64,000 nucleotides of DNA, from NCBI RefSeq assembly GCF_007859755.1, contig NZ_SJPF01000001.1, positions 1,104,082 through 1,168,081 on the forward strand, in the 5' to 3' direction. This stretch comes from Blastopirellula retiformator (GTDB taxonomy: Bacteria > Planctomycetota > Planctomycetia > Pirellulales > Pirellulaceae). The notes below the pieces were generated by a model that was not told the DNA's origin, did no database searches, and was given only the letters and a program-made list of their open reading frames with translations. The position numbers and the translations under genes are program-made. Below are positions 1 to 64,000 of this stretch, one piece after another; the first letter of the stretch is position 1; the number at the start of each line of letters is the position of its first letter.

Positions 1-1
1 G

Positions 2-2908
2 GAACAGATTCATCGCCTGGAAGATATGGATGGCGACGGAACCGCCGACAAGATCGAGACCTACGCCGACGACTTTCGGACCGAAATTACCGGAATCGCC
101 GCAGGCGTGTTGTGGCACGATGGCGACGTCTACGCGACGATCGCACCCGATGTCTGGCGAATGCGCGATACCAACGGCGACGGGAAAGCGGATCAGCGCG
201 AGATCATGGCGACCGGCTTCGGCTTTCACATCGCCTATGCCGGCCATGACATGCATGGTTTGACGGTCGGTCCCGACGGCAAGATCTATTGGTCAGTCGG
301 CGATAAGGGGATTCACGTCGTCTCCAAGGAAGGGCGGGAGTACCGCTTTCCAAACCAGGGAGGCGTGATGCGCTGTAATCCTGACGGAACCGACTTCGAA
401 GTCTTCGCCCACGGCTTGCGGAACGTGCAGGAGATCGCGTTTGACGCGTATGGCAACCTATTTGGCGTCGACAACGACTCGGACCAAAAGGGAGAGAAGG
501 AACGGGTCGTCTACATCGTGAAGGGAATCGACGCCGGCTGGCGCTGCAACTATCAGTACCGGGGCGATCGCTACAACCCCTGGATGAAAGAGAAGCTGTG
601 GGAAACGCGGCAAAATTCGCAGCCCGCCTACGTGACGCCGCCGCTCGCCTACTCGCTCGATGGACCAGCCGGATTCACCTTTAACCCTGGTACCGCCCTC
701 AGTCCCCAGTACAAAGATTACTTCTTTCTGACCGGGGCGCCGGGCGGGATTCAGGCTGCGTTTCAAGCCGAGCCAGCTGGAGCGTCATTTAAGGTGATGA
801 ACGAACATCGCATTGGCAAAGGGGTGCCGCTAGTCGGCATTAACTTTGGTCCCGACGGCGGACTTTACGGCGTCGACTGGGGCGGCGGATATCCGCTGAA
901 CCAAAAGGGCGCCGTCTGGAAAATTGACGTGCCGGGGGAAGCCTCTTCGCCGGCTCGCCAAGAGGTGCGCCAGTTGTTGGCGGCTGGTTTTGTAATACGC
1001 CCTAGCCCCGAGCTGATTACCTTGCTGGGGCACGCGGATCAACGGATTCGCCTGCAGTCACAGTTCCAACTGGTCAAACGGAACGATCTGGCCTCGTTAA
1101 AGTTGGTTTTGCATTCCCCGACAGATCAGCTTGCCAAGATTCACGCCATCTGGGGACTCGGGCAATTGGCTTGTCAGGGGAACGTCGCGGCTATCGAGCA
1201 ACTCGGTAAATTGACCAGCGCTGGCGACGCCGAACTTCGCGCCCAGGCGTTGCGGATGATCTCGGATTCGCCCAGCTACCAAGGTCTGAAATTGGCGCCT
1301 CTGCTGAAGGACGAAAGCCCCCGCGTTCGCTTCTTCGCCGCCCAGGCTTTGGCCGCTCATCCCGAAGCGGACGCATTGCCGGCGATTGCCGCAATGTTGG
1401 CGAATAATAACGGCGACGATCTCTATCTGCGGCATGTCGGCGCCTTGGCGCTTGCGGCGTGCGATAACGTCTCTACTTTGGCTGAACATCCGTCGGCCGA
1501 GGTTCGCCTGGCGGCGGTCGTCGCGCTGCGTCAACAAGCCGATCCCGCCGTGACCAACTTCCTGGAGGATGCCGATTCCCGGGTTGTCCGCGAAGCGATC
1601 CTGGCGATCCACGACGACTATTCGATTACGGCTGCGATGCCGGCGGTGGCTGCGCTGTTGACGGACACGCAGATTGAAAACGAAGGGGCGCTGCTCCGGA
1701 TGATCAACGCTAATTATCGGCTGGGTGATGCGGCCAGCGCACAGCGCGTTATCGCTTTCGCCAAAGAGACGCAGCGGCCGCTTGCGATGCGTTTGGAGGC
1801 GATCGACGCTCTTGCCAATTGGCCCCAGGAGCCGCGTTTGGATCGCGTTGATGGTCGTAACCGAGAGAAATACCGCATTGCGACCGAACGGATGTTGCCG
1901 CCGGAAGGCGTGACCTCGCTGATCGTCACGTTGATGGAAGATCCTAGCCAAAAACTTCGTGCCGCGGCGATCGCGATGGCCGACAAATTGAAGATGACGA
2001 TGCCGCCCGACGTCTTGCAGCAGATCGCTTTGGATACCCAACTGGAAGTTGAGCTCCGTATCGAAGCGATGCGGTCGCTTACCAGCGCCAAGTCCGAACA
2101 TCTTCGCGAGACGTTGCCGAAGCTATGGGAGTCGAAGTCGGAAGAGCTTCGGCTGGCGACGCTGCGGCAGATGGAAAAGCCTAGATTTTATGACGCCGGG
2201 ATCGAGCGGATCGCTCAGATCCTCGGTAGTGGCAAGTCGTCGCTGGCCGAACGTCAGGTTGCGATTTCGTTGCTGGGACGAATGCCGGAAGAAGAAGCTC
2301 AGGAACTGCTGATCGCCGAGATTGAGAAACAACTTGAAAACTACATGCCGCAGGTCGCGCTTGAGTTGGAAGAAGCCGCGGCCGCCAAGGGACGCTCGTT
2401 GCCGCAATTCGCCGAGCTGGCCGAACGGCTAGGCCCCAATGCCGACGACATGTCGGCGATCGCTCCGTTTCGCGCGGCGCTTTCTGGCGGCGACGCTGAA
2501 CTGGGTGAGCGGATTTTCATGACCCATCTTGATGCGGCCTGCATACGATGTCATCGGATTGGCAAACAAGGGAGCGACGTAGGTCCGGCATTGGATGACG
2601 TGGCCAAGCGTCGCGATGCAGAGTACCTGTTGCGGGCGATGGTCGCCCCCAGCAGCGATATCGACCCCAAGTACCGCGCCACGACCGTGCTTTTGATCAG
2701 CGGCAAGACGGTGCAGGGGATCGTTACCGAAGAGGATGACGATAAGCTGGTGCTACTCGACGCTCAGGGTAAAAAGGTGGTGATCCCGCAGGACGATATC
2801 GACGACTTGGCGGAGCAGCGGATTTCGCTGATGCCGGAGATGACCAAGGTGTTGACCAAGCGGCAACTGCGGGACGTCTCGGCGTATCTGCAGACGCTGA
2901 AAAAGTAG
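2..2908 (+). CDS. PVC-type membrane-bound dehydrogenase / heme-binding protein (5' truncated)
   Basis: The frame is open to the left edge, so the N-terminus is missing; the first internal ATG is at 26. The N-terminal third resembles the glucose/sorbosone-dehydrogenase-like propeller of planctomycete 'putative membrane-bound dehydrogenases' (HGLRNVQEIAFDAYGNLFGVD, calcium-like DxDGDG turns). Residues ~320-800, counted from the ATG at 26, are HEAT-like alpha repeats. The C-terminus carries one heme-c motif, CIRCH (residues 839-843, bases 2540-2554), followed by the Planctomycete cytochrome C domain ending near LMPEM. Probably an exported redox protein; the substrate cannot be told. Family assignment is from motif recall. 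Confidence 0.9.
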   Translation, partial: EQIHRLEDMDGDGTADKIETYADDFRTEITGIAAGVLWHDGDVYATIAPDVWRMRDTNGDGKADQREIMATGFGFHIAYAGHDMHGLTVGPDGKIYWSVGDKGIHVVSKEGREYRFPNQGGVMRCNPDGTDFEVFAHGLRNVQEIAFDAYGNLFGVDNDSDQKGEKERVVYIVKGIDAGWRCNYQYRGDRYNPWMKEKLWETRQNSQPAYVTPPLAYSLDGPAGFTFNPGTALSPQYKDYFFLTGAPGGIQAAFQAEPAGASFKVMNEHRIGKGVPLVGINFGPDGGLYGVDWGGGYPLNQKGAVWKIDVPGEASSPARQEVRQLLAAGFVIRPSPELITLLGHADQRIRLQSQFQLVKRNDLASLKLVLHSPTDQLAKIHAIWGLGQLACQGNVAAIEQLGKLTSAGDAELRAQALRMISDSPSYQGLKLAPLLKDESPRVRFFAAQALAAHPEADALPAIAAMLANNNGDDLYLRHVGALALAACDNVSTLAEHPSAEVRLAAVVALRQQADPAVTNFLEDADSRVVREAILAIHDDYSITAAMPAVAALLTDTQIENEGALLRMINANYRLGDAASAQRVIAFAKETQRPLAMRLEAIDALANWPQEPRLDRVDGRNREKYRIATERMLPPEGVTSLIVTLMEDPSQKLRAAAIAMADKLKMTMPPDVLQQIALDTQLEVELRIEAMRSLTSAKSEHLRETLPKLWESKSEELRLATLRQMEKPRFYDAGIERIAQILGSGKSSLAERQVAISLLGRMPEEEAQELLIAEIEKQLENYMPQVALELEEAAAAKGRSLPQFAELAERLGPNADDMSAIAPFRAALSGGDAELGERIFMTHLDAACIRCHRIGKQGSDVGPALDDVAKRRDAEYLLRAMVAPSSDIDPKYRATTVLLISGKTVQGIVTEEDDDKLVLLDAQGKKVVIPQDDIDDLAEQRISLMPEMTKVLTKRQLRDVSAYLQTLKK

Positions 2909-3011
2909 CCGGGCGAGAAATCTTATCGCGAAAAATGGCCGCCGAGGTGTGATCCTTGAAGGCCGTTCTTGCGTCTGATGAGCGGCGCCTATGGTGACCG
3001 TCCGTTTTTGC

Positions 3012-3017
3012 TAGAAT
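3012..3017 (+). promoter_or_regulatory. Possible -10 box of the tRNA-Arg promoter
   Basis: TAGAAT lies 22 bases upstream of the mature tRNA 5' end, in a T-rich context. A convincing -35 hexamer at 16-18 bases spacing is not obvious, so this is only suggestive. Confidence 0.3.
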
Positions 3018-3038
3018 TAGGCGGCAGCTTCTGCACGT

Positions 3039-3112
3039 GTCCCCGTAGCTCAACTGGATAGAGCACCCGCCTTCTAAGCGGGATGTTGCAGGTTCGATCC
3101 CTGCCGGGGATG
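3039..3112 (+). tRNA. tRNA-Arg (anticodon TCT)
   Basis: A complete cloverleaf can be drawn. The acceptor arm GTCCCCG pairs with CGGGGAT (one G-T at the end). The D-stem is GCTC/GAGC. The anticodon stem CCCGC/GCGGG encloses loop CTTCTAA, giving anticodon TCT. The T-stem GCAGG/CCTGC has loop TTCGATC, and the discriminator is G. CCA is not encoded. It reads AGA codons. Confidence 0.96.
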
Positions 3113-3285
3113 CCTTTTCTCACTTACTTCAGGTAAAAATCGACCGAGGTTCCCCCTTCCGGGATCCTCCGCTTCCAGCTTGCTGCGGACGTTGTAGGCC
3201 GGCGGCAACGCTTCTCTTTGCGGTTGGGCGCCGGTAGCGTCGACCTGGCCGAACGTTTGCGGCTCCCAGATCTTCACTTGTTTGA

Positions 3286-3462
3286 CCCTTTGGTGACCAG
3301 GGCGGAAAACTCGCCGTCGACGATCCGAGCCGAAGAGTCGCAGCCGCGATCGATCGCGGCCAGGCGCCCGAAGGGCCGCAGATGGCGACATTCGATATTG
3401 AGCTGGATGACAAGCCATACGGAGAGTTCTTCGACTTCCACTTTCTGCTGCCGGCGAAGTGA
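3286..3462 (+). pseudogene. Possible 3' remnant of a decayed gene
   Basis: The 540 bases between tRNA-Arg and the next gene hold no complete gene. Frame 1 is open from just after a TGA at 3283 to TGA at 3460 and reads like the end of a real protein (ATFDIELDDKPYGEFFDFHF...LLPAK). Upstream the same composition continues in other frames with stops, as in a decayed gene. The family is not recognised. The remaining bases to 3654 show nothing else. Confidence 0.25.
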
Positions 3463-3654
3463 TCACGAGCGAGCGTTTGATTCCCCGTCAGCGATGCAAT
3501 CGATCCGCCATTGAGGAAGGATTTCAGTCGGTTTCTTTGCTAGATTTTAACTCGAAGCAAACGAGAGCTACGGGGAAGTTCGCATACGCTAAATGATTGT
3601 CGCTTCCAGTACGCATGCGGAAGCTATCGGAAATCGTCGGGAATCTCCGGTCCT

Positions 3655-4647
3655 ATGTCTTCGCCAGAGCAGGATGTTCCAGCCGAAAACTCGCCGGTGG
3701 GCGGTCTCTACGTCTCCGGCTTTGAGAAGATTCGGGTCTTAGTCGTTGACGACAACCCGGTCGATCGCACCCTGGTTGAAGGTCTCTTAACCAGCAATAA
3801 CCGCAGCAATCTACAAATCGCCATCGCTACTTCCGGCGAAGAGGCGCTTCGCATGCTCGAAGACTTCGGGCCAGACGTCGTCTTAACCGATATGCAGATG
3901 CCGGGGATGGACGGGCTTCAACTGGTCGAGCGCATTCGAGAACGGTTTCCGCTGGTGCCGGCAGTGCTGATGACCGCGTTTGGCAGCGAAGAGCTGGCGA
4001 TCACCGCATTGCAGCGAGGCGCCGCCAGCTATGTGCCGAAGCGGAATCTCGCCACGTCGCTTCTGGAGACCCTTGGTAAAGTCTTGGCCGCCGCACATCA
4101 CGACCGCCAGCAAGCGAGATTGGGGCAATGTTGGAGTCAGACCGAGTTTCATTTTGTGCTCGACAATGACGTGCAGCTGATCGGGGCGGTAACGTCGCAT
4201 GTGCAACATTATCTGAAGCAGTTTCGACATCTCGACGAAGGGCAATTGCTGCGCGTTGGAATCGCGTTGGATGAGGCGATTCGTAATGCGATGCATCATG
4301 GCAATCTTGAACTTAGTTCGTCGCTGAAGGAGGCGGGGGGCGATCGCTATTTCGAGGAAGCGGCGCGACGCCGAACGATCGACCCGTACAATTCTCGCCG
4401 CGTCTATTTCACCGCTCGCGAGTTAGGAGACGAGTCGCACTACATCGTCCGGGACGAGGGGCCCGGTTTCGACGTCTCGCGGATTCACTACGATCCAGAC
4501 GACGTCGAGCAACTGACGCGCCCCAGCGGTCGAGGGCTATTCTTGATTCGGACTTTCATGGACGACGTCCGCTTTAACGAGCACGGCAATGAAATCACGA
4601 TGATTTTTCGCCGCTCCGACGCTCCCGTGGCAGTCAACGCGACCTAA
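3655..4647 (+). CDS. Response regulator receiver fused to a HATPase (RsbW/SpoIIAB-like) domain
   Basis: 330 aa. Residues ~25-145 form a CheY-like receiver: acidic pair D32/D33, phospho-acceptor D79 in LTDMQMPGMDG, T107 and K129. Residues ~165-322 form a GHKL ATPase: N-box LDEAIRNAMHHGN (E208, N211), G1 box DEGPGFD (267-273) and G2 box SGRGLFLIRTFMD. There is no histidine phospho-acceptor domain, so it resembles anti-sigma-type serine kinases more than a sensor kinase. Inference: phosphorylation of the receiver switches the ATPase, perhaps in partner switching. No anti-sigma antagonist or sigma partner lies next to it. The start is the first ATG of the frame; the ribosome site is weak. Confidence 0.88.
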   Translation: MSSPEQDVPAENSPVGGLYVSGFEKIRVLVVDDNPVDRTLVEGLLTSNNRSNLQIAIATSGEEALRMLEDFGPDVVLTDMQMPGMDGLQLVERIRERFPLVPAVLMTAFGSEELAITALQRGAASYVPKRNLATSLLETLGKVLAAAHHDRQQARLGQCWSQTEFHFVLDNDVQLIGAVTSHVQHYLKQFRHLDEGQLLRVGIALDEAIRNAMHHGNLELSSSLKEAGGDRYFEEAARRRTIDPYNSRRVYFTARELGDESHYIVRDEGPGFDVSRIHYDPDDVEQLTRPSGRGLFLIRTFMDDVRFNEHGNEITMIFRRSDAPVAVNAT

Positions 4648-4949
4648 TCGATTCGCTTCGGATTGCCGCAGTCTCCTCTCGTTAGTGCCGCAATGAATGC
4701 CGCTGAAAAAGTCGCTCCTCCCCTGGTGAAAGGGAAAAATGCGGATTTGTGCCACCTGTGGTAATTTGCGCCATCTCCAAAGCGGGCAAAAAATCTCATG
4801 CCAAAGCTCCGGGCAGGTATTTTCGTTCCTAAGCCGTACTTAAAGGAGCCGAAATACTGGTTGTCCAAAACTTATTGATGCAATGTGTCTGCAACTTAGA
4901 ATTTGGGGGGCCTGGGGTTTTTGGGTTTATCGTCTAAGGCCATTTCATC
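4648..4949 (+). other. Intergenic, no gene seen
   Basis: About 300 bases between the receiver/ATPase gene and the DUF1559 pseudogene. It becomes A/T-richer towards the 3' side, as upstream of other DUF1559 genes, and so may be the old promoter region of that dead gene. No coding frame or strong hairpin was seen. Confidence 0.4.
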
Positions 4950-5346
4950 ATGTCGATTTCTAAGTCACGCTCAGGCTTCACGCCTGTCGAACTCTTGGTC
5001 GCTATCGCCATCATCGGCGTCTTAATCGCGCTGCTTCTGCCGGCGGTTCAGCAAGCTCGTGAAGCGGCCCGTCGCACCCAGTGCGTCAGCAACATTTAGC
5101 ACCAAGTCGTCGGTTGACGGCGGTCGTCGCTGCTGGGATCCGAATCACTATCCGACGCACAAGATTCCTTGCCACACGTCCACCGGCGGATGGCGTAGCG
5201 CCACTTAAGCCGCGTTCAGCATGCATCCAGGCGGCGTCAACGCCGGCAACGTTGACGGTTCGGTTTCGTTCGTGCCGGAAACGATCGACATCTGCACTTG
5301 GCGTGCGATGACGTCGACCCAAGGTGGCGAAGTCGTTGACAACTAG
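4950..5346 (+). pseudogene. DUF1559 (pseudopilin-like) pseudogene
   Basis: It starts with a perfect type-II/IV prepilin N-terminus ([20 protein letters not shown] then [14 protein letters not shown]) but stops at TAG 5097 after 49 codons. The C-terminal hallmark of DUF1559 reappears in another frame (5128-5346): MHPGGVNAGNVDGSVSFVPE ending in VVDN, with an in-frame TAA just before it at 5206. About 200 codons of the middle are missing compared with intact paralogues of 306-362 aa in this window. Internal deletion plus frame change makes it non-functional. Confidence 0.85.
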
Positions 5347-5403
5347 CAAAGTCCAAGGGATTAAGGCGGCGAGTCGCATCTGACGCTCGCCGCTTGCGTC
5401 TTA

Positions 5404-5748
5404 TCTACTATTTATTGCGAACCGATCCAGGACGGGTCGATCTCGTTTACCCCTGTCGACGGCAAAGGGGCGTCGGGAGGCGGCGTGATCGAAAACGGGC
5501 AGATCGTCCGGGGCAAGTCTTCGCCAGGCCAAATCGCCGTGCAGATCTATGCCAACAAAGCGATCGAAAAGAAAAAAACCACGCGAGAAGAGATCGAGCG
5601 CGGGATCAGTTCCGATCGCGTTCAGTTTCTCCCGGCGCCGTACAACCAGCAATCGAAACTGCGAGTTACGATTTCCAATTCTGAGCGGCACTTTGATTTT
5701 GATTTGAACGACCGGGGAGAGATCCCCGCCGGAATGAGCGGAAACTAG
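5404..5748 (+). pseudogene. 5'-truncated transthyretin/carboxypeptidase-regulatory-like lipoprotein
   Basis: The reading frame contains EPIQDGSISFTPVDGKG, the start of the beta-sandwich found in small planctomycete lipoproteins that accompany DUF1559 genes, and continues to MSGN at 5748. The lipoprotein signal, the cysteine and the first strand are missing: a stop at 5362 lies close upstream and no good start precedes the domain. An internal ATG at 5485 would give an 87-aa fragment. It sits right behind the DUF1559 pseudogene, so the pair seems to have decayed together. It is also possible that the fragment is still translated. Confidence 0.6.
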
Positions 5749-5782
5749 CCGCCGTTGTACCATTCAGGAACGGCGCGATAAC

Positions 5783-5812
5783 AAAGGTCGCTTCTCACGA
5801 GAAGCGGCCTTT
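5783..5812. terminator. Stem-loop between convergent genes
   Basis: AAAGGTCGCTTCT pairs with AGAAGCGGCCTTT around a short loop, with one G-T pair. It lies between the convergent lipoprotein remnant and the membrane-protein gene at 5845. The T-run is weak on both strands, so it is a plausible but not strong bidirectional terminator. Confidence 0.5.
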
Positions 5813-5844
5813 GGCGCTTTCTTGCCGTCGCTCGGCGCTGCAAC

Positions 5845-6279
5845 TTATTCGGCGCTGTTTTCGTCCACTGAATCCTGGGGGGGCGATTCCCGATCTTCAC
5901 GGCTCTTGCCGTATTGCTCTTCCAACGCGCGACGCCGCGCGATGTGGCGATCACGTTCGATCAGCAACAAGTTGCGGATCGCCATGATGTCGACCATCGC
6001 CAGGATCACCATCCAAAAGACTAGCAGCATCACGCAGCCCCAAAAGATCAGATAGAAGATCGAGTGGGGGATGAAGTGGCCGATCATGATCGCTCCGGCG
6101 ACGCCAGCCAGGATAAAGCAAACCGCCGTCCGGCGACGAAACTGCGAAGCGTGAAACGAACGGAGGTAATCTGGCTGATCGCGAGCGGCCGAAGAGCGAC
6201 GATAGGAAGCTTGATTCATCCCGTGCATCAAGATCGCCAGACAAAGCAGCAGCGTTGAGACGATAGCCGATATAAGCAT
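5845..6279 (-). CDS. Small membrane protein of unknown function
   Basis: 144 aa. Hydrophobic segments lie at about 2-18, 51-69 and a long one at 74-100 (probably three membrane spans), followed by a charged C-terminal tail rich in R/E/D (IERDRHIARRR). No family is recognised. It begins 46 bases after the stop of the M28 peptidase gene on the same strand, so the two are probably co-transcribed. The start has an AGG-type ribosome site about 7 bases upstream. Confidence 0.7.
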   Translation of the reverse strand: MLISAIVSTLLLCLAILMHGMNQASYRRSSAARDQPDYLRSFHASQFRRRTAVCFILAGVAGAIMIGHFIPHSIFYLIFWGCVMLLVFWMVILAMVDIMAIRNLLLIERDRHIARRRALEEQYGKSREDRESPPQDSVDENSAE

Positions 6280-6325
6280 GAATAACCTGAGCCAAGCAGT
6301 CGAGGAGAGATCCGCGGGCGATTTC

Positions 6326-7360
6326 TTATCGCGCCGGCTCCAGTTCGTTAAGCCACGTCAGCACGACTTTGCCTACCTTGGCCAGCGATAACGCCGAGCA
6401 GTTTGCCGGGATATCCTTTTCGGTATGCCAATACTTAGGACCGTATCCCGGATTCGGGTAATCGAAGTCGATAATGTCGCAGGTCGGAATCTTGGCGATG
6501 TCGTTGAGCACCAGGTGATCGTCCCGCACATCATGCCGCGGGCGGGCGATAAACTCTCGAATTCCCAGCTTGCGGGCGGTCGCCCAGATATCTTGCACCA
6601 ACGGACGAACGTCGGGATAGCGCAGACTATTCTTCTCTTCAAAGATCTGTAGGTCTTTGTCGCCGACCATGTCTAACAGCACGCCGTAGCGATAACGGTG
6701 CGCCGGCGGATTCTGAGCATAGTCGCGAGCGAAATACTCAGAGCCTAAGAAGTACGGGTCGCGGCGGTTGTCGTAGACCAACTCTTCGCCATCAAAAAAG
6801 ACGATGTCGACGCCGACGTTCGATTTCAAGTCGTTCAGGTGCCGCGCCATCTCGCACAGCACCGCCACGCCGCTTGCTCCGTCGTTGGCGCCAACGAACG
6901 TCCCTTGCGGATTTAGCGGGTCTTGATCGGGGAAGGGCCGGGTGTCGTAGTGGGCGCATAACAAAATGCGTTCCGCTCGATCAGGATGAAACCGACCGAT
7001 CAGATTGGCCATCGGCACTCGCGAACCATCCTCGGGATGACGCACGTCAAACTCTTGTCGCGTGACCTGCGCCCCGGCCGCTTCCAAGATCTTGGTCAGG
7101 TATTGTTGTTGGCGAGCCATCCCCGGCGAACCGCTCACTCGCGGTCCGATTGCGCACATCGCTTCGAGGTACTCCATCGCCTTGGCGCCGTCAAATGGGG
7201 CGTAATCTTCCAGCTTATCCGGCGCCGCCGCCAACGCGGACGGTTGACGGTTGTTGCGATACTGCGATACGCCCAAATAGCCCAGCACGACGATCGCGAC
7301 GGCGATCATCGCCGCGAGAAAAAGAGTCGACCCGTCGATTTTGCGCATTAGCTTTTCCAT
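6326..7360 (-). CDS. M28-family metallopeptidase / glutaminyl cyclase-like protein
   Basis: 344 aa with an N-terminal membrane anchor (residues ~12-30). The M28 fold is clear: CAHYDTRP (H137, D139), GANDGASGVA (D160), FFDGEEL (E192/E193), LLDMVGD (D230) and WHTEKDIP (H312) supply the two-metal site. Length and motif layout match the glutaminyl-peptide cyclotransferase-like branch of M28. It could act as an aminopeptidase or form N-terminal pyroglutamate on exported proteins; sequence alone does not decide. First gene of a two-gene unit with the small membrane protein downstream. Confidence 0.88.
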   Translation of the reverse strand: MEKLMRKIDGSTLFLAAMIAVAIVVLGYLGVSQYRNNRQPSALAAAPDKLEDYAPFDGAKAMEYLEAMCAIGPRVSGSPGMARQQQYLTKILEAAGAQVTRQEFDVRHPEDGSRVPMANLIGRFHPDRAERILLCAHYDTRPFPDQDPLNPQGTFVGANDGASGVAVLCEMARHLNDLKSNVGVDIVFFDGEELVYDNRRDPYFLGSEYFARDYAQNPPAHRYRYGVLLDMVGDKDLQIFEEKNSLRYPDVRPLVQDIWATARKLGIREFIARPRHDVRDDHLVLNDIAKIPTCDIIDFDYPNPGYGPKYWHTEKDIPANCSALSLAKVGKVVLTWLNELEPAR

Positions 7361-7407
7361 CGCATTCCGCTGAGCGAGAAGTTTGTTCGATTATACGGCG
7401 CCAACGG

Positions 7408-8445
7408 CTAGGCCGCTTCCCGGGCGTGGGGTTCGAAAATCGAATCAATCGCGTCGAATACCATTGAGGTCGAAATCGCCCGCATCGCTTCGTTGCCGGC
7501 GCGGGCTCGCTCGCGGGACGTCAACTGCTGATAGTAGGCCTGAACCACCTGCTGATGCGGCCCCAGCGGTCGACATAGTTCGATCGGCGTGACGCCGAAC
7601 AGGGCGACGCAGGGGGTATCAACCGCCGCCGCCAGGTGCAGCGGCCCCGTATCGCAGCCAACAAACAAGTTGGCCCCCCGGTATAGCTCCTTCAGTTGCG
7701 GCAGCGTCAGCTTGGGGACGACGGCCGCGGCGCCGTGCGACATTTGGGCGATTTCCTCGGCCCAATCCGCCTCTTGTTCGTTGCCCCAGGTCACCAGCGA
7801 CGGCAGCTGATACTTGTCCTTCAAGCGTCGCGCCACCTCGGCGAAACGCTGCGGCATCCAGGTCTTGCTGAACCACCCCGCGCCTGGATTGAGAACGGCG
7901 AACGAGCCGCCGCGGCCCAGTTCGCGGCGAATCGCGCTGACCTCGTAGCGGGCCTGTTCGTCAATCGGCAGTCGGAACTCGATCGACGGTGCGTAGATGT
8001 CGACCGCCCGGCCGAGTTCTAAATAACGGTGGACCACATGGGTATGCTGGGGCGTAACGTGTTCGGTCGCCAGATTGGGGGCCAATTCGCGAGCCTGACC
8101 CCGGGCGAACGTAATGCGGCGTGGCGCTCCACTAAGCCAGCCAGCAGCCGCGCTTTTGGTTAAACCTTGAACATCAAAGACGATATCGAACTTCGCCTCC
8201 TTTAGCTGGCGGCGGAGCGAGACGATCTCACTCGGGCGTTTCAGCCAACCTTTTCGAACCGTAAACAGTTGGTCCAGGCACGGATGGCCAGCTAGAATCT
8301 GCGTAGCGACCGGTTCGGCCAGCCAAGCGAGATGAGCCCCTGGGAATTTCTCTCGCAGGGCGCAAAGCAGCGGCAGCGTGAGAATCGCGTCCCCCAGCGC
8401 GCTCAACCGAACGATCAGTATTCGCGGCGAATCGGTCGAAGCCAT
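7408..8445 (-). CDS. Glycosyltransferase family 9 (heptosyltransferase-like)
   Basis: 345 aa. The N-terminus ILIVRLSALGDAILTLPLL and the donor-site region GCDTGPLHLAAAVDTPCVAL with LFG after it are the GT9/ADP-heptose:LPS heptosyltransferase signatures. NPGAGWFSKTWMPQRF is the typical central block. It probably adds a sugar to the inner core of lipopolysaccharide at the cytoplasmic face. The ATG at 8445 is chosen because GGAAGGAG precedes it by about 7 bases; the frame runs further upstream to 8604 but would then overlap the divergent methyltransferase. Confidence 0.9.
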   Translation of the reverse strand: MASTDSPRILIVRLSALGDAILTLPLLCALREKFPGAHLAWLAEPVATQILAGHPCLDQLFTVRKGWLKRPSEIVSLRRQLKEAKFDIVFDVQGLTKSAAAGWLSGAPRRITFARGQARELAPNLATEHVTPQHTHVVHRYLELGRAVDIYAPSIEFRLPIDEQARYEVSAIRRELGRGGSFAVLNPGAGWFSKTWMPQRFAEVARRLKDKYQLPSLVTWGNEQEADWAEEIAQMSHGAAAVVPKLTLPQLKELYRGANLFVGCDTGPLHLAAAVDTPCVALFGVTPIELCRPLGPHQQVVQAYYQQLTSRERARAGNEAMRAISTSMVFDAIDSIFEPHAREAA

Positions 8446-8602
8446 GGCCGCTCTCCTTCCCTGAATGTCGAACGGGCCAGATCGGATTGCTTTCCCTGCA
8501 GTCGGCTGCCCGTTCGAAATGCGTGCCCGCATGTTAATTGCAGGCGCCCTAACTAGGCAAGGCGAACCCCAGCCCCGTTTTATTCCCATCACAGGTGTTT
8601 GC

Positions 8603-9346
8603 ATGTCTACGCTCGGCGATTTCTCGCATCAGGCTTCCGCCTATGGTCCGTCGCGTCCTGGATACCCTGCCGAATTTATCGCCCTGCTAGCGGAAAAAGC
8701 AGGCATATCGGCGGGCGACGCCATCGTCGATCTGGGCGCTGGAACCGGCATCTCGACCCGCCAATTGGTTGACGCCGGCTTTGAGGTCACCGCCGTCGAG
8801 CCGAACTCCGCCATGCGCGAACTGGCTAGCGTACCAGGCGCGACATGGGTCGACGGAACCTTCAAGGCGACCGGCCTGGCGGCTGAGTCGCAGTCGTGGG
8901 CCGTATCCGCTCAAGCGTTTCACTGGGCCCATCCTCCGGCTGCGCTCCCTGAGATCCGCCGCATTTTGCGTCCGCAGGGAATGTTCACCGTTCTGTGGAA
9001 TAACCGCATTGCCGCGACCGGCACGACCGTTGGCTGGACCGAACAAGCGATCCGCCGCCATGTGCCTGACTTCAACGAAGCGTACCGCAATCGAGACTGG
9101 GACCAACTGCTCGCGTCGACCGGCGATTTCCGCTTTGTCGGTCGTTTTGAAAAGCGGCATGCTGTGCTGATGTCGCCCGATCGCTATCTGCAACTTTGGC
9201 ACAGTCACAATCGCCTGGCCAATAGCGCCGGACCGGAGCGGCTCGCCGCGTTTCTGGCCGAACTAAAGGACTACCTGCAGCAAGAGGAAATTCCGCAGGT
9301 CGAAGTCGCCTACCAGTGTGAGGCCTGGATGGCCCAGCGGATTTAG
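8603..9346 (+). CDS. Class I SAM-dependent methyltransferase
   Basis: 247 aa. Motif I is VDLGAGTGIS (residues 42-51), followed by an acidic strand end in VEPN and the characteristic AFHWAH block of Methyltransf_11-type enzymes related to trans-aconitate/UbiE-like methyltransferases. The substrate is not predictable. Translation probably starts at the ATG at 8603 (STLGDFSHQASAYG...), which matches family N-termini; an ATG-initiated extension from 8465 would overlap the divergent GT9 promoter region and lacks homology-like character. Confidence 0.85.
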   Translation: MSTLGDFSHQASAYGPSRPGYPAEFIALLAEKAGISAGDAIVDLGAGTGISTRQLVDAGFEVTAVEPNSAMRELASVPGATWVDGTFKATGLAAESQSWAVSAQAFHWAHPPAALPEIRRILRPQGMFTVLWNNRIAATGTTVGWTEQAIRRHVPDFNEAYRNRDWDQLLASTGDFRFVGRFEKRHAVLMSPDRYLQLWHSHNRLANSAGPERLAAFLAELKDYLQQEEIPQVEVAYQCEAWMAQRI

Positions 9347-9514
9347 GCCACATGCACGGGGCCAAGATTCCATGCGATTTGTCCATCGCCGAAAATCGTG
9401 TGTCGTCACTCGGATAGACACCGCCTACCGTTTGTGGCACAACGGAAGGTGGGCCGAGCGCGTCTTGCTGGGAGATGCGTCAGCGATCGGGCGGCGCCGA
9501 AGACAGGATAATCG

Positions 9515-11011
9515 GTGACGACGAGTTCACTCAATACCGCGACCGAGGAGGGGACGGCCCCTCCCCTGAAGGACATCCGGCGCTGGTTTGGCTTGTCCAA
9601 ACTGCGGTATGGGATGTTGGCGGCGTGCATCTTGGCGCAGACGGCGACCATACTGATAACTTGGCCGCTGTGGCAAGTTCGTGAGGCGCCGGTTCACTTA
9701 CCGGCGATCGATCTCCCGCAGATTCCGTTTGGCGTCGCGATCTTGGCGACGCTGCTGTTAACGCTGGTGCGGCCGAGGATTGGTTGGTGCGTGCATGTCG
9801 CTGCGCTGCTTTTGTCGTTTGTATTTGACCAGTTTCGTACGCAGCCCCAAGTGATCGCCAATGCGATTTTGATGGCGGCGGCGCTCGATGACCATGGGCT
9901 GCGCGTCGTCCGCTGGTTTCTCGCTTCGCTCTGGTGTTGGGCAGGCCTGCACAAACTGCTTTCGCCGGACTGGTTCACTTTCAATGCTTGGAGCATCACC
10001 ACGTCGCTGGGGCTCGATCCAAGCCAGTTTGGCGAATTGGTCGGTTGGGGCGTCGGGCTGGGAGAGCTGACGGTTGGCCTGTTGGCGATCTTCTGGCCCC
10101 GCGGCGCGTCGATTCCGGCCGTGCTGATGCATGTCGGTATTGCGTTGTTCCTGACGCCGCTGGCGCACAACTGGAACTATAGCGTGATTCCGTGGAACCT
10201 CTGCGTGGCGGTGGTTGGCGGTTGGGTAATGTGGACAGTATCACCGCGGCTGCCGCAATTTCGCGCCGAGTGGATTGCCGCCGTGTTGCTGCTGCTTTAC
10301 CCGGCCGGCTTTTACGTCGGTTGGGTCGATCATGGAATCGCCAGCGTGCTTTACTCGGGTGGCATCCCTGATGGATTGATCACGACCGAGTCTGGCTCAG
10401 AATACATCGATGGCTGGGGAGATCTCCGCGTGCCGTTTCCGAATGAACGGCGTCTGCTGCGGCAGTACTTCGCCCGCTCGGCGCCAGTTGGGGCGAAGCT
10501 CCACATCGCCGATACCCGGACGCTATTAGGCGATCTCTACTACGTCAAACGAGCCGACGGTCAGATCGAAGAGATCACACAGGCTCAGTTCTTCGCATCC
10601 GCTCCAGGCGTCGTCGCGGGTATCGCCCTGGACGATCAATACACTGTTTTTCGCCTGGGCAACGACGGTGCGACGATGTTAAAGCGAGCCGTCGACGCCC
10701 CGATTTATGCGGTGCAAATTGATCCAAGCGTCTATCAGCCAGAGATGCTGCCGCTGCTCGCGCGGCTGCACAATCTTGAGCAGTTGAATCTGGCAGGCTG
10801 TCCGGTTACCGATGAAGAATTGGCCCGGCTGCCGATCTTGCCCAAACTGCAAGGGATTGGCTTGGCCAATACCACGGTAACCGACGTCGGACTGCAGACA
10901 CTGTTGCGGCAGCCGAAACTGGACTACGTGGAAGGAGAGGGCTCTGCGATTACGTCGGAAGGGATGGCGGAGTTCTTAGAGCGGCGTTCAAATGAGATAG
11001 GGAATGACTAA
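9515..11011 (+). CDS. Multi-pass membrane protein with C-terminal leucine-rich repeats
   Basis: 498 aa from a GTG start with AGGA about 9 bases upstream. After a cytoplasmic leader come roughly eight to ten hydrophobic spans to residue ~275 (for example LRYGMLAACILAQTATILI and AGFYVGWVD near the end). A soluble region of ~150 residues follows, then two LRR units of the VTDEEL/VTDVGL type at ~425-475. The membrane part faintly recalls HTTM/DoxX-like proteins (AGLHKLLSPDWF), but this is not a firm call. Function unknown. Its stop overlaps the end of the convergent parE-like gene by 4 bases. Confidence 0.75.
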   Translation: MTTSSLNTATEEGTAPPLKDIRRWFGLSKLRYGMLAACILAQTATILITWPLWQVREAPVHLPAIDLPQIPFGVAILATLLLTLVRPRIGWCVHVAALLLSFVFDQFRTQPQVIANAILMAAALDDHGLRVVRWFLASLWCWAGLHKLLSPDWFTFNAWSITTSLGLDPSQFGELVGWGVGLGELTVGLLAIFWPRGASIPAVLMHVGIALFLTPLAHNWNYSVIPWNLCVAVVGGWVMWTVSPRLPQFRAEWIAAVLLLLYPAGFYVGWVDHGIASVLYSGGIPDGLITTESGSEYIDGWGDLRVPFPNERRLLRQYFARSAPVGAKLHIADTRTLLGDLYYVKRADGQIEEITQAQFFASAPGVVAGIALDDQYTVFRLGNDGATMLKRAVDAPIYAVQIDPSVYQPEMLPLLARLHNLEQLNLAGCPVTDEELARLPILPKLQGIGLANTTVTDVGLQTLLRQPKLDYVEGEGSAITSEGMAEFLERRSNEIGND

Positions 11012-11292
11012 AGCGAGCGTATGTCGCGTTCACCTGCAATGACGCGAACGATCTCCGCGCCGTTTGGGATCTGACGAAAGAAAATCACATAATGCCCAAA
11101 AACGCTGCTACGGATTTCCACGCCAAGCTCTGGGCGATTTTCTCCTAGTGTCGGCATAGCCGCGAGTAGACGGCACTTTTCTTCGATCGCATTGATCCAC
11201 TTTGTCGCGGCTAATGGCTTGTCAGATGCGATGAAGTTGTACGCTGCCAGAAGATCATCACGCGCACTTGGTGCAAAAACCAAAACAGGCAT
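11008..11292 (-). CDS. parE: RelE/ParE-family toxin
   Basis: 94 aa, the usual size. Family features: SARDDLLAAYNFIA at the N-terminus, WINAIEEKC and LGENRPELG in the middle, and SSVFGHYVIFFRQIP followed by EIVRVIAGERDI at the end. ParE toxins poison gyrase, RelE relatives cleave mRNA; the sequence favours the ParE side. The ParD-like antitoxin is upstream on the same strand, but 161 bp of inserted element now separates stop and start. Only a weak ribosome site (GAAG) remains in front of the toxin ATG. Confidence 0.85.
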   Translation of the reverse strand: MPVLVFAPSARDDLLAAYNFIASDKPLAATKWINAIEEKCRLLAAMPTLGENRPELGVEIRSSVFGHYVIFFRQIPNGAEIVRVIAGERDIRSL

Positions 11293-11293
11293 T

Positions 11294-11454
11294 TAGAGCG
11301 GTTTTCTTCAATCTGTATCGTTCTGGCTGGTTGCGGCCGCGCTGGTCGGCGTTGACCTGCATCAACGAATCTTGAGGATTCGCCTGCTTCGGTCGCCTTG
11401 ACCAGCTTGCCTCGCCAACGCCAGAAACGCTACAGCTATCAGAAAAACGCTCTA
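11294..11454. mobile_element. 161-bp TA-flanked MITE-like element inside the parDE operon
   Basis: The ends are imperfect inverted repeats: TAGAGCGGTTTTCTTCAAT on the left against TAGAGCGTTTTTCTGATAG on the right read in reverse. The similarity continues inward through CTGTATCGTT/CTGTAGCGTTT and CTGGC to GCTGGTC, so the whole element can fold into one long imperfect hairpin. TA dinucleotides sit at both ends (11294-11295, 11453-11454). It encodes nothing. Removing it with one TA joins the antitoxin stop TAA directly to the toxin ATG, the expected ancestral operon. Confidence 0.8.
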
Positions 11455-11694
11455 GTTCGCCTGATCTGACGATCTTCGCGAATGTTCGCGCAATTCCGCG
11501 AATACACGGTCGCCGTCAATTCCGTTTCCAGCATCGAGTTCGTCGATGCCGATTTGAATGTCAGTTCGCAGTTGTTGTCGGGAGAGCAATAGTTGGATGC
11601 CAGCGGCGACGGCTTCTGGTGGGGACTTGAATTCACCCGTCGCAACTAACCGCTGAATGCTGGCGGCGTCTTCCGCGGATAAATCAATATTCAT
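11452..11694 (-). CDS. parD: ParD-family antitoxin
   Basis: 80 aa. The N-terminal ~45 residues match the ribbon-helix-helix of ParD/CopG antitoxins (IDLSAEDAASIQRLVATGEF, then SPPEAVAAGIQLLLSRQQL). The tail IGIDELDAGNGIDGDRVFAEL fits the flexible toxin-binding part. ParD proteins bind ParE and autorepress their promoter. The stop codon TAG uses the TA at the border of the inserted 161-bp element; before insertion it would have been TAA, with the same protein sequence. Confidence 0.82.
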   Translation of the reverse strand: MNIDLSAEDAASIQRLVATGEFKSPPEAVAAGIQLLLSRQQLRTDIQIGIDELDAGNGIDGDRVFAELREHSRRSSDQAN

Positions 11695-11822
11695 GACAAG
11701 TCTCTACGAGGAATCGATCGCAATCGCCCTCAAGGTTCGGAATAGCGCGAATTGCAATATTCTATCCCAACGCGGCAGAGACGCCAAACTTCCAGAAGTA
11801 GCACGCGATTTTGAATTTCGCC

Positions 11823-12254
11823 CTAATCCTTCAGCTCAAACACAAAGTGATTCTTCTCCCCCTCTTTTACTTCGGCATTCAGGCCACTGGTCGAGAAGGC
11901 GGTGTATTTCGCCGGGATCAGTGACTTGGGCACCGGCATTTCGACGCCTGCTTCGACCGGCTTTGCGGTGCCGGCGTGAAGTTCGGTGGCGCTGATCATC
12001 ACGTCGTTCATGCCGAGGATCGCGCCGTCGCCGTCGCGATAGGTCGACATTTCAAAAGTGCCGTCCGATCCAATCGGGCCGGTGGAAGGGGGGCCGGCCT
12101 TGGGACGGAAGCTGATGCTGCCGTAGGGAAGCGGCTTTCCGCGGTAGGTGATTTCACCCGTGGTAGGCGCCGTGTCTAAACCATTGCCACCGCCGCAGCC
12201 GCAAAGCAAGCTACAAGCCAACGCGGCGATCGCCCAGCGTTCTATACGCAGCAT
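11823..12254 (-). CDS. Lipoprotein with transthyretin/carboxypeptidase-regulatory-like domain
   Basis: 143 aa. A signal peptide with lipobox is evident (AALACSLLCGCGGG). The rest is a beta-rich domain starting ITYRGKPLPYGSISFRP, as in the small lipoproteins routinely found behind DUF1559 genes in planctomycetes. It ends KNHFVFELKD, a common closing strand. The ATG at 12254 is preceded by GGAG and leads straight into the signal peptide; the frame is open upstream only as a shadow of the DUF1559 gene. Role unknown; 61 bases behind its DUF1559 partner. Confidence 0.82.
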   Translation of the reverse strand: MLRIERWAIAALACSLLCGCGGGNGLDTAPTTGEITYRGKPLPYGSISFRPKAGPPSTGPIGSDGTFEMSTYRDGDGAILGMNDVMISATELHAGTAKPVEAGVEMPVPKSLIPAKYTAFSTSGLNAEVKEGEKNHFVFELKD

Positions 12255-12315
12255 CAGATAACTCCCAAGATTAGTCGTCCCGCGCCCCAAAGAACTGGCC
12301 CAAGCTGGCAATCGG

Positions 12316-13236
12316 TTACGGCAGTTGCGCCGTCTCACCGCCATTGATCGTCCCCAAGCCGCGATACGTGTCGAAGTCGATCGTCTCCGGCAGAAAGTGG
12401 ACGCTGGCGTCGGCCATGACAAAGTTGGCCCCGCCAGGATGCTTGCTGGAAAAGGGCAAGTTGCTGAACTGGATGCCATCGGTCCGATCGCGACGCGAGT
12501 TAATCGTGTCTTGATAAATGATCTTTCCGCCGTAGTAGGCCTGGTTAGTAAGGGCGCCAATTGTCCAGACGCGAACGTTGCCAGGAATGCCGCTGTTGGT
12601 TCCGGTTCGATCGCGATGGACGTACTCACCGATCATCAGCGTGTTGCTCATGCCATCGGTGATCGCGGCGGCGCGTCGCGGCCCGGTGAAGGAGAAGGCG
12701 CCATTGTCAGGGATCTTGCCGTGTGTGGCCGAAATCAGCGTGCGATCGAGCGAGCTGTCGTTGTAATACACGCCGCCGACCGCCTGATAGGGAAAGAGGG
12801 CGCCGTCGGAATAGTTCGTCGATGAGGTGTTCACTTGCTGCCCATCAAAGCTAGGGCAGAAGTAGGCGTTGATGGGCGACTTGCGTACGATTTCGTTGGT
12901 CGTTGAGTCTGGTGCGGCCGAAAAGTTGTACAGCTCATACAGCGCCGACTGCTCGACAAATGGCAGAATCGCGACGGCGAAACTGTGCGAATTCCAGACG
13001 GCGGGCGTCGAGCCGTTGGCCGGGATGTGATAAGCGCCCGGCGGAAGATTGGTCGGGTAGGTGTCCATGTAGGTGTGGCACGCCAATCCCATTTGCTTGA
13101 GATTGTTGGTGCACGACATGCGGCGGGCCGCTTCGCGGGCCTGTTGCACCGCCGGTAGCAGCAAGGCGATCAAAACGCCGATGATCGCGATCACGACCAA
13201 TAGTTCGACGAGCGTAAAACCACGTCTGTTGCGCAT
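12316..13236 (-). CDS. DUF1559 pseudopilin-like protein
   Basis: 306 aa. The prepilin cleavage site G6/F7 with E at +5 ([20 protein letters not shown]) is followed by [14 protein letters not shown] and the conserved [15 protein letters not shown]. The C-terminal H-x-G-DG-like block is [20 protein letters not shown], ending in [12 protein letters not shown]1559 proteins are abundant in planctomycetes and are thought to be processed and assembled like type II pseudopilins; their cargo is unknown. Lead gene of a two-gene unit with the lipoprotein at 11823. Confidence 0.92.
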
Positions 13237-13540
13237 AGTAAAGCTCCGGCAATTTTAGGAAAAGATAGGTAGATCAGCGCGAAATTGAAGGACGAGCGAT
13301 CGCCGCGAGGGGAGGGACTCGCTGGCTAGCCGGGTAGTTTTTTCTTGCGCGATATCGGAAAATTCGAGCAAGGTGTAATTGGTCGGTGCTAGACGATCTT
13401 AATGGCGATTGTAGCCATTCCCCCTTGCGCGCTAAACAGTTGGGTCATAAAAAAGAGAAAATAATGAAGGGAAATTGTGCCCTCGTGCGAGGGGGGGCGG
13501 CGCGGGCAGAAGGTCTACGGAGATTGGGTAGGATGCAATG
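13237..13540 (-). other. Intergenic region upstream of the DUF1559 gene
   Basis: About 300 bases between the MBL-fold gene end and the DUF1559 start, both on the minus strand. It holds a small GC hairpin (CCCTCG-TG-CGAGGG, 13480-13493), which lacks a T-run, and A/T-rich stretches that could hold the DUF1559 promoter. No gene was found. Confidence 0.4.
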
Positions 13541-14356
13541 CTACGAAAGTGGGATCTCTTGCCGATCGTAGGCGAGTTGCATGTTGCCAGGCAACTTCGC
13601 ATTCGCCTCTTGATGATCCATCCGGCAGGAGATGTGGGTAAAGTAGGTCTGCCGGGCGCCAATTCGCTCGGCGACGGCAACCGCTTCGTCGAGCGAATAG
13701 TGGGTTGGGTGGGGATCATAGCGGAGCGAATCGAGGATCAGTACGTCGAGCCCTTCCAGCCGAGCGTAGCTTTCCTCTGGGATTTCGTTGGTGTCGGTGC
13801 AGTAGGCGATATTGCCGATGCGAAAGCCGAGCACCTTGAATCGGGGCCCATGTTTCAGGCGAATTGGCGTTACCTGAACGCCGAGCGTCGTAAACGGATC
13901 GAGTCCGATCGGCCGTAGTTCTAGCGCAGGCGCCGCCCCAATATGGGTCGCAGGGGCCGAAGAAAAGGCGTAATCATAGGTCGTACGTATCCGCCGCTCG
14001 ACGTTCGCTTCACAGTACAAGGGAACCGAATGTCCCAGGTAAAACTGGAACAACCGCAGATCGTCGAGCCCGTACAAATGGTCGGCATGCTCGTGGGTGT
14101 AGGCGACGGCATGAACGATCCCAATGTCCTCTCGCAGCAACTGCGAGCGGAGGTCGGGGGGCGTGTCTATCAGCAGATTTCCTTCTGGAAGTCCCCAAAT
14201 TGCCGCGCATCGCATCCGTTTGTTATGCGGATCGCTGCTAGTGCAGACCGGGCAACCGCAGCCGATCGCCGGAACGCCGACCGAGGTACCGGTTCCGAGC
14301 AGGATCAGTTTTCCCCGGATATCGCGAGTCTTTACTGGTTTGACTGCGGAGTTCAA
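13541..14356 (-). CDS. MBL-fold metallohydrolase (PhnP/RNase Z-like)
   Basis: 271 aa. It starts LILLGTGTSVGVPAIGCGCPVC, typical of PhnP-like and RNase Z-like beta-lactamase-fold proteins, with the metal motif YTHEHADHLYGLDDLR (H-x-H-x-D-H at residues 88-93). Further ligands are in AYCTDTNEIP and TYFTHISC. The CxC/C pattern near residues 33-38 is the PhnP-type structural zinc site. It may be a cyclic phosphodiesterase; no phn genes are nearby, so the substrate is open. Divergent from secA. Confidence 0.87.
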   Translation of the reverse strand: MNSAVKPVKTRDIRGKLILLGTGTSVGVPAIGCGCPVCTSSDPHNKRMRCAAIWGLPEGNLLIDTPPDLRSQLLREDIGIVHAVAYTHEHADHLYGLDDLRLFQFYLGHSVPLYCEANVERRIRTTYDYAFSSAPATHIGAAPALELRPIGLDPFTTLGVQVTPIRLKHGPRFKVLGFRIGNIAYCTDTNEIPEESYARLEGLDVLILDSLRYDPHPTHYSLDEAVAVAERIGARQTYFTHISCRMDHQEANAKLPGNMQLAYDRQEIPLS

Positions 14357-14574
14357 GAGACAGGCGACCTAAAGTGTTGAGGAAACTGGCGTTTGGTCGA
14401 GTCGAGGCGCATCGATAGGGTCGACTGGATGATTGTTTCGGGGAGCCGCGAGCTTTTCAAGCTCTGATTGGGTAGAGTCGACAATCTTCCCAGAATCGAC
14501 CCAGATCGGGATGAAGATTCAGGCTTTTTGAGCGAAGAGCCCCGTTGGCGCGGATCGAAGCACGGTTGACCGGG

Positions 14575-14583
14575 TGATATAAT
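14575..14583 (+). promoter_or_regulatory. Probable extended -10 of the secA promoter
   Basis: TGATATAAT is an extended -10 (TGnTATAAT), 124 bases before the secA start, in the 350-base gap between the divergent MBL-fold and secA genes. No clear -35 is seen, as is common with extended -10 promoters. The remaining gap shows no gene; the leader between here and 14706 is A/T-rich and carries no obvious terminator. Confidence 0.4.
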
Positions 14584-14706
14584 CCTTATAAGCTACCCAG
14601 CGGAAAGGGTTTGCGCACATTTCGCCTGCGCAATTCATGTCTACTTCGGGACATTTTCACCTCTAACCTTTCCCTATTTATTGACCCGACATAAGCAAAG
14701 CGACCG

Positions 14707-18417
<3,711 letters not shown>

Positions 18418-18551
18418 CCAACCTGCCGATAAACTAGAGTGCAGGGCCGGCCGGCGCTTTGCACTTATCCCTACCAAGAAAACGCCCTGCGAATGGCTCA
18501 CCTCGCAGCGTCGTCGCTGAAAAGCAATTAGAGCCCGGGAAAGGATTCCCC

Positions 18552-19862
18552 ATGGGTTGGTTTCTCAACATCCTCTATCTTGGCGCTCTCGTTGCAGCCA
18601 TGCCGTTTTTTGCCTGGTCGAAGCTGGTGCGTGGGCGTCGTCGCGGCGGGTTGCTGGCGAAGTTCTTCGGTCTGATTCCAGTCCGCCGCGGAGATGCTCC
18701 ATGCGTTTGGCTGCATGCCGTCAGCGTTGGCGAGGTAAATCTGCTAGCGACCGTCATCCAGGCGATTCGCGCCCAATCTCCCAGTGTAGAGATCTACGTC
18801 ACCACCACCACGCACAGCGGCTACGAACTGGCCCGGGCTCGCTACGATGACTGCATCGTCAGCTACGCCCCGCTCGATTTCACCTGGGCGGTCAAGACGG
18901 CGCTGCGGCGGATCCGCCCCCAGACGTTGATCCTGGCCGAGCTGGAAATCTGGCCCAACCTGATTTCGCTGTCGAAGGCCCGCGGCGTCAACGTGGCCAT
19001 CGTCAACGGACGGCTGAGCGAAAAGAGTTACCGCGGTTATCGCCGCGTCAGTTCGCTGCTGCGTCCGGTCCTGCGAAAAATCGATTGCATCGCGGTGCAA
19101 GACTGGTCGATCGCCGAACGGTTTGTGGCGCTGGGCGTTCCGGCCAAGCGGGTGATCGCAACCGGCTCGCTCAAGTTCGACGGCGCCGAGACCAATCGCC
19201 GCAACCTGAAGACGATGCGGCTCTGCCGCTTGGCAAAGATCCCCTCTAGCGCGGTCGTCTTTCTGGCCGGCAGTACGCAAGCCGGCGAAGAAGAGGCGGC
19301 GCTAAGCGCGTTTCTGGCAGCCAAGCCGCGGCATCCTGACCTGCGGCTGATTTTGGTCCCCCGCCATCCGGAACGTTTTGACGAAGTCGCTGCGATGTTG
19401 GACGAGTCTGACGTCAATTGGTCGCGTCGGTCTTCCCTCGAACTTAGCGTGGTTGATCCAACCGCTAGCGTGCTGTTGGTCGATACGGTCGGCGAACTGG
19501 GCGCCTGGTGGGGCGTGGCCGATATCGCTTTTGTTGGCGGCAGCTTTGGTCGCCGCGGCGGCCAGAACATGATCGAACCGGCCGCGTATGGCGCTGCTGT
19601 CAGCTTTGGGCCCAACACCAAAAACTTCCGCGACATCGTCCAGATGCTGTTGGCCGAAGAAGCGGCCGTAATGGTCGCTGACGAAGCGGAGCTGACCGCG
19701 TTCGTCGGACGCTGTCTGGACGAGCCCGATTGGTGCGAGACGCTGGGAGACAACGCCCAGCAAGTGGTCGCTTCGCAGATTGGCGCCGTCGAGCGGACGA
19801 TGGAGGCCCTCCGCCCTTTCTTGCCGCCGCCTGAGTTTATTCGTCACCGGCTGGCGGCGTAG
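18552..19862 (+). CDS. waaA: 3-deoxy-D-manno-octulosonic acid (Kdo) transferase
   Basis: 436 aa. The N-terminal membrane anchor (FLNILYLGALVAAMPFFAW), WLHAVSVGEVNLL and TTTTHSGYELAR match the acceptor domain; LAGSTQAGEEE, LVPRHPERFDEV and FVGGSFGRRGGQNMIEPAAY match the donor domain of WaaA/KdtA (GT30). It adds Kdo to lipid A precursor at the inner membrane. The ATG at 18552 is chosen because AAAGGA precedes it by about 8 bases. It follows secA by 134 bases and overlaps the convergent hydrolase pseudogene by 26 bases. Confidence 0.93.
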   Translation: MGWFLNILYLGALVAAMPFFAWSKLVRGRRRGGLLAKFFGLIPVRRGDAPCVWLHAVSVGEVNLLATVIQAIRAQSPSVEIYVTTTTHSGYELARARYDDCIVSYAPLDFTWAVKTALRRIRPQTLILAELEIWPNLISLSKARGVNVAIVNGRLSEKSYRGYRRVSSLLRPVLRKIDCIAVQDWSIAERFVALGVPAKRVIATGSLKFDGAETNRRNLKTMRLCRLAKIPSSAVVFLAGSTQAGEEEAALSAFLAAKPRHPDLRLILVPRHPERFDEVAAMLDESDVNWSRRSSLELSVVDPTASVLLVDTVGELGAWWGVADIAFVGGSFGRRGGQNMIEPAAYGAAVSFGPNTKNFRDIVQMLLAEEAAVMVADEAELTAFVGRCLDEPDWCETLGDNAQQVVASQIGAVERTMEALRPFLPPPEFIRHRLAA

Positions 19863-20632
19863 GTTCGTCGTTGTCCAGGGCCGAAGGATTACGATTTTTT
19901 AGCCATTGAACCGCCTCTTTGGCGCGCCCGTAAAGAACTTGATTTCTTCCGGATCGCCAACGACGAAGGTAACGTCCACCCCCAGTTGTCTCAGCGTCTC
20001 GGCAAAGTTCTGCGTATCGGCAAACTCCGGCGCCTCTTCCCATGGCGGGTAAAACAGGAAGACAGGGCACTGAATTCTTTCTGGGTGGCTTAAGGGGTTT
20101 GCTCGGCGTTGAAAGAGGCAAGCTGGTCGACGATTGGAATGGCTTGTGACATCTGCTCGAACCGGGCTTCGACGTCAATGATTGGTTCAAGCGCGATACA
20201 GCCAGCCAGGCGAGGTTCGTTTTCGGCCAACAGCAGCGAGATCGTTCCTGCGGCGTCGTGGCCGGCGGCGTAAATCCGCTGCGGATCAACTTGGGGAAGT
20301 TGACGGATCGCATATTCGACTGCGTTTCGTCCATTGACGACGCCGAAGCAGGCTTGGTAGTTCCGGCGATGGGCAAGCTCGAATGAGCGGCGGAACTCTT
20401 CCTCGGATTGTTCGTTCGCGTCAGATTGAGATCAAGCTTGGGAAGTAGAAAAGGAGCGATGCAGACGAAGATGCTGCCGAACACGAAAACCACGCATGAC
20501 CAAAAGAGAATCCGAACGACCATCCGCGCCTTGTACGCGTTGAACTCCATTGTGGACCGGTCGTCGCTCGGACTCGGCCGGCACAGTCACCAGGGCGGCG
20601 CAGGCGTCGCATGTAAACGTTTGCCCAATCAT
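19837..20632 (-). pseudogene. Membrane-anchored alpha/beta-hydrolase pseudogene with multiple frameshifts
   Basis: Reading down the minus strand, recognisable pieces follow one another in different frames. (1) 20632-20550: zinc-ribbon-like FTCDACAALVTVPAE. (2) 20550-20421: a membrane span (ILFWSCVVFVFGSIFVCI). (3) ~20410-20090: a hydrolase core with VDPQRIYAAGHDAAGTISLL, then RLAGCIALEPIIDVEARFEQ, ending at TAA. (4) ~20070-19930: QCPVFLFYPPWEEAPEF and TLRQLGVDVTFVVGDPEE. (5) 19915-19837: the tail AKEAVQWLKNRN. At least four frame changes are needed to read it through, and the nucleophile-elbow serine is replaced (GHDAAG). It is therefore a dead gene unless the assembly is faulty. Confidence 0.85.
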
Positions 20633-20835
20633 GGCGTCGATTCGATCCTGGTGGTGCGGCAACAAGGCGAGCGACGCCCAAGTAGGCTGGGCGTCAGGTT
20701 GGGCTCACTTGCGATGATACCAGCGGTCCTTTGTTCTGTTTTCGAATTTTTCACCGCGGCTTCGCTTGTCGCCCGCTAGAATGGCTCCTTCGTTAAATGC
20801 CGACAATAACGTTTCTCGTAGGGAGTCTTAACCCG

Positions 20836-21843
20836 ATGTCGAGCGCTTCTCCGGTTGAGCAATTGATGGAGATGATTGGCGGCTTCCAGATCTCCCAGGT
20901 CGTATTGACCGTGGGGGAGTTGGGATTGGCCGACTTGTTAAAAGACGGTCCCTGTTCGGTCGAAGACTTGGCTCAAGATTGTGGCGCCAATCCAGAGCGA
21001 CTTTATCGTTTGCTGCGAGCTGCAGCGTCCGTCGGCGTGTTTGCCGAAACCGATCCCCACGTCTTTAAGATGACTCCGCTGGCCGAGCCGCTGGCGAGCG
21101 ATCATCCGTACTCGCTCCGCAGCTTCTCACAGATGATGCGCGACGAGCACTTCGCCGTCTGGGGGCGGCTGGCGAGCGCAGTCCGATCGGACGAGAACGC
21201 CTTTCAGGAGATGTATGGCCAGGAGTTTTTCACCTACCTTGGCGATCATCCGAAATCGGCCGCCATTTTTGACGCCGCGATGACCAGCTATCACGGCCGC
21301 GAAACGGAGGCGATTTTGGACGCCTACGATTTTTCGCAGTTCGACATGATCGCCGACATTGGCGGCGGAAATGGATCAAAGCTGGCCGCAGTGCTGACTA
21401 AGCATCCGCAGCTACGCGGCCTCTTGTTCGACCTGCCGCATGTGGTGGAGCGAGCGGCGGAGAAACTAGAGTCAAGCCGCGTCAGCGACCGGGCGACGCT
21501 GATCGGGGGCGACTTCTTTGCCGAGGTTCCCCGTTCGGCCGACGGCTACATGATGCGGCACATCATCCACGACTGGGACGATGAAAAGAGTACGCTCATT
21601 CTGAAGAACTGCCGCGCCGCGATGGAGCCGGGGCAGAAGTTGCTGTTGATCGAGTACATCATTCCGCCTGGCAACGAACCTTCGTTCGGCAAGTTCATCG
21701 ATCTGACGATGATGCTGATCCCTGGCGGCAAAGAACGGACCGAAGCCGAGTATCGCGACTTGCTGGCTGGCTGCGGTTTTCAGCTTGAGCGCGTGATCAA
21801 TACCACGCAGCCGATTTCGATTATCGAGTCGTCCGCCGTTTAG
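20836..21843 (+). CDS. O-methyltransferase (dimerising, Methyltransf_2-like)
   Basis: 335 aa. An N-terminal winged-helix dimerisation domain (GLADLLKDGPCSVEDLAQDC, then ERLYRLLRAAASVGVF) precedes a Rossmann domain with IADIGGGNGSKLAAVL and the catalytic block RHIIHDWDDEKSTLIL. These are the features of plant- and actinomycete-type SAM O-methyltransferases acting on phenolic or polyketide substrates. The start at 20836 is preferred because GGGAG lies 11 bases upstream and the protein then begins SSASPVEQLMEMIGG. It stands alone; no biosynthetic cluster surrounds it. Confidence 0.88.
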   Translation: MSSASPVEQLMEMIGGFQISQVVLTVGELGLADLLKDGPCSVEDLAQDCGANPERLYRLLRAAASVGVFAETDPHVFKMTPLAEPLASDHPYSLRSFSQMMRDEHFAVWGRLASAVRSDENAFQEMYGQEFFTYLGDHPKSAAIFDAAMTSYHGRETEAILDAYDFSQFDMIADIGGGNGSKLAAVLTKHPQLRGLLFDLPHVVERAAEKLESSRVSDRATLIGGDFFAEVPRSADGYMMRHIIHDWDDEKSTLILKNCRAAMEPGQKLLLIEYIIPPGNEPSFGKFIDLTMMLIPGGKERTEAEYRDLLAGCGFQLERVINTTQPISIIESSAV

Positions 21844-21846
21844 CGA

Positions 21847-22302
21847 CTATTTGGAGGCGATGTCGAGTTGGACTGGTTCCATCCCCGGCGTCACGTCGAC
21901 CACCAGGTCGGTCGTCAGCGGCGACGAATACTTGACCGGGGTGAGGAACGAAACGCCTTGTTCCATCGCCCCCATCGCGGCGTTCTCCGGCGATTGGTCT
22001 TCCTCGTCGCTAGCGGCCGCTTGGGCTTGTCTCTTGGTGTTGATCTTGACGATCGTCACCTTGTAGCTGCCCGGCGGAAGTCCATCGCCGGCGGTGTACG
22101 AAGCGATCGTAAACTTGCCGTCCGCATCCGATTTGCCGGAGGCGGGTCGGCCTCCTTCTACTGGGCTAAAGCTGATGGCGGCGTCCGCCAGCGGCTTGCC
22201 ATCGAGCGTGACGGTTCCGGTAAGTGGTTGCAGCTTGCTGCCGCCGCAACCGGTTAGTAGCGTTGTCGCCAAGAGAAGACTGAGGAATCGTAGGGCATGC
22301 AT
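21847..22302 (-). CDS. Lipoprotein with transthyretin/carboxypeptidase-regulatory-like domain
   Basis: 151 aa. The signal LSLLLATTLLTGCGGS has a clear lipobox. The domain begins GTVTLDGKPLADAAISFSP and includes DADGKFTIASYTAGDGLPPG and YKVTIVKI, the hallmark strands of the family. The C-terminus ends PVQLDIASK. It is the last gene behind two tandem DUF1559 genes, 54 bases after the nearer one. The ATG at 22302 gives a short N-region directly before the hydrophobic core. Convergent with the O-methyltransferase, 3 bases between stops. Confidence 0.83.
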   Translation of the reverse strand: MHALRFLSLLLATTLLTGCGGSKLQPLTGTVTLDGKPLADAAISFSPVEGGRPASGKSDADGKFTIASYTAGDGLPPGSYKVTIVKINTKRQAQAAASDEEDQSPENAAMGAMEQGVSFLTPVKYSSPLTTDLVVDVTPGMEPVQLDIASK

Positions 22303-22356
22303 GAGAAGGGGTTTCCGTCGATTGGCGGCTGGGCAAATGAAGGGGCGCCGCACGGA

Positions 22357-23346
<990 letters not shown>

Positions 23347-23514
23347 GATTGGACGACCCCAGCGAACGGAAGAGACTTGTGCCGCTATTGGCTATCTTAG
23401 GCAGTTAATAGCGAGGGGATTTATTGTATATTCCCGGCTTTGGTGTTCAAGGCTTGATTTTTGCGTTTCTTGGTTTTTTTGGGCGGGATTCGATCCACGG
23501 AGGAGTGGGGGGCG

Positions 23515-24513
23515 TTAGAGGTCGATCACTAGGCCATCATCCCGCTGTCCCAATCGCTGGTAGGTGTTGTGGTTGATCGTTTCGGCCAGGAATGAGACCG
23601 AGCCGTCACCCTTTAGGAATTGGGCGCCGCCGGGATGAAGCGACTTGAAGCCGAATTCCAGGTTCCAGTTGCACATTGCATAGCAGGTGTCGCCGCCAGG
23701 AGCTTCGGCCTGGGTGTGACAGGTGTCGGTGTTGATCGGCGTCAAGGTTCCGGCCAGACCGTTGCCGTTGTTGGCGCCTGCCCAACCGGCGTTGGCGTGA
23801 TTGGAGCACTCGGGACGAACTTCGCCGAAGTAGATCGTGTTCGAGAGCCCGTCGGTCGTCTGGGCGAAGTTGCCGACGTAGCGATTGCCGCGACGCGAGA
23901 ACGGCCCAGCCGGGTTGCTTTCGTTGTGCTGGGTGTCGTTGCGGAAGCCGTTGAGCGCGGCGCCTTGCCCGCAGGGGCAGTTTGGATTGCCGGCGGCGTT
24001 GATCGAGCTTGGGCCGTAGTTGCCGGAATAGTTGTGGGCGCCGTAGTTGTTCGACGTCACACCGCCGGACGTATCGCTAGGGCAAACGTAGGCCTGAATG
24101 ATGACGTCACGAACCCGCTTGGTATTGGCAGGGCTATCGGCCCATTGGTTTTGAATGGTCGTCGCTGATGTGAAATCGATTTTGTCGAACAACGGCCCCT
24201 GTTCAATAAACGGCAACAGGTGAACCAGGATCGAACCGCGCTGCGGGTTGGGGCCAGGCGCCGGGTTGGTGTCGCTAAAGGCCCAGGCGACGTCGTACGC
24301 CCACAATCCGCCAGGCGGCAGTGTGTTGAAGGTGTCGTGATAGTTGTGGACCGCCAGGCCGATCTGCTTCAGATTGTTGCTGCACTGCATCCGCCGCGCC
24401 GCTTCGCGAGCTTGTTGAACGGCAGGCAAGAGTAAGGCGATCAGGACGCCAATGATGGCGATAACGACGAGCAATTCCACCAGCGTAAACGCTGTACGGG
24501 TTCGAAAAGTCAT
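23515..24513 (-). CDS. DUF1559 pseudopilin-like protein (tandem copy 2)
   Basis: 332 aa. Same architecture as the gene at 22357: [20 protein letters not shown] at the N-terminus (the residue before F is A, less usual than G for prepilin peptidase), LPPGGLWAYDVAW, NPNCPCGQGAALNGFRND, TDGLSNTIYFGEVRPECSNH and the identical end QRLGQRDDGLVIDL. It is first in the three-gene DUF1559-DUF1559-lipoprotein row, 168 bases ahead of copy 1. Its promoter must lie in the 24514-24740 gap shared with the divergent metK gene. Confidence 0.92.
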   Translation of the reverse strand: MTFRTRTAFTLVELLVVIAIIGVLIALLLPAVQQAREAARRMQCSNNLKQIGLAVHNYHDTFNTLPPGGLWAYDVAWAFSDTNPAPGPNPQRGSILVHLLPFIEQGPLFDKIDFTSATTIQNQWADSPANTKRVRDVIIQAYVCPSDTSGGVTSNNYGAHNYSGNYGPSSINAAGNPNCPCGQGAALNGFRNDTQHNESNPAGPFSRRGNRYVGNFAQTTDGLSNTIYFGEVRPECSNHANAGWAGANNGNGLAGTLTPINTDTCHTQAEAPGGDTCYAMCNWNLEFGFKSLHPGGAQFLKGDGSVSFLAETINHNTYQRLGQRDDGLVIDL

Positions 24514-24740
24514 GGCAATATCGGGGATGAGGATGGGATGTTGATGAGAATCGCAGGGCAGGGAGAGAGAAGTCAGGGCGGAACCTGCCGACCACGATAG
24601 TTACTTCGTAGGACATTTCGGACGAAATTGCAATCGAATTTTCTTTCACCTGCGACCGAGGGGGCGATGGACTTCGTAAATGGCCGAGAATCTCACGCAG
24701 ATGACAGCATCAGCCGCTGTTAAAGCCGGCCAATCGTCCC

Positions 24741-24746
24741 TATAAT
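24741..24746 (+). promoter_or_regulatory. Probable -10 box of the metK promoter
   Basis: TATAAT at 24741-24746, preceded by CCC and followed by a G. Transcription would start near 24753, giving a leader of about 70 bases before the GTG start codon of metK. The -35 region (TGTTAAAG near 24718) is weak. Confidence 0.5.
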
Positions 24747-24766
24747 GCGAGCTTTGCTGGATTGTT

Positions 24767-24821
24767 CCCACTCTATTCGGGGGTCGGGAGCGCCTTCGCT
24801 TTTTATCGGTGTAGGAGTGGG
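24767..24821 (+). promoter_or_regulatory. Leader hairpin that can mask the metK ribosome-binding site
   Basis: CCCACTC (24767-24773) is fully complementary to GAGTGGG (24815-24821), which overlaps the AGGAG ribosome site of metK and ends 4 bases before GTG. Inside the loop a second hairpin AGCG-CCTT-CGCT can form. Such pairing would block initiation, as in S-adenosylmethionine-sensing leaders. No match to a named riboswitch class was recognised, so the ligand, if any, is unknown. Confidence 0.4.
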
Positions 24822-24825
24822 ATCT

Positions 24826-26004
24826 GTGGCTTCTGGAAAGTATTTGTTCACGAGCGAATCGGTCAGCATGGGGCATCCCGATAAGATGTCTGACCAGATT
24901 TCTGACGGTATCCTCGACGCCCTGCTGGCCCAGGATCCGATGAGCCGCGTCGCTTGCGAGACGCTGGTCAACACGGGTTTGGTCGTCATGGCGGGCGAAA
25001 TCACCACCAAGGCGGTAATCGACTATCAAGACATCGCTCGCTCGGTGGTTCGCGATATCGGTTACACCGACGACAAGATGGGCTTCAACGCCGACACTTG
25101 CGCCGTCATGGTGACGCTCGACAAGCAGAGCCCTGACATTGCTCAAGGCGTGAACGAAGACACCGACGCCGGCAAGCAGATTGGCGCCGGCGACCAAGGC
25201 TTGATGTTTGGTTATGCCTGTAACCACACGTCGGAGCTGATGCCGCTGCCGATCTCGTTGTCGCACAAGATCCTGAACCGCCTGACCGACTCACGCAAAC
25301 AAGGCGAAGTCAACTGGCTGCGACCGGACAGCAAGAGCCAGGTGACGGTGCAGTTTGACGGCGACAAGCCGGTCCGCATCGACACCGTCGTCGTTTCGAC
25401 TCAGCACAGCGAAGACGTCGCCAACGCCGAGATTCGCAACTACATCATCAACGAAGTCATCAAGCCGCTGTTGCCGGAAGAGCTGGTCGATGGCGACATC
25501 ACCTATCACATCAACCCGACCGGCAACTTCGTCGTCGGTGGTCCGATGGGCGACTGCGGTTTGACCGGTCGCAAGATCATCGTCGATACCTATGGCGGCT
25601 GGGGCCGTCATGGCGGCGGCGCCTTCAGCGGCAAGGATCCGACGAAGGTCGATCGCAGCGCCGCTTACATGGGCCGTCACGTCGCCAAGAACATTGTCGC
25701 CGCCGGCCTGGCCGATCAGTGCGAAGTTCAATTGGCCTACGCCATTGGCGTGACCGAACCGGTCAGCGTTCATGTCGAAACCTTCGGCACCAACAAAATC
25801 GATGACGCTCGCATCGTCGAACTGATCCGCGAGCACTTCCCGCTTAGCCCGGGCGGCATCATCGATTACTTGGATCTGCGCCGCCCGATCTATCGCGCAA
25901 CCGCCGCTGGCGGTCACTTTGGCCGCGAAGAATTCCCGTGGGAAAACACTAAGATGGCGGCCACGCTCGCCTCGGACGCCGGCGTCGCCGCGACCACCGG
26001 CTAA
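24826..26004 (+). CDS. metK: S-adenosylmethionine synthase
   Basis: 392 aa. [19 protein letters not shown] is the classic start, and GTG at 24826 has AGGAG 8 bases upstream. Diagnostic blocks: [14 protein letters not shown] (ATP site), [58 protein letters not shown] and [17 protein letters not shown]. The enzyme makes SAM from methionine and ATP. A longer ATG frame from 24745 is rejected because it would start at or before the mRNA 5' end. Followed by a strong terminator. Confidence 0.97.
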
Positions 26005-26032
26005 TTCCGGCGGTAAACCGACTTGCACCCGT

Positions 26033-26072
26033 AAAACCTTCCTGCCACACTACCGCGGCAGGAAGGTTTTTT
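26033..26072 (+). terminator. Rho-independent terminator after metK
   Basis: AAAACCTTCCTGCC (26033-26046) pairs perfectly with GGCAGGAAGGTTTT (26057-26070) around a 10-base loop, and the run continues to six Ts. It lies 29 bases after the metK stop and 30 bases before the next gene. Confidence 0.92.
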
Positions 26073-26101
26073 CATGCGCCTCACGGAATGGACTCGGAGT
26101 G

Positions 26102-27010
26102 ATGACGAACCCGCCCAAAGAAAATGACGCCCGACTGCTGTTGCTGCCGACCGCCTGGATTGGCGCGATCGCCTTGGCGTTGGTGACGCTGCAGACGGTC
26201 TGGCTGCGGTTATCAGGCTGGACGTTGGTCGAGGTCTCCGGTTTCGCGATCTTCTTCGCCGCCGTTGCGCTGGCGGGCGTCTGTGCGGCGATTCGCGCTC
26301 TCTGGTTGTTCGGCGGACGTTGTCGTTCGTTGCCGCCGGTCGAGTACGCAATTGCGATTGCGCCGCTGATTTGCAGCGTCGTGTTGGCGGCGTCGCTTAC
26401 CACCGGGCAGATGTCGGGCTTCGTCGTCTTTCTGCTGTGGTTTATCGTCGCCGCGGAAGAGGCGATCACACTTCTTTTTTTCGTCCCGCAAATTCTGCCA
26501 GTCGGCCAGCAGGAAGAAGAGCCGGTCAGTGCCCGTGATGAATTGCGACAGGCGCACGCCATCGCCTCCGAACCGCCGATGCGCCGCTTCGATGAGCCGA
26601 ACGCTGCGGCTTCGCCGCTTAGCAGCACTCCGCCCCCCGCGATGGACGCCGAAGACAAGTTGTGGCGATTTGATGAGGCGGAAGTTCCGGCTCCGCACTT
26701 TGTCGCCGGCAATGTCTCGCAGCAATTGACGCGAGCCCGAGAAGCGACGACCGAGGTCGTCTACGGCTTTTTGCGGGCCGACTTTGCGGTAGGCGAGCGT
26801 CATCAGACGCTGCATGTCGCGTTTTGTCCCCCCTTAGCGTCGCCGCCCGAGATGGAACTCTGCCAGGTCGAAGGGCCGGAAGTGTCGGTCAAAACGTCGC
26901 TGGTCGAAGCGCATGGCGCCCGGGTCGAACTGCGCCGCAGCGGCAGTCTGGATGAAGCGTTCTCGGTGGTATTGGAGCTGCACGCGGCTTCAGAATTTGG
27001 CGAGTTTTAG
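26102..27010 (+). CDS. Membrane protein of unknown function with soluble C-terminal domain
   Basis: 302 aa. Four hydrophobic segments lie in the first ~130 residues (for example IGAIALALVTLQTVWLRL and FVVFLLWFIVAAEEAITLLF), then a proline/acid-rich linker and a ~100-residue soluble domain at ~200-302 (TTEVVYGFLRADFAVGERHQ, LHVAFCPPL). No family recognised. ATG at 26102 has a close GGAG. It follows the metK terminator, so it must have its own promoter in the short gap or rely on read-through. Confidence 0.68.
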   Translation: MTNPPKENDARLLLLPTAWIGAIALALVTLQTVWLRLSGWTLVEVSGFAIFFAAVALAGVCAAIRALWLFGGRCRSLPPVEYAIAIAPLICSVVLAASLTTGQMSGFVVFLLWFIVAAEEAITLLFFVPQILPVGQQEEEPVSARDELRQAHAIASEPPMRRFDEPNAAASPLSSTPPPAMDAEDKLWRFDEAEVPAPHFVAGNVSQQLTRAREATTEVVYGFLRADFAVGERHQTLHVAFCPPLASPPEMELCQVEGPEVSVKTSLVEAHGARVELRRSGSLDEAFSVVLELHAASEFGEF

Positions 27011-27105
27011 CCGCCGCAGCCGAGGATGTTTTGCCGCCGCCGTCGTGATAGAATGAGCCTCAACTAGTCTCGTTCGTTCACCTCTGTGATTCTCGGAAAT
27101 TCGCC

Positions 27106-28737
27106 ATGCGACGTCGATACGTCTCTTTGGTCGTCCTGTTCTGCTTGTGTACTGTGCAAGGGGTCTCGCCATCTCCGTCGTTTGGCGAAGAGCCTGATCA
27201 GCAGCAGCTCTCGAAAGAGGAGCTAAAGAAGAAGCTCCGCAAAATTCAGATTGGCAAAGAGACGACCCATATCGAAGGGCCGCTCGACGCGGACGGGAAC
27301 GTCGACTATCTGAAGGCGATGAACGCCCGGCTGAAAGAAGGGGTCGAGCCCGAGAATAACGCGGTGATCGAACTCTGGCTGGCGGCTGGGCCCGACTATT
27401 GGGCGGCGGAGAATATCGGCACGCGCGACTTTTTTGGCGAGATCGGACTGCGTCGGTTTCCGAGCTACGATCCGTTTCTAGTCGACTGGCAAGATTTTGC
27501 CCTCCCTCCGCCGACCGAGAAAGCGGATGACGAGGATGTCGACTACGAGCTGGAAAACAAGCAATACTACGAACTGGAAAACCGCCTGTTGGAAGCGACC
27601 GCTCGTCCTTGGACCGACGAAGAATTTCCGCAAATGGCGAAGTGGCTAAAGCGGAATGAGAAGCCGTTGCAGCATATCGAGAAAGCGGTCGAGCGTGATC
27701 ACTTCTACGAACCAGTCTGCTGGAGTCTCGGCTCGCTGGAGTACGAAATGTACGAAGTGGCGGAGCCGACGGTTGAAATCGCGGTGAACGCCGCCGACTT
27801 GTTGGCTGCCCGGGCGATGCATCGGCTTGGCGCTGGCGATCTGTCAGGCGCCGCGGAAGATGCGGTTCGTCTGCACCGCTTGGCGGGACTCGTTTGCACT
27901 TCGCCGACCGTCTATGCCTGGCAGTGCGGCGGCGATATTCGCTACACGGCGTGCGGCGTCAGCCGGACGCTTGCAGATCATCCAGAAGCGACCTCGGATT
28001 TTCTACTGGCTCACCAGGCGAAGATCGACGAGGTTCCTCAAGACAAGTTTCTGTTGGAGCGATACGGTTACTTCGAACGTCTCTTGTGTCTGGCCAAAAT
28101 CGAGCTGACGATTCGCATGGCGTTGCATGAGGCGTTTGACAAGACGCGCGATCGGGATCGCGATTTCGCCAAGGTGCTCGACGCGGCGTTTGGCAATCAC
28201 CTGATGGACTGGAACGAGCCGCTGCGGATCGGCAACGAATTCTACGACAAGACCGACGCGGCGATGCGGAAGCCGACCGTCAAAGCGAGTCATGAGGCGC
28301 TCTCCAAGGTGAGCGACCAGTACTGGGAGTTCGTCTCTGAGGACGAAGAGGAGCAGCCGAACCTGTTGCTCCGGATTTTTCAGCAAAAGTCGATTGGTAA
28401 GGCGCTGGGGCGCGACGTGGCGAAGTCGCTGCTCGATCGCTACTTCTATCCGGCTGATGACTACTACGACTGCTATCGGCGCGATCGCAAACTGCTCGAC
28501 ATGACGAAGATCGCCTTGGCGGTCGCCGCCTATCAGCGTGACCACGGAAATTTTCCCATGTCGGCCGCAACGCTGACGCCAAAGTATCTGCCGCAGATGC
28601 TGATCGACGACGATAATGGGCGTCCTTATCAGATTCGGCTGAGCGTCTATTCGCTGGGAATCGATGGCCAGGATGACGAGGTGAGCCAGGGATATGACGA
28701 CATGGATGTTCGTCTGCGCGAGCTGCCGGCCAAGTAA
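27106..28737 (+). CDS. Exported protein of unknown function
   Basis: 543 aa with a signal peptide (YVSLVVLFCLCTVQGVSPSP...FGEE). The body is mostly helical and acidic, without recognised catalytic motifs. Near the C-terminus AYQRDHGNFPMSAATLTPKY and DDDNGRPYQIRLSVYSLGIDGQDDE resemble the end of type II secretion major pseudopilins, where the same pattern (aYxxdhGxyP, G-DGxDD) occurs, though no N-terminal prepilin motif is present. Planctomycete genomes hold many such proteins; function unknown. Confidence 0.72.
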   Translation: MRRRYVSLVVLFCLCTVQGVSPSPSFGEEPDQQQLSKEELKKKLRKIQIGKETTHIEGPLDADGNVDYLKAMNARLKEGVEPENNAVIELWLAAGPDYWAAENIGTRDFFGEIGLRRFPSYDPFLVDWQDFALPPPTEKADDEDVDYELENKQYYELENRLLEATARPWTDEEFPQMAKWLKRNEKPLQHIEKAVERDHFYEPVCWSLGSLEYEMYEVAEPTVEIAVNAADLLAARAMHRLGAGDLSGAAEDAVRLHRLAGLVCTSPTVYAWQCGGDIRYTACGVSRTLADHPEATSDFLLAHQAKIDEVPQDKFLLERYGYFERLLCLAKIELTIRMALHEAFDKTRDRDRDFAKVLDAAFGNHLMDWNEPLRIGNEFYDKTDAAMRKPTVKASHEALSKVSDQYWEFVSEDEEEQPNLLLRIFQQKSIGKALGRDVAKSLLDRYFYPADDYYDCYRRDRKLLDMTKIALAVAAYQRDHGNFPMSAATLTPKYLPQMLIDDDNGRPYQIRLSVYSLGIDGQDDEVSQGYDDMDVRLRELPAK

Positions 28738-28993
28738 ATCAAGATTTCCTGGCCGCTTCATCGATTGTTCTTCGTCGCGCGGTTGTTCGATTGCGTAAAC
28801 CACGAATAATAGAGGTCTTGTGGGAGAGGAGTCGCTTCAGGTCCGTGCCGCCGCGACTTGCCTGCGTGACGATCGCCACGAACGGCTTGATCTTCGCTGG
28901 TTTTTCTCTCTCGGGTCTGGCGCTTTGGCGTCGGTGCAGGGACGGCGTTAGTAACAGCGCAAGCTGAAAAAATACAGGAAAAGGACTGACGAA

Positions 28994-30394
28994 ATGTCGA
29001 TCGATCCGCAACTCTCCGCAAAACTGTCTGACGCCGGCGAAACGCAACTGCTTGAGTACCTGCAATCGGCCGATTCAAACGTCGTGGCCCATTTGTCGAA
29101 ACAGCTGGAAGCGGTCGATCTGCAAGAGATCGCCGCGACGCTCGAAAAAAAGAAAGAAGCGACGAGCGTCCCGGCGCAGATGGACTCTCCCCCGGCGATT
29201 CGCCTGGATGACGCCGTCCCGCGGATTGGCGAAGCGGAGGCGATCGCCGCAGGCGAAAAACTACTGTCGGCCGGCAAGGTCGGCGCGTTGTTGGTCGCTG
29301 GTGGTCAGGGGACGCGGCTTGGTTTTGATCACCCCAAGGGGATGTTCCCGATTGGCCCGGTCACCGATCGGACGCTGTTCCAGATCTTCATCGAAAAGCT
29401 GCTCGCCCGCGGCAATCGTTACGGCAAGCCGATTCCGCTTTACCTGATGACCAGCCCGGCCACGCATGACGAAACGGTCGACTTCTTCGCGGCCAATGAC
29501 AACTTCGGTCTTCCCGAGTCGCAACTGCACATCTTTTGCCAGGGAACGATGCCGGCGGTCGACGCCGAAACCGGCAAGCTGCTTTTGGCCGATCCCGAGC
29601 ATCTCGCCCTCAGCCCCGATGGGCACGGCGGCACGCTCGCCGCTTTGGTCAAAAATGGCTGTCTGGCCGACATGCAAAAACGTGGGCTAGAAGAGATCTA
29701 CTACTTCCAGGTCGACAACCCGCTGGCTGACGTTTGCGAGCCGCTCTTTTTGGGTTACCACCTGCTTAGCGGTAGCGAGATGTCGACCCAGGTGGTCGCC
29801 AAGCGGCGTCCCGAAGAAAAAGTAGGCGTCCTGGTCGAAGTCGACGGCCGATTGCGATTGGTCGAGTACAGCGAGCTTTCCGAAGAACTGGCGGCCGAAC
29901 GCGACGCCAGCGGCTCGCTGAAGTATTGGGCCGGTAATATCGCGATTCATGGAATCAATGTCGCGTTTCTCGCCCGCATGGCGGCCGACGCCGAAAGTCT
30001 GCCGTGGCACTTGGCGAGTAAGAAAGTTCCGTACTGCACTTTTGCCGGAGAGCAAGTGGCGCCCGAATCGCCCAACGGCATTAAGTTCGAGCGATTCATC
30101 TTCGACTTGCTCCCGCACGCCAAAAATGCGATCGTCGTGGAGATCTCGCCGGCGACGACGTTCGCACCGGTCAAGAACGCCGATGGCGCTCCGAGCGATA
30201 CGCCCAGCGCCGCTCGCGCCGCTTTGACGGCGATTTACGCCGAGTGGCTGACCGCAGCCGGCGTCAGCGTCGAGTCGGGCATACCGATTGAAATCAGCCC
30301 GCTCTACGCGATCGATGCGGAAGAACTAAAATCGAAGGCGGAAGGATTGTCCCCAGTCGTCGAACCGACGGTCCTGGGGGACCTGTCAGAATAG
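28994..30394 (+). CDS. UDP-sugar pyrophosphorylase (UDPGP family)
   Basis: 466 aa. The nucleotide loop VGALLVAGGQGTRLGFDHPK with GMFPIGP, then TSPATHDETVDFFAAN, LSPDGHGGTLAALVKNG and YYFQVDNPLADVCEP are signatures of UDPGP-family uridylyltransferases, closest by eye to UDP-N-acetylglucosamine/galactosamine pyrophosphorylase (AGX/UAP). It makes UDP-sugars for envelope polysaccharide. manC begins 12 bases downstream and ruvX overlaps manC, so the three form one unit. The 250-base gap before it holds no gene. Confidence 0.92.
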   Translation: MSIDPQLSAKLSDAGETQLLEYLQSADSNVVAHLSKQLEAVDLQEIAATLEKKKEATSVPAQMDSPPAIRLDDAVPRIGEAEAIAAGEKLLSAGKVGALLVAGGQGTRLGFDHPKGMFPIGPVTDRTLFQIFIEKLLARGNRYGKPIPLYLMTSPATHDETVDFFAANDNFGLPESQLHIFCQGTMPAVDAETGKLLLADPEHLALSPDGHGGTLAALVKNGCLADMQKRGLEEIYYFQVDNPLADVCEPLFLGYHLLSGSEMSTQVVAKRRPEEKVGVLVEVDGRLRLVEYSELSEELAAERDASGSLKYWAGNIAIHGINVAFLARMAADAESLPWHLASKKVPYCTFAGEQVAPESPNGIKFERFIFDLLPHAKNAIVVEISPATTFAPVKNADGAPSDTPSAARAALTAIYAEWLTAAGVSVESGIPIEISPLYAIDAEELKSKAEGLSPVVEPTVLGDLSE

Positions 30395-30406
30395 GATAAG
30401 CAGCCG

Positions 30407-31489
30407 ATGCTACATGCGGTGATTATGGCCGGCGGAGCCGGAACCCGTTTTTGGCCCGCCAGTCGCGCCGGCCGGCCGAAGCAATTGTTGGATCTGACCG
30501 GCGACGGCACCATGATCCAGGCGACCGCAGCCAGGTTGAGCGACTTGGTCGATCCGTCGCGGATTTTGGTGGTGACCAGTCAGCGACTGGTCGAGCCGAT
30601 CCAGCAGCAGTTTCCGCAGTTGCCGGCCGCTGCGATTGTGGGCGAACCGTGCAAACGCGACACCGCGCCTTGTATCGGACTGGCGGCGCTGCTCGTGTCG
30701 CGCGACGATCCCGAGGCGATCATGGTGGTGATGCCGTCCGATCATGTGATCTCGCCCGAGGCGTCGTTTCAATCGGCGGTTCGCTACGGCGCAGGTTTGG
30801 TCGCCGAGTCCGAAAATCGGATCGTCACCTTTGGCATTCAGCCGAAGTACGCCGCCGAGACGTTCGGTTACATCGAGCGGGGCGAGTCGCTGACCAGTGA
30901 CAGTTCGGCCCCGCCGACGTTTCAGGTCGCTCGGTTCCGGGAAAAGCCGAAAGGAGACGTTGCACGCGAGTACTTCGAGTCGGGCAACTTCTATTGGAAT
31001 AGCGGCATCTTTATCTGGAAGGCGAAGACGATTCTGGAAGCGCTAAAGCGCCACGAGCCGGAGATGTTTGCACACTTGGAAGCGATTAACGCCGACTGGG
31101 GAACTCCGCAGCAAGCTGAGACGTTCCAGCGGGAGTTCGCCGCGATTCAAGGGAAGTCGATCGACTACGCCGTGATGGAGCATCATCAGGATGTCGCTGT
31201 GATCGAAGCGCCGTTCTTGTGGGATGACGTCGGCAACTGGCAAAGCCTGGAGCGTTTGAACGACGCCGATTCAGACGGCAACACAGTCCTCGCCAATCAT
31301 CTCGGCATCGACACGAAAGACTGCATCATTAAGGCGGACGGCGATCATCTAATCGTGACGCTCGGTATGAGCGGTACGATCGTGGTGCATACCGAAGATG
31401 CGACGCTCGTCGCCGATAAACAGCGCGAAGAAGATATTCGCGAAGTGGTGAAAAAGCTGCAGGCCAACGGCTGGGACGCTCATCTATGA
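30407..31489 (+). CDS. manC: Mannose-1-phosphate guanylyltransferase
   Basis: 360 aa. HAVIMAGGAGTRFWPASR followed by GRPKQLLDL is the nucleotidyltransferase signature; FGYIERGES, VARFREKPK, FYWNSGIFIWKAKTILEAL and AVMEHHQDVAVIEAPFLWDD place it in the GDP-mannose pyrophosphorylase family. It lacks the C-terminal phosphomannose isomerase cupin of bifunctional ManC/AlgA (~470 aa). It makes GDP-mannose for glycans. Its stop overlaps the ruvX start (ATGA). Confidence 0.93.
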   Translation: MLHAVIMAGGAGTRFWPASRAGRPKQLLDLTGDGTMIQATAARLSDLVDPSRILVVTSQRLVEPIQQQFPQLPAAAIVGEPCKRDTAPCIGLAALLVSRDDPEAIMVVMPSDHVISPEASFQSAVRYGAGLVAESENRIVTFGIQPKYAAETFGYIERGESLTSDSSAPPTFQVARFREKPKGDVAREYFESGNFYWNSGIFIWKAKTILEALKRHEPEMFAHLEAINADWGTPQQAETFQREFAAIQGKSIDYAVMEHHQDVAVIEAPFLWDDVGNWQSLERLNDADSDGNTVLANHLGIDTKDCIIKADGDHLIVTLGMSGTIVVHTEDATLVADKQREEDIREVVKKLQANGWDAHL

Positions 31490-31965
31490 GCGACGCCGCG
31501 ATTCCCGAGATCCCGCCGGTTGGCCGCATCGCCGGCGTCGACTTCGGTACGGTTCGCATCGGCATCGCGATCACCGATCCCGAGCGGATCTTGGCCAGCC
31601 CGCTTGATAACTACAATCGCCGCACGCAGAAGCTCGATCGCCAGTACTTCGAGCAATTGGCCCGCGAAGAGCGGATCGTGTTGTTTGTCGTCGGCGTGCC
31701 GGTCCATATGAGCGGCGCCGAAAGCGGCAAGTCGGGCGAGGCTCGCAAGTTCGGCAAGTGGCTTGGCGACATCACTGGCATCCCGATCATCTACTACGAC
31801 GAACGTTTCACCAGCAGCATTGCCAAAGAAATGCTGGGCGGCTTGGGGCTGACTAAGCAAAAGAAGAAAGCGAAGATCGACAAGCTGGCGGCGCAAATCT
31901 TGTTGACCGCCTATCTGGAAAACCCGACCCGGGCCGAAGCGGGGCTGGAATCGCTGGACGACTAG
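31486..31965 (+). CDS. ruvX: RuvX/YqgF-family Holliday junction resolvase-like protein
   Basis: 159 aa, the usual size. RNase H-like fold start IAGVDFGTVRIGIAITDPER with the first catalytic aspartate, LFVVGVPVHMSG in the middle, and YYDERFTSSIAKEML plus KAKIDKLAAQILLTAYLEN at the end. YqgF proteins act in pre-16S rRNA 5' processing and have been proposed as resolvases. Translation is coupled to manC through a 4-base overlap. Confidence 0.92.
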   Translation: MSDAAIPEIPPVGRIAGVDFGTVRIGIAITDPERILASPLDNYNRRTQKLDRQYFEQLAREERIVLFVVGVPVHMSGAESGKSGEARKFGKWLGDITGIPIIYYDERFTSSIAKEMLGGLGLTKQKKKAKIDKLAAQILLTAYLENPTRAEAGLESLDD

Positions 31966-31982
31966 CACGTTAGTATCCAGCG

Positions 31983-32104
31983 TAGGGTCCGCTGTGCGGA
32001 CCAGCACGATCCAAGCGAAGCGATGGTTGTGCTCCGTTCCTGCAGTTTGTCAAACTGCCTCTTGAAGTTGTGTGGCGGGGCGGTGGTCCGCACAGCGGAC
32101 CCTA
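31983..32104. mobile_element. 122-bp TA-flanked inverted-repeat element
   Basis: The terminal repeats TAGGGTCCGCTGTGCGGACC (31983-32002) and its reverse complement (32085-32104) match perfectly, and each arm is itself a palindrome (GGTCCGC/GCGGACC). A smaller hairpin GCAGTTTG-T-CAAACTGC lies inside. Both ends are TA and are flanked by CG. It encodes nothing, lies between convergent ruvX and MFS genes, and may also act as a transcription stop. Confidence 0.75.
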
Positions 32105-32110
32105 CGAAGA

Positions 32111-33385
32111 TTAAGATTGCTCGACTTCATAGTCTTTCCCGCTCTTGGCGGCGATGATCACCAGCAACACGCCAACCCCCATTAGTCCTGCGGCGACGTA
32201 GGCTGGCAGCGTCATCGAGATCTTCAGCAGCGGAATTCCCAGCCCTGACCCGACGATGCGGGCCATCGAGTTGACGCTTTGCGCCAGTCCCAGGATGCCC
32301 CCTTGTTTCTCGGGATCGGTTCGCCGCGATAGCAGCGAGTTGAGTGACGGCGTTACGAACGCGAAGCCGCTGACGATGATCGCCAACGCCCCGAAAAGTA
32401 GCCCGAGCGAGCCGGAGCGAACCGCTCCGGCGATCATCAGAAAGCCGGCGATCTGGGCAACGCCGCCGCCAGCGGCTAGCGCGCCTTCCGAGATTCGCCC
32501 GGCGAGTCTACGGACAATTCCACCCTGGACGATCGCCAGCGTGAAGCCGATGAAGGCAAACGTCAAACAGACCTGGCCAAACGTGAAATGAAACGGGCTG
32601 TTTTCCAAGTGACTGCCTGAGATCATCAGGCCGAGCGTCGTTTCAAAATTGGCGAACGAGAAGACGCAGACGAAAAAAGCGATCAGCAATCCGCCAATCG
32701 ACTTGGTGGTCAGGGCCGAGCCAAGCGAACCGAGCGAAAAACCGCGGTGCGAATTCTCGCGGCCGGCGCTGGCGTTTTTCGGCAACGACTCGGGCAGCTT
32801 GAACCAGGCGAGCGCCAAAGCGCCGGCCGATAGAATCGCGGCGACATAACCGGGCCACGGACCAGGATCGCCTTCGCCGGTAGGAACCGCCAGAAAGCCG
32901 ACCAAAGGACCAAAGGTAAAGCCAAGGCCAAACGCCATGCCGATCAGCGCCATGCCCTTGGGGCGATTCTCTAGGCTGGTCGTATCGGCGATGTAGGCCT
33001 GGGCGGTCGAGATCGTCGCCCCGGCGATGCCAGCGCCAATCCGCGAGAGAAACAGCAGCCAGACGCACTTCTCAACCGTCGCGATGCCGAAAATCGTGTA
33101 AAAGATCACGCTCCCCAGCAGCCCGATCATGATCACTGGTCGGCGGCCAATTCGGTCGGACAAGCGTCCCCAGAACGGCGCAAACAGGAACTGCATCGCC
33201 GAAAAGCTGGCCATCAACAGGCCGAGCGTGATTCCATGCTCGTCAACGCCAAACTGGTCGGCGTAAATCGGCAGCAGCGGCAAGACGATGCCGAAACCGA
33301 GCAGATCGATAAAGACCGTCAAAAAGACGACCGCTAACGAGCCGCGGCTGGTGTTTTCGACTTTATCGGCAGGTGCAGAGCTCAT
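32111..33385 (-). CDS. MFS transporter (TCR/Tet-like drug-exporter type)
   Basis: 424 aa with about 12 hydrophobic spans. VVFLTVFIDLLGFGIVLPLL at the start and FWGRLSDRIGRRPVIMIGLL in the loop 2-3 region (motif A, GxLSDRxGRR) match tetracycline-resistance-like MFS antiporters. GAGIAGATISTAQAYIADTT is motif C-like. A central cytoplasmic loop (RENSHRGFSLGSLGSALTTK) separates the halves. The substrate is unknown. Divergent from the adenylate-forming enzyme, with 148 bases between starts. Confidence 0.9.
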   Translation of the reverse strand: MSSAPADKVENTSRGSLAVVFLTVFIDLLGFGIVLPLLPIYADQFGVDEHGITLGLLMASFSAMQFLFAPFWGRLSDRIGRRPVIMIGLLGSVIFYTIFGIATVEKCVWLLFLSRIGAGIAGATISTAQAYIADTTSLENRPKGMALIGMAFGLGFTFGPLVGFLAVPTGEGDPGPWPGYVAAILSAGALALAWFKLPESLPKNASAGRENSHRGFSLGSLGSALTTKSIGGLLIAFFVCVFSFANFETTLGLMISGSHLENSPFHFTFGQVCLTFAFIGFTLAIVQGGIVRRLAGRISEGALAAGGGVAQIAGFLMIAGAVRSGSLGLLFGALAIIVSGFAFVTPSLNSLLSRRTDPEKQGGILGLAQSVNSMARIVGSGLGIPLLKISMTLPAYVAAGLMGVGVLLVIIAAKSGKDYEVEQS

Positions 33386-33533
33386 GCGGTGCGTGGGCGT
33401 TAGAGGGAGGTCAGGGAGAGTAGGGTGGAAAACGGCCTATTGTAGCACTAGTTCCCCGTTTGGGGTCAGCGGCGGTTGGCAGGCGCCGCAGGGCCGACTT
33501 TTCGCCGGTCGCCGCACCTTCTATGATGCAGGC

Positions 33534-34817
33534 ATGACTACTTATAACTGCGCCGAGCGAGATGAGCTGCGGCGTCTTACCGCATCAGAACTCGCCGCCC
33601 ACCAGTTAGCGAAATTCAATGCGCTGGTTGAGGAAATTCTGCCTCACAATGCGTTTTACGCCGACAAGCTGGGGTCGCTGCAGCGGCCGCTGAAGTCGCT
33701 CGACGAACTCGCGGTATTGCCGTTTACCTTTAAGGACGAACTGGTTGGCAAGGTGGAAGGGGGCGATCTGGCCGCCAATCGGACCTATCCACTGGAACGC
33801 TACGTCCGTTTTCACCGCACCAGCGGCACCCGCGGACGCCCGATGGTGGTGCTCGACACGGCCAGCGACTGGCAATGGTGGCTGGATGGGTGGCAATTTG
33901 TGCTCGACGCGGCCGAGATTGGCCCGGAAGATCGCTGCTTTCTGGCTTTCAGCTTTGGACCGTTTGTGGGGTTCTGGAGCGCCTTTGACGCCGTCGCGGC
34001 GCGCGGCTGTCTGGCGATTCCCAGCGGCGGGCTCAGTACGGCCGCTCGGTTGGAGCTTATCCGGCAAAACGGGGCGACCGCTTTGTTTTGTACGCCAACA
34101 TACGCTTTGCATCTGGCCGAGGTCGCCAATCAGCAAAAGCTGGACATCGCCGACTCAAATGTCCACCGGATAATTTTGGCCGGCGAGCCTGGCGGTTCGA
34201 TCCCCAATGTTCGCCAGAAGATTGAATCGGCTTGGAACGCCAAAGTGATCGATCACACTGGCGCCACCGAGATCGGCCCGTGGGGTTTCTCCGATGACAA
34301 GCAGCGCGGCGTTTACGTCAACGAAGCGTTCTTCCTGCCGGAGTTCATCTCGGTTGAAACTGGCAAGCCAGCCGGCGAGCAAGAGCTTTCCGAGCTGGTG
34401 ATCACCACGCTCGGCCGTTCCGGCGCCCCGGTCATTCGCTATCGGACAGGCGACCTGGTTCGCCCCAGTTGGAATCACAACGGGCCCTGCAATTTTGTGC
34501 TGCTGGAAGGTGGCGTCCTGGGCCGGGCCGACGACATGCTGATCATTCGCGGCGTGAACGTCTTCCCGTCGTCAGTCGAGCAAATCGTCCGCGGCTTTCC
34601 CGAAGTGGTCGAATTTCGCATGACCGCATTCAAGCAAGGGCAGATGGATCAGCTGTCGGTCGAGGTCGAGGATCGTTTAGATCGGCCTGAGCGCGTGGCG
34701 AAGGAGTTGCAGATCCGGTTGGGTCTGCGGATAGAGGTTACTTCGGTCGAGATTGGCTCGCTTCCTCGGTTCGAGGGAAAAGGGCGTCGCTTTGTGGATC
34801 AACGAAATGCTTCCTGA
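33534..34817 (+). CDS. Adenylate-forming enzyme, phenylacetate-CoA ligase (PaaK)-like
   Basis: 427 aa. RFHRTSGTRGRPMVVLD is the ATP-binding loop; IDHTGATEIGPWGF, YRTGDLVRP and GRADDMLIIRGVNVFPSSVE are the later core motifs of the PaaK branch of ANL enzymes. It should activate a carboxylic acid as an adenylate and probably load CoA; the substrate is not evident and no other phenylacetate-catabolism genes lie here. The start ATG at 33534 fits the family N-terminus. The next gene starts inside its last codons (11-base overlap). Confidence 0.88.
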   Translation: MTTYNCAERDELRRLTASELAAHQLAKFNALVEEILPHNAFYADKLGSLQRPLKSLDELAVLPFTFKDELVGKVEGGDLAANRTYPLERYVRFHRTSGTRGRPMVVLDTASDWQWWLDGWQFVLDAAEIGPEDRCFLAFSFGPFVGFWSAFDAVAARGCLAIPSGGLSTAARLELIRQNGATALFCTPTYALHLAEVANQQKLDIADSNVHRIILAGEPGGSIPNVRQKIESAWNAKVIDHTGATEIGPWGFSDDKQRGVYVNEAFFLPEFISVETGKPAGEQELSELVITTLGRSGAPVIRYRTGDLVRPSWNHNGPCNFVLLEGGVLGRADDMLIIRGVNVFPSSVEQIVRGFPEVVEFRMTAFKQGQMDQLSVEVEDRLDRPERVAKELQIRLGLRIEVTSVEIGSLPRFEGKGRRFVDQRNAS

Positions 34818-36039
34818 ATTCGTCTCACGCAGTCGTGAGCAGTTTCCCGCCCTCAGGCGGCAATTGAATGGCCAACCGATCGTCTATTTCGATGGCCCGG
34901 CCGGTACGCAGGTTCCGCAAAGCGTTGGCGACGCGGTAAGCGACTACTTATTGCGTCACAACGCCAATACGCACGGTGCGTTTGCGACCAGTCGCGAGAC
35001 CGACGCCCTGATGGATGACGCGCATGCCGCCGTCGCTGATCTGTTAGGCGCCAACTACTCGGACCTGATCGCCTTTGGCGCCAACATGACCAGTTTGACG
35101 TTTGCGTTGTCGCGGGCCTTGGCCCGCACCTGGCAGCCAGGCGACGAAGTGATCGTCTCGCGCCTGGATCATGACGCCAATTTCAGCCCGTGGGTGTTGG
35201 CCGCGCAGGATGCTGGCGCCTTGGTCAAAGAGATCGATATCAACTTTGACGACTGCACGCTCGACATCGATGACTTCCGCAGCAAGCTTTCGAGCAAGAC
35301 CAAGCTGGTCGCCGTTGGCTGCGCGTCAAACGCCGTCGGTTCGATCAATCCGGTGGCCGAGATTACTCGGCTTGCTCATGAGGTCGGCGCGCTCGTCTTT
35401 CTCGATGCGGTGCACTACGGGCCGCATGCGCTCATCGACGTAACCGATTGGGACTGCGACTTTCTCGCATGCTCGGCCTACAAGTTTTTTGGCCCACACG
35501 TCGGCATCTTGTACGGCAAACGCATGCTGATGGAGACGCTGCGGCCCTACAAATTGCGTCCGGCGCCAGAAAACCTGCCTGGCCGCTGGATGACCGGCAC
35601 GCAAAACTTTGAAGGGATCGCCGGCGTCGTCGCTGCGATTGAGTACCTCTCGCAAATCGCTGGCGGCGGAGGTTCACGCCGCGATCAGCTGAAGGCGGGC
35701 TTCGCCAAGATCGTCGCGTATGAGCGATCGCTGAGCGCTCACATGTTGGACGGACTCGCTCATAACAGCGATGTGAAGGTCTACGGCATCACCGATTCGC
35801 ACCGAGTTGGCGAGCGACTACCGACCTTTTCGATTCGCCACAAGGCGATGCTGCCCAAGCAATTGGCCCATTACCTGGGCGAGCGGGGCGTCTTTGCCTG
35901 GCATGGTAACTACTATGCGCTGCCGCTGACCGAAGTGCTGGGCTTGGAACCGGAAGGCGCCGTTCGCCTGGGGATGGTGCACTACAACACGCCGGAAGAA
36001 GTGGATCGCGTCTTGGCGCTGCTGCGGGAGATTGGTTAA
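34807..36039 (+). CDS. Aminotransferase class V, cysteine desulfurase-like
   Basis: 410 aa. PLP fold type I: YFDGPAGTQVPQSV, NANTHGAFATSRETD, VSRLDHDANFSPWVLAAQDA, and the lysine region CSAYKFFGPHVGILYGKR. It resembles the cysteine-desulfurase-like family TIGR01976 (VC1184-type) rather than IscS or SufS. Sulfur or amino-group chemistry cannot be decided from the sequence. Tight overlap with the PaaK-like gene and a 3-base gap to the DUF971 gene argue for one operon and a shared process. Confidence 0.88.
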   Translation: MLPEFVSRSREQFPALRRQLNGQPIVYFDGPAGTQVPQSVGDAVSDYLLRHNANTHGAFATSRETDALMDDAHAAVADLLGANYSDLIAFGANMTSLTFALSRALARTWQPGDEVIVSRLDHDANFSPWVLAAQDAGALVKEIDINFDDCTLDIDDFRSKLSSKTKLVAVGCASNAVGSINPVAEITRLAHEVGALVFLDAVHYGPHALIDVTDWDCDFLACSAYKFFGPHVGILYGKRMLMETLRPYKLRPAPENLPGRWMTGTQNFEGIAGVVAAIEYLSQIAGGGGSRRDQLKAGFAKIVAYERSLSAHMLDGLAHNSDVKVYGITDSHRVGERLPTFSIRHKAMLPKQLAHYLGERGVFAWHGNYYALPLTEVLGLEPEGAVRLGMVHYNTPEEVDRVLALLREIG

Positions 36040-36042
36040 GCG

Positions 36043-36366
36043 ATGTCTGCATTTCCCCAAGAGCTGAAACTACTCGACGATGGGCGACTTTGGATTCATT
36101 GGTCGGACGATGTGCAACTGGTCTATCCAGTCCGCATGCTGCGCGAGCGCAGTCCCGATGCGCTGACCATGGAAAAAGCTCGGCTAGAAGCGGCCAAGCC
36201 ATCGACCGACCTGCCGATCCTCCGCCCTGAAGAAATCGCCCCGCTGAAGATTACCGGGATGAACCCCATCGGCCGCTACGCCTATCAAATCCAATTCAGC
36301 GACGGGCACTACTCCGGCATTTACACCTACGAGTATCTCTACTCACTCGGCACGCCCGCCGACTAG
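36043..36366 (+). CDS. DUF971-domain protein
   Basis: 107 aa. LKLLDDGRLWIHWSDDVQLV, YPVRMLRERSPDALTMEK and NPIGRYAYQIQFSDGHYSGI then YTYEYL match DUF971 (the N-terminal domain of gamma-butyrobetaine hydroxylase-like proteins). Other DUF971 proteins bind metal through cysteines after LR (LRxxCxCA); here the block reads LRERSPDAL and has no cysteine at all. Position right behind the desulfurase-like gene is suggestive of sulfur or Fe-S chemistry, but that is inference. Confidence 0.85.
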   Translation: MSAFPQELKLLDDGRLWIHWSDDVQLVYPVRMLRERSPDALTMEKARLEAAKPSTDLPILRPEEIAPLKITGMNPIGRYAYQIQFSDGHYSGIYTYEYLYSLGTPAD

Positions 36367-36373
36367 AAACGCC

Positions 36374-36528
36374 TAGCTGCCTGTTGAAAAATGCCCTCGT
36401 GGCATTTTCCAACCTCGCCAGGCTCAGAGCATAGCTCTTCGCGGCTCGCAAAATAACGACATACGTCGCTATTTTGGGATCGCATCCCTGCGATCCAGCA
36501 GCCCGTTGAGAAAATCAACGGACTGCTA
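36374..36528 (+). mobile_element. 155-bp TA-flanked hairpin-array element, copy 1
   Basis: It starts TAGCTGCCTGTTGAAAAATG and ends ATCAACGGACTGCTA. Five stem-loops follow one another: AAAATGCC/GGCATTTT, AGAGC/GCTCT, AAAATA-CGAC/GTCG-TATTTT, GGATCGCA/TGCGATCC and CAGCCCGTTGA/TCAACGGACTG. The termini are imperfect inverted repeats (TAGCxGxCxGTTGA). It lies 7 bases after the DUF971 stop and encodes nothing. Other copies are at 45563, 52244 and 62622. Confidence 0.85.
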
Positions 36529-36597
36529 GCAATATGGCGCCATGTTCTTGCGGCGTCTTCGCTGGATGAGCATGTCTTCGTGCTGGTCTGATCCTCA

Positions 36598-37248
36598 CTA
36601 AAACATCATCAGCTCACGCCATTCCAGCGCCGCCAAATCAGGCCGTCGCATCAGTTGCAGAAAGACCAGCACGCTGATCGAGAACGCGATCGTCAGCAGG
36701 ATGCCGCCGTAGGGACTGGGCGTCGTCGTCTCGCGCCGCAGTGCGCCGCCTAGGGCCAGCTCCAATCGTCGCCATGACAAGAAGTCTTGCCGACTGCCGA
36801 CCGAGTTGATCTGCACGTTCCGCATCGCCGACGATTCTTCCAGCACCAAGTGAATGCCGAGGGTTGGAAATAGGATCGCATCGCCCGACCAGCGGGCTTC
36901 CGCATCCAATTCATTCGCCACGCGGCGGAGCACCGGTTTCAGCTGATCGATCGACGAGTTGAAGACGACCAACCGCGGCTTTTCCATCAGCACCCAGAAG
37001 GTAACCGCCAGAAAGTAGAGCGACAGCATCAGCAACCAGATGTAAGGCCCAAACAGGGCGGCTGCATTGTCAGGCAGGAAGAGTTTCATCGGCCCGGCGA
37101 TCATCAAACCAACCACCGCCACGCCCAAGGCGTACGAATCTCGCCCCCCGGTGGTCAAAAAAGGACGCCGCGATAGGTTGATCGCCCCCAACAAAAACAT
37201 GTAGGCGGCCAGCGGGCACAACGCGATGCATAAGTGAAGTGGATTCAT
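36598..37248 (-). CDS. Membrane protein of unknown function
   Basis: 216 aa. Hydrophobic spans near 5-25, 40-58 and 63-87, and one near the C-terminus (GGILLTIAFSISVLVFLQL). Between them is a ~90-residue soluble part (LRRVANELDAEARWSGDAIL, LVLEESSAMRNVQINSVGSR). No family recognised. The ATG at 37248 sits directly ahead of the first span; the frame is open ~57 bases further upstream but adds only a polar leader. Confidence 0.68.
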   Translation of the reverse strand: MNPLHLCIALCPLAAYMFLLGAINLSRRPFLTTGGRDSYALGVAVVGLMIAGPMKLFLPDNAAALFGPYIWLLMLSLYFLAVTFWVLMEKPRLVVFNSSIDQLKPVLRRVANELDAEARWSGDAILFPTLGIHLVLEESSAMRNVQINSVGSRQDFLSWRRLELALGGALRRETTTPSPYGGILLTIAFSISVLVFLQLMRRPDLAALEWRELMMF

Positions 37249-37547
37249 TCCGCACTTTTCAGCCGAGGTTTCGGCGGAAGCCAACTCGGCCGCCGGGGGA
37301 AGCAAGCAAAAACTCGATTCTAAGCCCGATCGTCCGATTTGGCCACGACTTAGGCCGCGGAAGCAGTCCGATTATTCCGGCCATAGCGGTTACCGCCAGC
37401 GGTCGAACCTCTTTTCGGAACGGTAGTTGCGTCCGAAGCCCTTCCAATTTAAAATGCGAAATTCTCAAATAGGGCGGAGCTTGCTCTTCCTACCCAAGAG
37501 AAGACCGCGAACCGCCCCTGGGCGAAAGCGGTCTAAGAGATGCCTTA

Positions 37548-37631
37548 GCCGGAGTGGCGGAATTGGCAGACGCGCTGGATTCAAAATCCAGTTCTCGCAA
37601 GGGAGTGTGGGTTCGATTCCCACCTCCGGCA
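37548..37631 (+). tRNA. tRNA-Leu (anticodon CAA)
   Basis: 84-base class II tRNA. The acceptor GCCGGAG pairs with CTCCGGC; the anticodon stem CTGGA/TCCAG encloses TTCAAAA (anticodon CAA). There is a long variable arm (TTCTCGCAAGGGAGT region); T-stem GTGGG/CCCAC with loop TTCGATT. The discriminator is A and CCA is not encoded. It reads TTG codons. About 300 bases lie between the divergent membrane-protein gene and this tRNA, with no other gene. Confidence 0.96.
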
Positions 37632-37640
37632 CTAAGAATG

Positions 37641-37674
37641 AAAAAGGCCCGATGCATTTCGCATCGGGCCTTTT
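37641..37674. terminator. Bidirectional rho-independent terminator
   Basis: AAAAAGGCCCGATGC pairs with GCATCGGGCCTTTT around a 5-base loop. On the plus strand it ends tRNA-Leu; on the minus strand the A-run becomes TTTTT after the stem, so it also ends the thioredoxin-like gene whose stop is 23 bases away. Confidence 0.93.
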
Positions 37675-37696
37675 CTTGTTTGTCGATCTCGGCCAG

Positions 37697-38926
37697 TTAC
37701 TCGCCGGCGGTTTGGAAGAACGCGGTCATTTGCTTCACCGAGCGGTAGCCGGTGTAGCGGGCCGTTTCTTCGCCTGACGGATCAAGCAGGATACCGGTCG
37801 GATAGCCTGTGACTTTCAGCTTGTCGGCTAGGTCCCGGTGTTTGTCGCCGTCGACTTTAACGCAGACGACTCCCTCGGCCTCGACCGCGTTGACCACGTC
37901 TTGGGCGGTAAAGACGTAGGCGTCCATCTGCTTGCAGGGTAAGCACCAAGTGGTCTCAAACTTTACGAAACAAGGCTTGCCGGCATCAGCGGCCTTTTTG
38001 ATGGCGACTTCGCAGTCGGTTTCAAACGGCACCGGCTCTTTGGCTTGTTTGGCCATGCGATCGACGCGCATGAAGTCGCGATTCTCGATATCTTCTTGGC
38101 GAGTGATGCCGGGGTCGTGCGGCAGGATCTCGCCGGAGGAGCCATCGGTGCCGTTCATCCAAATGTGCCAGGCTTTTTCTCCACCCCAAGTGAACTCGCT
38201 CATCCGTCGCCAGATTGGCGGTTCGGCTTTCGCATCGTCCGAAACCAGGCAAATCGCCCACGAATCGTACTTGGCGATGATGCCGTCGTTGTTGGCGTCA
38301 GCGACCACCACCTGGTACTTCTGGTCATCAATCTTGATCTCGCCTTGCAGAAAGCCGGTGCGGGTAAAGCGGATCGCATCGGGGGTTTCCGCTTCGTCAG
38401 CGACAACGACCCAGAGCGAAACAGGATAGTCGACGAGCCCGTCCTCGCCCGCCGTATGACGAACGGGCAGCGTGACCTCGGTAAACGATGACCAGATCTT
38501 GCCGCGGAGGATGTTGGGCGTCGTGGTTGCTGGAGCCTTGTCGTTGAGCTTGCCGTCTTGATTGAGGTCGACTAGCAGCGTGTCATACGGCTTGCCCGCT
38601 TCACTGCGAGAAATGCAGATCAAGAGGCCCTCGCCACGCATTTCTTGCGGCCCGAGCTCAATGCGGCCGACCAGGTGATCGACGCCAGGCAGGCCTTCCT
38701 GATCGCCAGGGGTAAGCGCAACGGCGGCTCCTTTCGGAGTAAATCGAGGCGCTAGTGCTGACTTTGGCACGCCGGCAGAGAGCTGTAGAGGAAATTGTTC
38801 ACGCCCGGCGATGGCAGCATCTTTCTGGTCGCTGGCAGGGGGCGTTTCCGCCTGGGCAAAGCAAAGTCCAGTAGAAGTGAGAGCGACGGCAAGCAGCGCG
38901 CGCGCAGAGGATGGGACGATCGGCAT
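37697..38926 (-). CDS. Exported protein with C-terminal thioredoxin domain
   Basis: 409 aa. Signal peptide ARALLAVALTSTGLCFAQAE. Residues ~40-290 are a beta-rich region with repeated calcium-like DxNxDGxLND/DANNDGIIAKYD elements (LVDLNQDGKLND). The last ~105 residues are a thioredoxin fold with active site WCLPC (CxxC at 328-331), cis-proline VTGYPTGILLD and the closing GYRSVKQM. Probably a periplasmic thiol-disulfide protein. The ATG at 38926 gives the signal peptide; the frame is open further up as far as 39148, without signal-like sequence. Confidence 0.85.
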   Translation of the reverse strand: MPIVPSSARALLAVALTSTGLCFAQAETPPASDQKDAAIAGREQFPLQLSAGVPKSALAPRFTPKGAAVALTPGDQEGLPGVDHLVGRIELGPQEMRGEGLLICISRSEAGKPYDTLLVDLNQDGKLNDKAPATTTPNILRGKIWSSFTEVTLPVRHTAGEDGLVDYPVSLWVVVADEAETPDAIRFTRTGFLQGEIKIDDQKYQVVVADANNDGIIAKYDSWAICLVSDDAKAEPPIWRRMSEFTWGGEKAWHIWMNGTDGSSGEILPHDPGITRQEDIENRDFMRVDRMAKQAKEPVPFETDCEVAIKKAADAGKPCFVKFETTWCLPCKQMDAYVFTAQDVVNAVEAEGVVCVKVDGDKHRDLADKLKVTGYPTGILLDPSGEETARYTGYRSVKQMTAFFQTAGE

Positions 38927-39492
38927 GTTTGGCCTTTCAAAACCTACACTTGAAATTGGGAAAGCGAAGGCAAAGTGCAAACCCAAACCGTCGTCCCTGG
39001 GCGCCATCGACCAATCACGGAAACCGCAACCTGCCGAAATCGCGCAGCAGTTTAGGCCGCACTTCACAAGAGACCTTAACGTGGCAATCGCTGTGCCAAG
39101 CGGATCGGCTTTGGATGAAGTCGTCAGTTTTCCGCAAGGAAAGACCAATCTTCATTCCATGACTCGCAGATAGCGGTCTAGGGCGCCCATTGGCTGTGCA
39201 GAAGGTCATGCGTGAGTGATGAAAAAAGACGCAAGTATCCATGCAGGAAATAGGGCGAGAGTTTGTTTGGTGATTTTTGTTTAGTTTTCGATCTGCTTGG
39301 GGCATCTCTAACGCCACTTATTGGCGAGCCACGTATCGAGCTTTTCTTTTGCTCTCGCATCGGTTGGGACGATTTAAAAAGACTGTGATGATAGGGGCTT
39401 AGGGTGAGTTGGCGAGACCTCGGGGCCCACTCAAAGGGCAGGGCTGGCATGGTGTAATTCGATCTTGTCGGTCGACAGGCTATAATTCAGAC
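38927..39492. other. Intergenic region without a recognised gene
   Basis: About 560 bases between the divergent thioredoxin-like gene and the HNH cassette. Open frames on both strands here have unlikely composition and no ribosome site, so I assign no gene. It is A/T-richer than its surroundings around 39200-39300, and both flanking promoters should be within it; TATAAT at 39481-39486 is only 7 bases from the next ATG and so is not its promoter unless the mRNA is leaderless. Confidence 0.4.
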
Positions 39493-39756
39493 ATGAATCC
39501 AGCGACTGAAATCTATGACGATTCCATTCTTGCGAACCTTGATGGTGTGATCTCTCGATCAGCCGCCGAGGATATTCTTGCTCTAGGATTTTCTGCAGAG
39601 CAGAAAGAGCGGATGAGCCTGCTGGCCGCAAAGGCACGCTCGGGAGAATTGACGCAGCAAGAACGCGACGAAGCTGAGAGCTATGAACGAATCAGCAGCT
39701 TACTCGGAATCCTCCAGTCGCGAGCTCGGATTGCGATGACGCGGACTAGTTCATGA
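39493..39756 (+). CDS. Small protein paired with an HNH nuclease gene
   Basis: 87 aa, acidic and helical, no signal peptide. AAEDILALGFSAEQKERMSL, AKARSGELTQQERDEAESYE and LLGILQSRARIAM give it a two-helix character. I recall similar small proteins ahead of HNH genes in planctomycetes and cyanobacteria, but cannot name a family. Its stop overlaps the HNH start by 4 bases (ATGA), so the two are translated together. It could be a partner or an inhibitor of the nuclease (inference). Confidence 0.72.
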   Translation: MNPATEIYDDSILANLDGVISRSAAEDILALGFSAEQKERMSLLAAKARSGELTQQERDEAESYERISSLLGILQSRARIAMTRTSS

Positions 39757-40172
39757 CGATATCCGTTGCGCTGCGTCGCGCCATCTGGCAACGAGCGGAG
39801 AATCGTTGCGAGTATTGCCAGATGCCGCAAGACTTCGATCCCGTGACGTTCGAGATTGACCACGTCATTCCGGAGAAAATGAATGGCGCGACGGAACTGC
39901 AGAACCTTTGTTTAGCGTGCTTCAAATGCAACAATCACAAAGGCCCTAATATTGCTGCGATCGATCCTAAGACAAGTGAAAAGGCGTTTCTGTTTGACCC
40001 CCGCAGTCATAACTGGTTTGAACACTTTCGGTGGGATGGGCCGATTCTAAGAAGCGAAACTCCTGAGGGCCGGGCTACTATTGAGCTTCTTCAGGTCAAC
40101 GTCGGACATCGCGTCGCTCATCGGCGGCAACTCATCGTCGAAGGGGTTTTCCCGCCAGGGAATCGTGCCTAG
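39753..40172 (+). CDS. HNH endonuclease
   Basis: 139 aa. The HNH motif is complete: RCEYCQMP (C19, C22), FEIDHVIPEKMNG (D36-H37), LQNLCLACFKCNNHKG (N51, C56/C59, H62). The two CxxC pairs should hold a structural zinc and the H-N-H triad the catalytic metal. A stand-alone HNH of this size could be a restriction-type or homing-type nuclease or a defence effector. Second gene of a two-gene cassette with no methyltransferase beside it. Confidence 0.88.
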   Translation: MTISVALRRAIWQRAENRCEYCQMPQDFDPVTFEIDHVIPEKMNGATELQNLCLACFKCNNHKGPNIAAIDPKTSEKAFLFDPRSHNWFEHFRWDGPILRSETPEGRATIELLQVNVGHRVAHRRQLIVEGVFPPGNRA

Positions 40173-40234
40173 CTAGTTTTGTTTCGCGCTTCTAGCTTTG
40201 CGTCTTTTCTAAATACCACCCAATGGAGTACACC

Positions 40235-41263
40235 ATGAAAACTCGCCCCCTAGGAAAATCTGGCATCGAAGCTTCCGTCGTCGCGTTTGGCGCTTGGGCG
40301 ATTGGGGGTTGGACTTGGGGTGGGGCGGACGAGAAAGAGTCGATCGCCGCGATTCATGCGTTTCTCGATGCTGGCGGCAACTTGATTGATACGGCGCCCG
40401 TCTACGGATTTGGGGCGAGTGAGGAAGTGGTCGGCAAGGCGATCGCCGATCGACGCGATAAAGTGGTGTTGGCGACCAAGTGCTCGATGCGGTGGGATCT
40501 GAGCGACGAGCAGCGCAAACGGGCCAAGAAGCGATTTTCGACGACGCGGGAGAACGTCGACTGGACCGGTGAGAAGAGCGAGGAGAGTTTCGACGTCTAT
40601 ATCTACAACGGTCGCGACGGGATTCGCGAAGAAGTCGAACGAAGCCTGAAACGCCTGCAGACCGACGTGATCGATCTCTATCAAACGCATTGGCAGCTGG
40701 ACGCGACGCCAATTGAAGAGCGGATGGGTGCGCTTCAGGAGCTGAAACAGGAGGGAAAGATCCGCGCTATCGGCGTCTCGAACGCTTCGCCCGAGCAAAT
40801 GGAGGAGTATCGCAAATTTGGCCAGCTCGACTCCGATCAGGAGAAGTACTCGATGCTCGACCGTGGGATGGAGTTGGCCAATTTGGAGAAGTGTGCCAGC
40901 GACGACATCGCGTTTCTCGCCTATAGCCCGCTAGCCCAAGGTTTGTTGACCGGCAAGATCACGCCCGAGCGTGAGTATGGGGAAGGGGATCAACGACGGT
41001 ACAAAGATCGTTTCAAACCCGACAACGTGCGTCAGGTGCTGGCAATGCTCGAGCCGATGCAGGCAATCGCCGAGCGGCATCAGATCAGCTTGGCGCAATT
41101 GACGATGGCCTGGACGCTCTCTCAGCCTGGCTGTTCGCATGTGCTATGCGGCGCTCGGACGCCGCAGCAAGCGATTGATAACGCCGGCGCCGGCGATGTG
41201 CAGTTGACCGCGGATGAACTGGCCGTAATCACGGCGGCGGTCCATCGCTACGAGGGAGTTTAG
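40235..41263 (+). CDS. Aldo/keto reductase
   Basis: 342 aa. LGKSGIEASVVAFGAWAIGG opens the barrel; LIDTAPVYGFGASEEVVGKA carries catalytic D and Y; VVLATKC the lysine and LYQTHWQLD the histidine. LAYSPLAQGLLTGKI and VLCGARTPQQAIDNA are the NADPH-site elements. Its natural substrate is unknown. The ATG at 40235 has GGAG 7 bases upstream and is preferred over the in-frame ATG at 40223. It has no close co-directional neighbour (289-base gap to phoD). Confidence 0.92.
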   Translation: MKTRPLGKSGIEASVVAFGAWAIGGWTWGGADEKESIAAIHAFLDAGGNLIDTAPVYGFGASEEVVGKAIADRRDKVVLATKCSMRWDLSDEQRKRAKKRFSTTRENVDWTGEKSEESFDVYIYNGRDGIREEVERSLKRLQTDVIDLYQTHWQLDATPIEERMGALQELKQEGKIRAIGVSNASPEQMEEYRKFGQLDSDQEKYSMLDRGMELANLEKCASDDIAFLAYSPLAQGLLTGKITPEREYGEGDQRRYKDRFKPDNVRQVLAMLEPMQAIAERHQISLAQLTMAWTLSQPGCSHVLCGARTPQQAIDNAGAGDVQLTADELAVITAAVHRYEGV

Positions 41264-41552
41264 TAGGAGTTCTTCAGAACTTGTTGCGGTCTGCTGAATG
41301 AATCGATTTCGAGTCGACTCGTCCCAATAGCGAAGTTGTTGCGCAAATCGGCGAGTCTGCTGCGCGTCAGAGATAGTATTGGGCATGATTTCCCGTAAAA
41401 CGGAGCCTGCGGTTCAACTTCATCATTCGTTAACTTGATCCGTCAAAGCTCGATTTACTAGACTTCGAGTGTCAACAGCGGGTCAACTAAGTTGATTCAA
41501 TATCTACTTCCCGCCCGCTCAATCTCGCCCACCGCTGCCGGAGATCTGCCCG

Positions 41553-43142
41553 ATGTGCGCCCAAAAGATTCATGTCCCTGGTCGAACCTGGAACCGTCGT
41601 CAGGTCTTGGCGATGGGAGGCTCGCTGCTCGCGGCCTGGCCGACCTTGGGGGGCGTCGCTTCGGCCGCTTTTCGTCGCAACGTCGGCTTGGGCGACTATC
41701 CGTTTTCGCTCGGCGTCGCCTCAGGCGATCCAAGCTCGGACGGTTTCGTTTTGTGGACGCGTCTGGCGCCCAAGCCGCTAGAGCATGACGGCGGCATGCC
41801 GAACGAGAACGTCGAAGTTCGCTGGACTGTCTGCCATGACGAAGCGATGACCAAGGTCGCCGCGCAAGGGACCGCGATCGCGACGCCCGACATGGGGCAC
41901 TCGGTCCATGTCGAAGTGCCGGGGCTCGACCCGAACCGTTGGTACTTTTATCAGTTCGCCGCAGCCGGCGAGATCAGTCCGAAGGGACGCGCTCGGACCG
42001 CTCCGAACGCCAATGACATGCTGTCGCAACTCAAGTTCGCGTTCGCCTCGTGTCAGCACTTCGAATCGGGGCACTATACCGCGTACCAGCACATGACGCG
42101 GGAAGGATTCGACGTCGTCGCACACTTGGGCGACTACATCTACGAGCGGGAAGGGAAAGGTGGCAAGACGCGGATGCACGCCGGGCCGTACATTGACAGC
42201 CTGGGCGACTACCGCGTCCGTCACGCCCAGTACAAGACCGACCCACATCTGCAGGCGGCGCATGCGATGTGCCCTTGGCTGGTGACCTGGGACGATCACG
42301 AATTTGACAACAACTACGCCAACGAGATTCCGCAACATCCCAACGCCAAGCGGAACCAAAACGGCGAATACATGAAGCGACGTGCTCGCGCCTACAAAGC
42401 GTATTACGAGAACATGCCGCTCCGCATGGCGCAATTGCCGACTGGTCCTGACATGCAGCTTTATCGCAGCGTCAAGTTCGGTCGTCTGGTCGACTTCGAC
42501 GTGCTCGATACGCGGCAGTATCGGACCGATCAGCCGTGCGGCGATGGTCGCAAAGAGCCGAATGACGAAGTCTACCTGCCGGAAGCGACGATCCTAGGCG
42601 ATCAGCAGGAAAACTGGTTGACCAAACAGTTCGAGACTTCGGACAGCGTTTGGAACGTGCTGGCGCAGCAAGTGATGATGGGCCGCGTCGATCGCGACCC
42701 GAGCAAAAAGGTCGGCTATTCGATGGATCAATGGCCCGGCTACGAAGTGAACCGTCTGCGGATGCTGAAGTTCTTCGAACAACACCCCGACAAGAACCCG
42801 GTCGTCTTGACCGGCGACATCCACTGCAATTGGGCGAACGACTTGCAGGTCAATTGCGAAGACGCCGATTCGGCGGCTGTGGCGGTCGAATTTGTCGGCA
42901 CGTCGATCAGCTCGGGCGGCAATGGCGCCGAACAGCGCGATGATACCGCGATGGTATTGGCGCAAAATCCGTTCGTCAAATTCAATAACTACGAACGGGG
43001 CTACGTCGCTTGCGAAGTCACGCCGCAAACCTGGACGACCCACTATCGCACGGTGCCGTTCGTCACCAAGCCAGATGCACCGCTCAACACGCGAGCCAGC
43101 TTCGTTGTCGAAGCAGGTAAGTCGGGTCTGAATCCGGCGTAA
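41553..43142 (+). CDS. phoD: PhoD-family alkaline phosphatase/phosphodiesterase, Tat-exported
   Basis: 529 aa. A twin-arginine signal is present (WNRRQVLAMGGSLLAAW, R15-R16). PhoD features follow: YPFSLGVASGDPSSDGFVLW at the N-terminal Fn3-like domain, FAFASCQHFESGHYTAYQHM, HLGDYIYEREGKG, VTWDDHEFDNNYANE and VLTGDIHCNWAND, which supply the calcium/iron site. It hydrolyses phosphomonoesters or diesters outside the cytoplasm, typically under phosphate limitation. No Pho box was identified in the 289-base upstream gap. A terminator follows. Confidence 0.94.
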   Translation: MCAQKIHVPGRTWNRRQVLAMGGSLLAAWPTLGGVASAAFRRNVGLGDYPFSLGVASGDPSSDGFVLWTRLAPKPLEHDGGMPNENVEVRWTVCHDEAMTKVAAQGTAIATPDMGHSVHVEVPGLDPNRWYFYQFAAAGEISPKGRARTAPNANDMLSQLKFAFASCQHFESGHYTAYQHMTREGFDVVAHLGDYIYEREGKGGKTRMHAGPYIDSLGDYRVRHAQYKTDPHLQAAHAMCPWLVTWDDHEFDNNYANEIPQHPNAKRNQNGEYMKRRARAYKAYYENMPLRMAQLPTGPDMQLYRSVKFGRLVDFDVLDTRQYRTDQPCGDGRKEPNDEVYLPEATILGDQQENWLTKQFETSDSVWNVLAQQVMMGRVDRDPSKKVGYSMDQWPGYEVNRLRMLKFFEQHPDKNPVVLTGDIHCNWANDLQVNCEDADSAAVAVEFVGTSISSGGNGAEQRDDTAMVLAQNPFVKFNNYERGYVACEVTPQTWTTHYRTVPFVTKPDAPLNTRASFVVEAGKSGLNPA

Positions 43143-43175
43143 CGCGATCGCGAACAAAGAACCACGGTGGACTTG

Positions 43176-43203
43176 CGCCTCGGTCGAAAGACCGGGGCGT
43201 TTT
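43176..43203 (+). terminator. Rho-independent terminator after phoD
   Basis: CGCCTCGGTC pairs with GACCGGGGCG (one T-G) around a GAAA tetraloop, followed by TTTT. 33 bases after the phoD stop. Confidence 0.85.
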
Positions 43204-43229
43204 CTGTTGGGAGTGACGACCTATCGTAA

Positions 43230-43353
43230 CCCGAGGCGCGAGCCGAGGGAGTGCGATCATCGCTGTGATCAGAGCTTATTTCTTGTTCGAGGCTCAAAGC
43301 TGGTAGAAGCCTTATTGTCGCTGGCGAACGCTTTCCCTCGGCTTGCGCCTCGG
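43230..43353. repeat. Inverted-repeat element with CCGAGGCGC arms
   Basis: The left arm CCGAGGCGCGAGCCGAGGG (43231-43249) is matched by CCCTCGGCTTGCGCCTCGG (43335-43353) with one mismatch, about 85 bases apart. The inside has a further hairpin (GATCATCGCTGTGATC). There are no clear TA borders on both sides, so it may be an old element copy or a different class from the TA-flanked ones. It lies between convergent phoD and corA. Confidence 0.6.
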
Positions 43354-43367
43354 ATTCGTGATTCCGT

Positions 43368-44450
43368 TTACTCGGGGTCGTTTACCTGCTTGGTCTCTTG
43401 CGGGCGTAGCCATCCTTTGCGACCAAAGAAGATCAACATGCCAACGGCTAATACGGTCGCCAGCGACCAGAACATTGGGTAGCCAAACGTCCAGTGCAGT
43501 TCTGGCATGTCGACGAAGTTCATCCCGTAGACGCCTGCCAAAAAGGACATCGGAATGAAGATGGTCGAGACGATTGTCAGTACCCGCATTATCTCGTTGG
43601 TGCGATTGGCCATCGCCGAGAGGTAGGTGTTGATCATGCCGCTGACCATGTCACGGTACATTTCGATCACTTCGGTCGTCTGCACGCAGTGATCGTAAGT
43701 GTCGCGCAAGTGCAGGCGAACTTCTTCTCCGACAAGCGTATTCGGTTCCCAGACCATCGAGTGCAGCGCCTCGCGCTGTGGCCAGAGTGCCCGGCGGAGG
43801 TTGATCAGGCGGTTCTTCATGTGATGGATTTTTTGCAGAATCGCGGTTGTTGGAGCGACGACCGCCTCTTCTTCCAGGTCTTCCATACGCTCGCCAATCA
43901 CTTCGAGCGCCGGGTAATAATGGTCAATGATCGAGTCGGCGATCGAGTAGGCCAGGTAGTCGGCTCGCTTTTCTCTAAAGCGGCGGTGTCCGGCGGTGAT
44001 TCGTTTGCGGATCGGGTCGAACACGTCTCCGTATTTCTCCTGGAAGGTCAGCACATAGTCTTCGCCCAGGACGATTCCGACCTGCTCGATCGTAATCTTG
44101 GCGTCTTCCTCCACTTTGACCATCCGCAAGACGATCAACAGATTGTCATCGTGCAGTTCCACCTTCGACCGCTGCGGTACGTTGACGACATCTTCCAGCA
44201 ACAGCGGGTGCAGTCCGTAGGTCTCGGCCAGTTCGACCAGCAGTCGGCGATCGCCGAAGCCTTGAATATCGACCCACGAGACCCCTGATTCGGGCGCCGC
44301 TTCCAATTCCTCCAGATCGGTGATCGGTCGGTCCGACTTCAGGCCATCGATCGAATAGAGGATCTGGCGGAATCTGGGCGTCGGGGCGTCCTCGGGAATG
44401 ACCAAGGTTCCGGGAGCGGCGCCGACTTGGGGATGACGTTTGTGGAACAT
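43368..44450 (-). CDS. corA: CorA-family magnesium/cobalt transporter
   Basis: 360 aa from the ATG at 44450. The C-terminus has the CorA pore signature YGMNF in LAGVYGMNFVDMPELHWTFG between two membrane spans (VLTIVSTIFIPMSFLAGVYG and FWSLATVLAVGMLIFFGRKG). The N-terminal cytoplasmic funnel includes VSWVDIQGFGDRRLLVELAE and HPLLLEDVVNVPQRSK. Forms a homopentameric Mg2+ channel. The start is uncertain: no strong ribosome site, and the frame stays open 20 codons further upstream. Confidence 0.93.
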   Translation of the reverse strand: MFHKRHPQVGAAPGTLVIPEDAPTPRFRQILYSIDGLKSDRPITDLEELEAAPESGVSWVDIQGFGDRRLLVELAETYGLHPLLLEDVVNVPQRSKVELHDDNLLIVLRMVKVEEDAKITIEQVGIVLGEDYVLTFQEKYGDVFDPIRKRITAGHRRFREKRADYLAYSIADSIIDHYYPALEVIGERMEDLEEEAVVAPTTAILQKIHHMKNRLINLRRALWPQREALHSMVWEPNTLVGEEVRLHLRDTYDHCVQTTEVIEMYRDMVSGMINTYLSAMANRTNEIMRVLTIVSTIFIPMSFLAGVYGMNFVDMPELHWTFGYPMFWSLATVLAVGMLIFFGRKGWLRPQETKQVNDPE

Positions 44451-44656
44451 AGGATGGCTGGAAAGTTCCCCGGTGCAGAAAGAGACGCCGCATTGGCAGG
44501 ATATGGTCAATTGCTAAGATAAACGGCCGATCGTTACACGGGGCGCGATAAATTTCTAGTCGAATATTCAACCCAGCGGCCCAAATCGTCGATTTCTCGT
44601 CCTTCAATGGCGGCATCCCTAGGCAACTGTACCCCAACCTCGGTGATTAGCAGACT

Positions 44657-45565
44657 ATGTCGATGGATATCGTAATCCTCTCCCGGAAAGCCTCTCTGTA
44701 TTCGACCCGTCGCCTGCGCGAAGCGGCCGTAGAGCGAGGGCATGACGTCCGTGTGGTCGATTATCTCCGCTGCTACATGGACATCACGTCGCATCGTCCC
44801 CGGGTCTTATACCAGGGGGAAGAACTAGTTCCCGACGCGATTATTCCCCGAATTGGCGCCAGCTATACTTTCTATGGGACCGCGGTCGTTCGCCAGTTTG
44901 AAATGATGGGCGTCTTCACCGTCAACGAGTCGCAGGCGATCAATCGCTCGCGAGACAAACTCCGCTCGACCCAGTTGCTAGCACGCGACGGGGTTGGCTT
45001 GCCGGTTACCGGCTTCGCCCACTCAACCAAGGATATCGATGGCCTGATCTCGATCGCCGGCGGTTCGCCCTGCGTCGTCAAGCTGATCGAAGGGACCCAA
45101 GGTGTCGGCGTGATCCTGGCCGAAACCAAGAAGGCGGCCCAGGCCGTTATCGAGGCGTTCCGCGGTCTGGATGCGAACATCCTGGTTCAGGAGTTCATCA
45201 AAGAGGCAGGCGGCAGCGATATTCGCTGCATCGTCGTCGGCAATCGGGTGATCGCCACGATGAAACGCCAGGCCGCGCCGGGCGAGTTCCGCTCGAACCT
45301 GCATCGCGGCGGCTATGCCGACAAGATCAAGATTACGCCGGAAGAGCGAACCACCGCCAAGCGAGCCGCCAAGACGATGGGGCTGAACGTGGCGGGCGTC
45401 GACATCCTTCGCTCGAACCATGGCCCGGTGGTGATGGAAGTCAATTCTTCGCCTGGGCTGGAAGGGATCGAAGGGGCGACCGAGGTCGACGTGGCAGGTA
45501 AAGTGATCGAATTTATCGAACAGCACGCCAAGCCCGGCCGCCAACGCGATAAAGGGAAGGGCTAG
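44657..45565 (+). CDS. rimK: RimK-family ATP-grasp glutamate ligase
   Basis: 302 aa. [40 protein letters not shown] and PVTGFAHST match RimK; the ATP-grasp core has [39 protein letters not shown] and [20 protein letters not shown]. RimK adds glutamates to the C-terminus of ribosomal protein S6 in E. coli; relatives modify other substrates. Its TAG stop uses the TA where a 155-bp element is inserted, and the next gene is a RimB-like peptidase. Divergent from corA (206-base gap). Confidence 0.94.
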
Positions 45566-45717
45566 CTGCCTGTTGAAAAATGCCATCGTGGCATTTTCCA
45601 ACCTCGCCAGGCTCAGAGCATAGCTCTTCGCGGCTTGCAAAATAACGACTTACGTCGCTATTTTGGGATCGCATCCATGCGATCACGCAGTCCGTCGAGA
45701 AAATCAACGGACTGCTA
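45563..45717 (+). mobile_element. 155-bp TA-flanked hairpin-array element, copy 2
   Basis: Same orientation and length as copy 1. It starts in the rimK stop codon (TA at 45563-45564) and ends TA at 45716-45717. Excision with one TA leaves rimK ending in TAG and reduces the gap to the RimB-like gene from 188 to 35 bases. The last hairpin carries the CAGTCCGTCGA form, shared with copy 3. Confidence 0.88.
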
Positions 45718-45753
45718 GGAAGTCCACCTGAATACGTACCAGAGACACTGCCA

Positions 45754-46851
45754 ATGACGGGCAATGAAGGCGAGTCCGCGGAGCCGCGGATCAAGCGTCC
45801 CATCGACGATTGGAACGGCGTCATTATTGAGCCAGGGCAGACCCGCGACGTGCAGGTTTCGATCGGCGAAAGCTACAGCGGCTTTGACGTCTTGATCCCG
45901 GTGCAAGTGCGCCGGGCAGTTGAAGATGGTCCGGTCGTCTTTATTACCGCCGCTTTGCATGGGGACGAGATCAACGGGACCGGCGCGATCCGGTCGTTGA
46001 TCATGGATGACACGCTACGGCTCAAAAAAGGGGTTCTCGTCCTGGCCCCGGTGCTCAATATCCTCGGGTTCGATAACCATACCCGCTATCTCCCCGATCG
46101 CCGCGACTTGAATCGCGTTTTCCCGGGGTCCCCGAGCGGCAGTCTTGCCAGTCGGATGGCGCGGCGAATCTTTGACGAGATCGTCGCTCGCTGCGACTAC
46201 GGTATCGACCTGCACACGGCGGCGATTCGGCGGACGAACTTTCCCAATGTTCGGGTCGATTGGGGCAATCCGGAGGCCCGCAAGCTGGCCGAGGCGTTCG
46301 GCAGCGAGTTGATCGTGACCGGCAAGGGCCCGATTGGGGCGTTCCGCCGTACGGCCTGCGGCGTCGGCTGTGCGACGATCATTTTGGAGGCGGGCGAGGT
46401 CTCGAAGGTCGAACCGTCGATCGTCAATTGGGAGCTGCGAGGGATTCGAAACGTGCTGGTTAAGCTGGGAATGATCTCCGGTACTCATGTGCCGGCGTCG
46501 CGGAAGTTTATCATCGACAAGACAAAGTGGGTACGCGCCGATCGGGGTGGTTTTCTACAGTTTCACGCCGCGCCCGGTGAGGTGGTCCGTCAGGGGCAAC
46601 TCTTAGCGACCAACGCCGGGCTGCTTGGCAACCAGCTGAATCAAATCGTCGCCCCGTTTGATGCGATCGTCATCGGCACGACAACGCTGCCGGCGGTAAG
46701 CCCTGGCGAGCCGATCTGTCATTTAGGTTTCTTGGTCGACGACGCCCAAATGGTGCAAAACCATCTAGAGAAGGATGAAATGTACGGCACGGTGAGCGAT
46801 CACCTAGCGACGAGCATGGTGATTGACCGACCGCACGATACCGGCGGCTAG
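45754..46851 (+). CDS. Succinylglutamate desuccinylase/aspartoacylase-family protein (RimB-like)
   Basis: 365 aa. Zinc site AALHGDEINGTGAIR (H69, E72) and YGIDLHTAA (H154); also RRDLNRVFPGSPSGSLASRM, the arginine-bearing substrate block of M14-like aspartoacylases. RimK-linked members of this family (RimB) are thought to trim or regulate S6 glutamylation. Gene order here, rimK then this gene, supports that role. The C-terminal ~90 residues form a biotinyl-lipoyl-like strand domain (GGFLQFHAAPGEVVRQGQLL). Confidence 0.88.
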   Translation: MTGNEGESAEPRIKRPIDDWNGVIIEPGQTRDVQVSIGESYSGFDVLIPVQVRRAVEDGPVVFITAALHGDEINGTGAIRSLIMDDTLRLKKGVLVLAPVLNILGFDNHTRYLPDRRDLNRVFPGSPSGSLASRMARRIFDEIVARCDYGIDLHTAAIRRTNFPNVRVDWGNPEARKLAEAFGSELIVTGKGPIGAFRRTACGVGCATIILEAGEVSKVEPSIVNWELRGIRNVLVKLGMISGTHVPASRKFIIDKTKWVRADRGGFLQFHAAPGEVVRQGQLLATNAGLLGNQLNQIVAPFDAIVIGTTTLPAVSPGEPICHLGFLVDDAQMVQNHLEKDEMYGTVSDHLATSMVIDRPHDTGG

Positions 46852-47031
46852 TCGTAGGTTGGAGACGCCATAATACAGGATCTTGGGATCGCTTGGCGGA
46901 AAGTGGGCCGGCTGCTTTGGCCAGCGGGAAGTTCGCGAGAATCGCGAGAGAGTTGGGGAAGAACCCTAAAAGGCGAGCTCGCCCCGCGATTGATAGTTCG
47001 CGAGGCGGCTCTGCATTTAGCTTGGCCTAGC

Positions 47032-47229
47032 TCAGATCAGTTGGACCTGCTCAGCGCGCGGACCCTTCGGACCTTGGCCTTCGACGTACGAGACCGTTTG
47101 GCCTTCGCGCAAATCGTCGTAGCGGACGCCTTCCAAACTCGACATGTGGAAGAACAAGTCCTTGTTTGACCCGGTGTCGATGAAACCGAAACCCTTGTCG
47201 GTCAAACGCTTGATTTTACCTTCTGGCAT
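47032..47229 (-). CDS. Cold-shock domain protein
   Basis: 65 aa. RNP-1 KGFGFID and RNP-2 DLFFHMSSLEGV are present, with the usual ending AEQVQLI. Single OB-fold nucleic-acid chaperone of CspA size. The ATG at 47229 (PEGKIKRLTDKGFGF) is chosen over a GTG three codons upstream. No partner gene. Cold-shock genes often have long structured leaders; the 395-base gap upstream would allow one. Confidence 0.93.
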   Translation of the reverse strand: MPEGKIKRLTDKGFGFIDTGSNKDLFFHMSSLEGVRYDDLREGQTVSYVEGQGPKGPRAEQVQLI

Positions 47230-47633
47230 CAAAATCACTCACAAAACATAAAGCTGTGGCTGCCGGTCAAAAAAACACTCTCGCAACCGGTAAAGCCACC
47301 ATCAAAACTGAGAAGCATCCTATGCGTGTGGGGGCCCGTCGTCAACGATCGGGCGGTATTTGGGGGCGAAATCTACAAGAAAACTACATCCGGGAGGTGA
47401 GAAATAGTGAAACCGGCCGGTTGCGCCCTCTTTTGGTCCCGGTTTTTGAGGGTTTACGCGTTCTAGGAAGACGCTGGATCGGCGTCCCTGAACGGGACCG
47501 GCCCAGCCGTTTCGCCCGGCGATCGGTCCTTCGGCGTTGCGTTGGAGTAGGGCGCCCTTCGGAACATCTCCGCCGGTCCGTTACTATGGGATTCTGATCC
47601 CACCTTGCTACGCTCTTACCCGTGGAACCGACC
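47230..47633. other. Intergenic region between divergent csp-like and CNNM/CorC genes
   Basis: About 400 bases holding both promoters. It is A-rich next to the cold-shock gene (AAAAAAACACTCTCGCAA) and contains a GC-rich inverted segment GGTCCCG near 47436 and GGGACC near 47496. No gene was recognised, and no terminator is needed because the genes diverge. Confidence 0.4.
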
Positions 47634-48602
47634 ATGCTTACCCTGATCCTTTACATCGTTGGCTTCATCTGCCTTTCCGGGGTCGCCGCCTTGGTCGATG
47701 CCGCCATCCTGAGCGTCTCGCGCAGCGAGGTTGAGGAGATGGTCATGAAGAAGCTGCCGGGCGCCGTCGCTTTACAGGCAGTGAAAAACCGGATCACCCG
47801 GGCGGTGGTCGTCGTCGTGATTCTGACCAACACGATCAATATCTTGGGGCCGATCCTGGCCGGCAACAAGGCGATCGAGCTATACGGCGATACCGTGATC
47901 GGCATCGTCACGGCGATCTTGACCTTCGGCACGATCATCTTCTCCGAGATCATTCCCAAGTCGCTCGGTACGCATTACGCTCCGCTGATCTCCCGATTGG
48001 CGGCGCCCCCGATCTTAGCGCTGATCTACGTCTTGTACCCGATTGTGCTGCCGTTGGACTGGATCTCGCGGCAGATGCAACAAGGGGAACGTCCTGTCGG
48101 GACCGAGGCGCAGATTCGCTCGCTGGCGACGCTGGGACGAACCGCGGGGCATGTCGACAATGATGAACTGCGGCTGGTCCATCGCGCGTTTCTGCTGAAC
48201 GACAAAACGGCCGCCGACATCATGACGCCGCTGAAAGATATCGTCGGCGTTCAGCGAGACGCAAAGGTCAAAGACGCCGCCAAGCAGGTCTTGCAGCATA
48301 CGCACTCGCGCTACCCCGTCTTTGGCAACTCGGTCAACGAAGTGATTGGCATGGTCATCAGTCACGACATCCTTGGAGAACTGACCGAAGAGCAAGACGC
48401 GGCGCCAATTGAAGGGCTGGTTCGTCCGGCGATGGTGATCCCAGCTGAGACGCGTTGTGATGACCTGCTGAAGGAGTTTCGCGCCAAGCGGATTCATCTG
48501 GCGATCGTGCAGCAAGAGGAGAAGACGGTCGGCTTGGTGACGCTGGAGGATGTGCTGGAAGAGCTGGTCGGCGAGATCGACGACGAAAAAGAAGCGTCGT
48601 AG
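47634..48602 (+). CDS. CNNM/CorC-type transporter (DUF21 plus CBS pair)
   Basis: 322 aa. The N-terminal DUF21 domain has about four spans (LTLILYIVGFICLSGVAALV, AVVVVVILTNTINILGPILA, FGTIIFSEIIPKSLG, PPILALIYVLYPIVLPLDWI). Two CBS motifs follow at ~195-310 (IMTPLKDIVGVQRDAKV and RIHLAIVQQEEKTVGLVTLE). The CorC_HlyC C-terminal domain of longer relatives is absent, so it ends right after the CBS pair. Likely a Mg2+-related exporter. Start ATG 47634 is preferred over GTG 47622. Confidence 0.9.
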   Translation: MLTLILYIVGFICLSGVAALVDAAILSVSRSEVEEMVMKKLPGAVALQAVKNRITRAVVVVVILTNTINILGPILAGNKAIELYGDTVIGIVTAILTFGTIIFSEIIPKSLGTHYAPLISRLAAPPILALIYVLYPIVLPLDWISRQMQQGERPVGTEAQIRSLATLGRTAGHVDNDELRLVHRAFLLNDKTAADIMTPLKDIVGVQRDAKVKDAAKQVLQHTHSRYPVFGNSVNEVIGMVISHDILGELTEEQDAAPIEGLVRPAMVIPAETRCDDLLKEFRAKRIHLAIVQQEEKTVGLVTLEDVLEELVGEIDDEKEAS

Positions 48603-48696
48603 CCGCCGCAAATTGATGGCGAGATTCGACGAGAAGATTTAACCTGCGCAGTATCATCTCCTCTGCAATCTCCTCTCCAAAATTGGATATCGTCCC

Positions 48697-50487
48697 ATGT
48701 CGTCGCGCCCTGCTGCGCCGATCCGGCGGATCGGCTTTACCCTCGTCGAATTGTTAGTGGTCGTCGCCGTGATTGGGCTGGTGACCGCGCTGCTGTTACC
48801 GGCGGTTCAGATGGCCCGCGAGTCGGCCCAGAAGGCGAAGCGGCAGTCCTCGCCGATGGCGACGCCGCTGGCCGAAGCCCCGATTGCACGCCCCTCGTCG
48901 CAAGATGTGACCCCGCTGCCGACGATCGAGCGTCTCGAGCAGCGCATGAAGTTGGACTCCAGCTACCATCGCATTGGCTGGGATATCTTTTCGCGGTTCG
49001 TCGTCGCCAGCGAAGGTTCATTGCAGGTCGCTCCGCCGACCGGTGAGCAGCGGCAAGTTTCGCTCTTGTTGCCATTTCCGGCCGGAGCCGTAGAAGCGAG
49101 TCATGTAAAGGTCGACCTCAAAGATGCTGACGGACAGCCGCTCGGGGCAGAGCAAGTTGTGTACGGCCGCGACGGCATCGCGTGCCGCTATACGTTTACC
49201 GACGACCAACCGATCGTGGTCGACTGGACCTTTCAGGTGTCGGGGCGAGATGATTTCGTCTATCGCTTGCCGCCGGCGGTGAAGATTGGTGACGGAGAAG
49301 TAACGCTTCAGCTGGATGTTGCGACCTGGTCTATTCCGGACGAAGCGCTGCAGCCGACCAATGTGAACGCAAATCAACTGCACTGGGAGATCGCCAACCT
49401 GGTAACGATGCCGGCGATCCGCGTCAATATTCCGTCAGCCCAAACGCCAACGGCGCGCGTCTTGTTGCTGTTGCGTCTGACCGGCGTCGCGGTTCTCTTT
49501 TTCGGGGCTGGGTTCTGGTATCTCAGCGAGCTTGATCACCCGGGGCATCTCGACGACTTTCGCTGGGGACGCTTCACCCTGTTGGCGGGCAACTTCTGTT
49601 TCTTCTTTTTGATTTTCACGACGTTGGAGTTTCATGGGCAACTCCACACATGGCAGTCGGTTTTGATCGCGGCGATATTGTCGCTGCCGCTGCTAACGTT
49701 GCATGTGACGCGGATTCTTGACCTACGTTTCGCCCTGTGGCGCGTGATTCCGCTGACGTTGCTCTCGCTGGGGATCGTAATGAGCGGGGTCTATGGAGGC
49801 GCCTATCGCGACTATCTGATGATCGCGGCGGCATTTCTGATTGTCGCAATCGTGACGCTCACCTTCGGCCAGTGGCGGGCTCAGCGCGAATCGCACGATC
49901 GCCAACTGCTCGAAGATCGCAGGGCATACGCGCTGCAATTGCTCGAGTGGTGCGTCAGCGATGTTGCGCCGCGATTGGCGACGGTCCGCCAAATGTATAT
50001 CGATGCGTCGCAGCATTCTGCGGATTTAAGCGGCGCCGAAAATATCGAACTGCGGGAAGAGCTGGAATACTCTGGAAAGCGGGTTGCCGATGTCGAAGAC
50101 AACTTTCTCGAGGTGCGCGAACAGCTAGAACAACAAGCGACGACCGCAGATTCTCCGCTGCCGAGTTCTTACTACAAACAAATTACCGATAAGTTGTCGC
50201 AACAAGTCTTTCTTTGGAACGGGCGGCTAACGTCGCTGTTGCAGCGATTAGAGCGAATCGCTCCGGCGGCGGCTCGCCCAGATGAGGCGGGTGAGGCGCA
50301 TTGCTCCTCTTGTGGAGAGAAGGTGGCAGGCGGGCGCTTCTGCCACGCTTGCGGCGTTCCCTTGGCTCGCCGCCTAGGTTGCAGCAAATGTGGTGAAACC
50401 GCTACCATTCCGGTTCATTTGCTGCAGGAAGAGGCCATCGACGATGCGGTCCACTGCTTTCATTGCGGGACAGTGCTCAAGCTCTAG
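48697..50487 (+). CDS. Chimeric protein: prepilin N-terminus, membrane domain, coiled coil, double zinc ribbon
   Basis: 596 aa. The N-terminus is a prepilin/DUF1559-type signal ([21 protein letters not shown]13/F14, E18; LLPAVQMARESAQ). Residues ~70-245 form a beta-rich region (VSLLLPFPAGAVEASHVKVD). About six to seven membrane spans occupy ~250-400, then a charged helix/coiled coil ~400-520, and finally two zinc ribbons: HCSSCGEKVAGGRFCHACG and LGCSKCGETA...VHCFHCGTVLKL. The DUF1559 C-terminal domain is absent. A prepilin signal on a polytopic protein is unusual; no known family matches the whole. Confidence 0.78.
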   Translation: MSSRPAAPIRRIGFTLVELLVVVAVIGLVTALLLPAVQMARESAQKAKRQSSPMATPLAEAPIARPSSQDVTPLPTIERLEQRMKLDSSYHRIGWDIFSRFVVASEGSLQVAPPTGEQRQVSLLLPFPAGAVEASHVKVDLKDADGQPLGAEQVVYGRDGIACRYTFTDDQPIVVDWTFQVSGRDDFVYRLPPAVKIGDGEVTLQLDVATWSIPDEALQPTNVNANQLHWEIANLVTMPAIRVNIPSAQTPTARVLLLLRLTGVAVLFFGAGFWYLSELDHPGHLDDFRWGRFTLLAGNFCFFFLIFTTLEFHGQLHTWQSVLIAAILSLPLLTLHVTRILDLRFALWRVIPLTLLSLGIVMSGVYGGAYRDYLMIAAAFLIVAIVTLTFGQWRAQRESHDRQLLEDRRAYALQLLEWCVSDVAPRLATVRQMYIDASQHSADLSGAENIELREELEYSGKRVADVEDNFLEVREQLEQQATTADSPLPSSYYKQITDKLSQQVFLWNGRLTSLLQRLERIAPAAARPDEAGEAHCSSCGEKVAGGRFCHACGVPLARRLGCSKCGETATIPVHLLQEEAIDDAVHCFHCGTVLKL

Positions 50488-50677
50488 GTTGTCAGGTGAC
50501 GGCGGTGAAAATGCGATTTTCCGTTTTGTGAGCTAAGCTATTGTCGCCAACGGATGGGGGGCTGGGCGCTTTGTCGCGGCCTGCTCGGTTGAAACTCTCC
50601 GGCGGCGCAGTCAAAATAGGGACGTATCCCGCCGAACTCACTTCTTCGCCCGCCTTGCCTATTTGGGAGTCTCCTCC

Positions 50678-51802
50678 ATGTTGCGATCGCCAGCTATCCT
50701 CAAAACGCTTGCCGCCGCGTTCAGTGTTTGCCTGTTCGTTTCGTTGTCGGCCCGTCAGGCTGCGGCGGTGCCGTTCTTCTGGGAAGTCTTCGAGAAGCAA
50801 TACGTCAGCCCGGATGGAGACGACAAAGCGAAGCAGTTCGCTGCGGCGGCCACGACCGCCAAGTGCAACGTTTGCCATGTCGATGGGCAATCGAAGAAGC
50901 AGCGCAACCCGTACGGCGCCATCCTGGCCGAGACTCTGCACAAAGATCAGTTCTCGAAGGATCGCCTCGAAAAAGAACGGGACAAGGCCGAAGCCGAAGT
51001 CGTCGCCGCCCTAAAAGCGGCCGCCGACACGAAGGCGAACGACAAACAAACCTATGGCGAGTTGATCGCCGCTGGCCAACTGCCCACCGCCGCCGAGGCG
51101 AAGCCGGAGCCCATGCCGGAAGCGAAACCGGAAGAAGGCGCCAAGACCGAAGAGGTCGCCGCGCTCTCGCCGGAAGAGATCGCCAAGCTGAAGCGCGAAC
51201 TACGGGCTGAAATGGAAGCCGAACTGGCGGCCGCCAAAGCGGCGCTGGCTGCGGCGATTCCGAAGATGCTGGAAGCGACTCGCACCGCCAACGAAATCGC
51301 CGCCAAGTACCCGCAAGCGCCGATTGACGAACAGGCGGAAGCCGAAGCGGTCAAACAGATCACGGCGCTGGGCGGTACGGTCAATCGGATCGCGCAAAGC
51401 AGCGACGCCAAGGTGGTCACGTATCATCTTTCGGACAAGCCGGTTAACGACGACGCGCTGGCGCCGATCCGCAAGATTGGCAACGTGGTCGAAGTCAACC
51501 TGATGGGAACTGAAGTCACCGACGCGGGGCTGGAGCATCTGGCCGGACTGAAGAGCCTGGAACGGATTAACCTGGCGAAGACCAAGGTGACTGACGCTGG
51601 TTTGCGTTACCTGGCTGCCTGCGAGAAGCTGAGCTATTTGAATCTGTACGGGACCGCAGTGACCGACGCCGGCATCGATCACCTGTACAGCTTGCCCAGC
51701 CTGCGAAATCTTTACCTGTGGCAGACGAAGGCGACGCCGGAAGGCGCCAAGCAGTTGTCGGCGGCGATTCCGGGATTGCAGACGAATCTAGGTTCTATGT
51801 AA
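50678..51802 (+). CDS. Exported CxxCH protein with leucine-rich repeats
   Basis: 374 aa. Signal peptide LAAAFSVCLFVSLSARQAAA. A single CNVCH (residues 63-67) in TAKCNVCHVDGQSKKQRNPY looks like a heme-c attachment site in a short cytochrome-like segment. An Ala/Glu-rich helix follows (~110-215), then four LRR units at ~255-360 of the VTDAGLEHLAGLKSLERINL type. The ATG at 50678 is preferred because GGGAG precedes it. Combining one heme site with VTDAGL repeats suggests redox plus protein-binding roles (inference). Confidence 0.82.
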   Translation: MLRSPAILKTLAAAFSVCLFVSLSARQAAAVPFFWEVFEKQYVSPDGDDKAKQFAAAATTAKCNVCHVDGQSKKQRNPYGAILAETLHKDQFSKDRLEKERDKAEAEVVAALKAAADTKANDKQTYGELIAAGQLPTAAEAKPEPMPEAKPEEGAKTEEVAALSPEEIAKLKRELRAEMEAELAAAKAALAAAIPKMLEATRTANEIAAKYPQAPIDEQAEAEAVKQITALGGTVNRIAQSSDAKVVTYHLSDKPVNDDALAPIRKIGNVVEVNLMGTEVTDAGLEHLAGLKSLERINLAKTKVTDAGLRYLAACEKLSYLNLYGTAVTDAGIDHLYSLPSLRNLYLWQTKATPEGAKQLSAAIPGLQTNLGSM

Positions 51803-51910
51803 GTTGGGTTTACATGATCTTCATGTTTCGTTCATATGCGAAGAAAATTGGCGTTCGTCGTCGGTTTGCTTGAACCGAACCAGATCGCTTCCGTAAGGAG
51901 GGATGGAGAA

Positions 51911-52246
51911 ATGCCTCTCACCTTGGAACGGAAGAGAAACAAGATGTTTGCCGAAGCTCTTCGCGGTCTGCTGAGTCGCGTTAAGAAGGGTCCGGCCAAG
52001 AGCACGCCGACCCAGGAAGCGAAACCGCAGAAGCCGCCTGAAAAGGGAACCTACTTCATTAAGTTCGATTCTCACTCGCCAGAAACGGGGCCGTTTACCA
52101 AATCGGAACTGCGTGCCCTGGCCGAGGATCGGCTGATTCACAAGCGTTCGCTGATTCGCTCGGGAAAGACCGACTGGTATCAGATTTCAAATGTCAAAGG
52201 GCTGGGGCTACCGCTCATCGAGCCGCCAGCGGACAAGATCCACTAA
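51911..52246 (+). CDS. GYF_2/DUF4339-like domain protein
   Basis: 111 aa. The C-terminal part FIKFDSHSPETGPFTKSELR, LAEDRLIHKRSLIRSGKTDW and YQISNVKGL follows the GYF_2 pattern (G-PhTxxELxxLa--g-I...W). The N-terminal ~45 residues are basic and linker-like. GYF_2 domains are adaptor modules, often fused to membrane segments; here it stands alone. ATG at 51911 has AAGGAGG 9 bases upstream. Its TAA stop overlaps the TA of element copy 3. Confidence 0.78.
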   Translation: MPLTLERKRNKMFAEALRGLLSRVKKGPAKSTPTQEAKPQKPPEKGTYFIKFDSHSPETGPFTKSELRALAEDRLIHKRSLIRSGKTDWYQISNVKGLGLPLIEPPADKIH

Positions 52247-52398
52247 CAGTCCGTTGATTTTCTCGACGGACTGCGTGATCGCACGGATGCGATCCCAAAA
52301 TAACGACGTAAGTCGTTATTTTGCGAGCCGCGAAGAGCTACGCTCTGAGCCTGGCGAGGTTGGAAAATGCCACGATGGCATTTTTCAACAGGCAGCTA
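52244..52398 (-). mobile_element. 155-bp TA-flanked hairpin-array element, copy 3 (reverse)
   Basis: Starts TAACAGTCCGTTGATTTTCT and ends TTTTTCAACAGGCAGCTA, the reverse orientation of copies 1 and 2. The left TA is part of the GYF-like gene's TAA stop; excision with one TA leaves TAA again. In this copy the AAAATAACGAC/GTCGTTATTTT hairpin is perfectly paired. Confidence 0.88.
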
Positions 52399-52455
52399 AC
52401 CAACATACGTTACCCACGTACGTTGGTTTAGCGGCATCCTTTCCATCTCTTGTCT

Positions 52456-52623
52456 TCACTGCAGCGTTGAAACGATCAGCGCTGCTGACATTGCAGTCAC
52501 GCCAACCAGGACGAGGCTCTGTACGAATAGTGAGGCGATCTTTGCCTTTTGCATTTCCAGATCTCCTTGCTTGGCTACGATTGCGATTGCTCTGGCTCGT
52601 GGGGCACTCTCTTGTGACGTCAT
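52456..52623 (-). CDS. Very small membrane protein
   Basis: 55 aa. An ATG at 52623 is preceded by the strong ribosome site AGGAGG, 6 bases upstream. After a polar N-half (SQESAPRARAIAIVAKQGDL) comes one hydrophobic helix (ASLFVQSLVLVGVTAMSAAL) ending in VSTLQ at the C-terminus. No family recognised. The good ribosome site and clean tail-anchored layout argue that it is a real gene. A longer frame to 52713 has no ribosome site. Confidence 0.6.
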   Translation of the reverse strand: MTSQESAPRARAIAIVAKQGDLEMQKAKIASLFVQSLVLVGVTAMSAALIVSTLQ

Positions 52624-52869
52624 CGTTTTCCTCCTGAAAAAAGGTGCTGCCAAACCAATAGCATCCTGCGTGCCGAAACGGACGCGGATCGCGGCGAATC
52701 GCCTAAGTCCCACTGCAGCCGAGAGTTGGCCACTTTATTTTCACGGCAACAAGATCCGCGCATACGGACGCGAGCGACAAGTGTCTCATGCTTGTGTCTC
52801 AGAATGAGACGCGTCGGTCGTAGATCGGAGCTTCTCTTGCCAGGCAAAGTGCAAAGCGTGCTGTCGTCG

Positions 52870-53670
52870 CTAGCCCGCTTCAAACGGGAAGGAAGCGTCG
52901 ATTTCCGCCGCCGAAAGTTCGACCAGAAACTTGGCGAGCCGCTCGGTTAACTTTTCGAGAAGCTGCTCACCTTTTTCCGCGGTCGACGCATGCGGATAGC
53001 CCGAACCGCTGTTAGTGGTCAACAGATGCCAGGGCCGAGTGATGCCGACCCAGCCTTCTTGCAAGGCTTCAAACCGCATCGGCCGTTGGGCGCCTTGATC
53101 TGCGTTTAACGTGCCGTCCTCCTTCTTGTCGACCAAGTGACCCTGGCAAGCCATGATCAGCGAGGTTTCCATTTCGCCGGCATGATCATCCATGTGCTCA
53201 AAAATCTGGAAGTAGTCGTCCGAAGAGAGGACGCGAAACCAATTGCAAAGGAAAAGGTGCGCTTCGGTCTTGCCATACAGTTCGCGCAGCAGCGGCTTGA
53301 ACTCGTTGCCGCCATGACTGTTGAGCAGCACTACCTTGCGAATTCCACTTTCGACCAGCGATTGCACCAGGTCGGTAACCAGCAGGAACAACGTCGAAGG
53401 ATTGACGTTCATCGCTAGCGGAAACTGGTTCATGTTCGTCTCGGTTCCGTACGGCATGGTCGGCAGCAACAAGACTTTCGCCCCTTGCTTGTGGGCCACT
53501 TCGCAGATCCGCTCGCCGATCGCTGTTCCTTCGTACATGTCGGTTCCGTACGGCAGGTGCAGATTGTGCGGCTCGGTCGCGCCGAGCGGCAGCACGGCTA
53601 CTTCGTACTGGTGCTCTTTGACGTAGCCGAAATTCACTTCCGACAAGATCCACGGGCGCATTCCGCTCAT
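52870..53670 (-). CDS. Creatininase-family metallohydrolase
   Basis: 266 aa. LPLGATEPHNLHLPYGTDMY (E, H, D ligands), VVLLNSHGGNEFKPLL (H) and DDHAGEMETSLIMACQ (E) form the two-metal site of the creatininase/MftE family. Members cleave cyclic amides or process peptides (creatinine, mycofactocin precursor, FAPy deformylation in riboflavin synthesis); which one applies is not evident. The start at 53670 has GAAGGAA about 7 bases upstream. 58 bases behind the peptidase-LRR gene on the same strand. Confidence 0.9.
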   Translation of the reverse strand: MSGMRPWILSEVNFGYVKEHQYEVAVLPLGATEPHNLHLPYGTDMYEGTAIGERICEVAHKQGAKVLLLPTMPYGTETNMNQFPLAMNVNPSTLFLLVTDLVQSLVESGIRKVVLLNSHGGNEFKPLLRELYGKTEAHLFLCNWFRVLSSDDYFQIFEHMDDHAGEMETSLIMACQGHLVDKKEDGTLNADQGAQRPMRFEALQEGWVGITRPWHLLTTNSGSGYPHASTAEKGEQLLEKLTERLAKFLVELSAAEIDASFPFEAG

Positions 53671-53728
53671 CGCGATGTTCCTTCGGCAAAGACCAGGGTG
53701 CAAAAAAAGAATGCCGCCATTCTAACGG

Positions 53729-55540
53729 CTACTGGTCGTCGGTCGTAACCTGCAGCGAAGGGATCGCCTGTTTGATTTTCGCGACGCCTGCCGGAGTGGT
53801 AAGCGTGCGGCGCAAATCAAGTGCACGTAGCTGCGCACAGCGGGCAAGTTCGGCCAGGCCGGCGTCGGTGATGCGAGTAACGGCCAGTCGTAAGATCTGC
53901 AATTGATCAAGCTGTGCGAGCGGCTTCAGCCCGGCGTCGGTGATCGCTGTGCCGCTTAAGTCGAGCTCGCCTAGTTTGGCGAGCTTCGCAATCGACGGCG
54001 TCGCCGCGTCGGTGGTCGCCGTTCCGCCCAGTCCCAGGTCACGCAGCTGCGGCGTCTGCAATTGCCTCACGCCGGCGCTGGTTACTTTCGTTCCGGTTAG
54101 ATCCAGCCAGGTCAGCTGCGGCAGCTTGCCGATCGAGGTCATCCCTTCGTCGGTCACCGCGGTGCGTCCCAGCGCCAGATCGACGGTTGGTCCCGCTGGA
54201 TCGAGTTGTTCCAGCATCGCATCGTCGACTTGCAGGAAGCGAGCGTAGCTGTCGTCGATCTGGCTTGGCGACAGGCCGGTCGTTTCTTCCAGCGAACGAG
54301 CATGATCGCGGCCGAGGTAGATCGTCCGCAGGTAGTCGATAAACGGACGGCGGTACTGGGCGGCGTCTCCATCCATCCAGTAGTGAGCCAAGCCTGCCGC
54401 TTCGCTATACAGCGGGCGGATGTCGGGGTGCTTTTGCAGTTGCTCGCGCGACAGACCGGTGAGCTCGCCGACCGGCAAGTGGAATTCGCCAACCAAGCGT
54501 CGGTTGCGGGCAAACTGGAGTCGCGACGCATCGAAGCCGCCGATCGTGCAGTAGCCGTCGAACATGCGGACCGACTCCATGTAGAGCGCGGCGCCTTCGA
54601 TCGCCCAGAAGTTGGCGGTCGTGCCGATCTCGGCCGGGGCCGAGCGATACTCATGAAACAGCTGGTGCGTCGCTTCGTGCAGCCAGGTCGACTGGGCTGC
54701 CGGATCGTCGGACGCAAAAAAGTAAGCCTCTTCTTTCTTGAAAAGGTAGATGCCCAGCGTCATCGCCGCTTGGGGTTCGAGCGGCGTCAGATAGTCGACA
54801 TACTCCTGCCGCGAGCGAAAGTAGGCGATGTGAAACTTCTTGCGACTGGGGCTAGGCGTCGCCCCATCGAAATAGCTTTTCAGCTGCCGCGAGTTGCTCC
54901 AGTAGTCGAAGAAAATCTGCTCCCAGGCCGAATAGAGCTGCTCCAGCTTTTCGGCCAGTTCCAGGCCCGCCTGTTCGCTATGGTTGGTGCTGATCTCAAA
55001 GTGGGGCGACTCGATCAGCCAATAGGTGCGAGCCGGCCAGGGGAACTTCGGGTGATCAAGTCGAAGCTGCTTGACCCGCGTCGTCACGCCGGGACGTCGC
55101 CAGACGCCGCCGACCTGGCGGTAGCCGAGGATCCGCCGCGCTTCGGTATGATCAGGGTTTTCTCGCAGGACGTCGTGAATCAAGCGATAGGCGACGTCGG
55201 CGCGATCGGCGGTCAGCTCTTGCCGGGCAAGTTGAAATAGTTGCTCAGCATATGCCTGTCGGAGCGACGTCAGCCGTTCGTACCAGAAGGCGATCAGCTG
55301 CGTAGGCTGCCCGGTCGGCTTGAGCGGGTCGCTCTCGGGAACCATCACTGCGTAGTTGTAGATCGGCCGCCGCTCCAGCAACCAGCCGCGAGTGGCTGCC
55401 GCCTGTTGCGGCATTTCTAGCTCGTCGCACTTATCGGCCAACTGCGTCAGTTCGCTCTGAAAGCGTGCATCGAGCGTCGCCCGATCCAGCGCGGGATCGG
55501 CGGCCAAGAGCGACAAACTGACCAGAAGCGGAGCAAGCAC
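53729..55540 (-). CDS. Exported gluzincin-type peptidase-like protein with C-terminal LRRs
   Basis: 603 aa from a GTG start, with signal-like LAPLLVSLSLLAADP. A zinc motif HEATH (residues 288-292 in STWLHEATHQLFHEY), with WAIEGAALYMESV downstream as the third-ligand glutamate region, recalls DUF1570-type planctomycete proteins. Residues ~445-595 are about five LRR units (VTDEGMTSIGKLPQLTWLDL, ITDAGLKPLAQLDQLQILRL). Probably a secreted or periplasmic metalloprotease whose LRR part binds targets (inference). No strong ribosome site is seen. Confidence 0.82.
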   Translation of the reverse strand: MLAPLLVSLSLLAADPALDRATLDARFQSELTQLADKCDELEMPQQAAATRGWLLERRPIYNYAVMVPESDPLKPTGQPTQLIAFWYERLTSLRQAYAEQLFQLARQELTADRADVAYRLIHDVLRENPDHTEARRILGYRQVGGVWRRPGVTTRVKQLRLDHPKFPWPARTYWLIESPHFEISTNHSEQAGLELAEKLEQLYSAWEQIFFDYWSNSRQLKSYFDGATPSPSRKKFHIAYFRSRQEYVDYLTPLEPQAAMTLGIYLFKKEEAYFFASDDPAAQSTWLHEATHQLFHEYRSAPAEIGTTANFWAIEGAALYMESVRMFDGYCTIGGFDASRLQFARNRRLVGEFHLPVGELTGLSREQLQKHPDIRPLYSEAAGLAHYWMDGDAAQYRRPFIDYLRTIYLGRDHARSLEETTGLSPSQIDDSYARFLQVDDAMLEQLDPAGPTVDLALGRTAVTDEGMTSIGKLPQLTWLDLTGTKVTSAGVRQLQTPQLRDLGLGGTATTDAATPSIAKLAKLGELDLSGTAITDAGLKPLAQLDQLQILRLAVTRITDAGLAELARCAQLRALDLRRTLTTPAGVAKIKQAIPSLQVTTDDQ

Positions 55541-55620
55541 GTACTTTAAGGGGGAGAGCAGGGAAGCGGGGCGGCAAAGGCTTATCTTCTAGTCTACTTT
55601 CCCACAGCAAAACAGGCAGC

Positions 55621-55650
55621 AAAAAGGCCGCCGGAATCAATCTGGCGGCC
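55621..55650 (-). terminator. Rho-independent terminator of the lipoprotein gene
   Basis: On the minus strand GGCCGCC pairs with GGCGGCC around an 11-base loop and is followed by TTTTT. It lies 33 bases after the stop of the lipoprotein gene at 55683. Confidence 0.85.
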
Positions 55651-55682
55651 TGAAGGTTGTAGCGATCATATCGGCGAATTGG

Positions 55683-56201
55683 CTATTTGAGATCGAACGG
55701 AAAATCGTTCGCCTGATCTTCTAGTACTTTGGCGGACAATTTCGTCGAAGCGGCCACCGAGTACTGCTTGGGAAGCATCTCAACCAGCGAAGGAGGTTCT
55801 TGTCCCGGACGAAGCGTACCACCTTCTGCGGAGATCTTGTTGGCCGCATCGACCTTTGCCTGATAGGCGCTGACGGAGATCCCTTTCGGCGGTACGAATT
55901 TGGAGATCGTCACCTTGTACTCGCCTGGGACGGCGCCGCTGACGTCCTGCTCACCGCCGATGTGCGTCGTCAGCTTGAAGTTTCCCTCGGCGTCGGTTTT
56001 GCCGAGAGCGACTTCTCCATTGGCGATATTGTACGAACCGCGACTGAAAATGACGTTGGCGCCTTCGACCGGTTGCCCTTGATAGGTCACGTTGCCGGTG
56101 ACCGGGCTCGTCTTCGGCAAATCTGATCCGCCGCAGCCGATCATCGTCGCCGCCAGGAAGATTCCGACCGAGCTAAGTGCAAGATTATAAGACGGAGCCA
56201 T
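55683..56201 (-). CDS. Lipoprotein with transthyretin/carboxypeptidase-regulatory-like domain
   Basis: 172 aa. Signal LSSVGIFLAATMIGCGGSDL with lipobox cysteine. The domain starts GNVTYQGQPVEGANVIFSRG, then DAEGNFKLTTHIGGEQDVSG and VPGEYKVTISKFV. An extra helix-rich stretch (SAYQAKVDAANKISAEGGTL) is inserted before the last strand. 60 bases behind the DUF1559 gene at 56262; this is the fourth such pair in the window. ATG preceded by AGGTG. Confidence 0.85.
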   Translation of the reverse strand: MAPSYNLALSSVGIFLAATMIGCGGSDLPKTSPVTGNVTYQGQPVEGANVIFSRGSYNIANGEVALGKTDAEGNFKLTTHIGGEQDVSGAVPGEYKVTISKFVPPKGISVSAYQAKVDAANKISAEGGTLRPGQEPPSLVEMLPKQYSVAASTKLSAKVLEDQANDFPFDLK

Positions 56202-56261
56202 CGTAACACCTACATGGAGAGGGAAGCGAACGAAACTGAGATCAACGGAACTCCAAGTTCG

Positions 56262-57350
56262 TTACGGCAGAGTCACCGTCTCACCGCCAGCCTTGCTACC
56301 GAGAGCGCCCCAGACGCCATAAGGGCTGGGACCGCTGGTCGACTCGGCGGACGTTAAATTGCCGGTATCGATTGTGTTGGGGATAAACTGAACCGAAGCG
56401 TCTCCCATTGAGACCAAGACGCCGCCTGGATGGTAGCTGCTGGCGCTGAATAGCCCCCAATTGTCTCCCCAGTTGTCGTTGGCGCACGACGGGCTGTTCG
56501 GCGGAAGGACCGTGTTAACGCCTGTAAATGCCGGCATACCGTCAAACCACTGAACGCCGGCGGCGCGATCGGTTTGCACCGATTGCCCCGTCAAATATTT
56601 GCCGTTACTCGCGGTTGTCAGGCAGTTGGTCGGGGAGGTGTTGAGGCCGCTCACGTTATTGGCGAAAAAGCCGCGGATGTTGCGCGTATCGCCGCTGACG
56701 CCAAACGCCCGCTCGGCCAGCATGATGGTGTTGGTCGTGCCGTCGATAATCGACGCCATGTTGGTGGTCGACTTCTTGTCGAGTTCGCCACGGGCAAACA
56801 TGCCGCGCGGGTTTCCAATGGAGTGACTATTGGCGATCGAGTCTCCCATGCTGGTCGCATAGTTGCGGGGGCCCCATGCGCGATTCCAGATATTTGCCGG
56901 CGTCGATGGCTGCGAGGGGCAGACGAAAGCGGGAATGGTCGCTTGATAGGGTGGGTAAACTCGTTCGCGAATTGGACCGAACGGAAGAATATCGATCCCT
57001 CCGTAAGTTCCTGGCGCCGAGAGAATGTCGAAAAGGGCCGACTGCTCCAAGAAGGGCATCAGGAACATGAAGCCGCTACTCCGGTTCTCATTCCCCTGAG
57101 GATCGGTCGAACGCGTACCGCCGTTGTCGTAGGTAAGAGCCGGGAAGCTGAGGAAGGTGTCGTGGTGGTTATGCAGCGCAAGGCCAATCTGCTTCAAATT
57201 GTTTGTGCATTGCATACGTCGAGCCGCTTCGCGGGCTTGTTGTACCGCCGGAAGTAATAGGGCGATCAACACGCCGATGATGGCGATCACGACCAACAAT
57301 TCGACCAAGGTGAAACCTCTGCGACTATGCGTCGAGTAAGAAACGCTCAT
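56262..57350 (-). CDS. DUF1559 pseudopilin-like protein
   Basis: 362 aa, the longest DUF1559 here. [20 protein letters not shown], then [40 protein letters not shown] and the C-terminal [20 protein letters not shown], ending [12 protein letters not shown]. It leads the lipoprotein gene at 55683 and the pair ends in a terminator. The C-terminal GGE-V pattern resembles the gene at 12316 (GGETAQLP) and the pseudogene at 4950 (GGEVVDN), unlike the tandem pair at 22-24 kb. Confidence 0.92.
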
Positions 57351-57776
57351 AGCAATCTACCTTGAGTAAAAAAGAATGAGGAAGATCGAAGCCGTTGCAA
57401 ATGTGTTGTGGTGGCCGAATTGGCGAACCCAGAAATGGTGTCCGCGCGCAACGCAACGTTCTCCACAACCGAGGCTCAATTTGCGACGTTACGGTTGGTT
57501 GCGTTGGAAATTGAAATCGGAGGCCAAAATGGCGGGATGTGCGGCTGGGAGGCGCTCAACCGAAATAAGGTGATCTTGTAAAAACAAAGCATCACCTCAA
57601 ATCGACGCATTTAGTCAGGTAGTACCGTTGTAATAAAGAGCGAATTGAACAGCAAGAAAAAGGAACTATCAAAAAAGATAATTTAAGTGCCGCGCGAAGA
57701 ATCGCCTATTTGGTGCAAGTAGAGGTCATGTTTGTCTGTGCAGCTCGTCCCGGGAGAACCGACGAGCGCAGCAAAA
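57351..57776 (-). other. Intergenic leader/promoter region of the DUF1559-lipoprotein operon
   Basis: About 425 bases with no gene. It is markedly A/T-rich at 57600-57690 (for example AAAAAGATAATTTAAG), unlike flanking coding DNA, and should contain the promoter for the DUF1559 gene on the minus strand. Confidence 0.4.
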
Positions 57777-57803
57777 CGGCCGCTGGAGAGTCTCCAGCGG
57801 CCG
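57777..57803 (-). terminator. Rho-independent terminator of the isomerase gene
   Basis: CGGCCGCTGGAG pairs perfectly with CTCCAGCGGCCG around a 3-base loop; on the minus strand TTTT follows. 33 bases after the stop at 57837. Confidence 0.9.
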
Positions 57804-57836
57804 CAAGAACTCAATAGTGTAGGAGGCTAATTTCCC

Positions 57837-58841
57837 TTATTGCTTCTCTTTATCGAAGGCCGCGTCGAAGGCGACGTTGCTGGGAGCGAAGTCCATGTCG
57901 CGGACGAACTGGCACGATTCTTCCGCGCCATGCATCCGGTCCATGCCCGAGTCTTCCCATTCGATCGACAGCGGGCCTGCATAGCCGATGTCGTTGAGGG
58001 CGCGGATGATTTCTTCAAAGTTTACGCCGCCGTGGCCGGGGCTGCGGAAGTTCCAACCGCGGCGGTGATCGCCAAAGTCGATGTGGCTGCCCAAGATGCC
58101 GGTCTTGCCGTTGAGCGTGACGATTGCGTCCTTGATGTGGACGTTGTAGATGCGGTCCGGGAAGGCGCGGATGAACTCGACCGGATCGACCCCTTGCCAC
58201 AGCAGGTGGCTCGGATCGAAGTTGAAGCCGAATTCTTCACGACCGCCGACCGCGTCCAGAGCCCGCTCGGCCGAGTAAAGATCGAACGCGATTTCGGTCG
58301 GGTGAACTTCCAGGGCGAACTTGACGCCACATTCGCCAAAGACGTCGAGAATCGGGTTCCAGCGATCGGCGAACAGTTGGAAACCGTCATCGATCATCTT
58401 GGGCTGAACCGGCGGAAAGCTGTAGAGCAGGTGCCAGATGCTGCTGCCGGTAAAGCCGTTGACCACGTCGACGCCAAACTTCTGGGCGGCCCGGGCGGTC
58501 GCTTTCATCTCGTCGGCGGCGCGAGCGTTGACGCCGGCCGGGTCGCCATCGCCCCAGACATACGGCGGCAGGATCGACTTGTGACGTTCGTCAATGATGT
58601 CGCAAACCGCCTGACCGACCAGGTGGGCGCTAATCGCCAGGCACTGCAGGTCATACTTCTCAAGCTGTTCCCGTTTCTTTTCGCAGTAGTCAGCTTCGGC
58701 GTTCGCCTTGTCGACTTCGAAGTGGTCGCCCCAACAAGCGAGCTCCAGGCCGTCGAAACCGAAGTCCCGCATCGCCTTGGCCATCTCGTCCAGTTTCAAG
58801 TCGGCCCATTGTCCGGTGAACATCATAACGGGGCGTGCCAT
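57837..58841 (-). CDS. Sugar phosphate isomerase/epimerase (AP endonuclease 2-like TIM barrel)
   Basis: 334 aa. [69 protein letters not shown] and [20 protein letters not shown], with PLSIEWED, give the metal-binding E/D/H/E set of the xylose-isomerase-like barrel. Likely a sugar isomerase or epimerase, often tied to inositol or polyol use in planctomycetes. ATG at 58841 has GAGGAG 7 bases upstream. The frame stays open to 59072 with a lipobox-like [11 protein letters not shown], which I judge coincidental. Confidence 0.9.
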
Positions 58842-59113
58842 GTGGAGCTCCTCTTTGGCGTCGTAGTAAGAGTTGGAAGGGGGGTGGCGAATTGCGTGCG
58901 ACGCAATCTCTGTCGCAGCAGGGCGGGCCGCACGAAACAGGTATTTTGCCCCTTCCCAGGCCGGCGTGCAACCTGTCGCCGCGATAGCGCACAGCAGCGC
59001 CAAGAAACGGGTGACAAGAAAAGGGAAGAGGACGAGTCCATTGGTTGTCGCCTGGTGGACTCGCCCTCTCACGCACCCAAAGATGGTGGGGCCTGGTTTG
59101 CTAGTGGCAGGCC

Positions 59114-60646
59114 TTACGCGGTTTCGGCATGATCGACGATCATTTCGTCGCCCCCTTCCAGAAAGCTGGCCAAGCCGCGGCTGCGGTAAGGCTGCTGAAG
59201 TTTACGAACCGCTTTCGATTCGATCTGGCGAACGCGTTCTCGGGTGACCGAGAAGATCTTGCCGACTTCTTCCAGCGTGTAGGAGTAGCCGTCGGTCAGA
59301 CCGTAGCGAAGACGGATGATCTCACGTTCGCGGTGGTTGAGCGCCTCGAGCACTTCGCACAGGCGATCCTTCAGGGCCTGCTGATGCGTTTCGTACAGCG
59401 GGTCCTCGTCGCGGTGATCTTCCAGGAACTCGCCGAAGAAGCTGTCATCGTGATCGCCGACCGGCTGGTCGAGCGACAACGGATTGCGGTTCATCTTCAA
59501 GATGACCCGGGCATCGTCCAGCGACAGACCGGCCCGTTCGGCGACTTCTTCCGGGGTCGGATCGCGGCCCAGCTCTTGCAGCAGATCGCGGGTCACTGCC
59601 CGCACCTTGCCCATCGTATCGATCATATGAACCGGCACGCGAATCGTGCGGCTTTGATCGGCGATGGCGCGGGTGATCGCCTGACGAATCCACCACGTGG
59701 CGTAGGTCGAGAACTTGTAGCCCCGTTGGTACTCGAACTTGTCGACCGCCCGCATCAGGCCGGTGTTCCCTTCCTGGATCAGGTCGAGGAAGCTGAGCCC
59801 GCGGTTGCGATATTTCTTGGCGATCGAGACGACCAGACGCAAGTTGCCGGCCGACAGCAGACGCTTGGCGGCGTCGTACTCTTCCTGGAACTCTTCAATA
59901 CGAAGCAAGCGGCGACGGAGCAGCGTCGGGCTTTCCAGCGTCACCTTCATCAGGTAACGGAGTTCGGTCCGCAGTTCGCCAACCGTTTGGCCGCCGCGGG
60001 AGACGCCCGCCTTGGTCGCTTCGTCAATCTGCACGAGCAGGGCGTCCATGCGGTGCGAGATTTCTCGCAATTTGGTCAGGAATTGGACGATCTTGTTGGT
60101 ACGTAGATTGAGTTCTTCGATCAGCCGGACCGCTTTCGCGCGGCGACGGATCATCGCTTTCACGGCGGCACACCGTTTGGCGAGCGGCGTCGACTTGCTG
60201 ATCACGACTTTGAAGTCGGCGACGTTGCCGCTGAGCAACTTGCGGAGCGTGACCAGGTTGGGCCCGATCCGCCGCATGATGTTCTTTTTCTCTTTGGCGT
60301 TGGTAACCGACACTTCGACCGTGCGATCGAGACGGAGCTTGCCGTCGCGAACTTGTTCGAGCAGCTGGACCGATTGTTCCAGGATGAAGTCGTTCGAGAT
60401 GAAAGCATGGCGGAAGCGGGTTCGCCAGAACTCAATTTGGCGAGCGGCGTTGATTTCTTCCTGACGCGACAGCATCGGGATCTCGCCCATCTGCATCAGG
60501 TACATGCGGACCGGGTCGTCAATCTGACTGTCGTCATTGGCGTCCTCGAACATCTCGTCTTGTTCTTCGGTCGATTGAGCCGAAAAGCGACGGGCTTCAT
60601 CTTGTTCGAAGTCATCGTTATCGAAAGCGTCATGCGCGTGAACCAT
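59114..60646 (-). CDS. rpoD: Principal-type sigma-70 RNA polymerase sigma factor
   Basis: 510 aa. Acidic N-terminus, then region 1.2 ([20 protein letters not shown]), a ~200-residue non-conserved region, region 2 ([60 protein letters not shown]), region 3 ([20 protein letters not shown]) and region 4 ([20 protein letters not shown]). Region 2.4/4.2 look standard, so it should read TTGACA/TATAAT promoters. The ATG at 60646 has GAGGAG 10 bases upstream. No primase gene is adjacent, unlike the common rpsU-dnaG-rpoD layout. Confidence 0.94.
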
Positions 60647-60764
60647 TAGGTGCGTTCTCCTCAAGAGTTCTGACTGGGCGACCGCGAGTCAGCGATCAGG
60701 CGACGATCCACATAGATGCAGCGTCCGTGCCGAATCCATACCGAGCGGTCGTCAATCGACCTAA

Positions 60765-60947
60765 ATGCATTCCCTCAAACGCTTTAAGAAAATGATGCGA
60801 CGCCTCCTGGGCGATTTTCATGTTGCCGGAGAGCATCATCCGGCGGGATTTGGTGATAACGATCAACGACAGCAAGCCTCAGATCAGCCGGGGGGAAGGG
60901 GGAACCAAACCGTAATAACTGAAAAAGACGCTATGAAGCGTTGTTGA
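60765..60947 (+). pseudogene. Possible relic of an lpxK-like gene end
   Basis: The 540 bases between the sigma factor and the enoyl-CoA hydratase have no intact gene. A 60-codon frame ends QTVITEKDAMKRC, strongly like the TEKDAVK motif near the end of tetraacyldisaccharide 4'-kinase (LpxK), with an HH pair ~29 residues earlier (GEHHPAGFG) where LpxK has DHH/DHQ. The middle (DNDQRQQASDQPGGRGN) looks degenerate. Either a decayed LpxK C-terminus or chance. The A/T-rich remainder to 61188 probably carries the next gene's promoter. Confidence 0.25.
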
Positions 60948-61188
60948 ATAGGTCTTCTCGAGCCGTGGCAAAGTTCCGTAAAACCAGGGGAAACTTCGAT
61001 GTTGATTGGTCTCAACATGTTCGATTCTTCACTTATCTCCCCTGCGACGTTAATCCCTGGATCGGCGATTCTTATCGTAAGTCTTTGCTGCCATGAGACT
61101 TGTCGCGTTTCTTCGGTTTTCGCTATGATGAAAACTTAGGTAGAAATCCAACTGTCCGTCATAACTAACCGAGCTAGACGTGATCAAA

Positions 61189-61977
61189 ATGAGCGAACCG
61201 ATCGTCGTCGTGAAGAAACATGCCCCGCTCGGGACGATCATTTTGAATCGCCCCGAGAAACGAAACGCCCTGTCGCGGGTCATGGTCGAAGAGCTGGAGC
61301 AGGCCTTTCGCGACCTGCACGCCGAGAAGAGCGTGCGGGCGATTGTGCTGACCGGCGCCGGAACCGCTTTTTGTGCCGGTCTCGACTTGGCCGAGATGCA
61401 CGCCGCCACCGGCGAAGAGGACTCGTTTGATCGTTGGCGCGACGACGTGGTCCGGCTCCGCGATCTGTACGAAATGATGCTGCGGTTTCCCAAGCCGATC
61501 ATCGCGGCGGTCAATGGTCCGGCGGTCGCCGGAGGGGCCGGTTTGGTGTTGGCGGCTGATTTCGCCATCGCCTCGTCCGAAGCGACGTTTGGCTTTCCGG
61601 AGCCGCGCCGCGGCGTGATCGCTGGGATCTGCGCCCCGCTGTTGACGTTTCGCATCGGCGGTTCGCATGCGGCCCGGTTGCTGCTGTTGGCCGAGACGAT
61701 CACCGCCCAGCGAGCCGAGGCGATCGGGATCTTTCAAGAGCTGATCCCGCACGAGAAGCTATGGGCCCGGGGAATGGAGATTGCCAATGAAATCGCCTTG
61801 TCGGCCGAAGAAGCGATATCGCTGACCAAGCGAATGCTGAACGAAACGATCGGCGAAACGCTGGAAACGTACCTCTCGGCCGGAGCCGCCGCCAGCGCGG
61901 CCAGCCGCACTACCGAAGCCGCCGCCGAAGGAATGAAGGCGTTCCTAGAAAAGAGAGAGCCAAACTGGCCGACGTAG
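61189..61977 (+). CDS. Enoyl-CoA hydratase/isomerase family protein
   Basis: 262 aa. TIILNRPEKRNALSRVMVEE, LTGAGTAFCAGLDLAEM (oxyanion hole) and VNGPAVAGGAGLVLAADFAI followed by FGFPEPRRGVIAG are the crotonase-fold signatures. E in PEPRRG is the usual catalytic position. It could act in fatty acid or amino-acid degradation; no partner genes are close. ATG at 61189 is preferred over GTG at 61180, which lies three codons earlier. Confidence 0.92.
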   Translation: MSEPIVVVKKHAPLGTIILNRPEKRNALSRVMVEELEQAFRDLHAEKSVRAIVLTGAGTAFCAGLDLAEMHAATGEEDSFDRWRDDVVRLRDLYEMMLRFPKPIIAAVNGPAVAGGAGLVLAADFAIASSEATFGFPEPRRGVIAGICAPLLTFRIGGSHAARLLLLAETITAQRAEAIGIFQELIPHEKLWARGMEIANEIALSAEEAISLTKRMLNETIGETLETYLSAGAAASAASRTTEAAAEGMKAFLEKREPNWPT

Positions 61978-62101
61978 GCCAAGTTGGCGGTAAGTGCCTG
62001 GCGCCATCTTCGCCGGATGAGTATGTCTTTGCACTATCAGAACGTTTTGAAGCCATGCTTACGCGACGAAGACGCCGTGAAAGCATGCCGCCATTAATCC
62101 T

Positions 62102-62368
62102 CTACGCGAACAACCAGGCCGCCGTTCCGGCGCCGATCGTCGCGGCGCCGAGCAGGATCATCCCGCTGCAGCCGACCCCAGTTGGTTTATCGAGTTCGCC
62201 GTCGGCGACCATTTTCGCTTCGATCTGTTCGACCAACTCTTTCGACTCTTTCAAGCCTCGGCCGGTCTCTTCACGCAGCATCTTGATGGCGGCGATCTTC
62301 TGCCCTTCTTTGAGCAGGCGTTTGATTTCGTCGAGTTGGCCATCCGGCGATTCATTTTCTACGTCCAT
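62102..62368 (-). CDS. Small membrane protein with an L7/L12 C-terminal-like motif
   Basis: 88 aa. QLDEIKRLLKEGQKIAAIKM then LREETGRGLKESKELVEQIE resembles the C-terminal domain of ribosomal protein L7/L12 (KIxAIKxxREaTGLGLKEAKdLVE), used outside ribosomes in many small proteins. It ends with one hydrophobic segment (GMILLGAATIGAGTAAWLFA) that could anchor it in the membrane. Start ATG 62368; AGGAG is 12 bases upstream, slightly far. Function unknown. Confidence 0.78.
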   Translation of the reverse strand: MDVENESPDGQLDEIKRLLKEGQKIAAIKMLREETGRGLKESKELVEQIEAKMVADGELDKPTGVGCSGMILLGAATIGAGTAAWLFA

Positions 62369-62602
62369 GGAAGCGACTTTCTCCTGGCGACTTGCAAGCG
62401 GGAACACGGTAACGAAGTGTAGCCGATATCACGCTCACGCCAAAATGGTTGGGCGACTCTAGTTCGACTAGGGATCGGTTGGCACATTCTTGGCGATCTT
62501 GCGGCGATCTCCGCTTGTGAACGGATCGCCGGATCCTGAGAATTCGACGAATACGGCAGTGCACGCCGCCTTGCCAAAGTCTATACCCAGGACGCTTCTC
62601 CC

Positions 62603-64000
62603 ATGTCTGACGCTCCCCGCCTAACAGTCCGTTGATTTTCTCAACGGGCTGCTGGATCGCAGGGATGCGATCCCAAAATAGCGACGTAAGTCGTTATTTT
62701 GGGATCCGCGAAGAGCTATGCTCTGAGCCTGGCGAGGTTGGAAAATGCCACGAGGGCATTTTTCAACAGGCAGCTAACCTTCTTCCAGTGGACCGTCTGT
62801 GTGATCGCGGCGATTGGTTTCGCCTTCGACATCTACGAGCTACTGATGTTGCCGCTGATCGTTCGGTCGGCGCTACAAGAGCTGATCGGCGCCGCCCCGG
62901 GTTCCGACGCGTTCAATGTTTTTGGTTGGGTTCCTCTTCTTTGTGCCGGCCATGGTCGGCGGGGTATTTGGACTAATCGGCGGCTATCTGACCGACCTGC
63001 TGGGGCGGCGGCGGGTGTTGGTCGCCAGTATCTTGCTGTACGCAGTCTCGGCGTTTGCATCCGGTTTCAGCACCGCGGTTTACATGTTGCTGGTGCTCCG
63101 CTGCTTCACGTTCATCGGCGTCTGCGTCGAGTTCGTTGCGGCGGTCGTCTGGCTGGCCGAGCTGTTCCCCGACCCGAAACGGCGCGAAGCGGTCCTTGGT
63201 TTCCCCCAAGCTTTCTCCTCGATCGGCGGGATGCTGGTAACCGGCGCCAACATGCTGGCGATTCACTATGGATCGCACCTGCCGGAAATCATGGGGGGAC
63301 ACGAAGCTTGGCGATACACGTTGATCTCCGGCGTGATCCCGGCGATTCCGCTGCTGGTGATTCGGCCGTTCTTGCCCGAGTCGCCAGCCTGGGCCGAAGA
63401 GAAAGCGGCCGGCACGCTGCAAAGTCCAAGCATCGCACAGCTCTTTTCGCCAGCGCTGCGACGCACGACGATCGTCACTACGATCATGTTTGCCTGCTCG
63501 TATGGAATCGCCTTTGGTGCGCTGCAGCAGACGCCGCGCATTGTGCCGCGCCTGCCGCAGGTGAAAGCGCAGGTCGAAGGGATGTCGGTTCCGGAGCAGA
63601 AGAAGACGGAACAAGCGGTCGCCGCCGAAGTGAACGGCGTGCAGGAAATTGGGGGTCTGGTGGGACGTTTCGTTTTGGCGGTGTTGGCGCTGGTGGTGGT
63701 CAGCCGCGTGACGCTGATCCGGATCTTCCTGTTTCCGGCATTGGTTTTCGTGCCGCTCCTTTCCTTTTATCCGGCTCGTTACAGCCTCGATCTCCTGCAT
63801 TACGGCATCTTCTTCGCCGGCGTGCTGACGGTCGGGCAGTTTAGCTTCTGGGGGAACTACCTGACGCGGGTCTATCCGCTCCACTTGCGAGGGACCGGCG
63901 AAAGCTTTGCCGCCAACATCGGGGGCCGGATGTTCGGCACTTCGTTCGCCATGGTGACCTCGCTGTTGGCGAGCGTCATGCCAGACAAATCGACCGCCTT
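62603..64000 (+). pseudogene. MFS transporter pseudogene interrupted by element copy 4 and a frameshift
   Basis: ATG at 62603 starts SDAPRL, then a 155-bp element enters at codon 7 and brings TGA at 62633. Removing the element with one TA restores an uninterrupted reading, PRLTFFQWTVCVIAAIGFAF and DIYELLMLPLIV. A second lesion follows: near 62916-62930 (a run of five Ts) the frame must change to continue as FLFFVPAMVGGVFGLIGGYL, TDLLGRRRVLVASILLYAV and LRGTGESFAANIGGRMFGTS. That frame stays open to the window edge. The family is MFS (sugar-porter/AAHS-like by eye), with motif A GGYLTDLLGRRR. Confidence 0.88.
62622..62776 (-). mobile_element. 155-bp TA-flanked hairpin-array element, copy 4 (reverse)
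   Basis: TAACAGTCCGTTGATTTTCT to TTTTTCAACAGGCAGCTA, in the orientation of copy 3. It is inserted within codon CTA of the MFS gene, with TA at 62622-62623 and 62775-62776. The net insertion is 153 bp, a multiple of three, but carries an in-frame stop. Its last hairpin has the CAGCCCGTTGA form, like copy 1. Confidence 0.9.

Follow-up and report, generated by a model that had tools for sequence, protein, structure and literature searches.

Bacterial MITEs are commonly regarded as remnants of insertion sequences (IS), with constraint on their ends only. NEMIS/Correia, ERIC and RUP elements, MITEs whose transcripts are structured, are short, intergenic and foldable, carry terminal repeats, and are thought to be mobilised in trans. 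The element described here is like them in its shortness, intergenic sites, terminal repeats, foldability and presumed trans mobilisation, but differs in a five-hairpin array that covaries between genomes of several families and in a single-copy homologue within a tRNA array; its interior is constrained too, and just its ends are common to IS. REPs are not known to have a 4-bp duplication or DDE-type terminal repeats, whereas the present element has both. High copy number, hairpins and non-autonomy are shared with REPINs and REP palindromes (see PMC3116915 and PMC8266576). Within the IS1182 family (ISPse1, IS1272), the transposase type combining DUF772 and DDE_Tnp_1_6 is also that of the presumed partner. 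The table entry for ISPse1 in PMC3281130 runs "1653 bp, 16/16, 4"; we read the final 4 as a 4-bp duplication, the length found here together with CAGCCCGTTGA-type ends and NTAN borders. The present element differs in having no transposase and an unrelated interior. The Rhodopirellula-1 motif, which an extract of PMC2864571 presents as a candidate structure of Planctomycetes and Proteobacteria that is ambiguous as an RNA, is likewise a planctomycete candidate structure and is set beside the array by description only. Searches of an open-access library listed no paper that, by its title or abstract opening, deals with this element. Here, a very small element that seems to be moved by another element's enzyme occupies about 300 sites of a single planctomycete genome; an apparently immobile relative of its unusual hairpin row lies inside a tRNA gene cluster of a related genus.

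The window, the whole 64,000-nucleotide stretch that was analysed, contains four copies of 155 bp (both TAs included), two per orientation, exactly where a sequence-only reading had placed them. The copies and the parts of copy 1 are as follows.

36374..36528, + strand: copy 1, subtype A, target-site duplication (TSD) CTAG/CTAG
36373..36376, no strand: left TSD of copy 1, CTAG, from junction comparison
36526..36529, no strand: right TSD of copy 1, CTAG, from junction comparison
36377..36387, + strand: left terminal inverted repeat of copy 1, CTGCCTGTTGA, with a similar motif at IS1182-like ends
36515..36525, - strand: right terminal inverted repeat of copy 1, CAGTCCGTTGA as read on the - strand, from end comparison
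36384..36412, + strand: hairpin 1, stems GTTG and AAAATGCC, from fold and covariation; insertion point of a guest IS4-family element in other copies of the genome
36426..36438, + strand: hairpin 2, stem AGAGC, from fold and covariation
36449..36476, + strand: hairpin 3, stems CAAAATA and CGAC, the sole helix without a two-sided change
36477..36496, + strand: hairpin 4, stem GGATCGCA, from fold and covariation
36497..36527, + strand: hairpin 5, in which the right terminal repeat pairs with a mirrored copy of itself, from fold and covariation
45563..45717, + strand: copy 2, subtype B, TSD CTAG, absent in G001–G003
52244..52398, - strand: copy 3, subtype B, TSD CTAA (+ strand), absent in G001–G003
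62622..62776, - strand: copy 4, subtype A, TSD CTAA (+ strand), absent in G001 and G002

The anatomy given in that reading was borne out. Substitutions among the window copies are few (pairwise identity 93–97%), folding of copy 1 predicts five hairpins in a row, and the copy borders carry inverted 11-bp ends with the consensus CWGNCNGTTGA. The two proposed subtypes (copies 1 and 4 versus 2 and 3) hold across 23 sampled copies, which alignment columns 124, 125 and 130 divide 10 versus 13 and column 135 divides 11 versus 12. The TAG stop of a RimK-like gene (44657-45565) comes from the CTAG duplication of copy 2, and the stop codon of the ORF at 51836-52246 from the CTAA (+ strand) of copy 3.

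Junctions were compared in 34 rows drawn from the best matches and the window, representing 33 distinct copies with copy 1 counted twice. Four positions match between the left and the right junction, in 33, 33, 34 and 32 of the 34 rows respectively, with all four bases identical in 30 rows (29 of the 33 distinct copies); positions just outside agree in 10/34 rows on either side. The target duplication is 4 bp, of the form NTAN and mostly YTAR (Y = C/T, R = A/G), rather than TA, so that the element proper measures 151 bp. Identical flanking 4-mers were also found in 22 of 23 full-length copies (>150 bits) from the window and a 400-kb stretch of another contig. The sequence-only reading had proposed a TA duplication and an IS630/Tc1-mariner MITE. 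TA does border nearly every junction (33 or 34 of 34 rows), but the bases before and after it agree as well (33/34 and 32/34), and the ends carry the motif of IS1182-like elements. The IS630/Tc1-mariner assignment is contradicted by this duplication and these ends, and we consider it exceedingly improbable.

A large genome-wide population had been predicted from the window. Searching the 6.2-Mb genome for left ends at ≤3 mismatches yielded 315 (158 forward, 157 reverse), as against 0 for a backwards-pattern control; the resulting density of about one per 20 kb is half that of the window. The 400-kb stretch holds 19 copies above 150 bits and a few fragments. Copies 2 and 3 are missing at the matching places in three congeners and copy 4 in two of these; where the copy-3 site was aligned in G002, a single CTAA is present without the element. 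Variable length without TA borders, or sites always occupied in relatives, had been named beforehand as signs against mobility. Instead, 155 bp is the exact length of 22 of the 23 copies sampled at scores over 150 bits, TA borders are present and the comparable congener sites are empty; together with the balanced ends, this upholds the earlier view of a mobile, non-autonomous, TA-bordered miniature element. Short and without a transposase, with terminal inverted repeats, a duplication, many copies and empty sites, the element is a MITE. Conservation of the hairpins between genomes would suit an immobile, ancestral regulatory element, a reading to which we give almost no credence given the empty congener sites of copies 2–4, the 4-bp duplications, and the 315 ends in this genome when the three congeners have just a few matches each (2, 7 and 5 DNA matches, or 4, 6 and 6 model matches). 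This burst within one species makes the MITE well suited to studying how elements have recently amplified in planctomycetes.

Insertion sites are intergenic more often than YTAR sites at large (15/23 versus 40% of YTAR by crude ORF-based gene calls, p = 0.012). This bias, together with the many hairpins and the high copy number, would be compatible with an element of REPIN or IS200/IS605 type that a Y1/HUH transposase (RAYT) mobilises in single-stranded form, a mechanism that would account for the hairpins; such movement is nevertheless highly unlikely in view of the 4-bp duplications and of terminal inverted repeats common to IS of a DDE transposase. Insertion at stop codons (6 of 15 intergenic sites versus 23% of intergenic YTAR) was not significant (p = 0.11). 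No hairpin preference was detected at the target, mean stem length being 4.55 at 47 sites and 4.59 at 403 intergenic YTAR (p = 0.60), and fold energy at target sites likewise did not differ from intergenic YTAR (p = 0.39). IS1272, by contrast, is reported in an extract of PMC5678879 as replacing inverted repeats at its target. The copy-3 site lies at the foot of a hairpin and is atypical given this lack of preference.

Candidate parents were sought among the PF01609 transposases of the genome (23 matches). At two loci (L067 and L069), the two ends of the 155-bp unit flank a 426-aa transposase scoring 215.2 bits against NF033592 IS4 (cut-off 115), and a 4-bp duplication surrounds both composites, as expected if the MITE were an internal-deletion derivative of this 1.55-kb IS4-family element, arisen at the 13-bp direct repeat found at the junction. 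The IS4-family element, however, lies in the opposite orientation within another copy (L077) and outside any MITE at L068; it also possesses separate ends, CAATACYGTTCGGCACGCC, and makes a separate duplication, 9 to 13 bp long according to where its end is placed. It was therefore rejected as a parent, and derivation from it is extremely unlikely: the IS4-family element, found within several MITE copies, is a guest whose insertion point is hairpin 1. Loci L057 and L060 each show one unpaired end-like match close to a transposase. IS701, whose duplications are YTAR, was rejected as a parent because PF13546 gave 0 matches in the genome. IS701 elements make 4-bp duplications according to an extract of PMC2266710.

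A PF13751 search of the genome gave 2 matches and led to an IS1182-like relict. Full-length IS1182-like elements with ends and a duplication like those of the MITE occur in relatives. G047, a relative within the order, has six intact copies that are 99–100% identical, with identical flanking 4-mers at 5/6; one of them (L124:1222-2720) spans 1499 bp and has the ends CAGCCCGTTGA. A transposase-alignment scan found 218 relatives, of which 80 loci were kept; as two genomes contribute 24 of these, the loci are not independent. Both ends, spaced 1350–1560 bp apart at ≤1 mismatch per end, were recognised in 56 of the 80 and missing in 24. NTAN occurs on both sides in 53 of these 56 and identical 4-mers in 36. 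As controls, the reversed motif was found in 0/80 loci and the reverse-complement motif in 1/80, that one without NTAN. The two transposases scored fall below the curated IS1182 NCBIfam cut-off of 270 (195.5 bits for G047, 163.3 for the relict), yet IS1182 is the best-scoring family, hence the label IS1182-like. Around L071, another IS1182 transposase of the B. retiformator genome that exceeds the cut-off, no matching ends were seen.

Only the ends are common to the MITE and the IS loci, the best match being about 22 bp at 91% (G047 left end) or 32 bp at 81%, and the hairpin array was found in 0/97 IS loci at E < 0.1 (best 0.25); an origin of the MITE by deletion of an IS is thus unsupported. 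Taken together, the MITE (151 bp plus the 4-bp duplication) has very likely been moved in trans by an IS1182-like DDE transposase, with a hairpin array that is no part of the IS. A transposase of this type (DUF772 with DDE_Tnp_1 or DDE_Tnp_1_6) would bind the 11-bp ends CWGNCNGTTGA, excise the element and integrate it at YTAR, the cuts being staggered by 4 bp. That such an enzyme did the moving in B. retiformator we infer, rather than observe, because its assembly (97.3% complete) showed no intact IS1182-like element of the matching subgroup, just one 5'-truncated copy and one fragment.

The hairpin array had been remarked on as atypical of IS630/Tc1 MITEs, rightly so, and this leads to its covariation and to its homologue in a tRNA array. 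Copy 1 folds as DNA at -43.6 kcal/mol, compared with -19.8 ± 3.0 for shuffled sequences (z = -7.95), and as RNA with z = -6.7; 0/200 shuffles were as good in either case. Among six genomes, two-sided changes affect 11/45 pairs versus 7.0 ± 1.1 in shuffles, and the covariation score is 0.185 versus 0.087 (0/500), with the structures taken from the same alignments as tested and shuffles that ignore relatedness. Further pair types did not exceed shuffles (29 versus 29.5 in six genomes; 15 versus 12.2, 35/500, in the tRNA-array copies described below). The pairing of the array is kept by compensatory changes, so the five hairpins are probably under selection. G-U wobbles do not outnumber A-C mismatches (15 versus 18, 7 versus 9 and, among the genome's own copies, 9 versus 15), and RNA is therefore not favoured over single-stranded DNA. 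No Rfam 15 model matched copy 1 at E ≤ 1 and, besides tRNA, none reached its gathering score within the window; among the Rfam matches listed for L274 and L276, none at E ≤ 0.5 covers the array. The fold might conceivably shield neighbouring genes, as a transcript or a single strand, or bind a host factor.

A covariance-model search for the array gave matches in 38/196 genomes of the order. Eight families yielded strong matches (E < 1e-15); seven of these, besides the element's own family, include at least one genome with multiple copies. Five species of a related genus, g38, have an array homologue within a tRNA array, between tRNA-Val and tRNA-Asp, as a single copy on the same strand with the same neighbours. 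Two-sided changes affect 11/38 pairs of these copies versus 4.9 ± 1.4 in shuffles (0/500), and pairing is conserved although the g38 genomes have no other array copies, which points to a host function there. With the MITE and this homologue, one structure is available in mobile and in apparently immobile form, a natural comparison that makes the purpose of a MITE fold directly testable.

As a tentative reading, the five-hairpin array could be an undescribed structured RNA of the order that exists in two states: one mobile, with as many as about 300 copies carried between IS1182-like ends, the other domesticated, a single tRNA-operon copy kept by selection on its fold. If so, a bacterial MITE would be a vehicle spreading, or the source of, a functional non-coding RNA. 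The opposite order of events, in which the array began as a host RNA within the tRNA operon before IS1182-like ends captured it, seems unlikely. It would account for the constant strand and neighbours of the single g38 copies, for their conserved pairing and for terminal repeats that are not recognisable at them. Domestication of a mobile element takes fewer steps, however, and strong matches span eight families, seven of them with multiple copies in some genome, whereas the tRNA-linked copy was seen in a single genus, with no match at the 28 further loci that the array search retrieved (some of them partial arrays). Also speaking against capture, end-like remnants lie near the right edge in 3/5 g38 copies, although at 3 mismatches these may be chance matches.

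Each of the four copies that the sequence-only reading had located in the window was confirmed, spanning 155 bp with both TAs included, with two copies per orientation:

36374-36528, (+) strand, copy 1
45563-45717, (+) strand, copy 2
52244-52398, (-) strand, copy 3
62622-62776, (-) strand, copy 4

Copy 1 folds much better than shuffled sequence. The proposed subtypes (copies 1 and 4 versus 2 and 3) also held; a handful of diagnostic sites close to the final two hairpins separates them. A sample of 23 copies divided in the same way. It comprised the four window copies and, from a 400-kb stretch, the 19 copies scoring >150 bits, with no ranking by similarity to copy 1; here each copy diverged from the consensus by 2 to 11 bases.

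Junctions were compared in 34 rows, representing 33 distinct copies (30 best-hit copies plus the four window copies, with copy 1 present twice). Left and right junctions agreed at four consecutive positions in 33, 33, 34, and 32 of 34 rows, and agreement immediately outside fell to background on both sides (10/34). Identical 4-mers flanked the element in 30/34 rows (29/33 distinct copies) and in 22/23 copies of the second sample, where CTAG, TTAG, and CTAA were commonest and GTAG, CTAT, ATAA, and TAAG were among those seen once. The target duplication therefore spans 4 bp and in most cases reads YTAR, which leaves 151 bp for the element proper; this excludes the IS630/Tc1-mariner assignment proposed earlier, which relied on a TA-only duplication. 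At 45562-45565 and at 52243-52246, the ORF upstream of the element (a RimK-like gene in the first case) takes its stop codon from the target duplication, so the protein is left intact by the insertion. The frequency of such stop-codon insertions was not significantly above expectation for intergenic YTAR sites.

The large genome-wide population predicted from the window was borne out by 315 left ends (≤3 mismatches) in the 6.2-Mb genome, split 158 and 157 between strands, with none found there for a backwards-pattern control. A DNA search with copy 1 returned at least 41 matches in the own genome, the best 40 of 377 candidates being scored, and 2, 7, and 5 matches in three congeners. Comparison with these congeners using a 19.5-kb window query, outside which copy 1 lies, revealed a neighborhood intact save for the element copies. 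The copy-2 site measured 32-35 bases in congeners versus about 185 in the own genome. At the copy-3 site, two matches in congener G002 overlapped by 4 bases, a joined-flank query aligned there through one CTAA, and G001 and G003 carried about 168 bases fewer. The copy-4 site was about 140 bases shorter in G001 and G002, among the matches listed.

The own genome has 23 PF01609 matches; setting aside a guest element described below, none of them yielded an IS with the element's ends. This genome holds one 5'-truncated IS1182-like copy (L073/L111) with the terminus CTAG followed by CAGCCCGTTGA, and two further loci of the set each showed a single unpaired end-like match. The protein of the truncated copy, queried against 57 genomes of the order, matched in 13, one of which (G047) contains six nearly identical intact copies, represented by:

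L124:1222-2720, IS1182-like element of 1499 bp with a 476-aa ORF and ends CAGCCCGTTGAAAAATGCC and CAGCCCGTTGATCTAAGC

Flanking 4-mers were identical in 5/6 of these copies, the exception being L133 (CTAA versus TTAA). An alignment of five proteins, used to scan bacterial genomes, found 218 relatives, and 80 loci were kept (mostly planctomycete; 24 from two genomes). Both ends lay at the right distance in 56/80, with NTAN on both sides in 53/80 and identical 4-mers in 36/80, against 0/80 for the reversed motif and 1/80 for the reverse complement of the true motif. One relative (L205) equals L115 of the order relative G033 in both ends and length. We use the term IS1182-like because the best NCBIfam name for the putative partner transposase, IS1182, scores below that model's cut-off. 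In a table of PMC3281130, ISPse1 of the IS1182 family is entered as 1653 bp, 16/16, and 4, the last of which we read as a 4-bp duplication. The safe part of the assignment is that the element is a MITE of IS1182-like type.

Two other transposase loci of the own genome were observed. L071 (C4:8513) encodes an intact IS1182-family transposase (333.9 bits versus a cut-off of 270) with a copy of the 155-bp element immediately upstream; no matching ends were found around it. L072 (C1:747220) carries a DDE_Tnp_1 transposase (553-aa open frame) inside inverted repeats with CTAG borders on both sides, and may represent a further inserter at 4-bp CTAG sites whose ends differ.

The guest is a 1.55-kb IS4-family element (426 aa, NF033592 over cut-off) with a YREK signature read from its sequence and ends CAATACYGTTCGGCACGCC; IS4-subgroup ends and duplications are treated in PMC2266710. 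It occupies hairpin 1 at four own-genome loci:

C1:1633266 (L067), guest in hairpin 1
C7:97505 (L069), guest in hairpin 1
C2:143581 (L070), guest in hairpin 1, right part of the 155-bp element cut off
C1:918096 (L077), guest in hairpin 1, opposite orientation

At L076 the 155-bp element remains on one guest flank only, as after recombination, and at L068 the guest sits outside it. The guest was rejected as parent, given its insertion into hairpin 1 in both orientations, its placement elsewhere in L068, and its own ends; it behaves as if hairpin 1 were its target.

Element and IS share only their ends (about 22 bp at 91% or 32 bp at 81%). The interior array of five hairpins was detected in 0/97 IS1182-like loci at E < 0.1, the best values being 0.25 and, for seven loci matching the end hairpin only, 0.73. 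Scoring up to the 15 best matches per genome, the covariance model finds the array in 38/196 genomes and 23/102 genera of the order, with matches at E < 1e-15 in eight families (f1, f2, f4, f7, f10, f14, f19, and f20). In family f8 the relatives are shorter, at about 127 bp, and some are bordered by CTAG, CTAA, or TTAG; a single genome holds as many as 44 of them at E ≤ 0.01 (44 in G145), and those in L275, L277, L278, and L282 display similar ends (such as CTGTCCGTGGA) and several hairpins. A 49-bp near-perfect palindrome in the own genome (L106:1984-2032; C4:293883-293931) consists of two left ends back to back, bordered by TTAG on the left and CTAG on the right, and may be a solo hairpin-1 relic or a minimal element.

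Covariation was assessed in 21 array copies from six genomes, with the structure derived from the same alignment. Two-sided changes occurred in 11/45 pairs versus 7.0 ± 1.1 in shuffles (59 versus 17.9 cells), and the covariation score was 0.185 versus 0.087, with 0/500 shuffles as high for each; further pair types were no higher than in shuffles (29 versus 29.5). Sliding the partners left 0-3 two-sided pairs. Within own-genome copies, subtypes pooled, paired positions were less variable than unpaired ones (46/2116 versus 68/1311). G-U versus A-C counts (15 versus 18, 7 versus 9, and 9 versus 15) showed no strand preference, so selection may act on an RNA made from either strand or on DNA in its single-stranded form.

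In four genomes of the related genus g38, of the same family (G094, G110, G122, and G204), the single array match lies between tRNA-Val(TAC) and tRNA-Asp(GTC) on the tRNA strand, in the order Gln-Trp-Val-array-Asp-Leu; ARAGORN names the Val gene Cys in two genomes. When the tRNA array itself served as a DNA query, a fifth linked copy emerged, in G055, and the model matched 2/30 loci so fetched (G094 and G055 only). Within g38, G086 has a rearranged tRNA array that lacks the hairpin array, and G118 and G171 gave no match in the covariance-model scan of the order. The element's ends are unrecognizable at the g38 copies, and no Rfam family covers the linked array. Stem sequences differ among the five linked copies and pairing is kept: two-sided changes occurred in 11/38 pairs versus 4.9 ± 1.4 in shuffles (0/500), the covariation score was 0.255 versus 0.113 (0/500), and further pair types numbered 15 versus 12.2 (35/500), in a set of few, related sequences whose structure comes from the same alignment and whose shuffles ignore relatedness. 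These copies make a host role of the fold plausible. Since multi-copy forms are widespread and the tRNA-linked copy is found in one genus, this distribution would favor domestication of a mobile array over its capture.

Elsewhere in the window, DUF1559 (PF07596) paralogues with an N-terminal methylation motif lie at 12316-13236, 22357-23346, 23515-24513, and 56262-57350, all on the (-) strand; the segment 57122-57325 has very many matching places in congeners among the matches listed.
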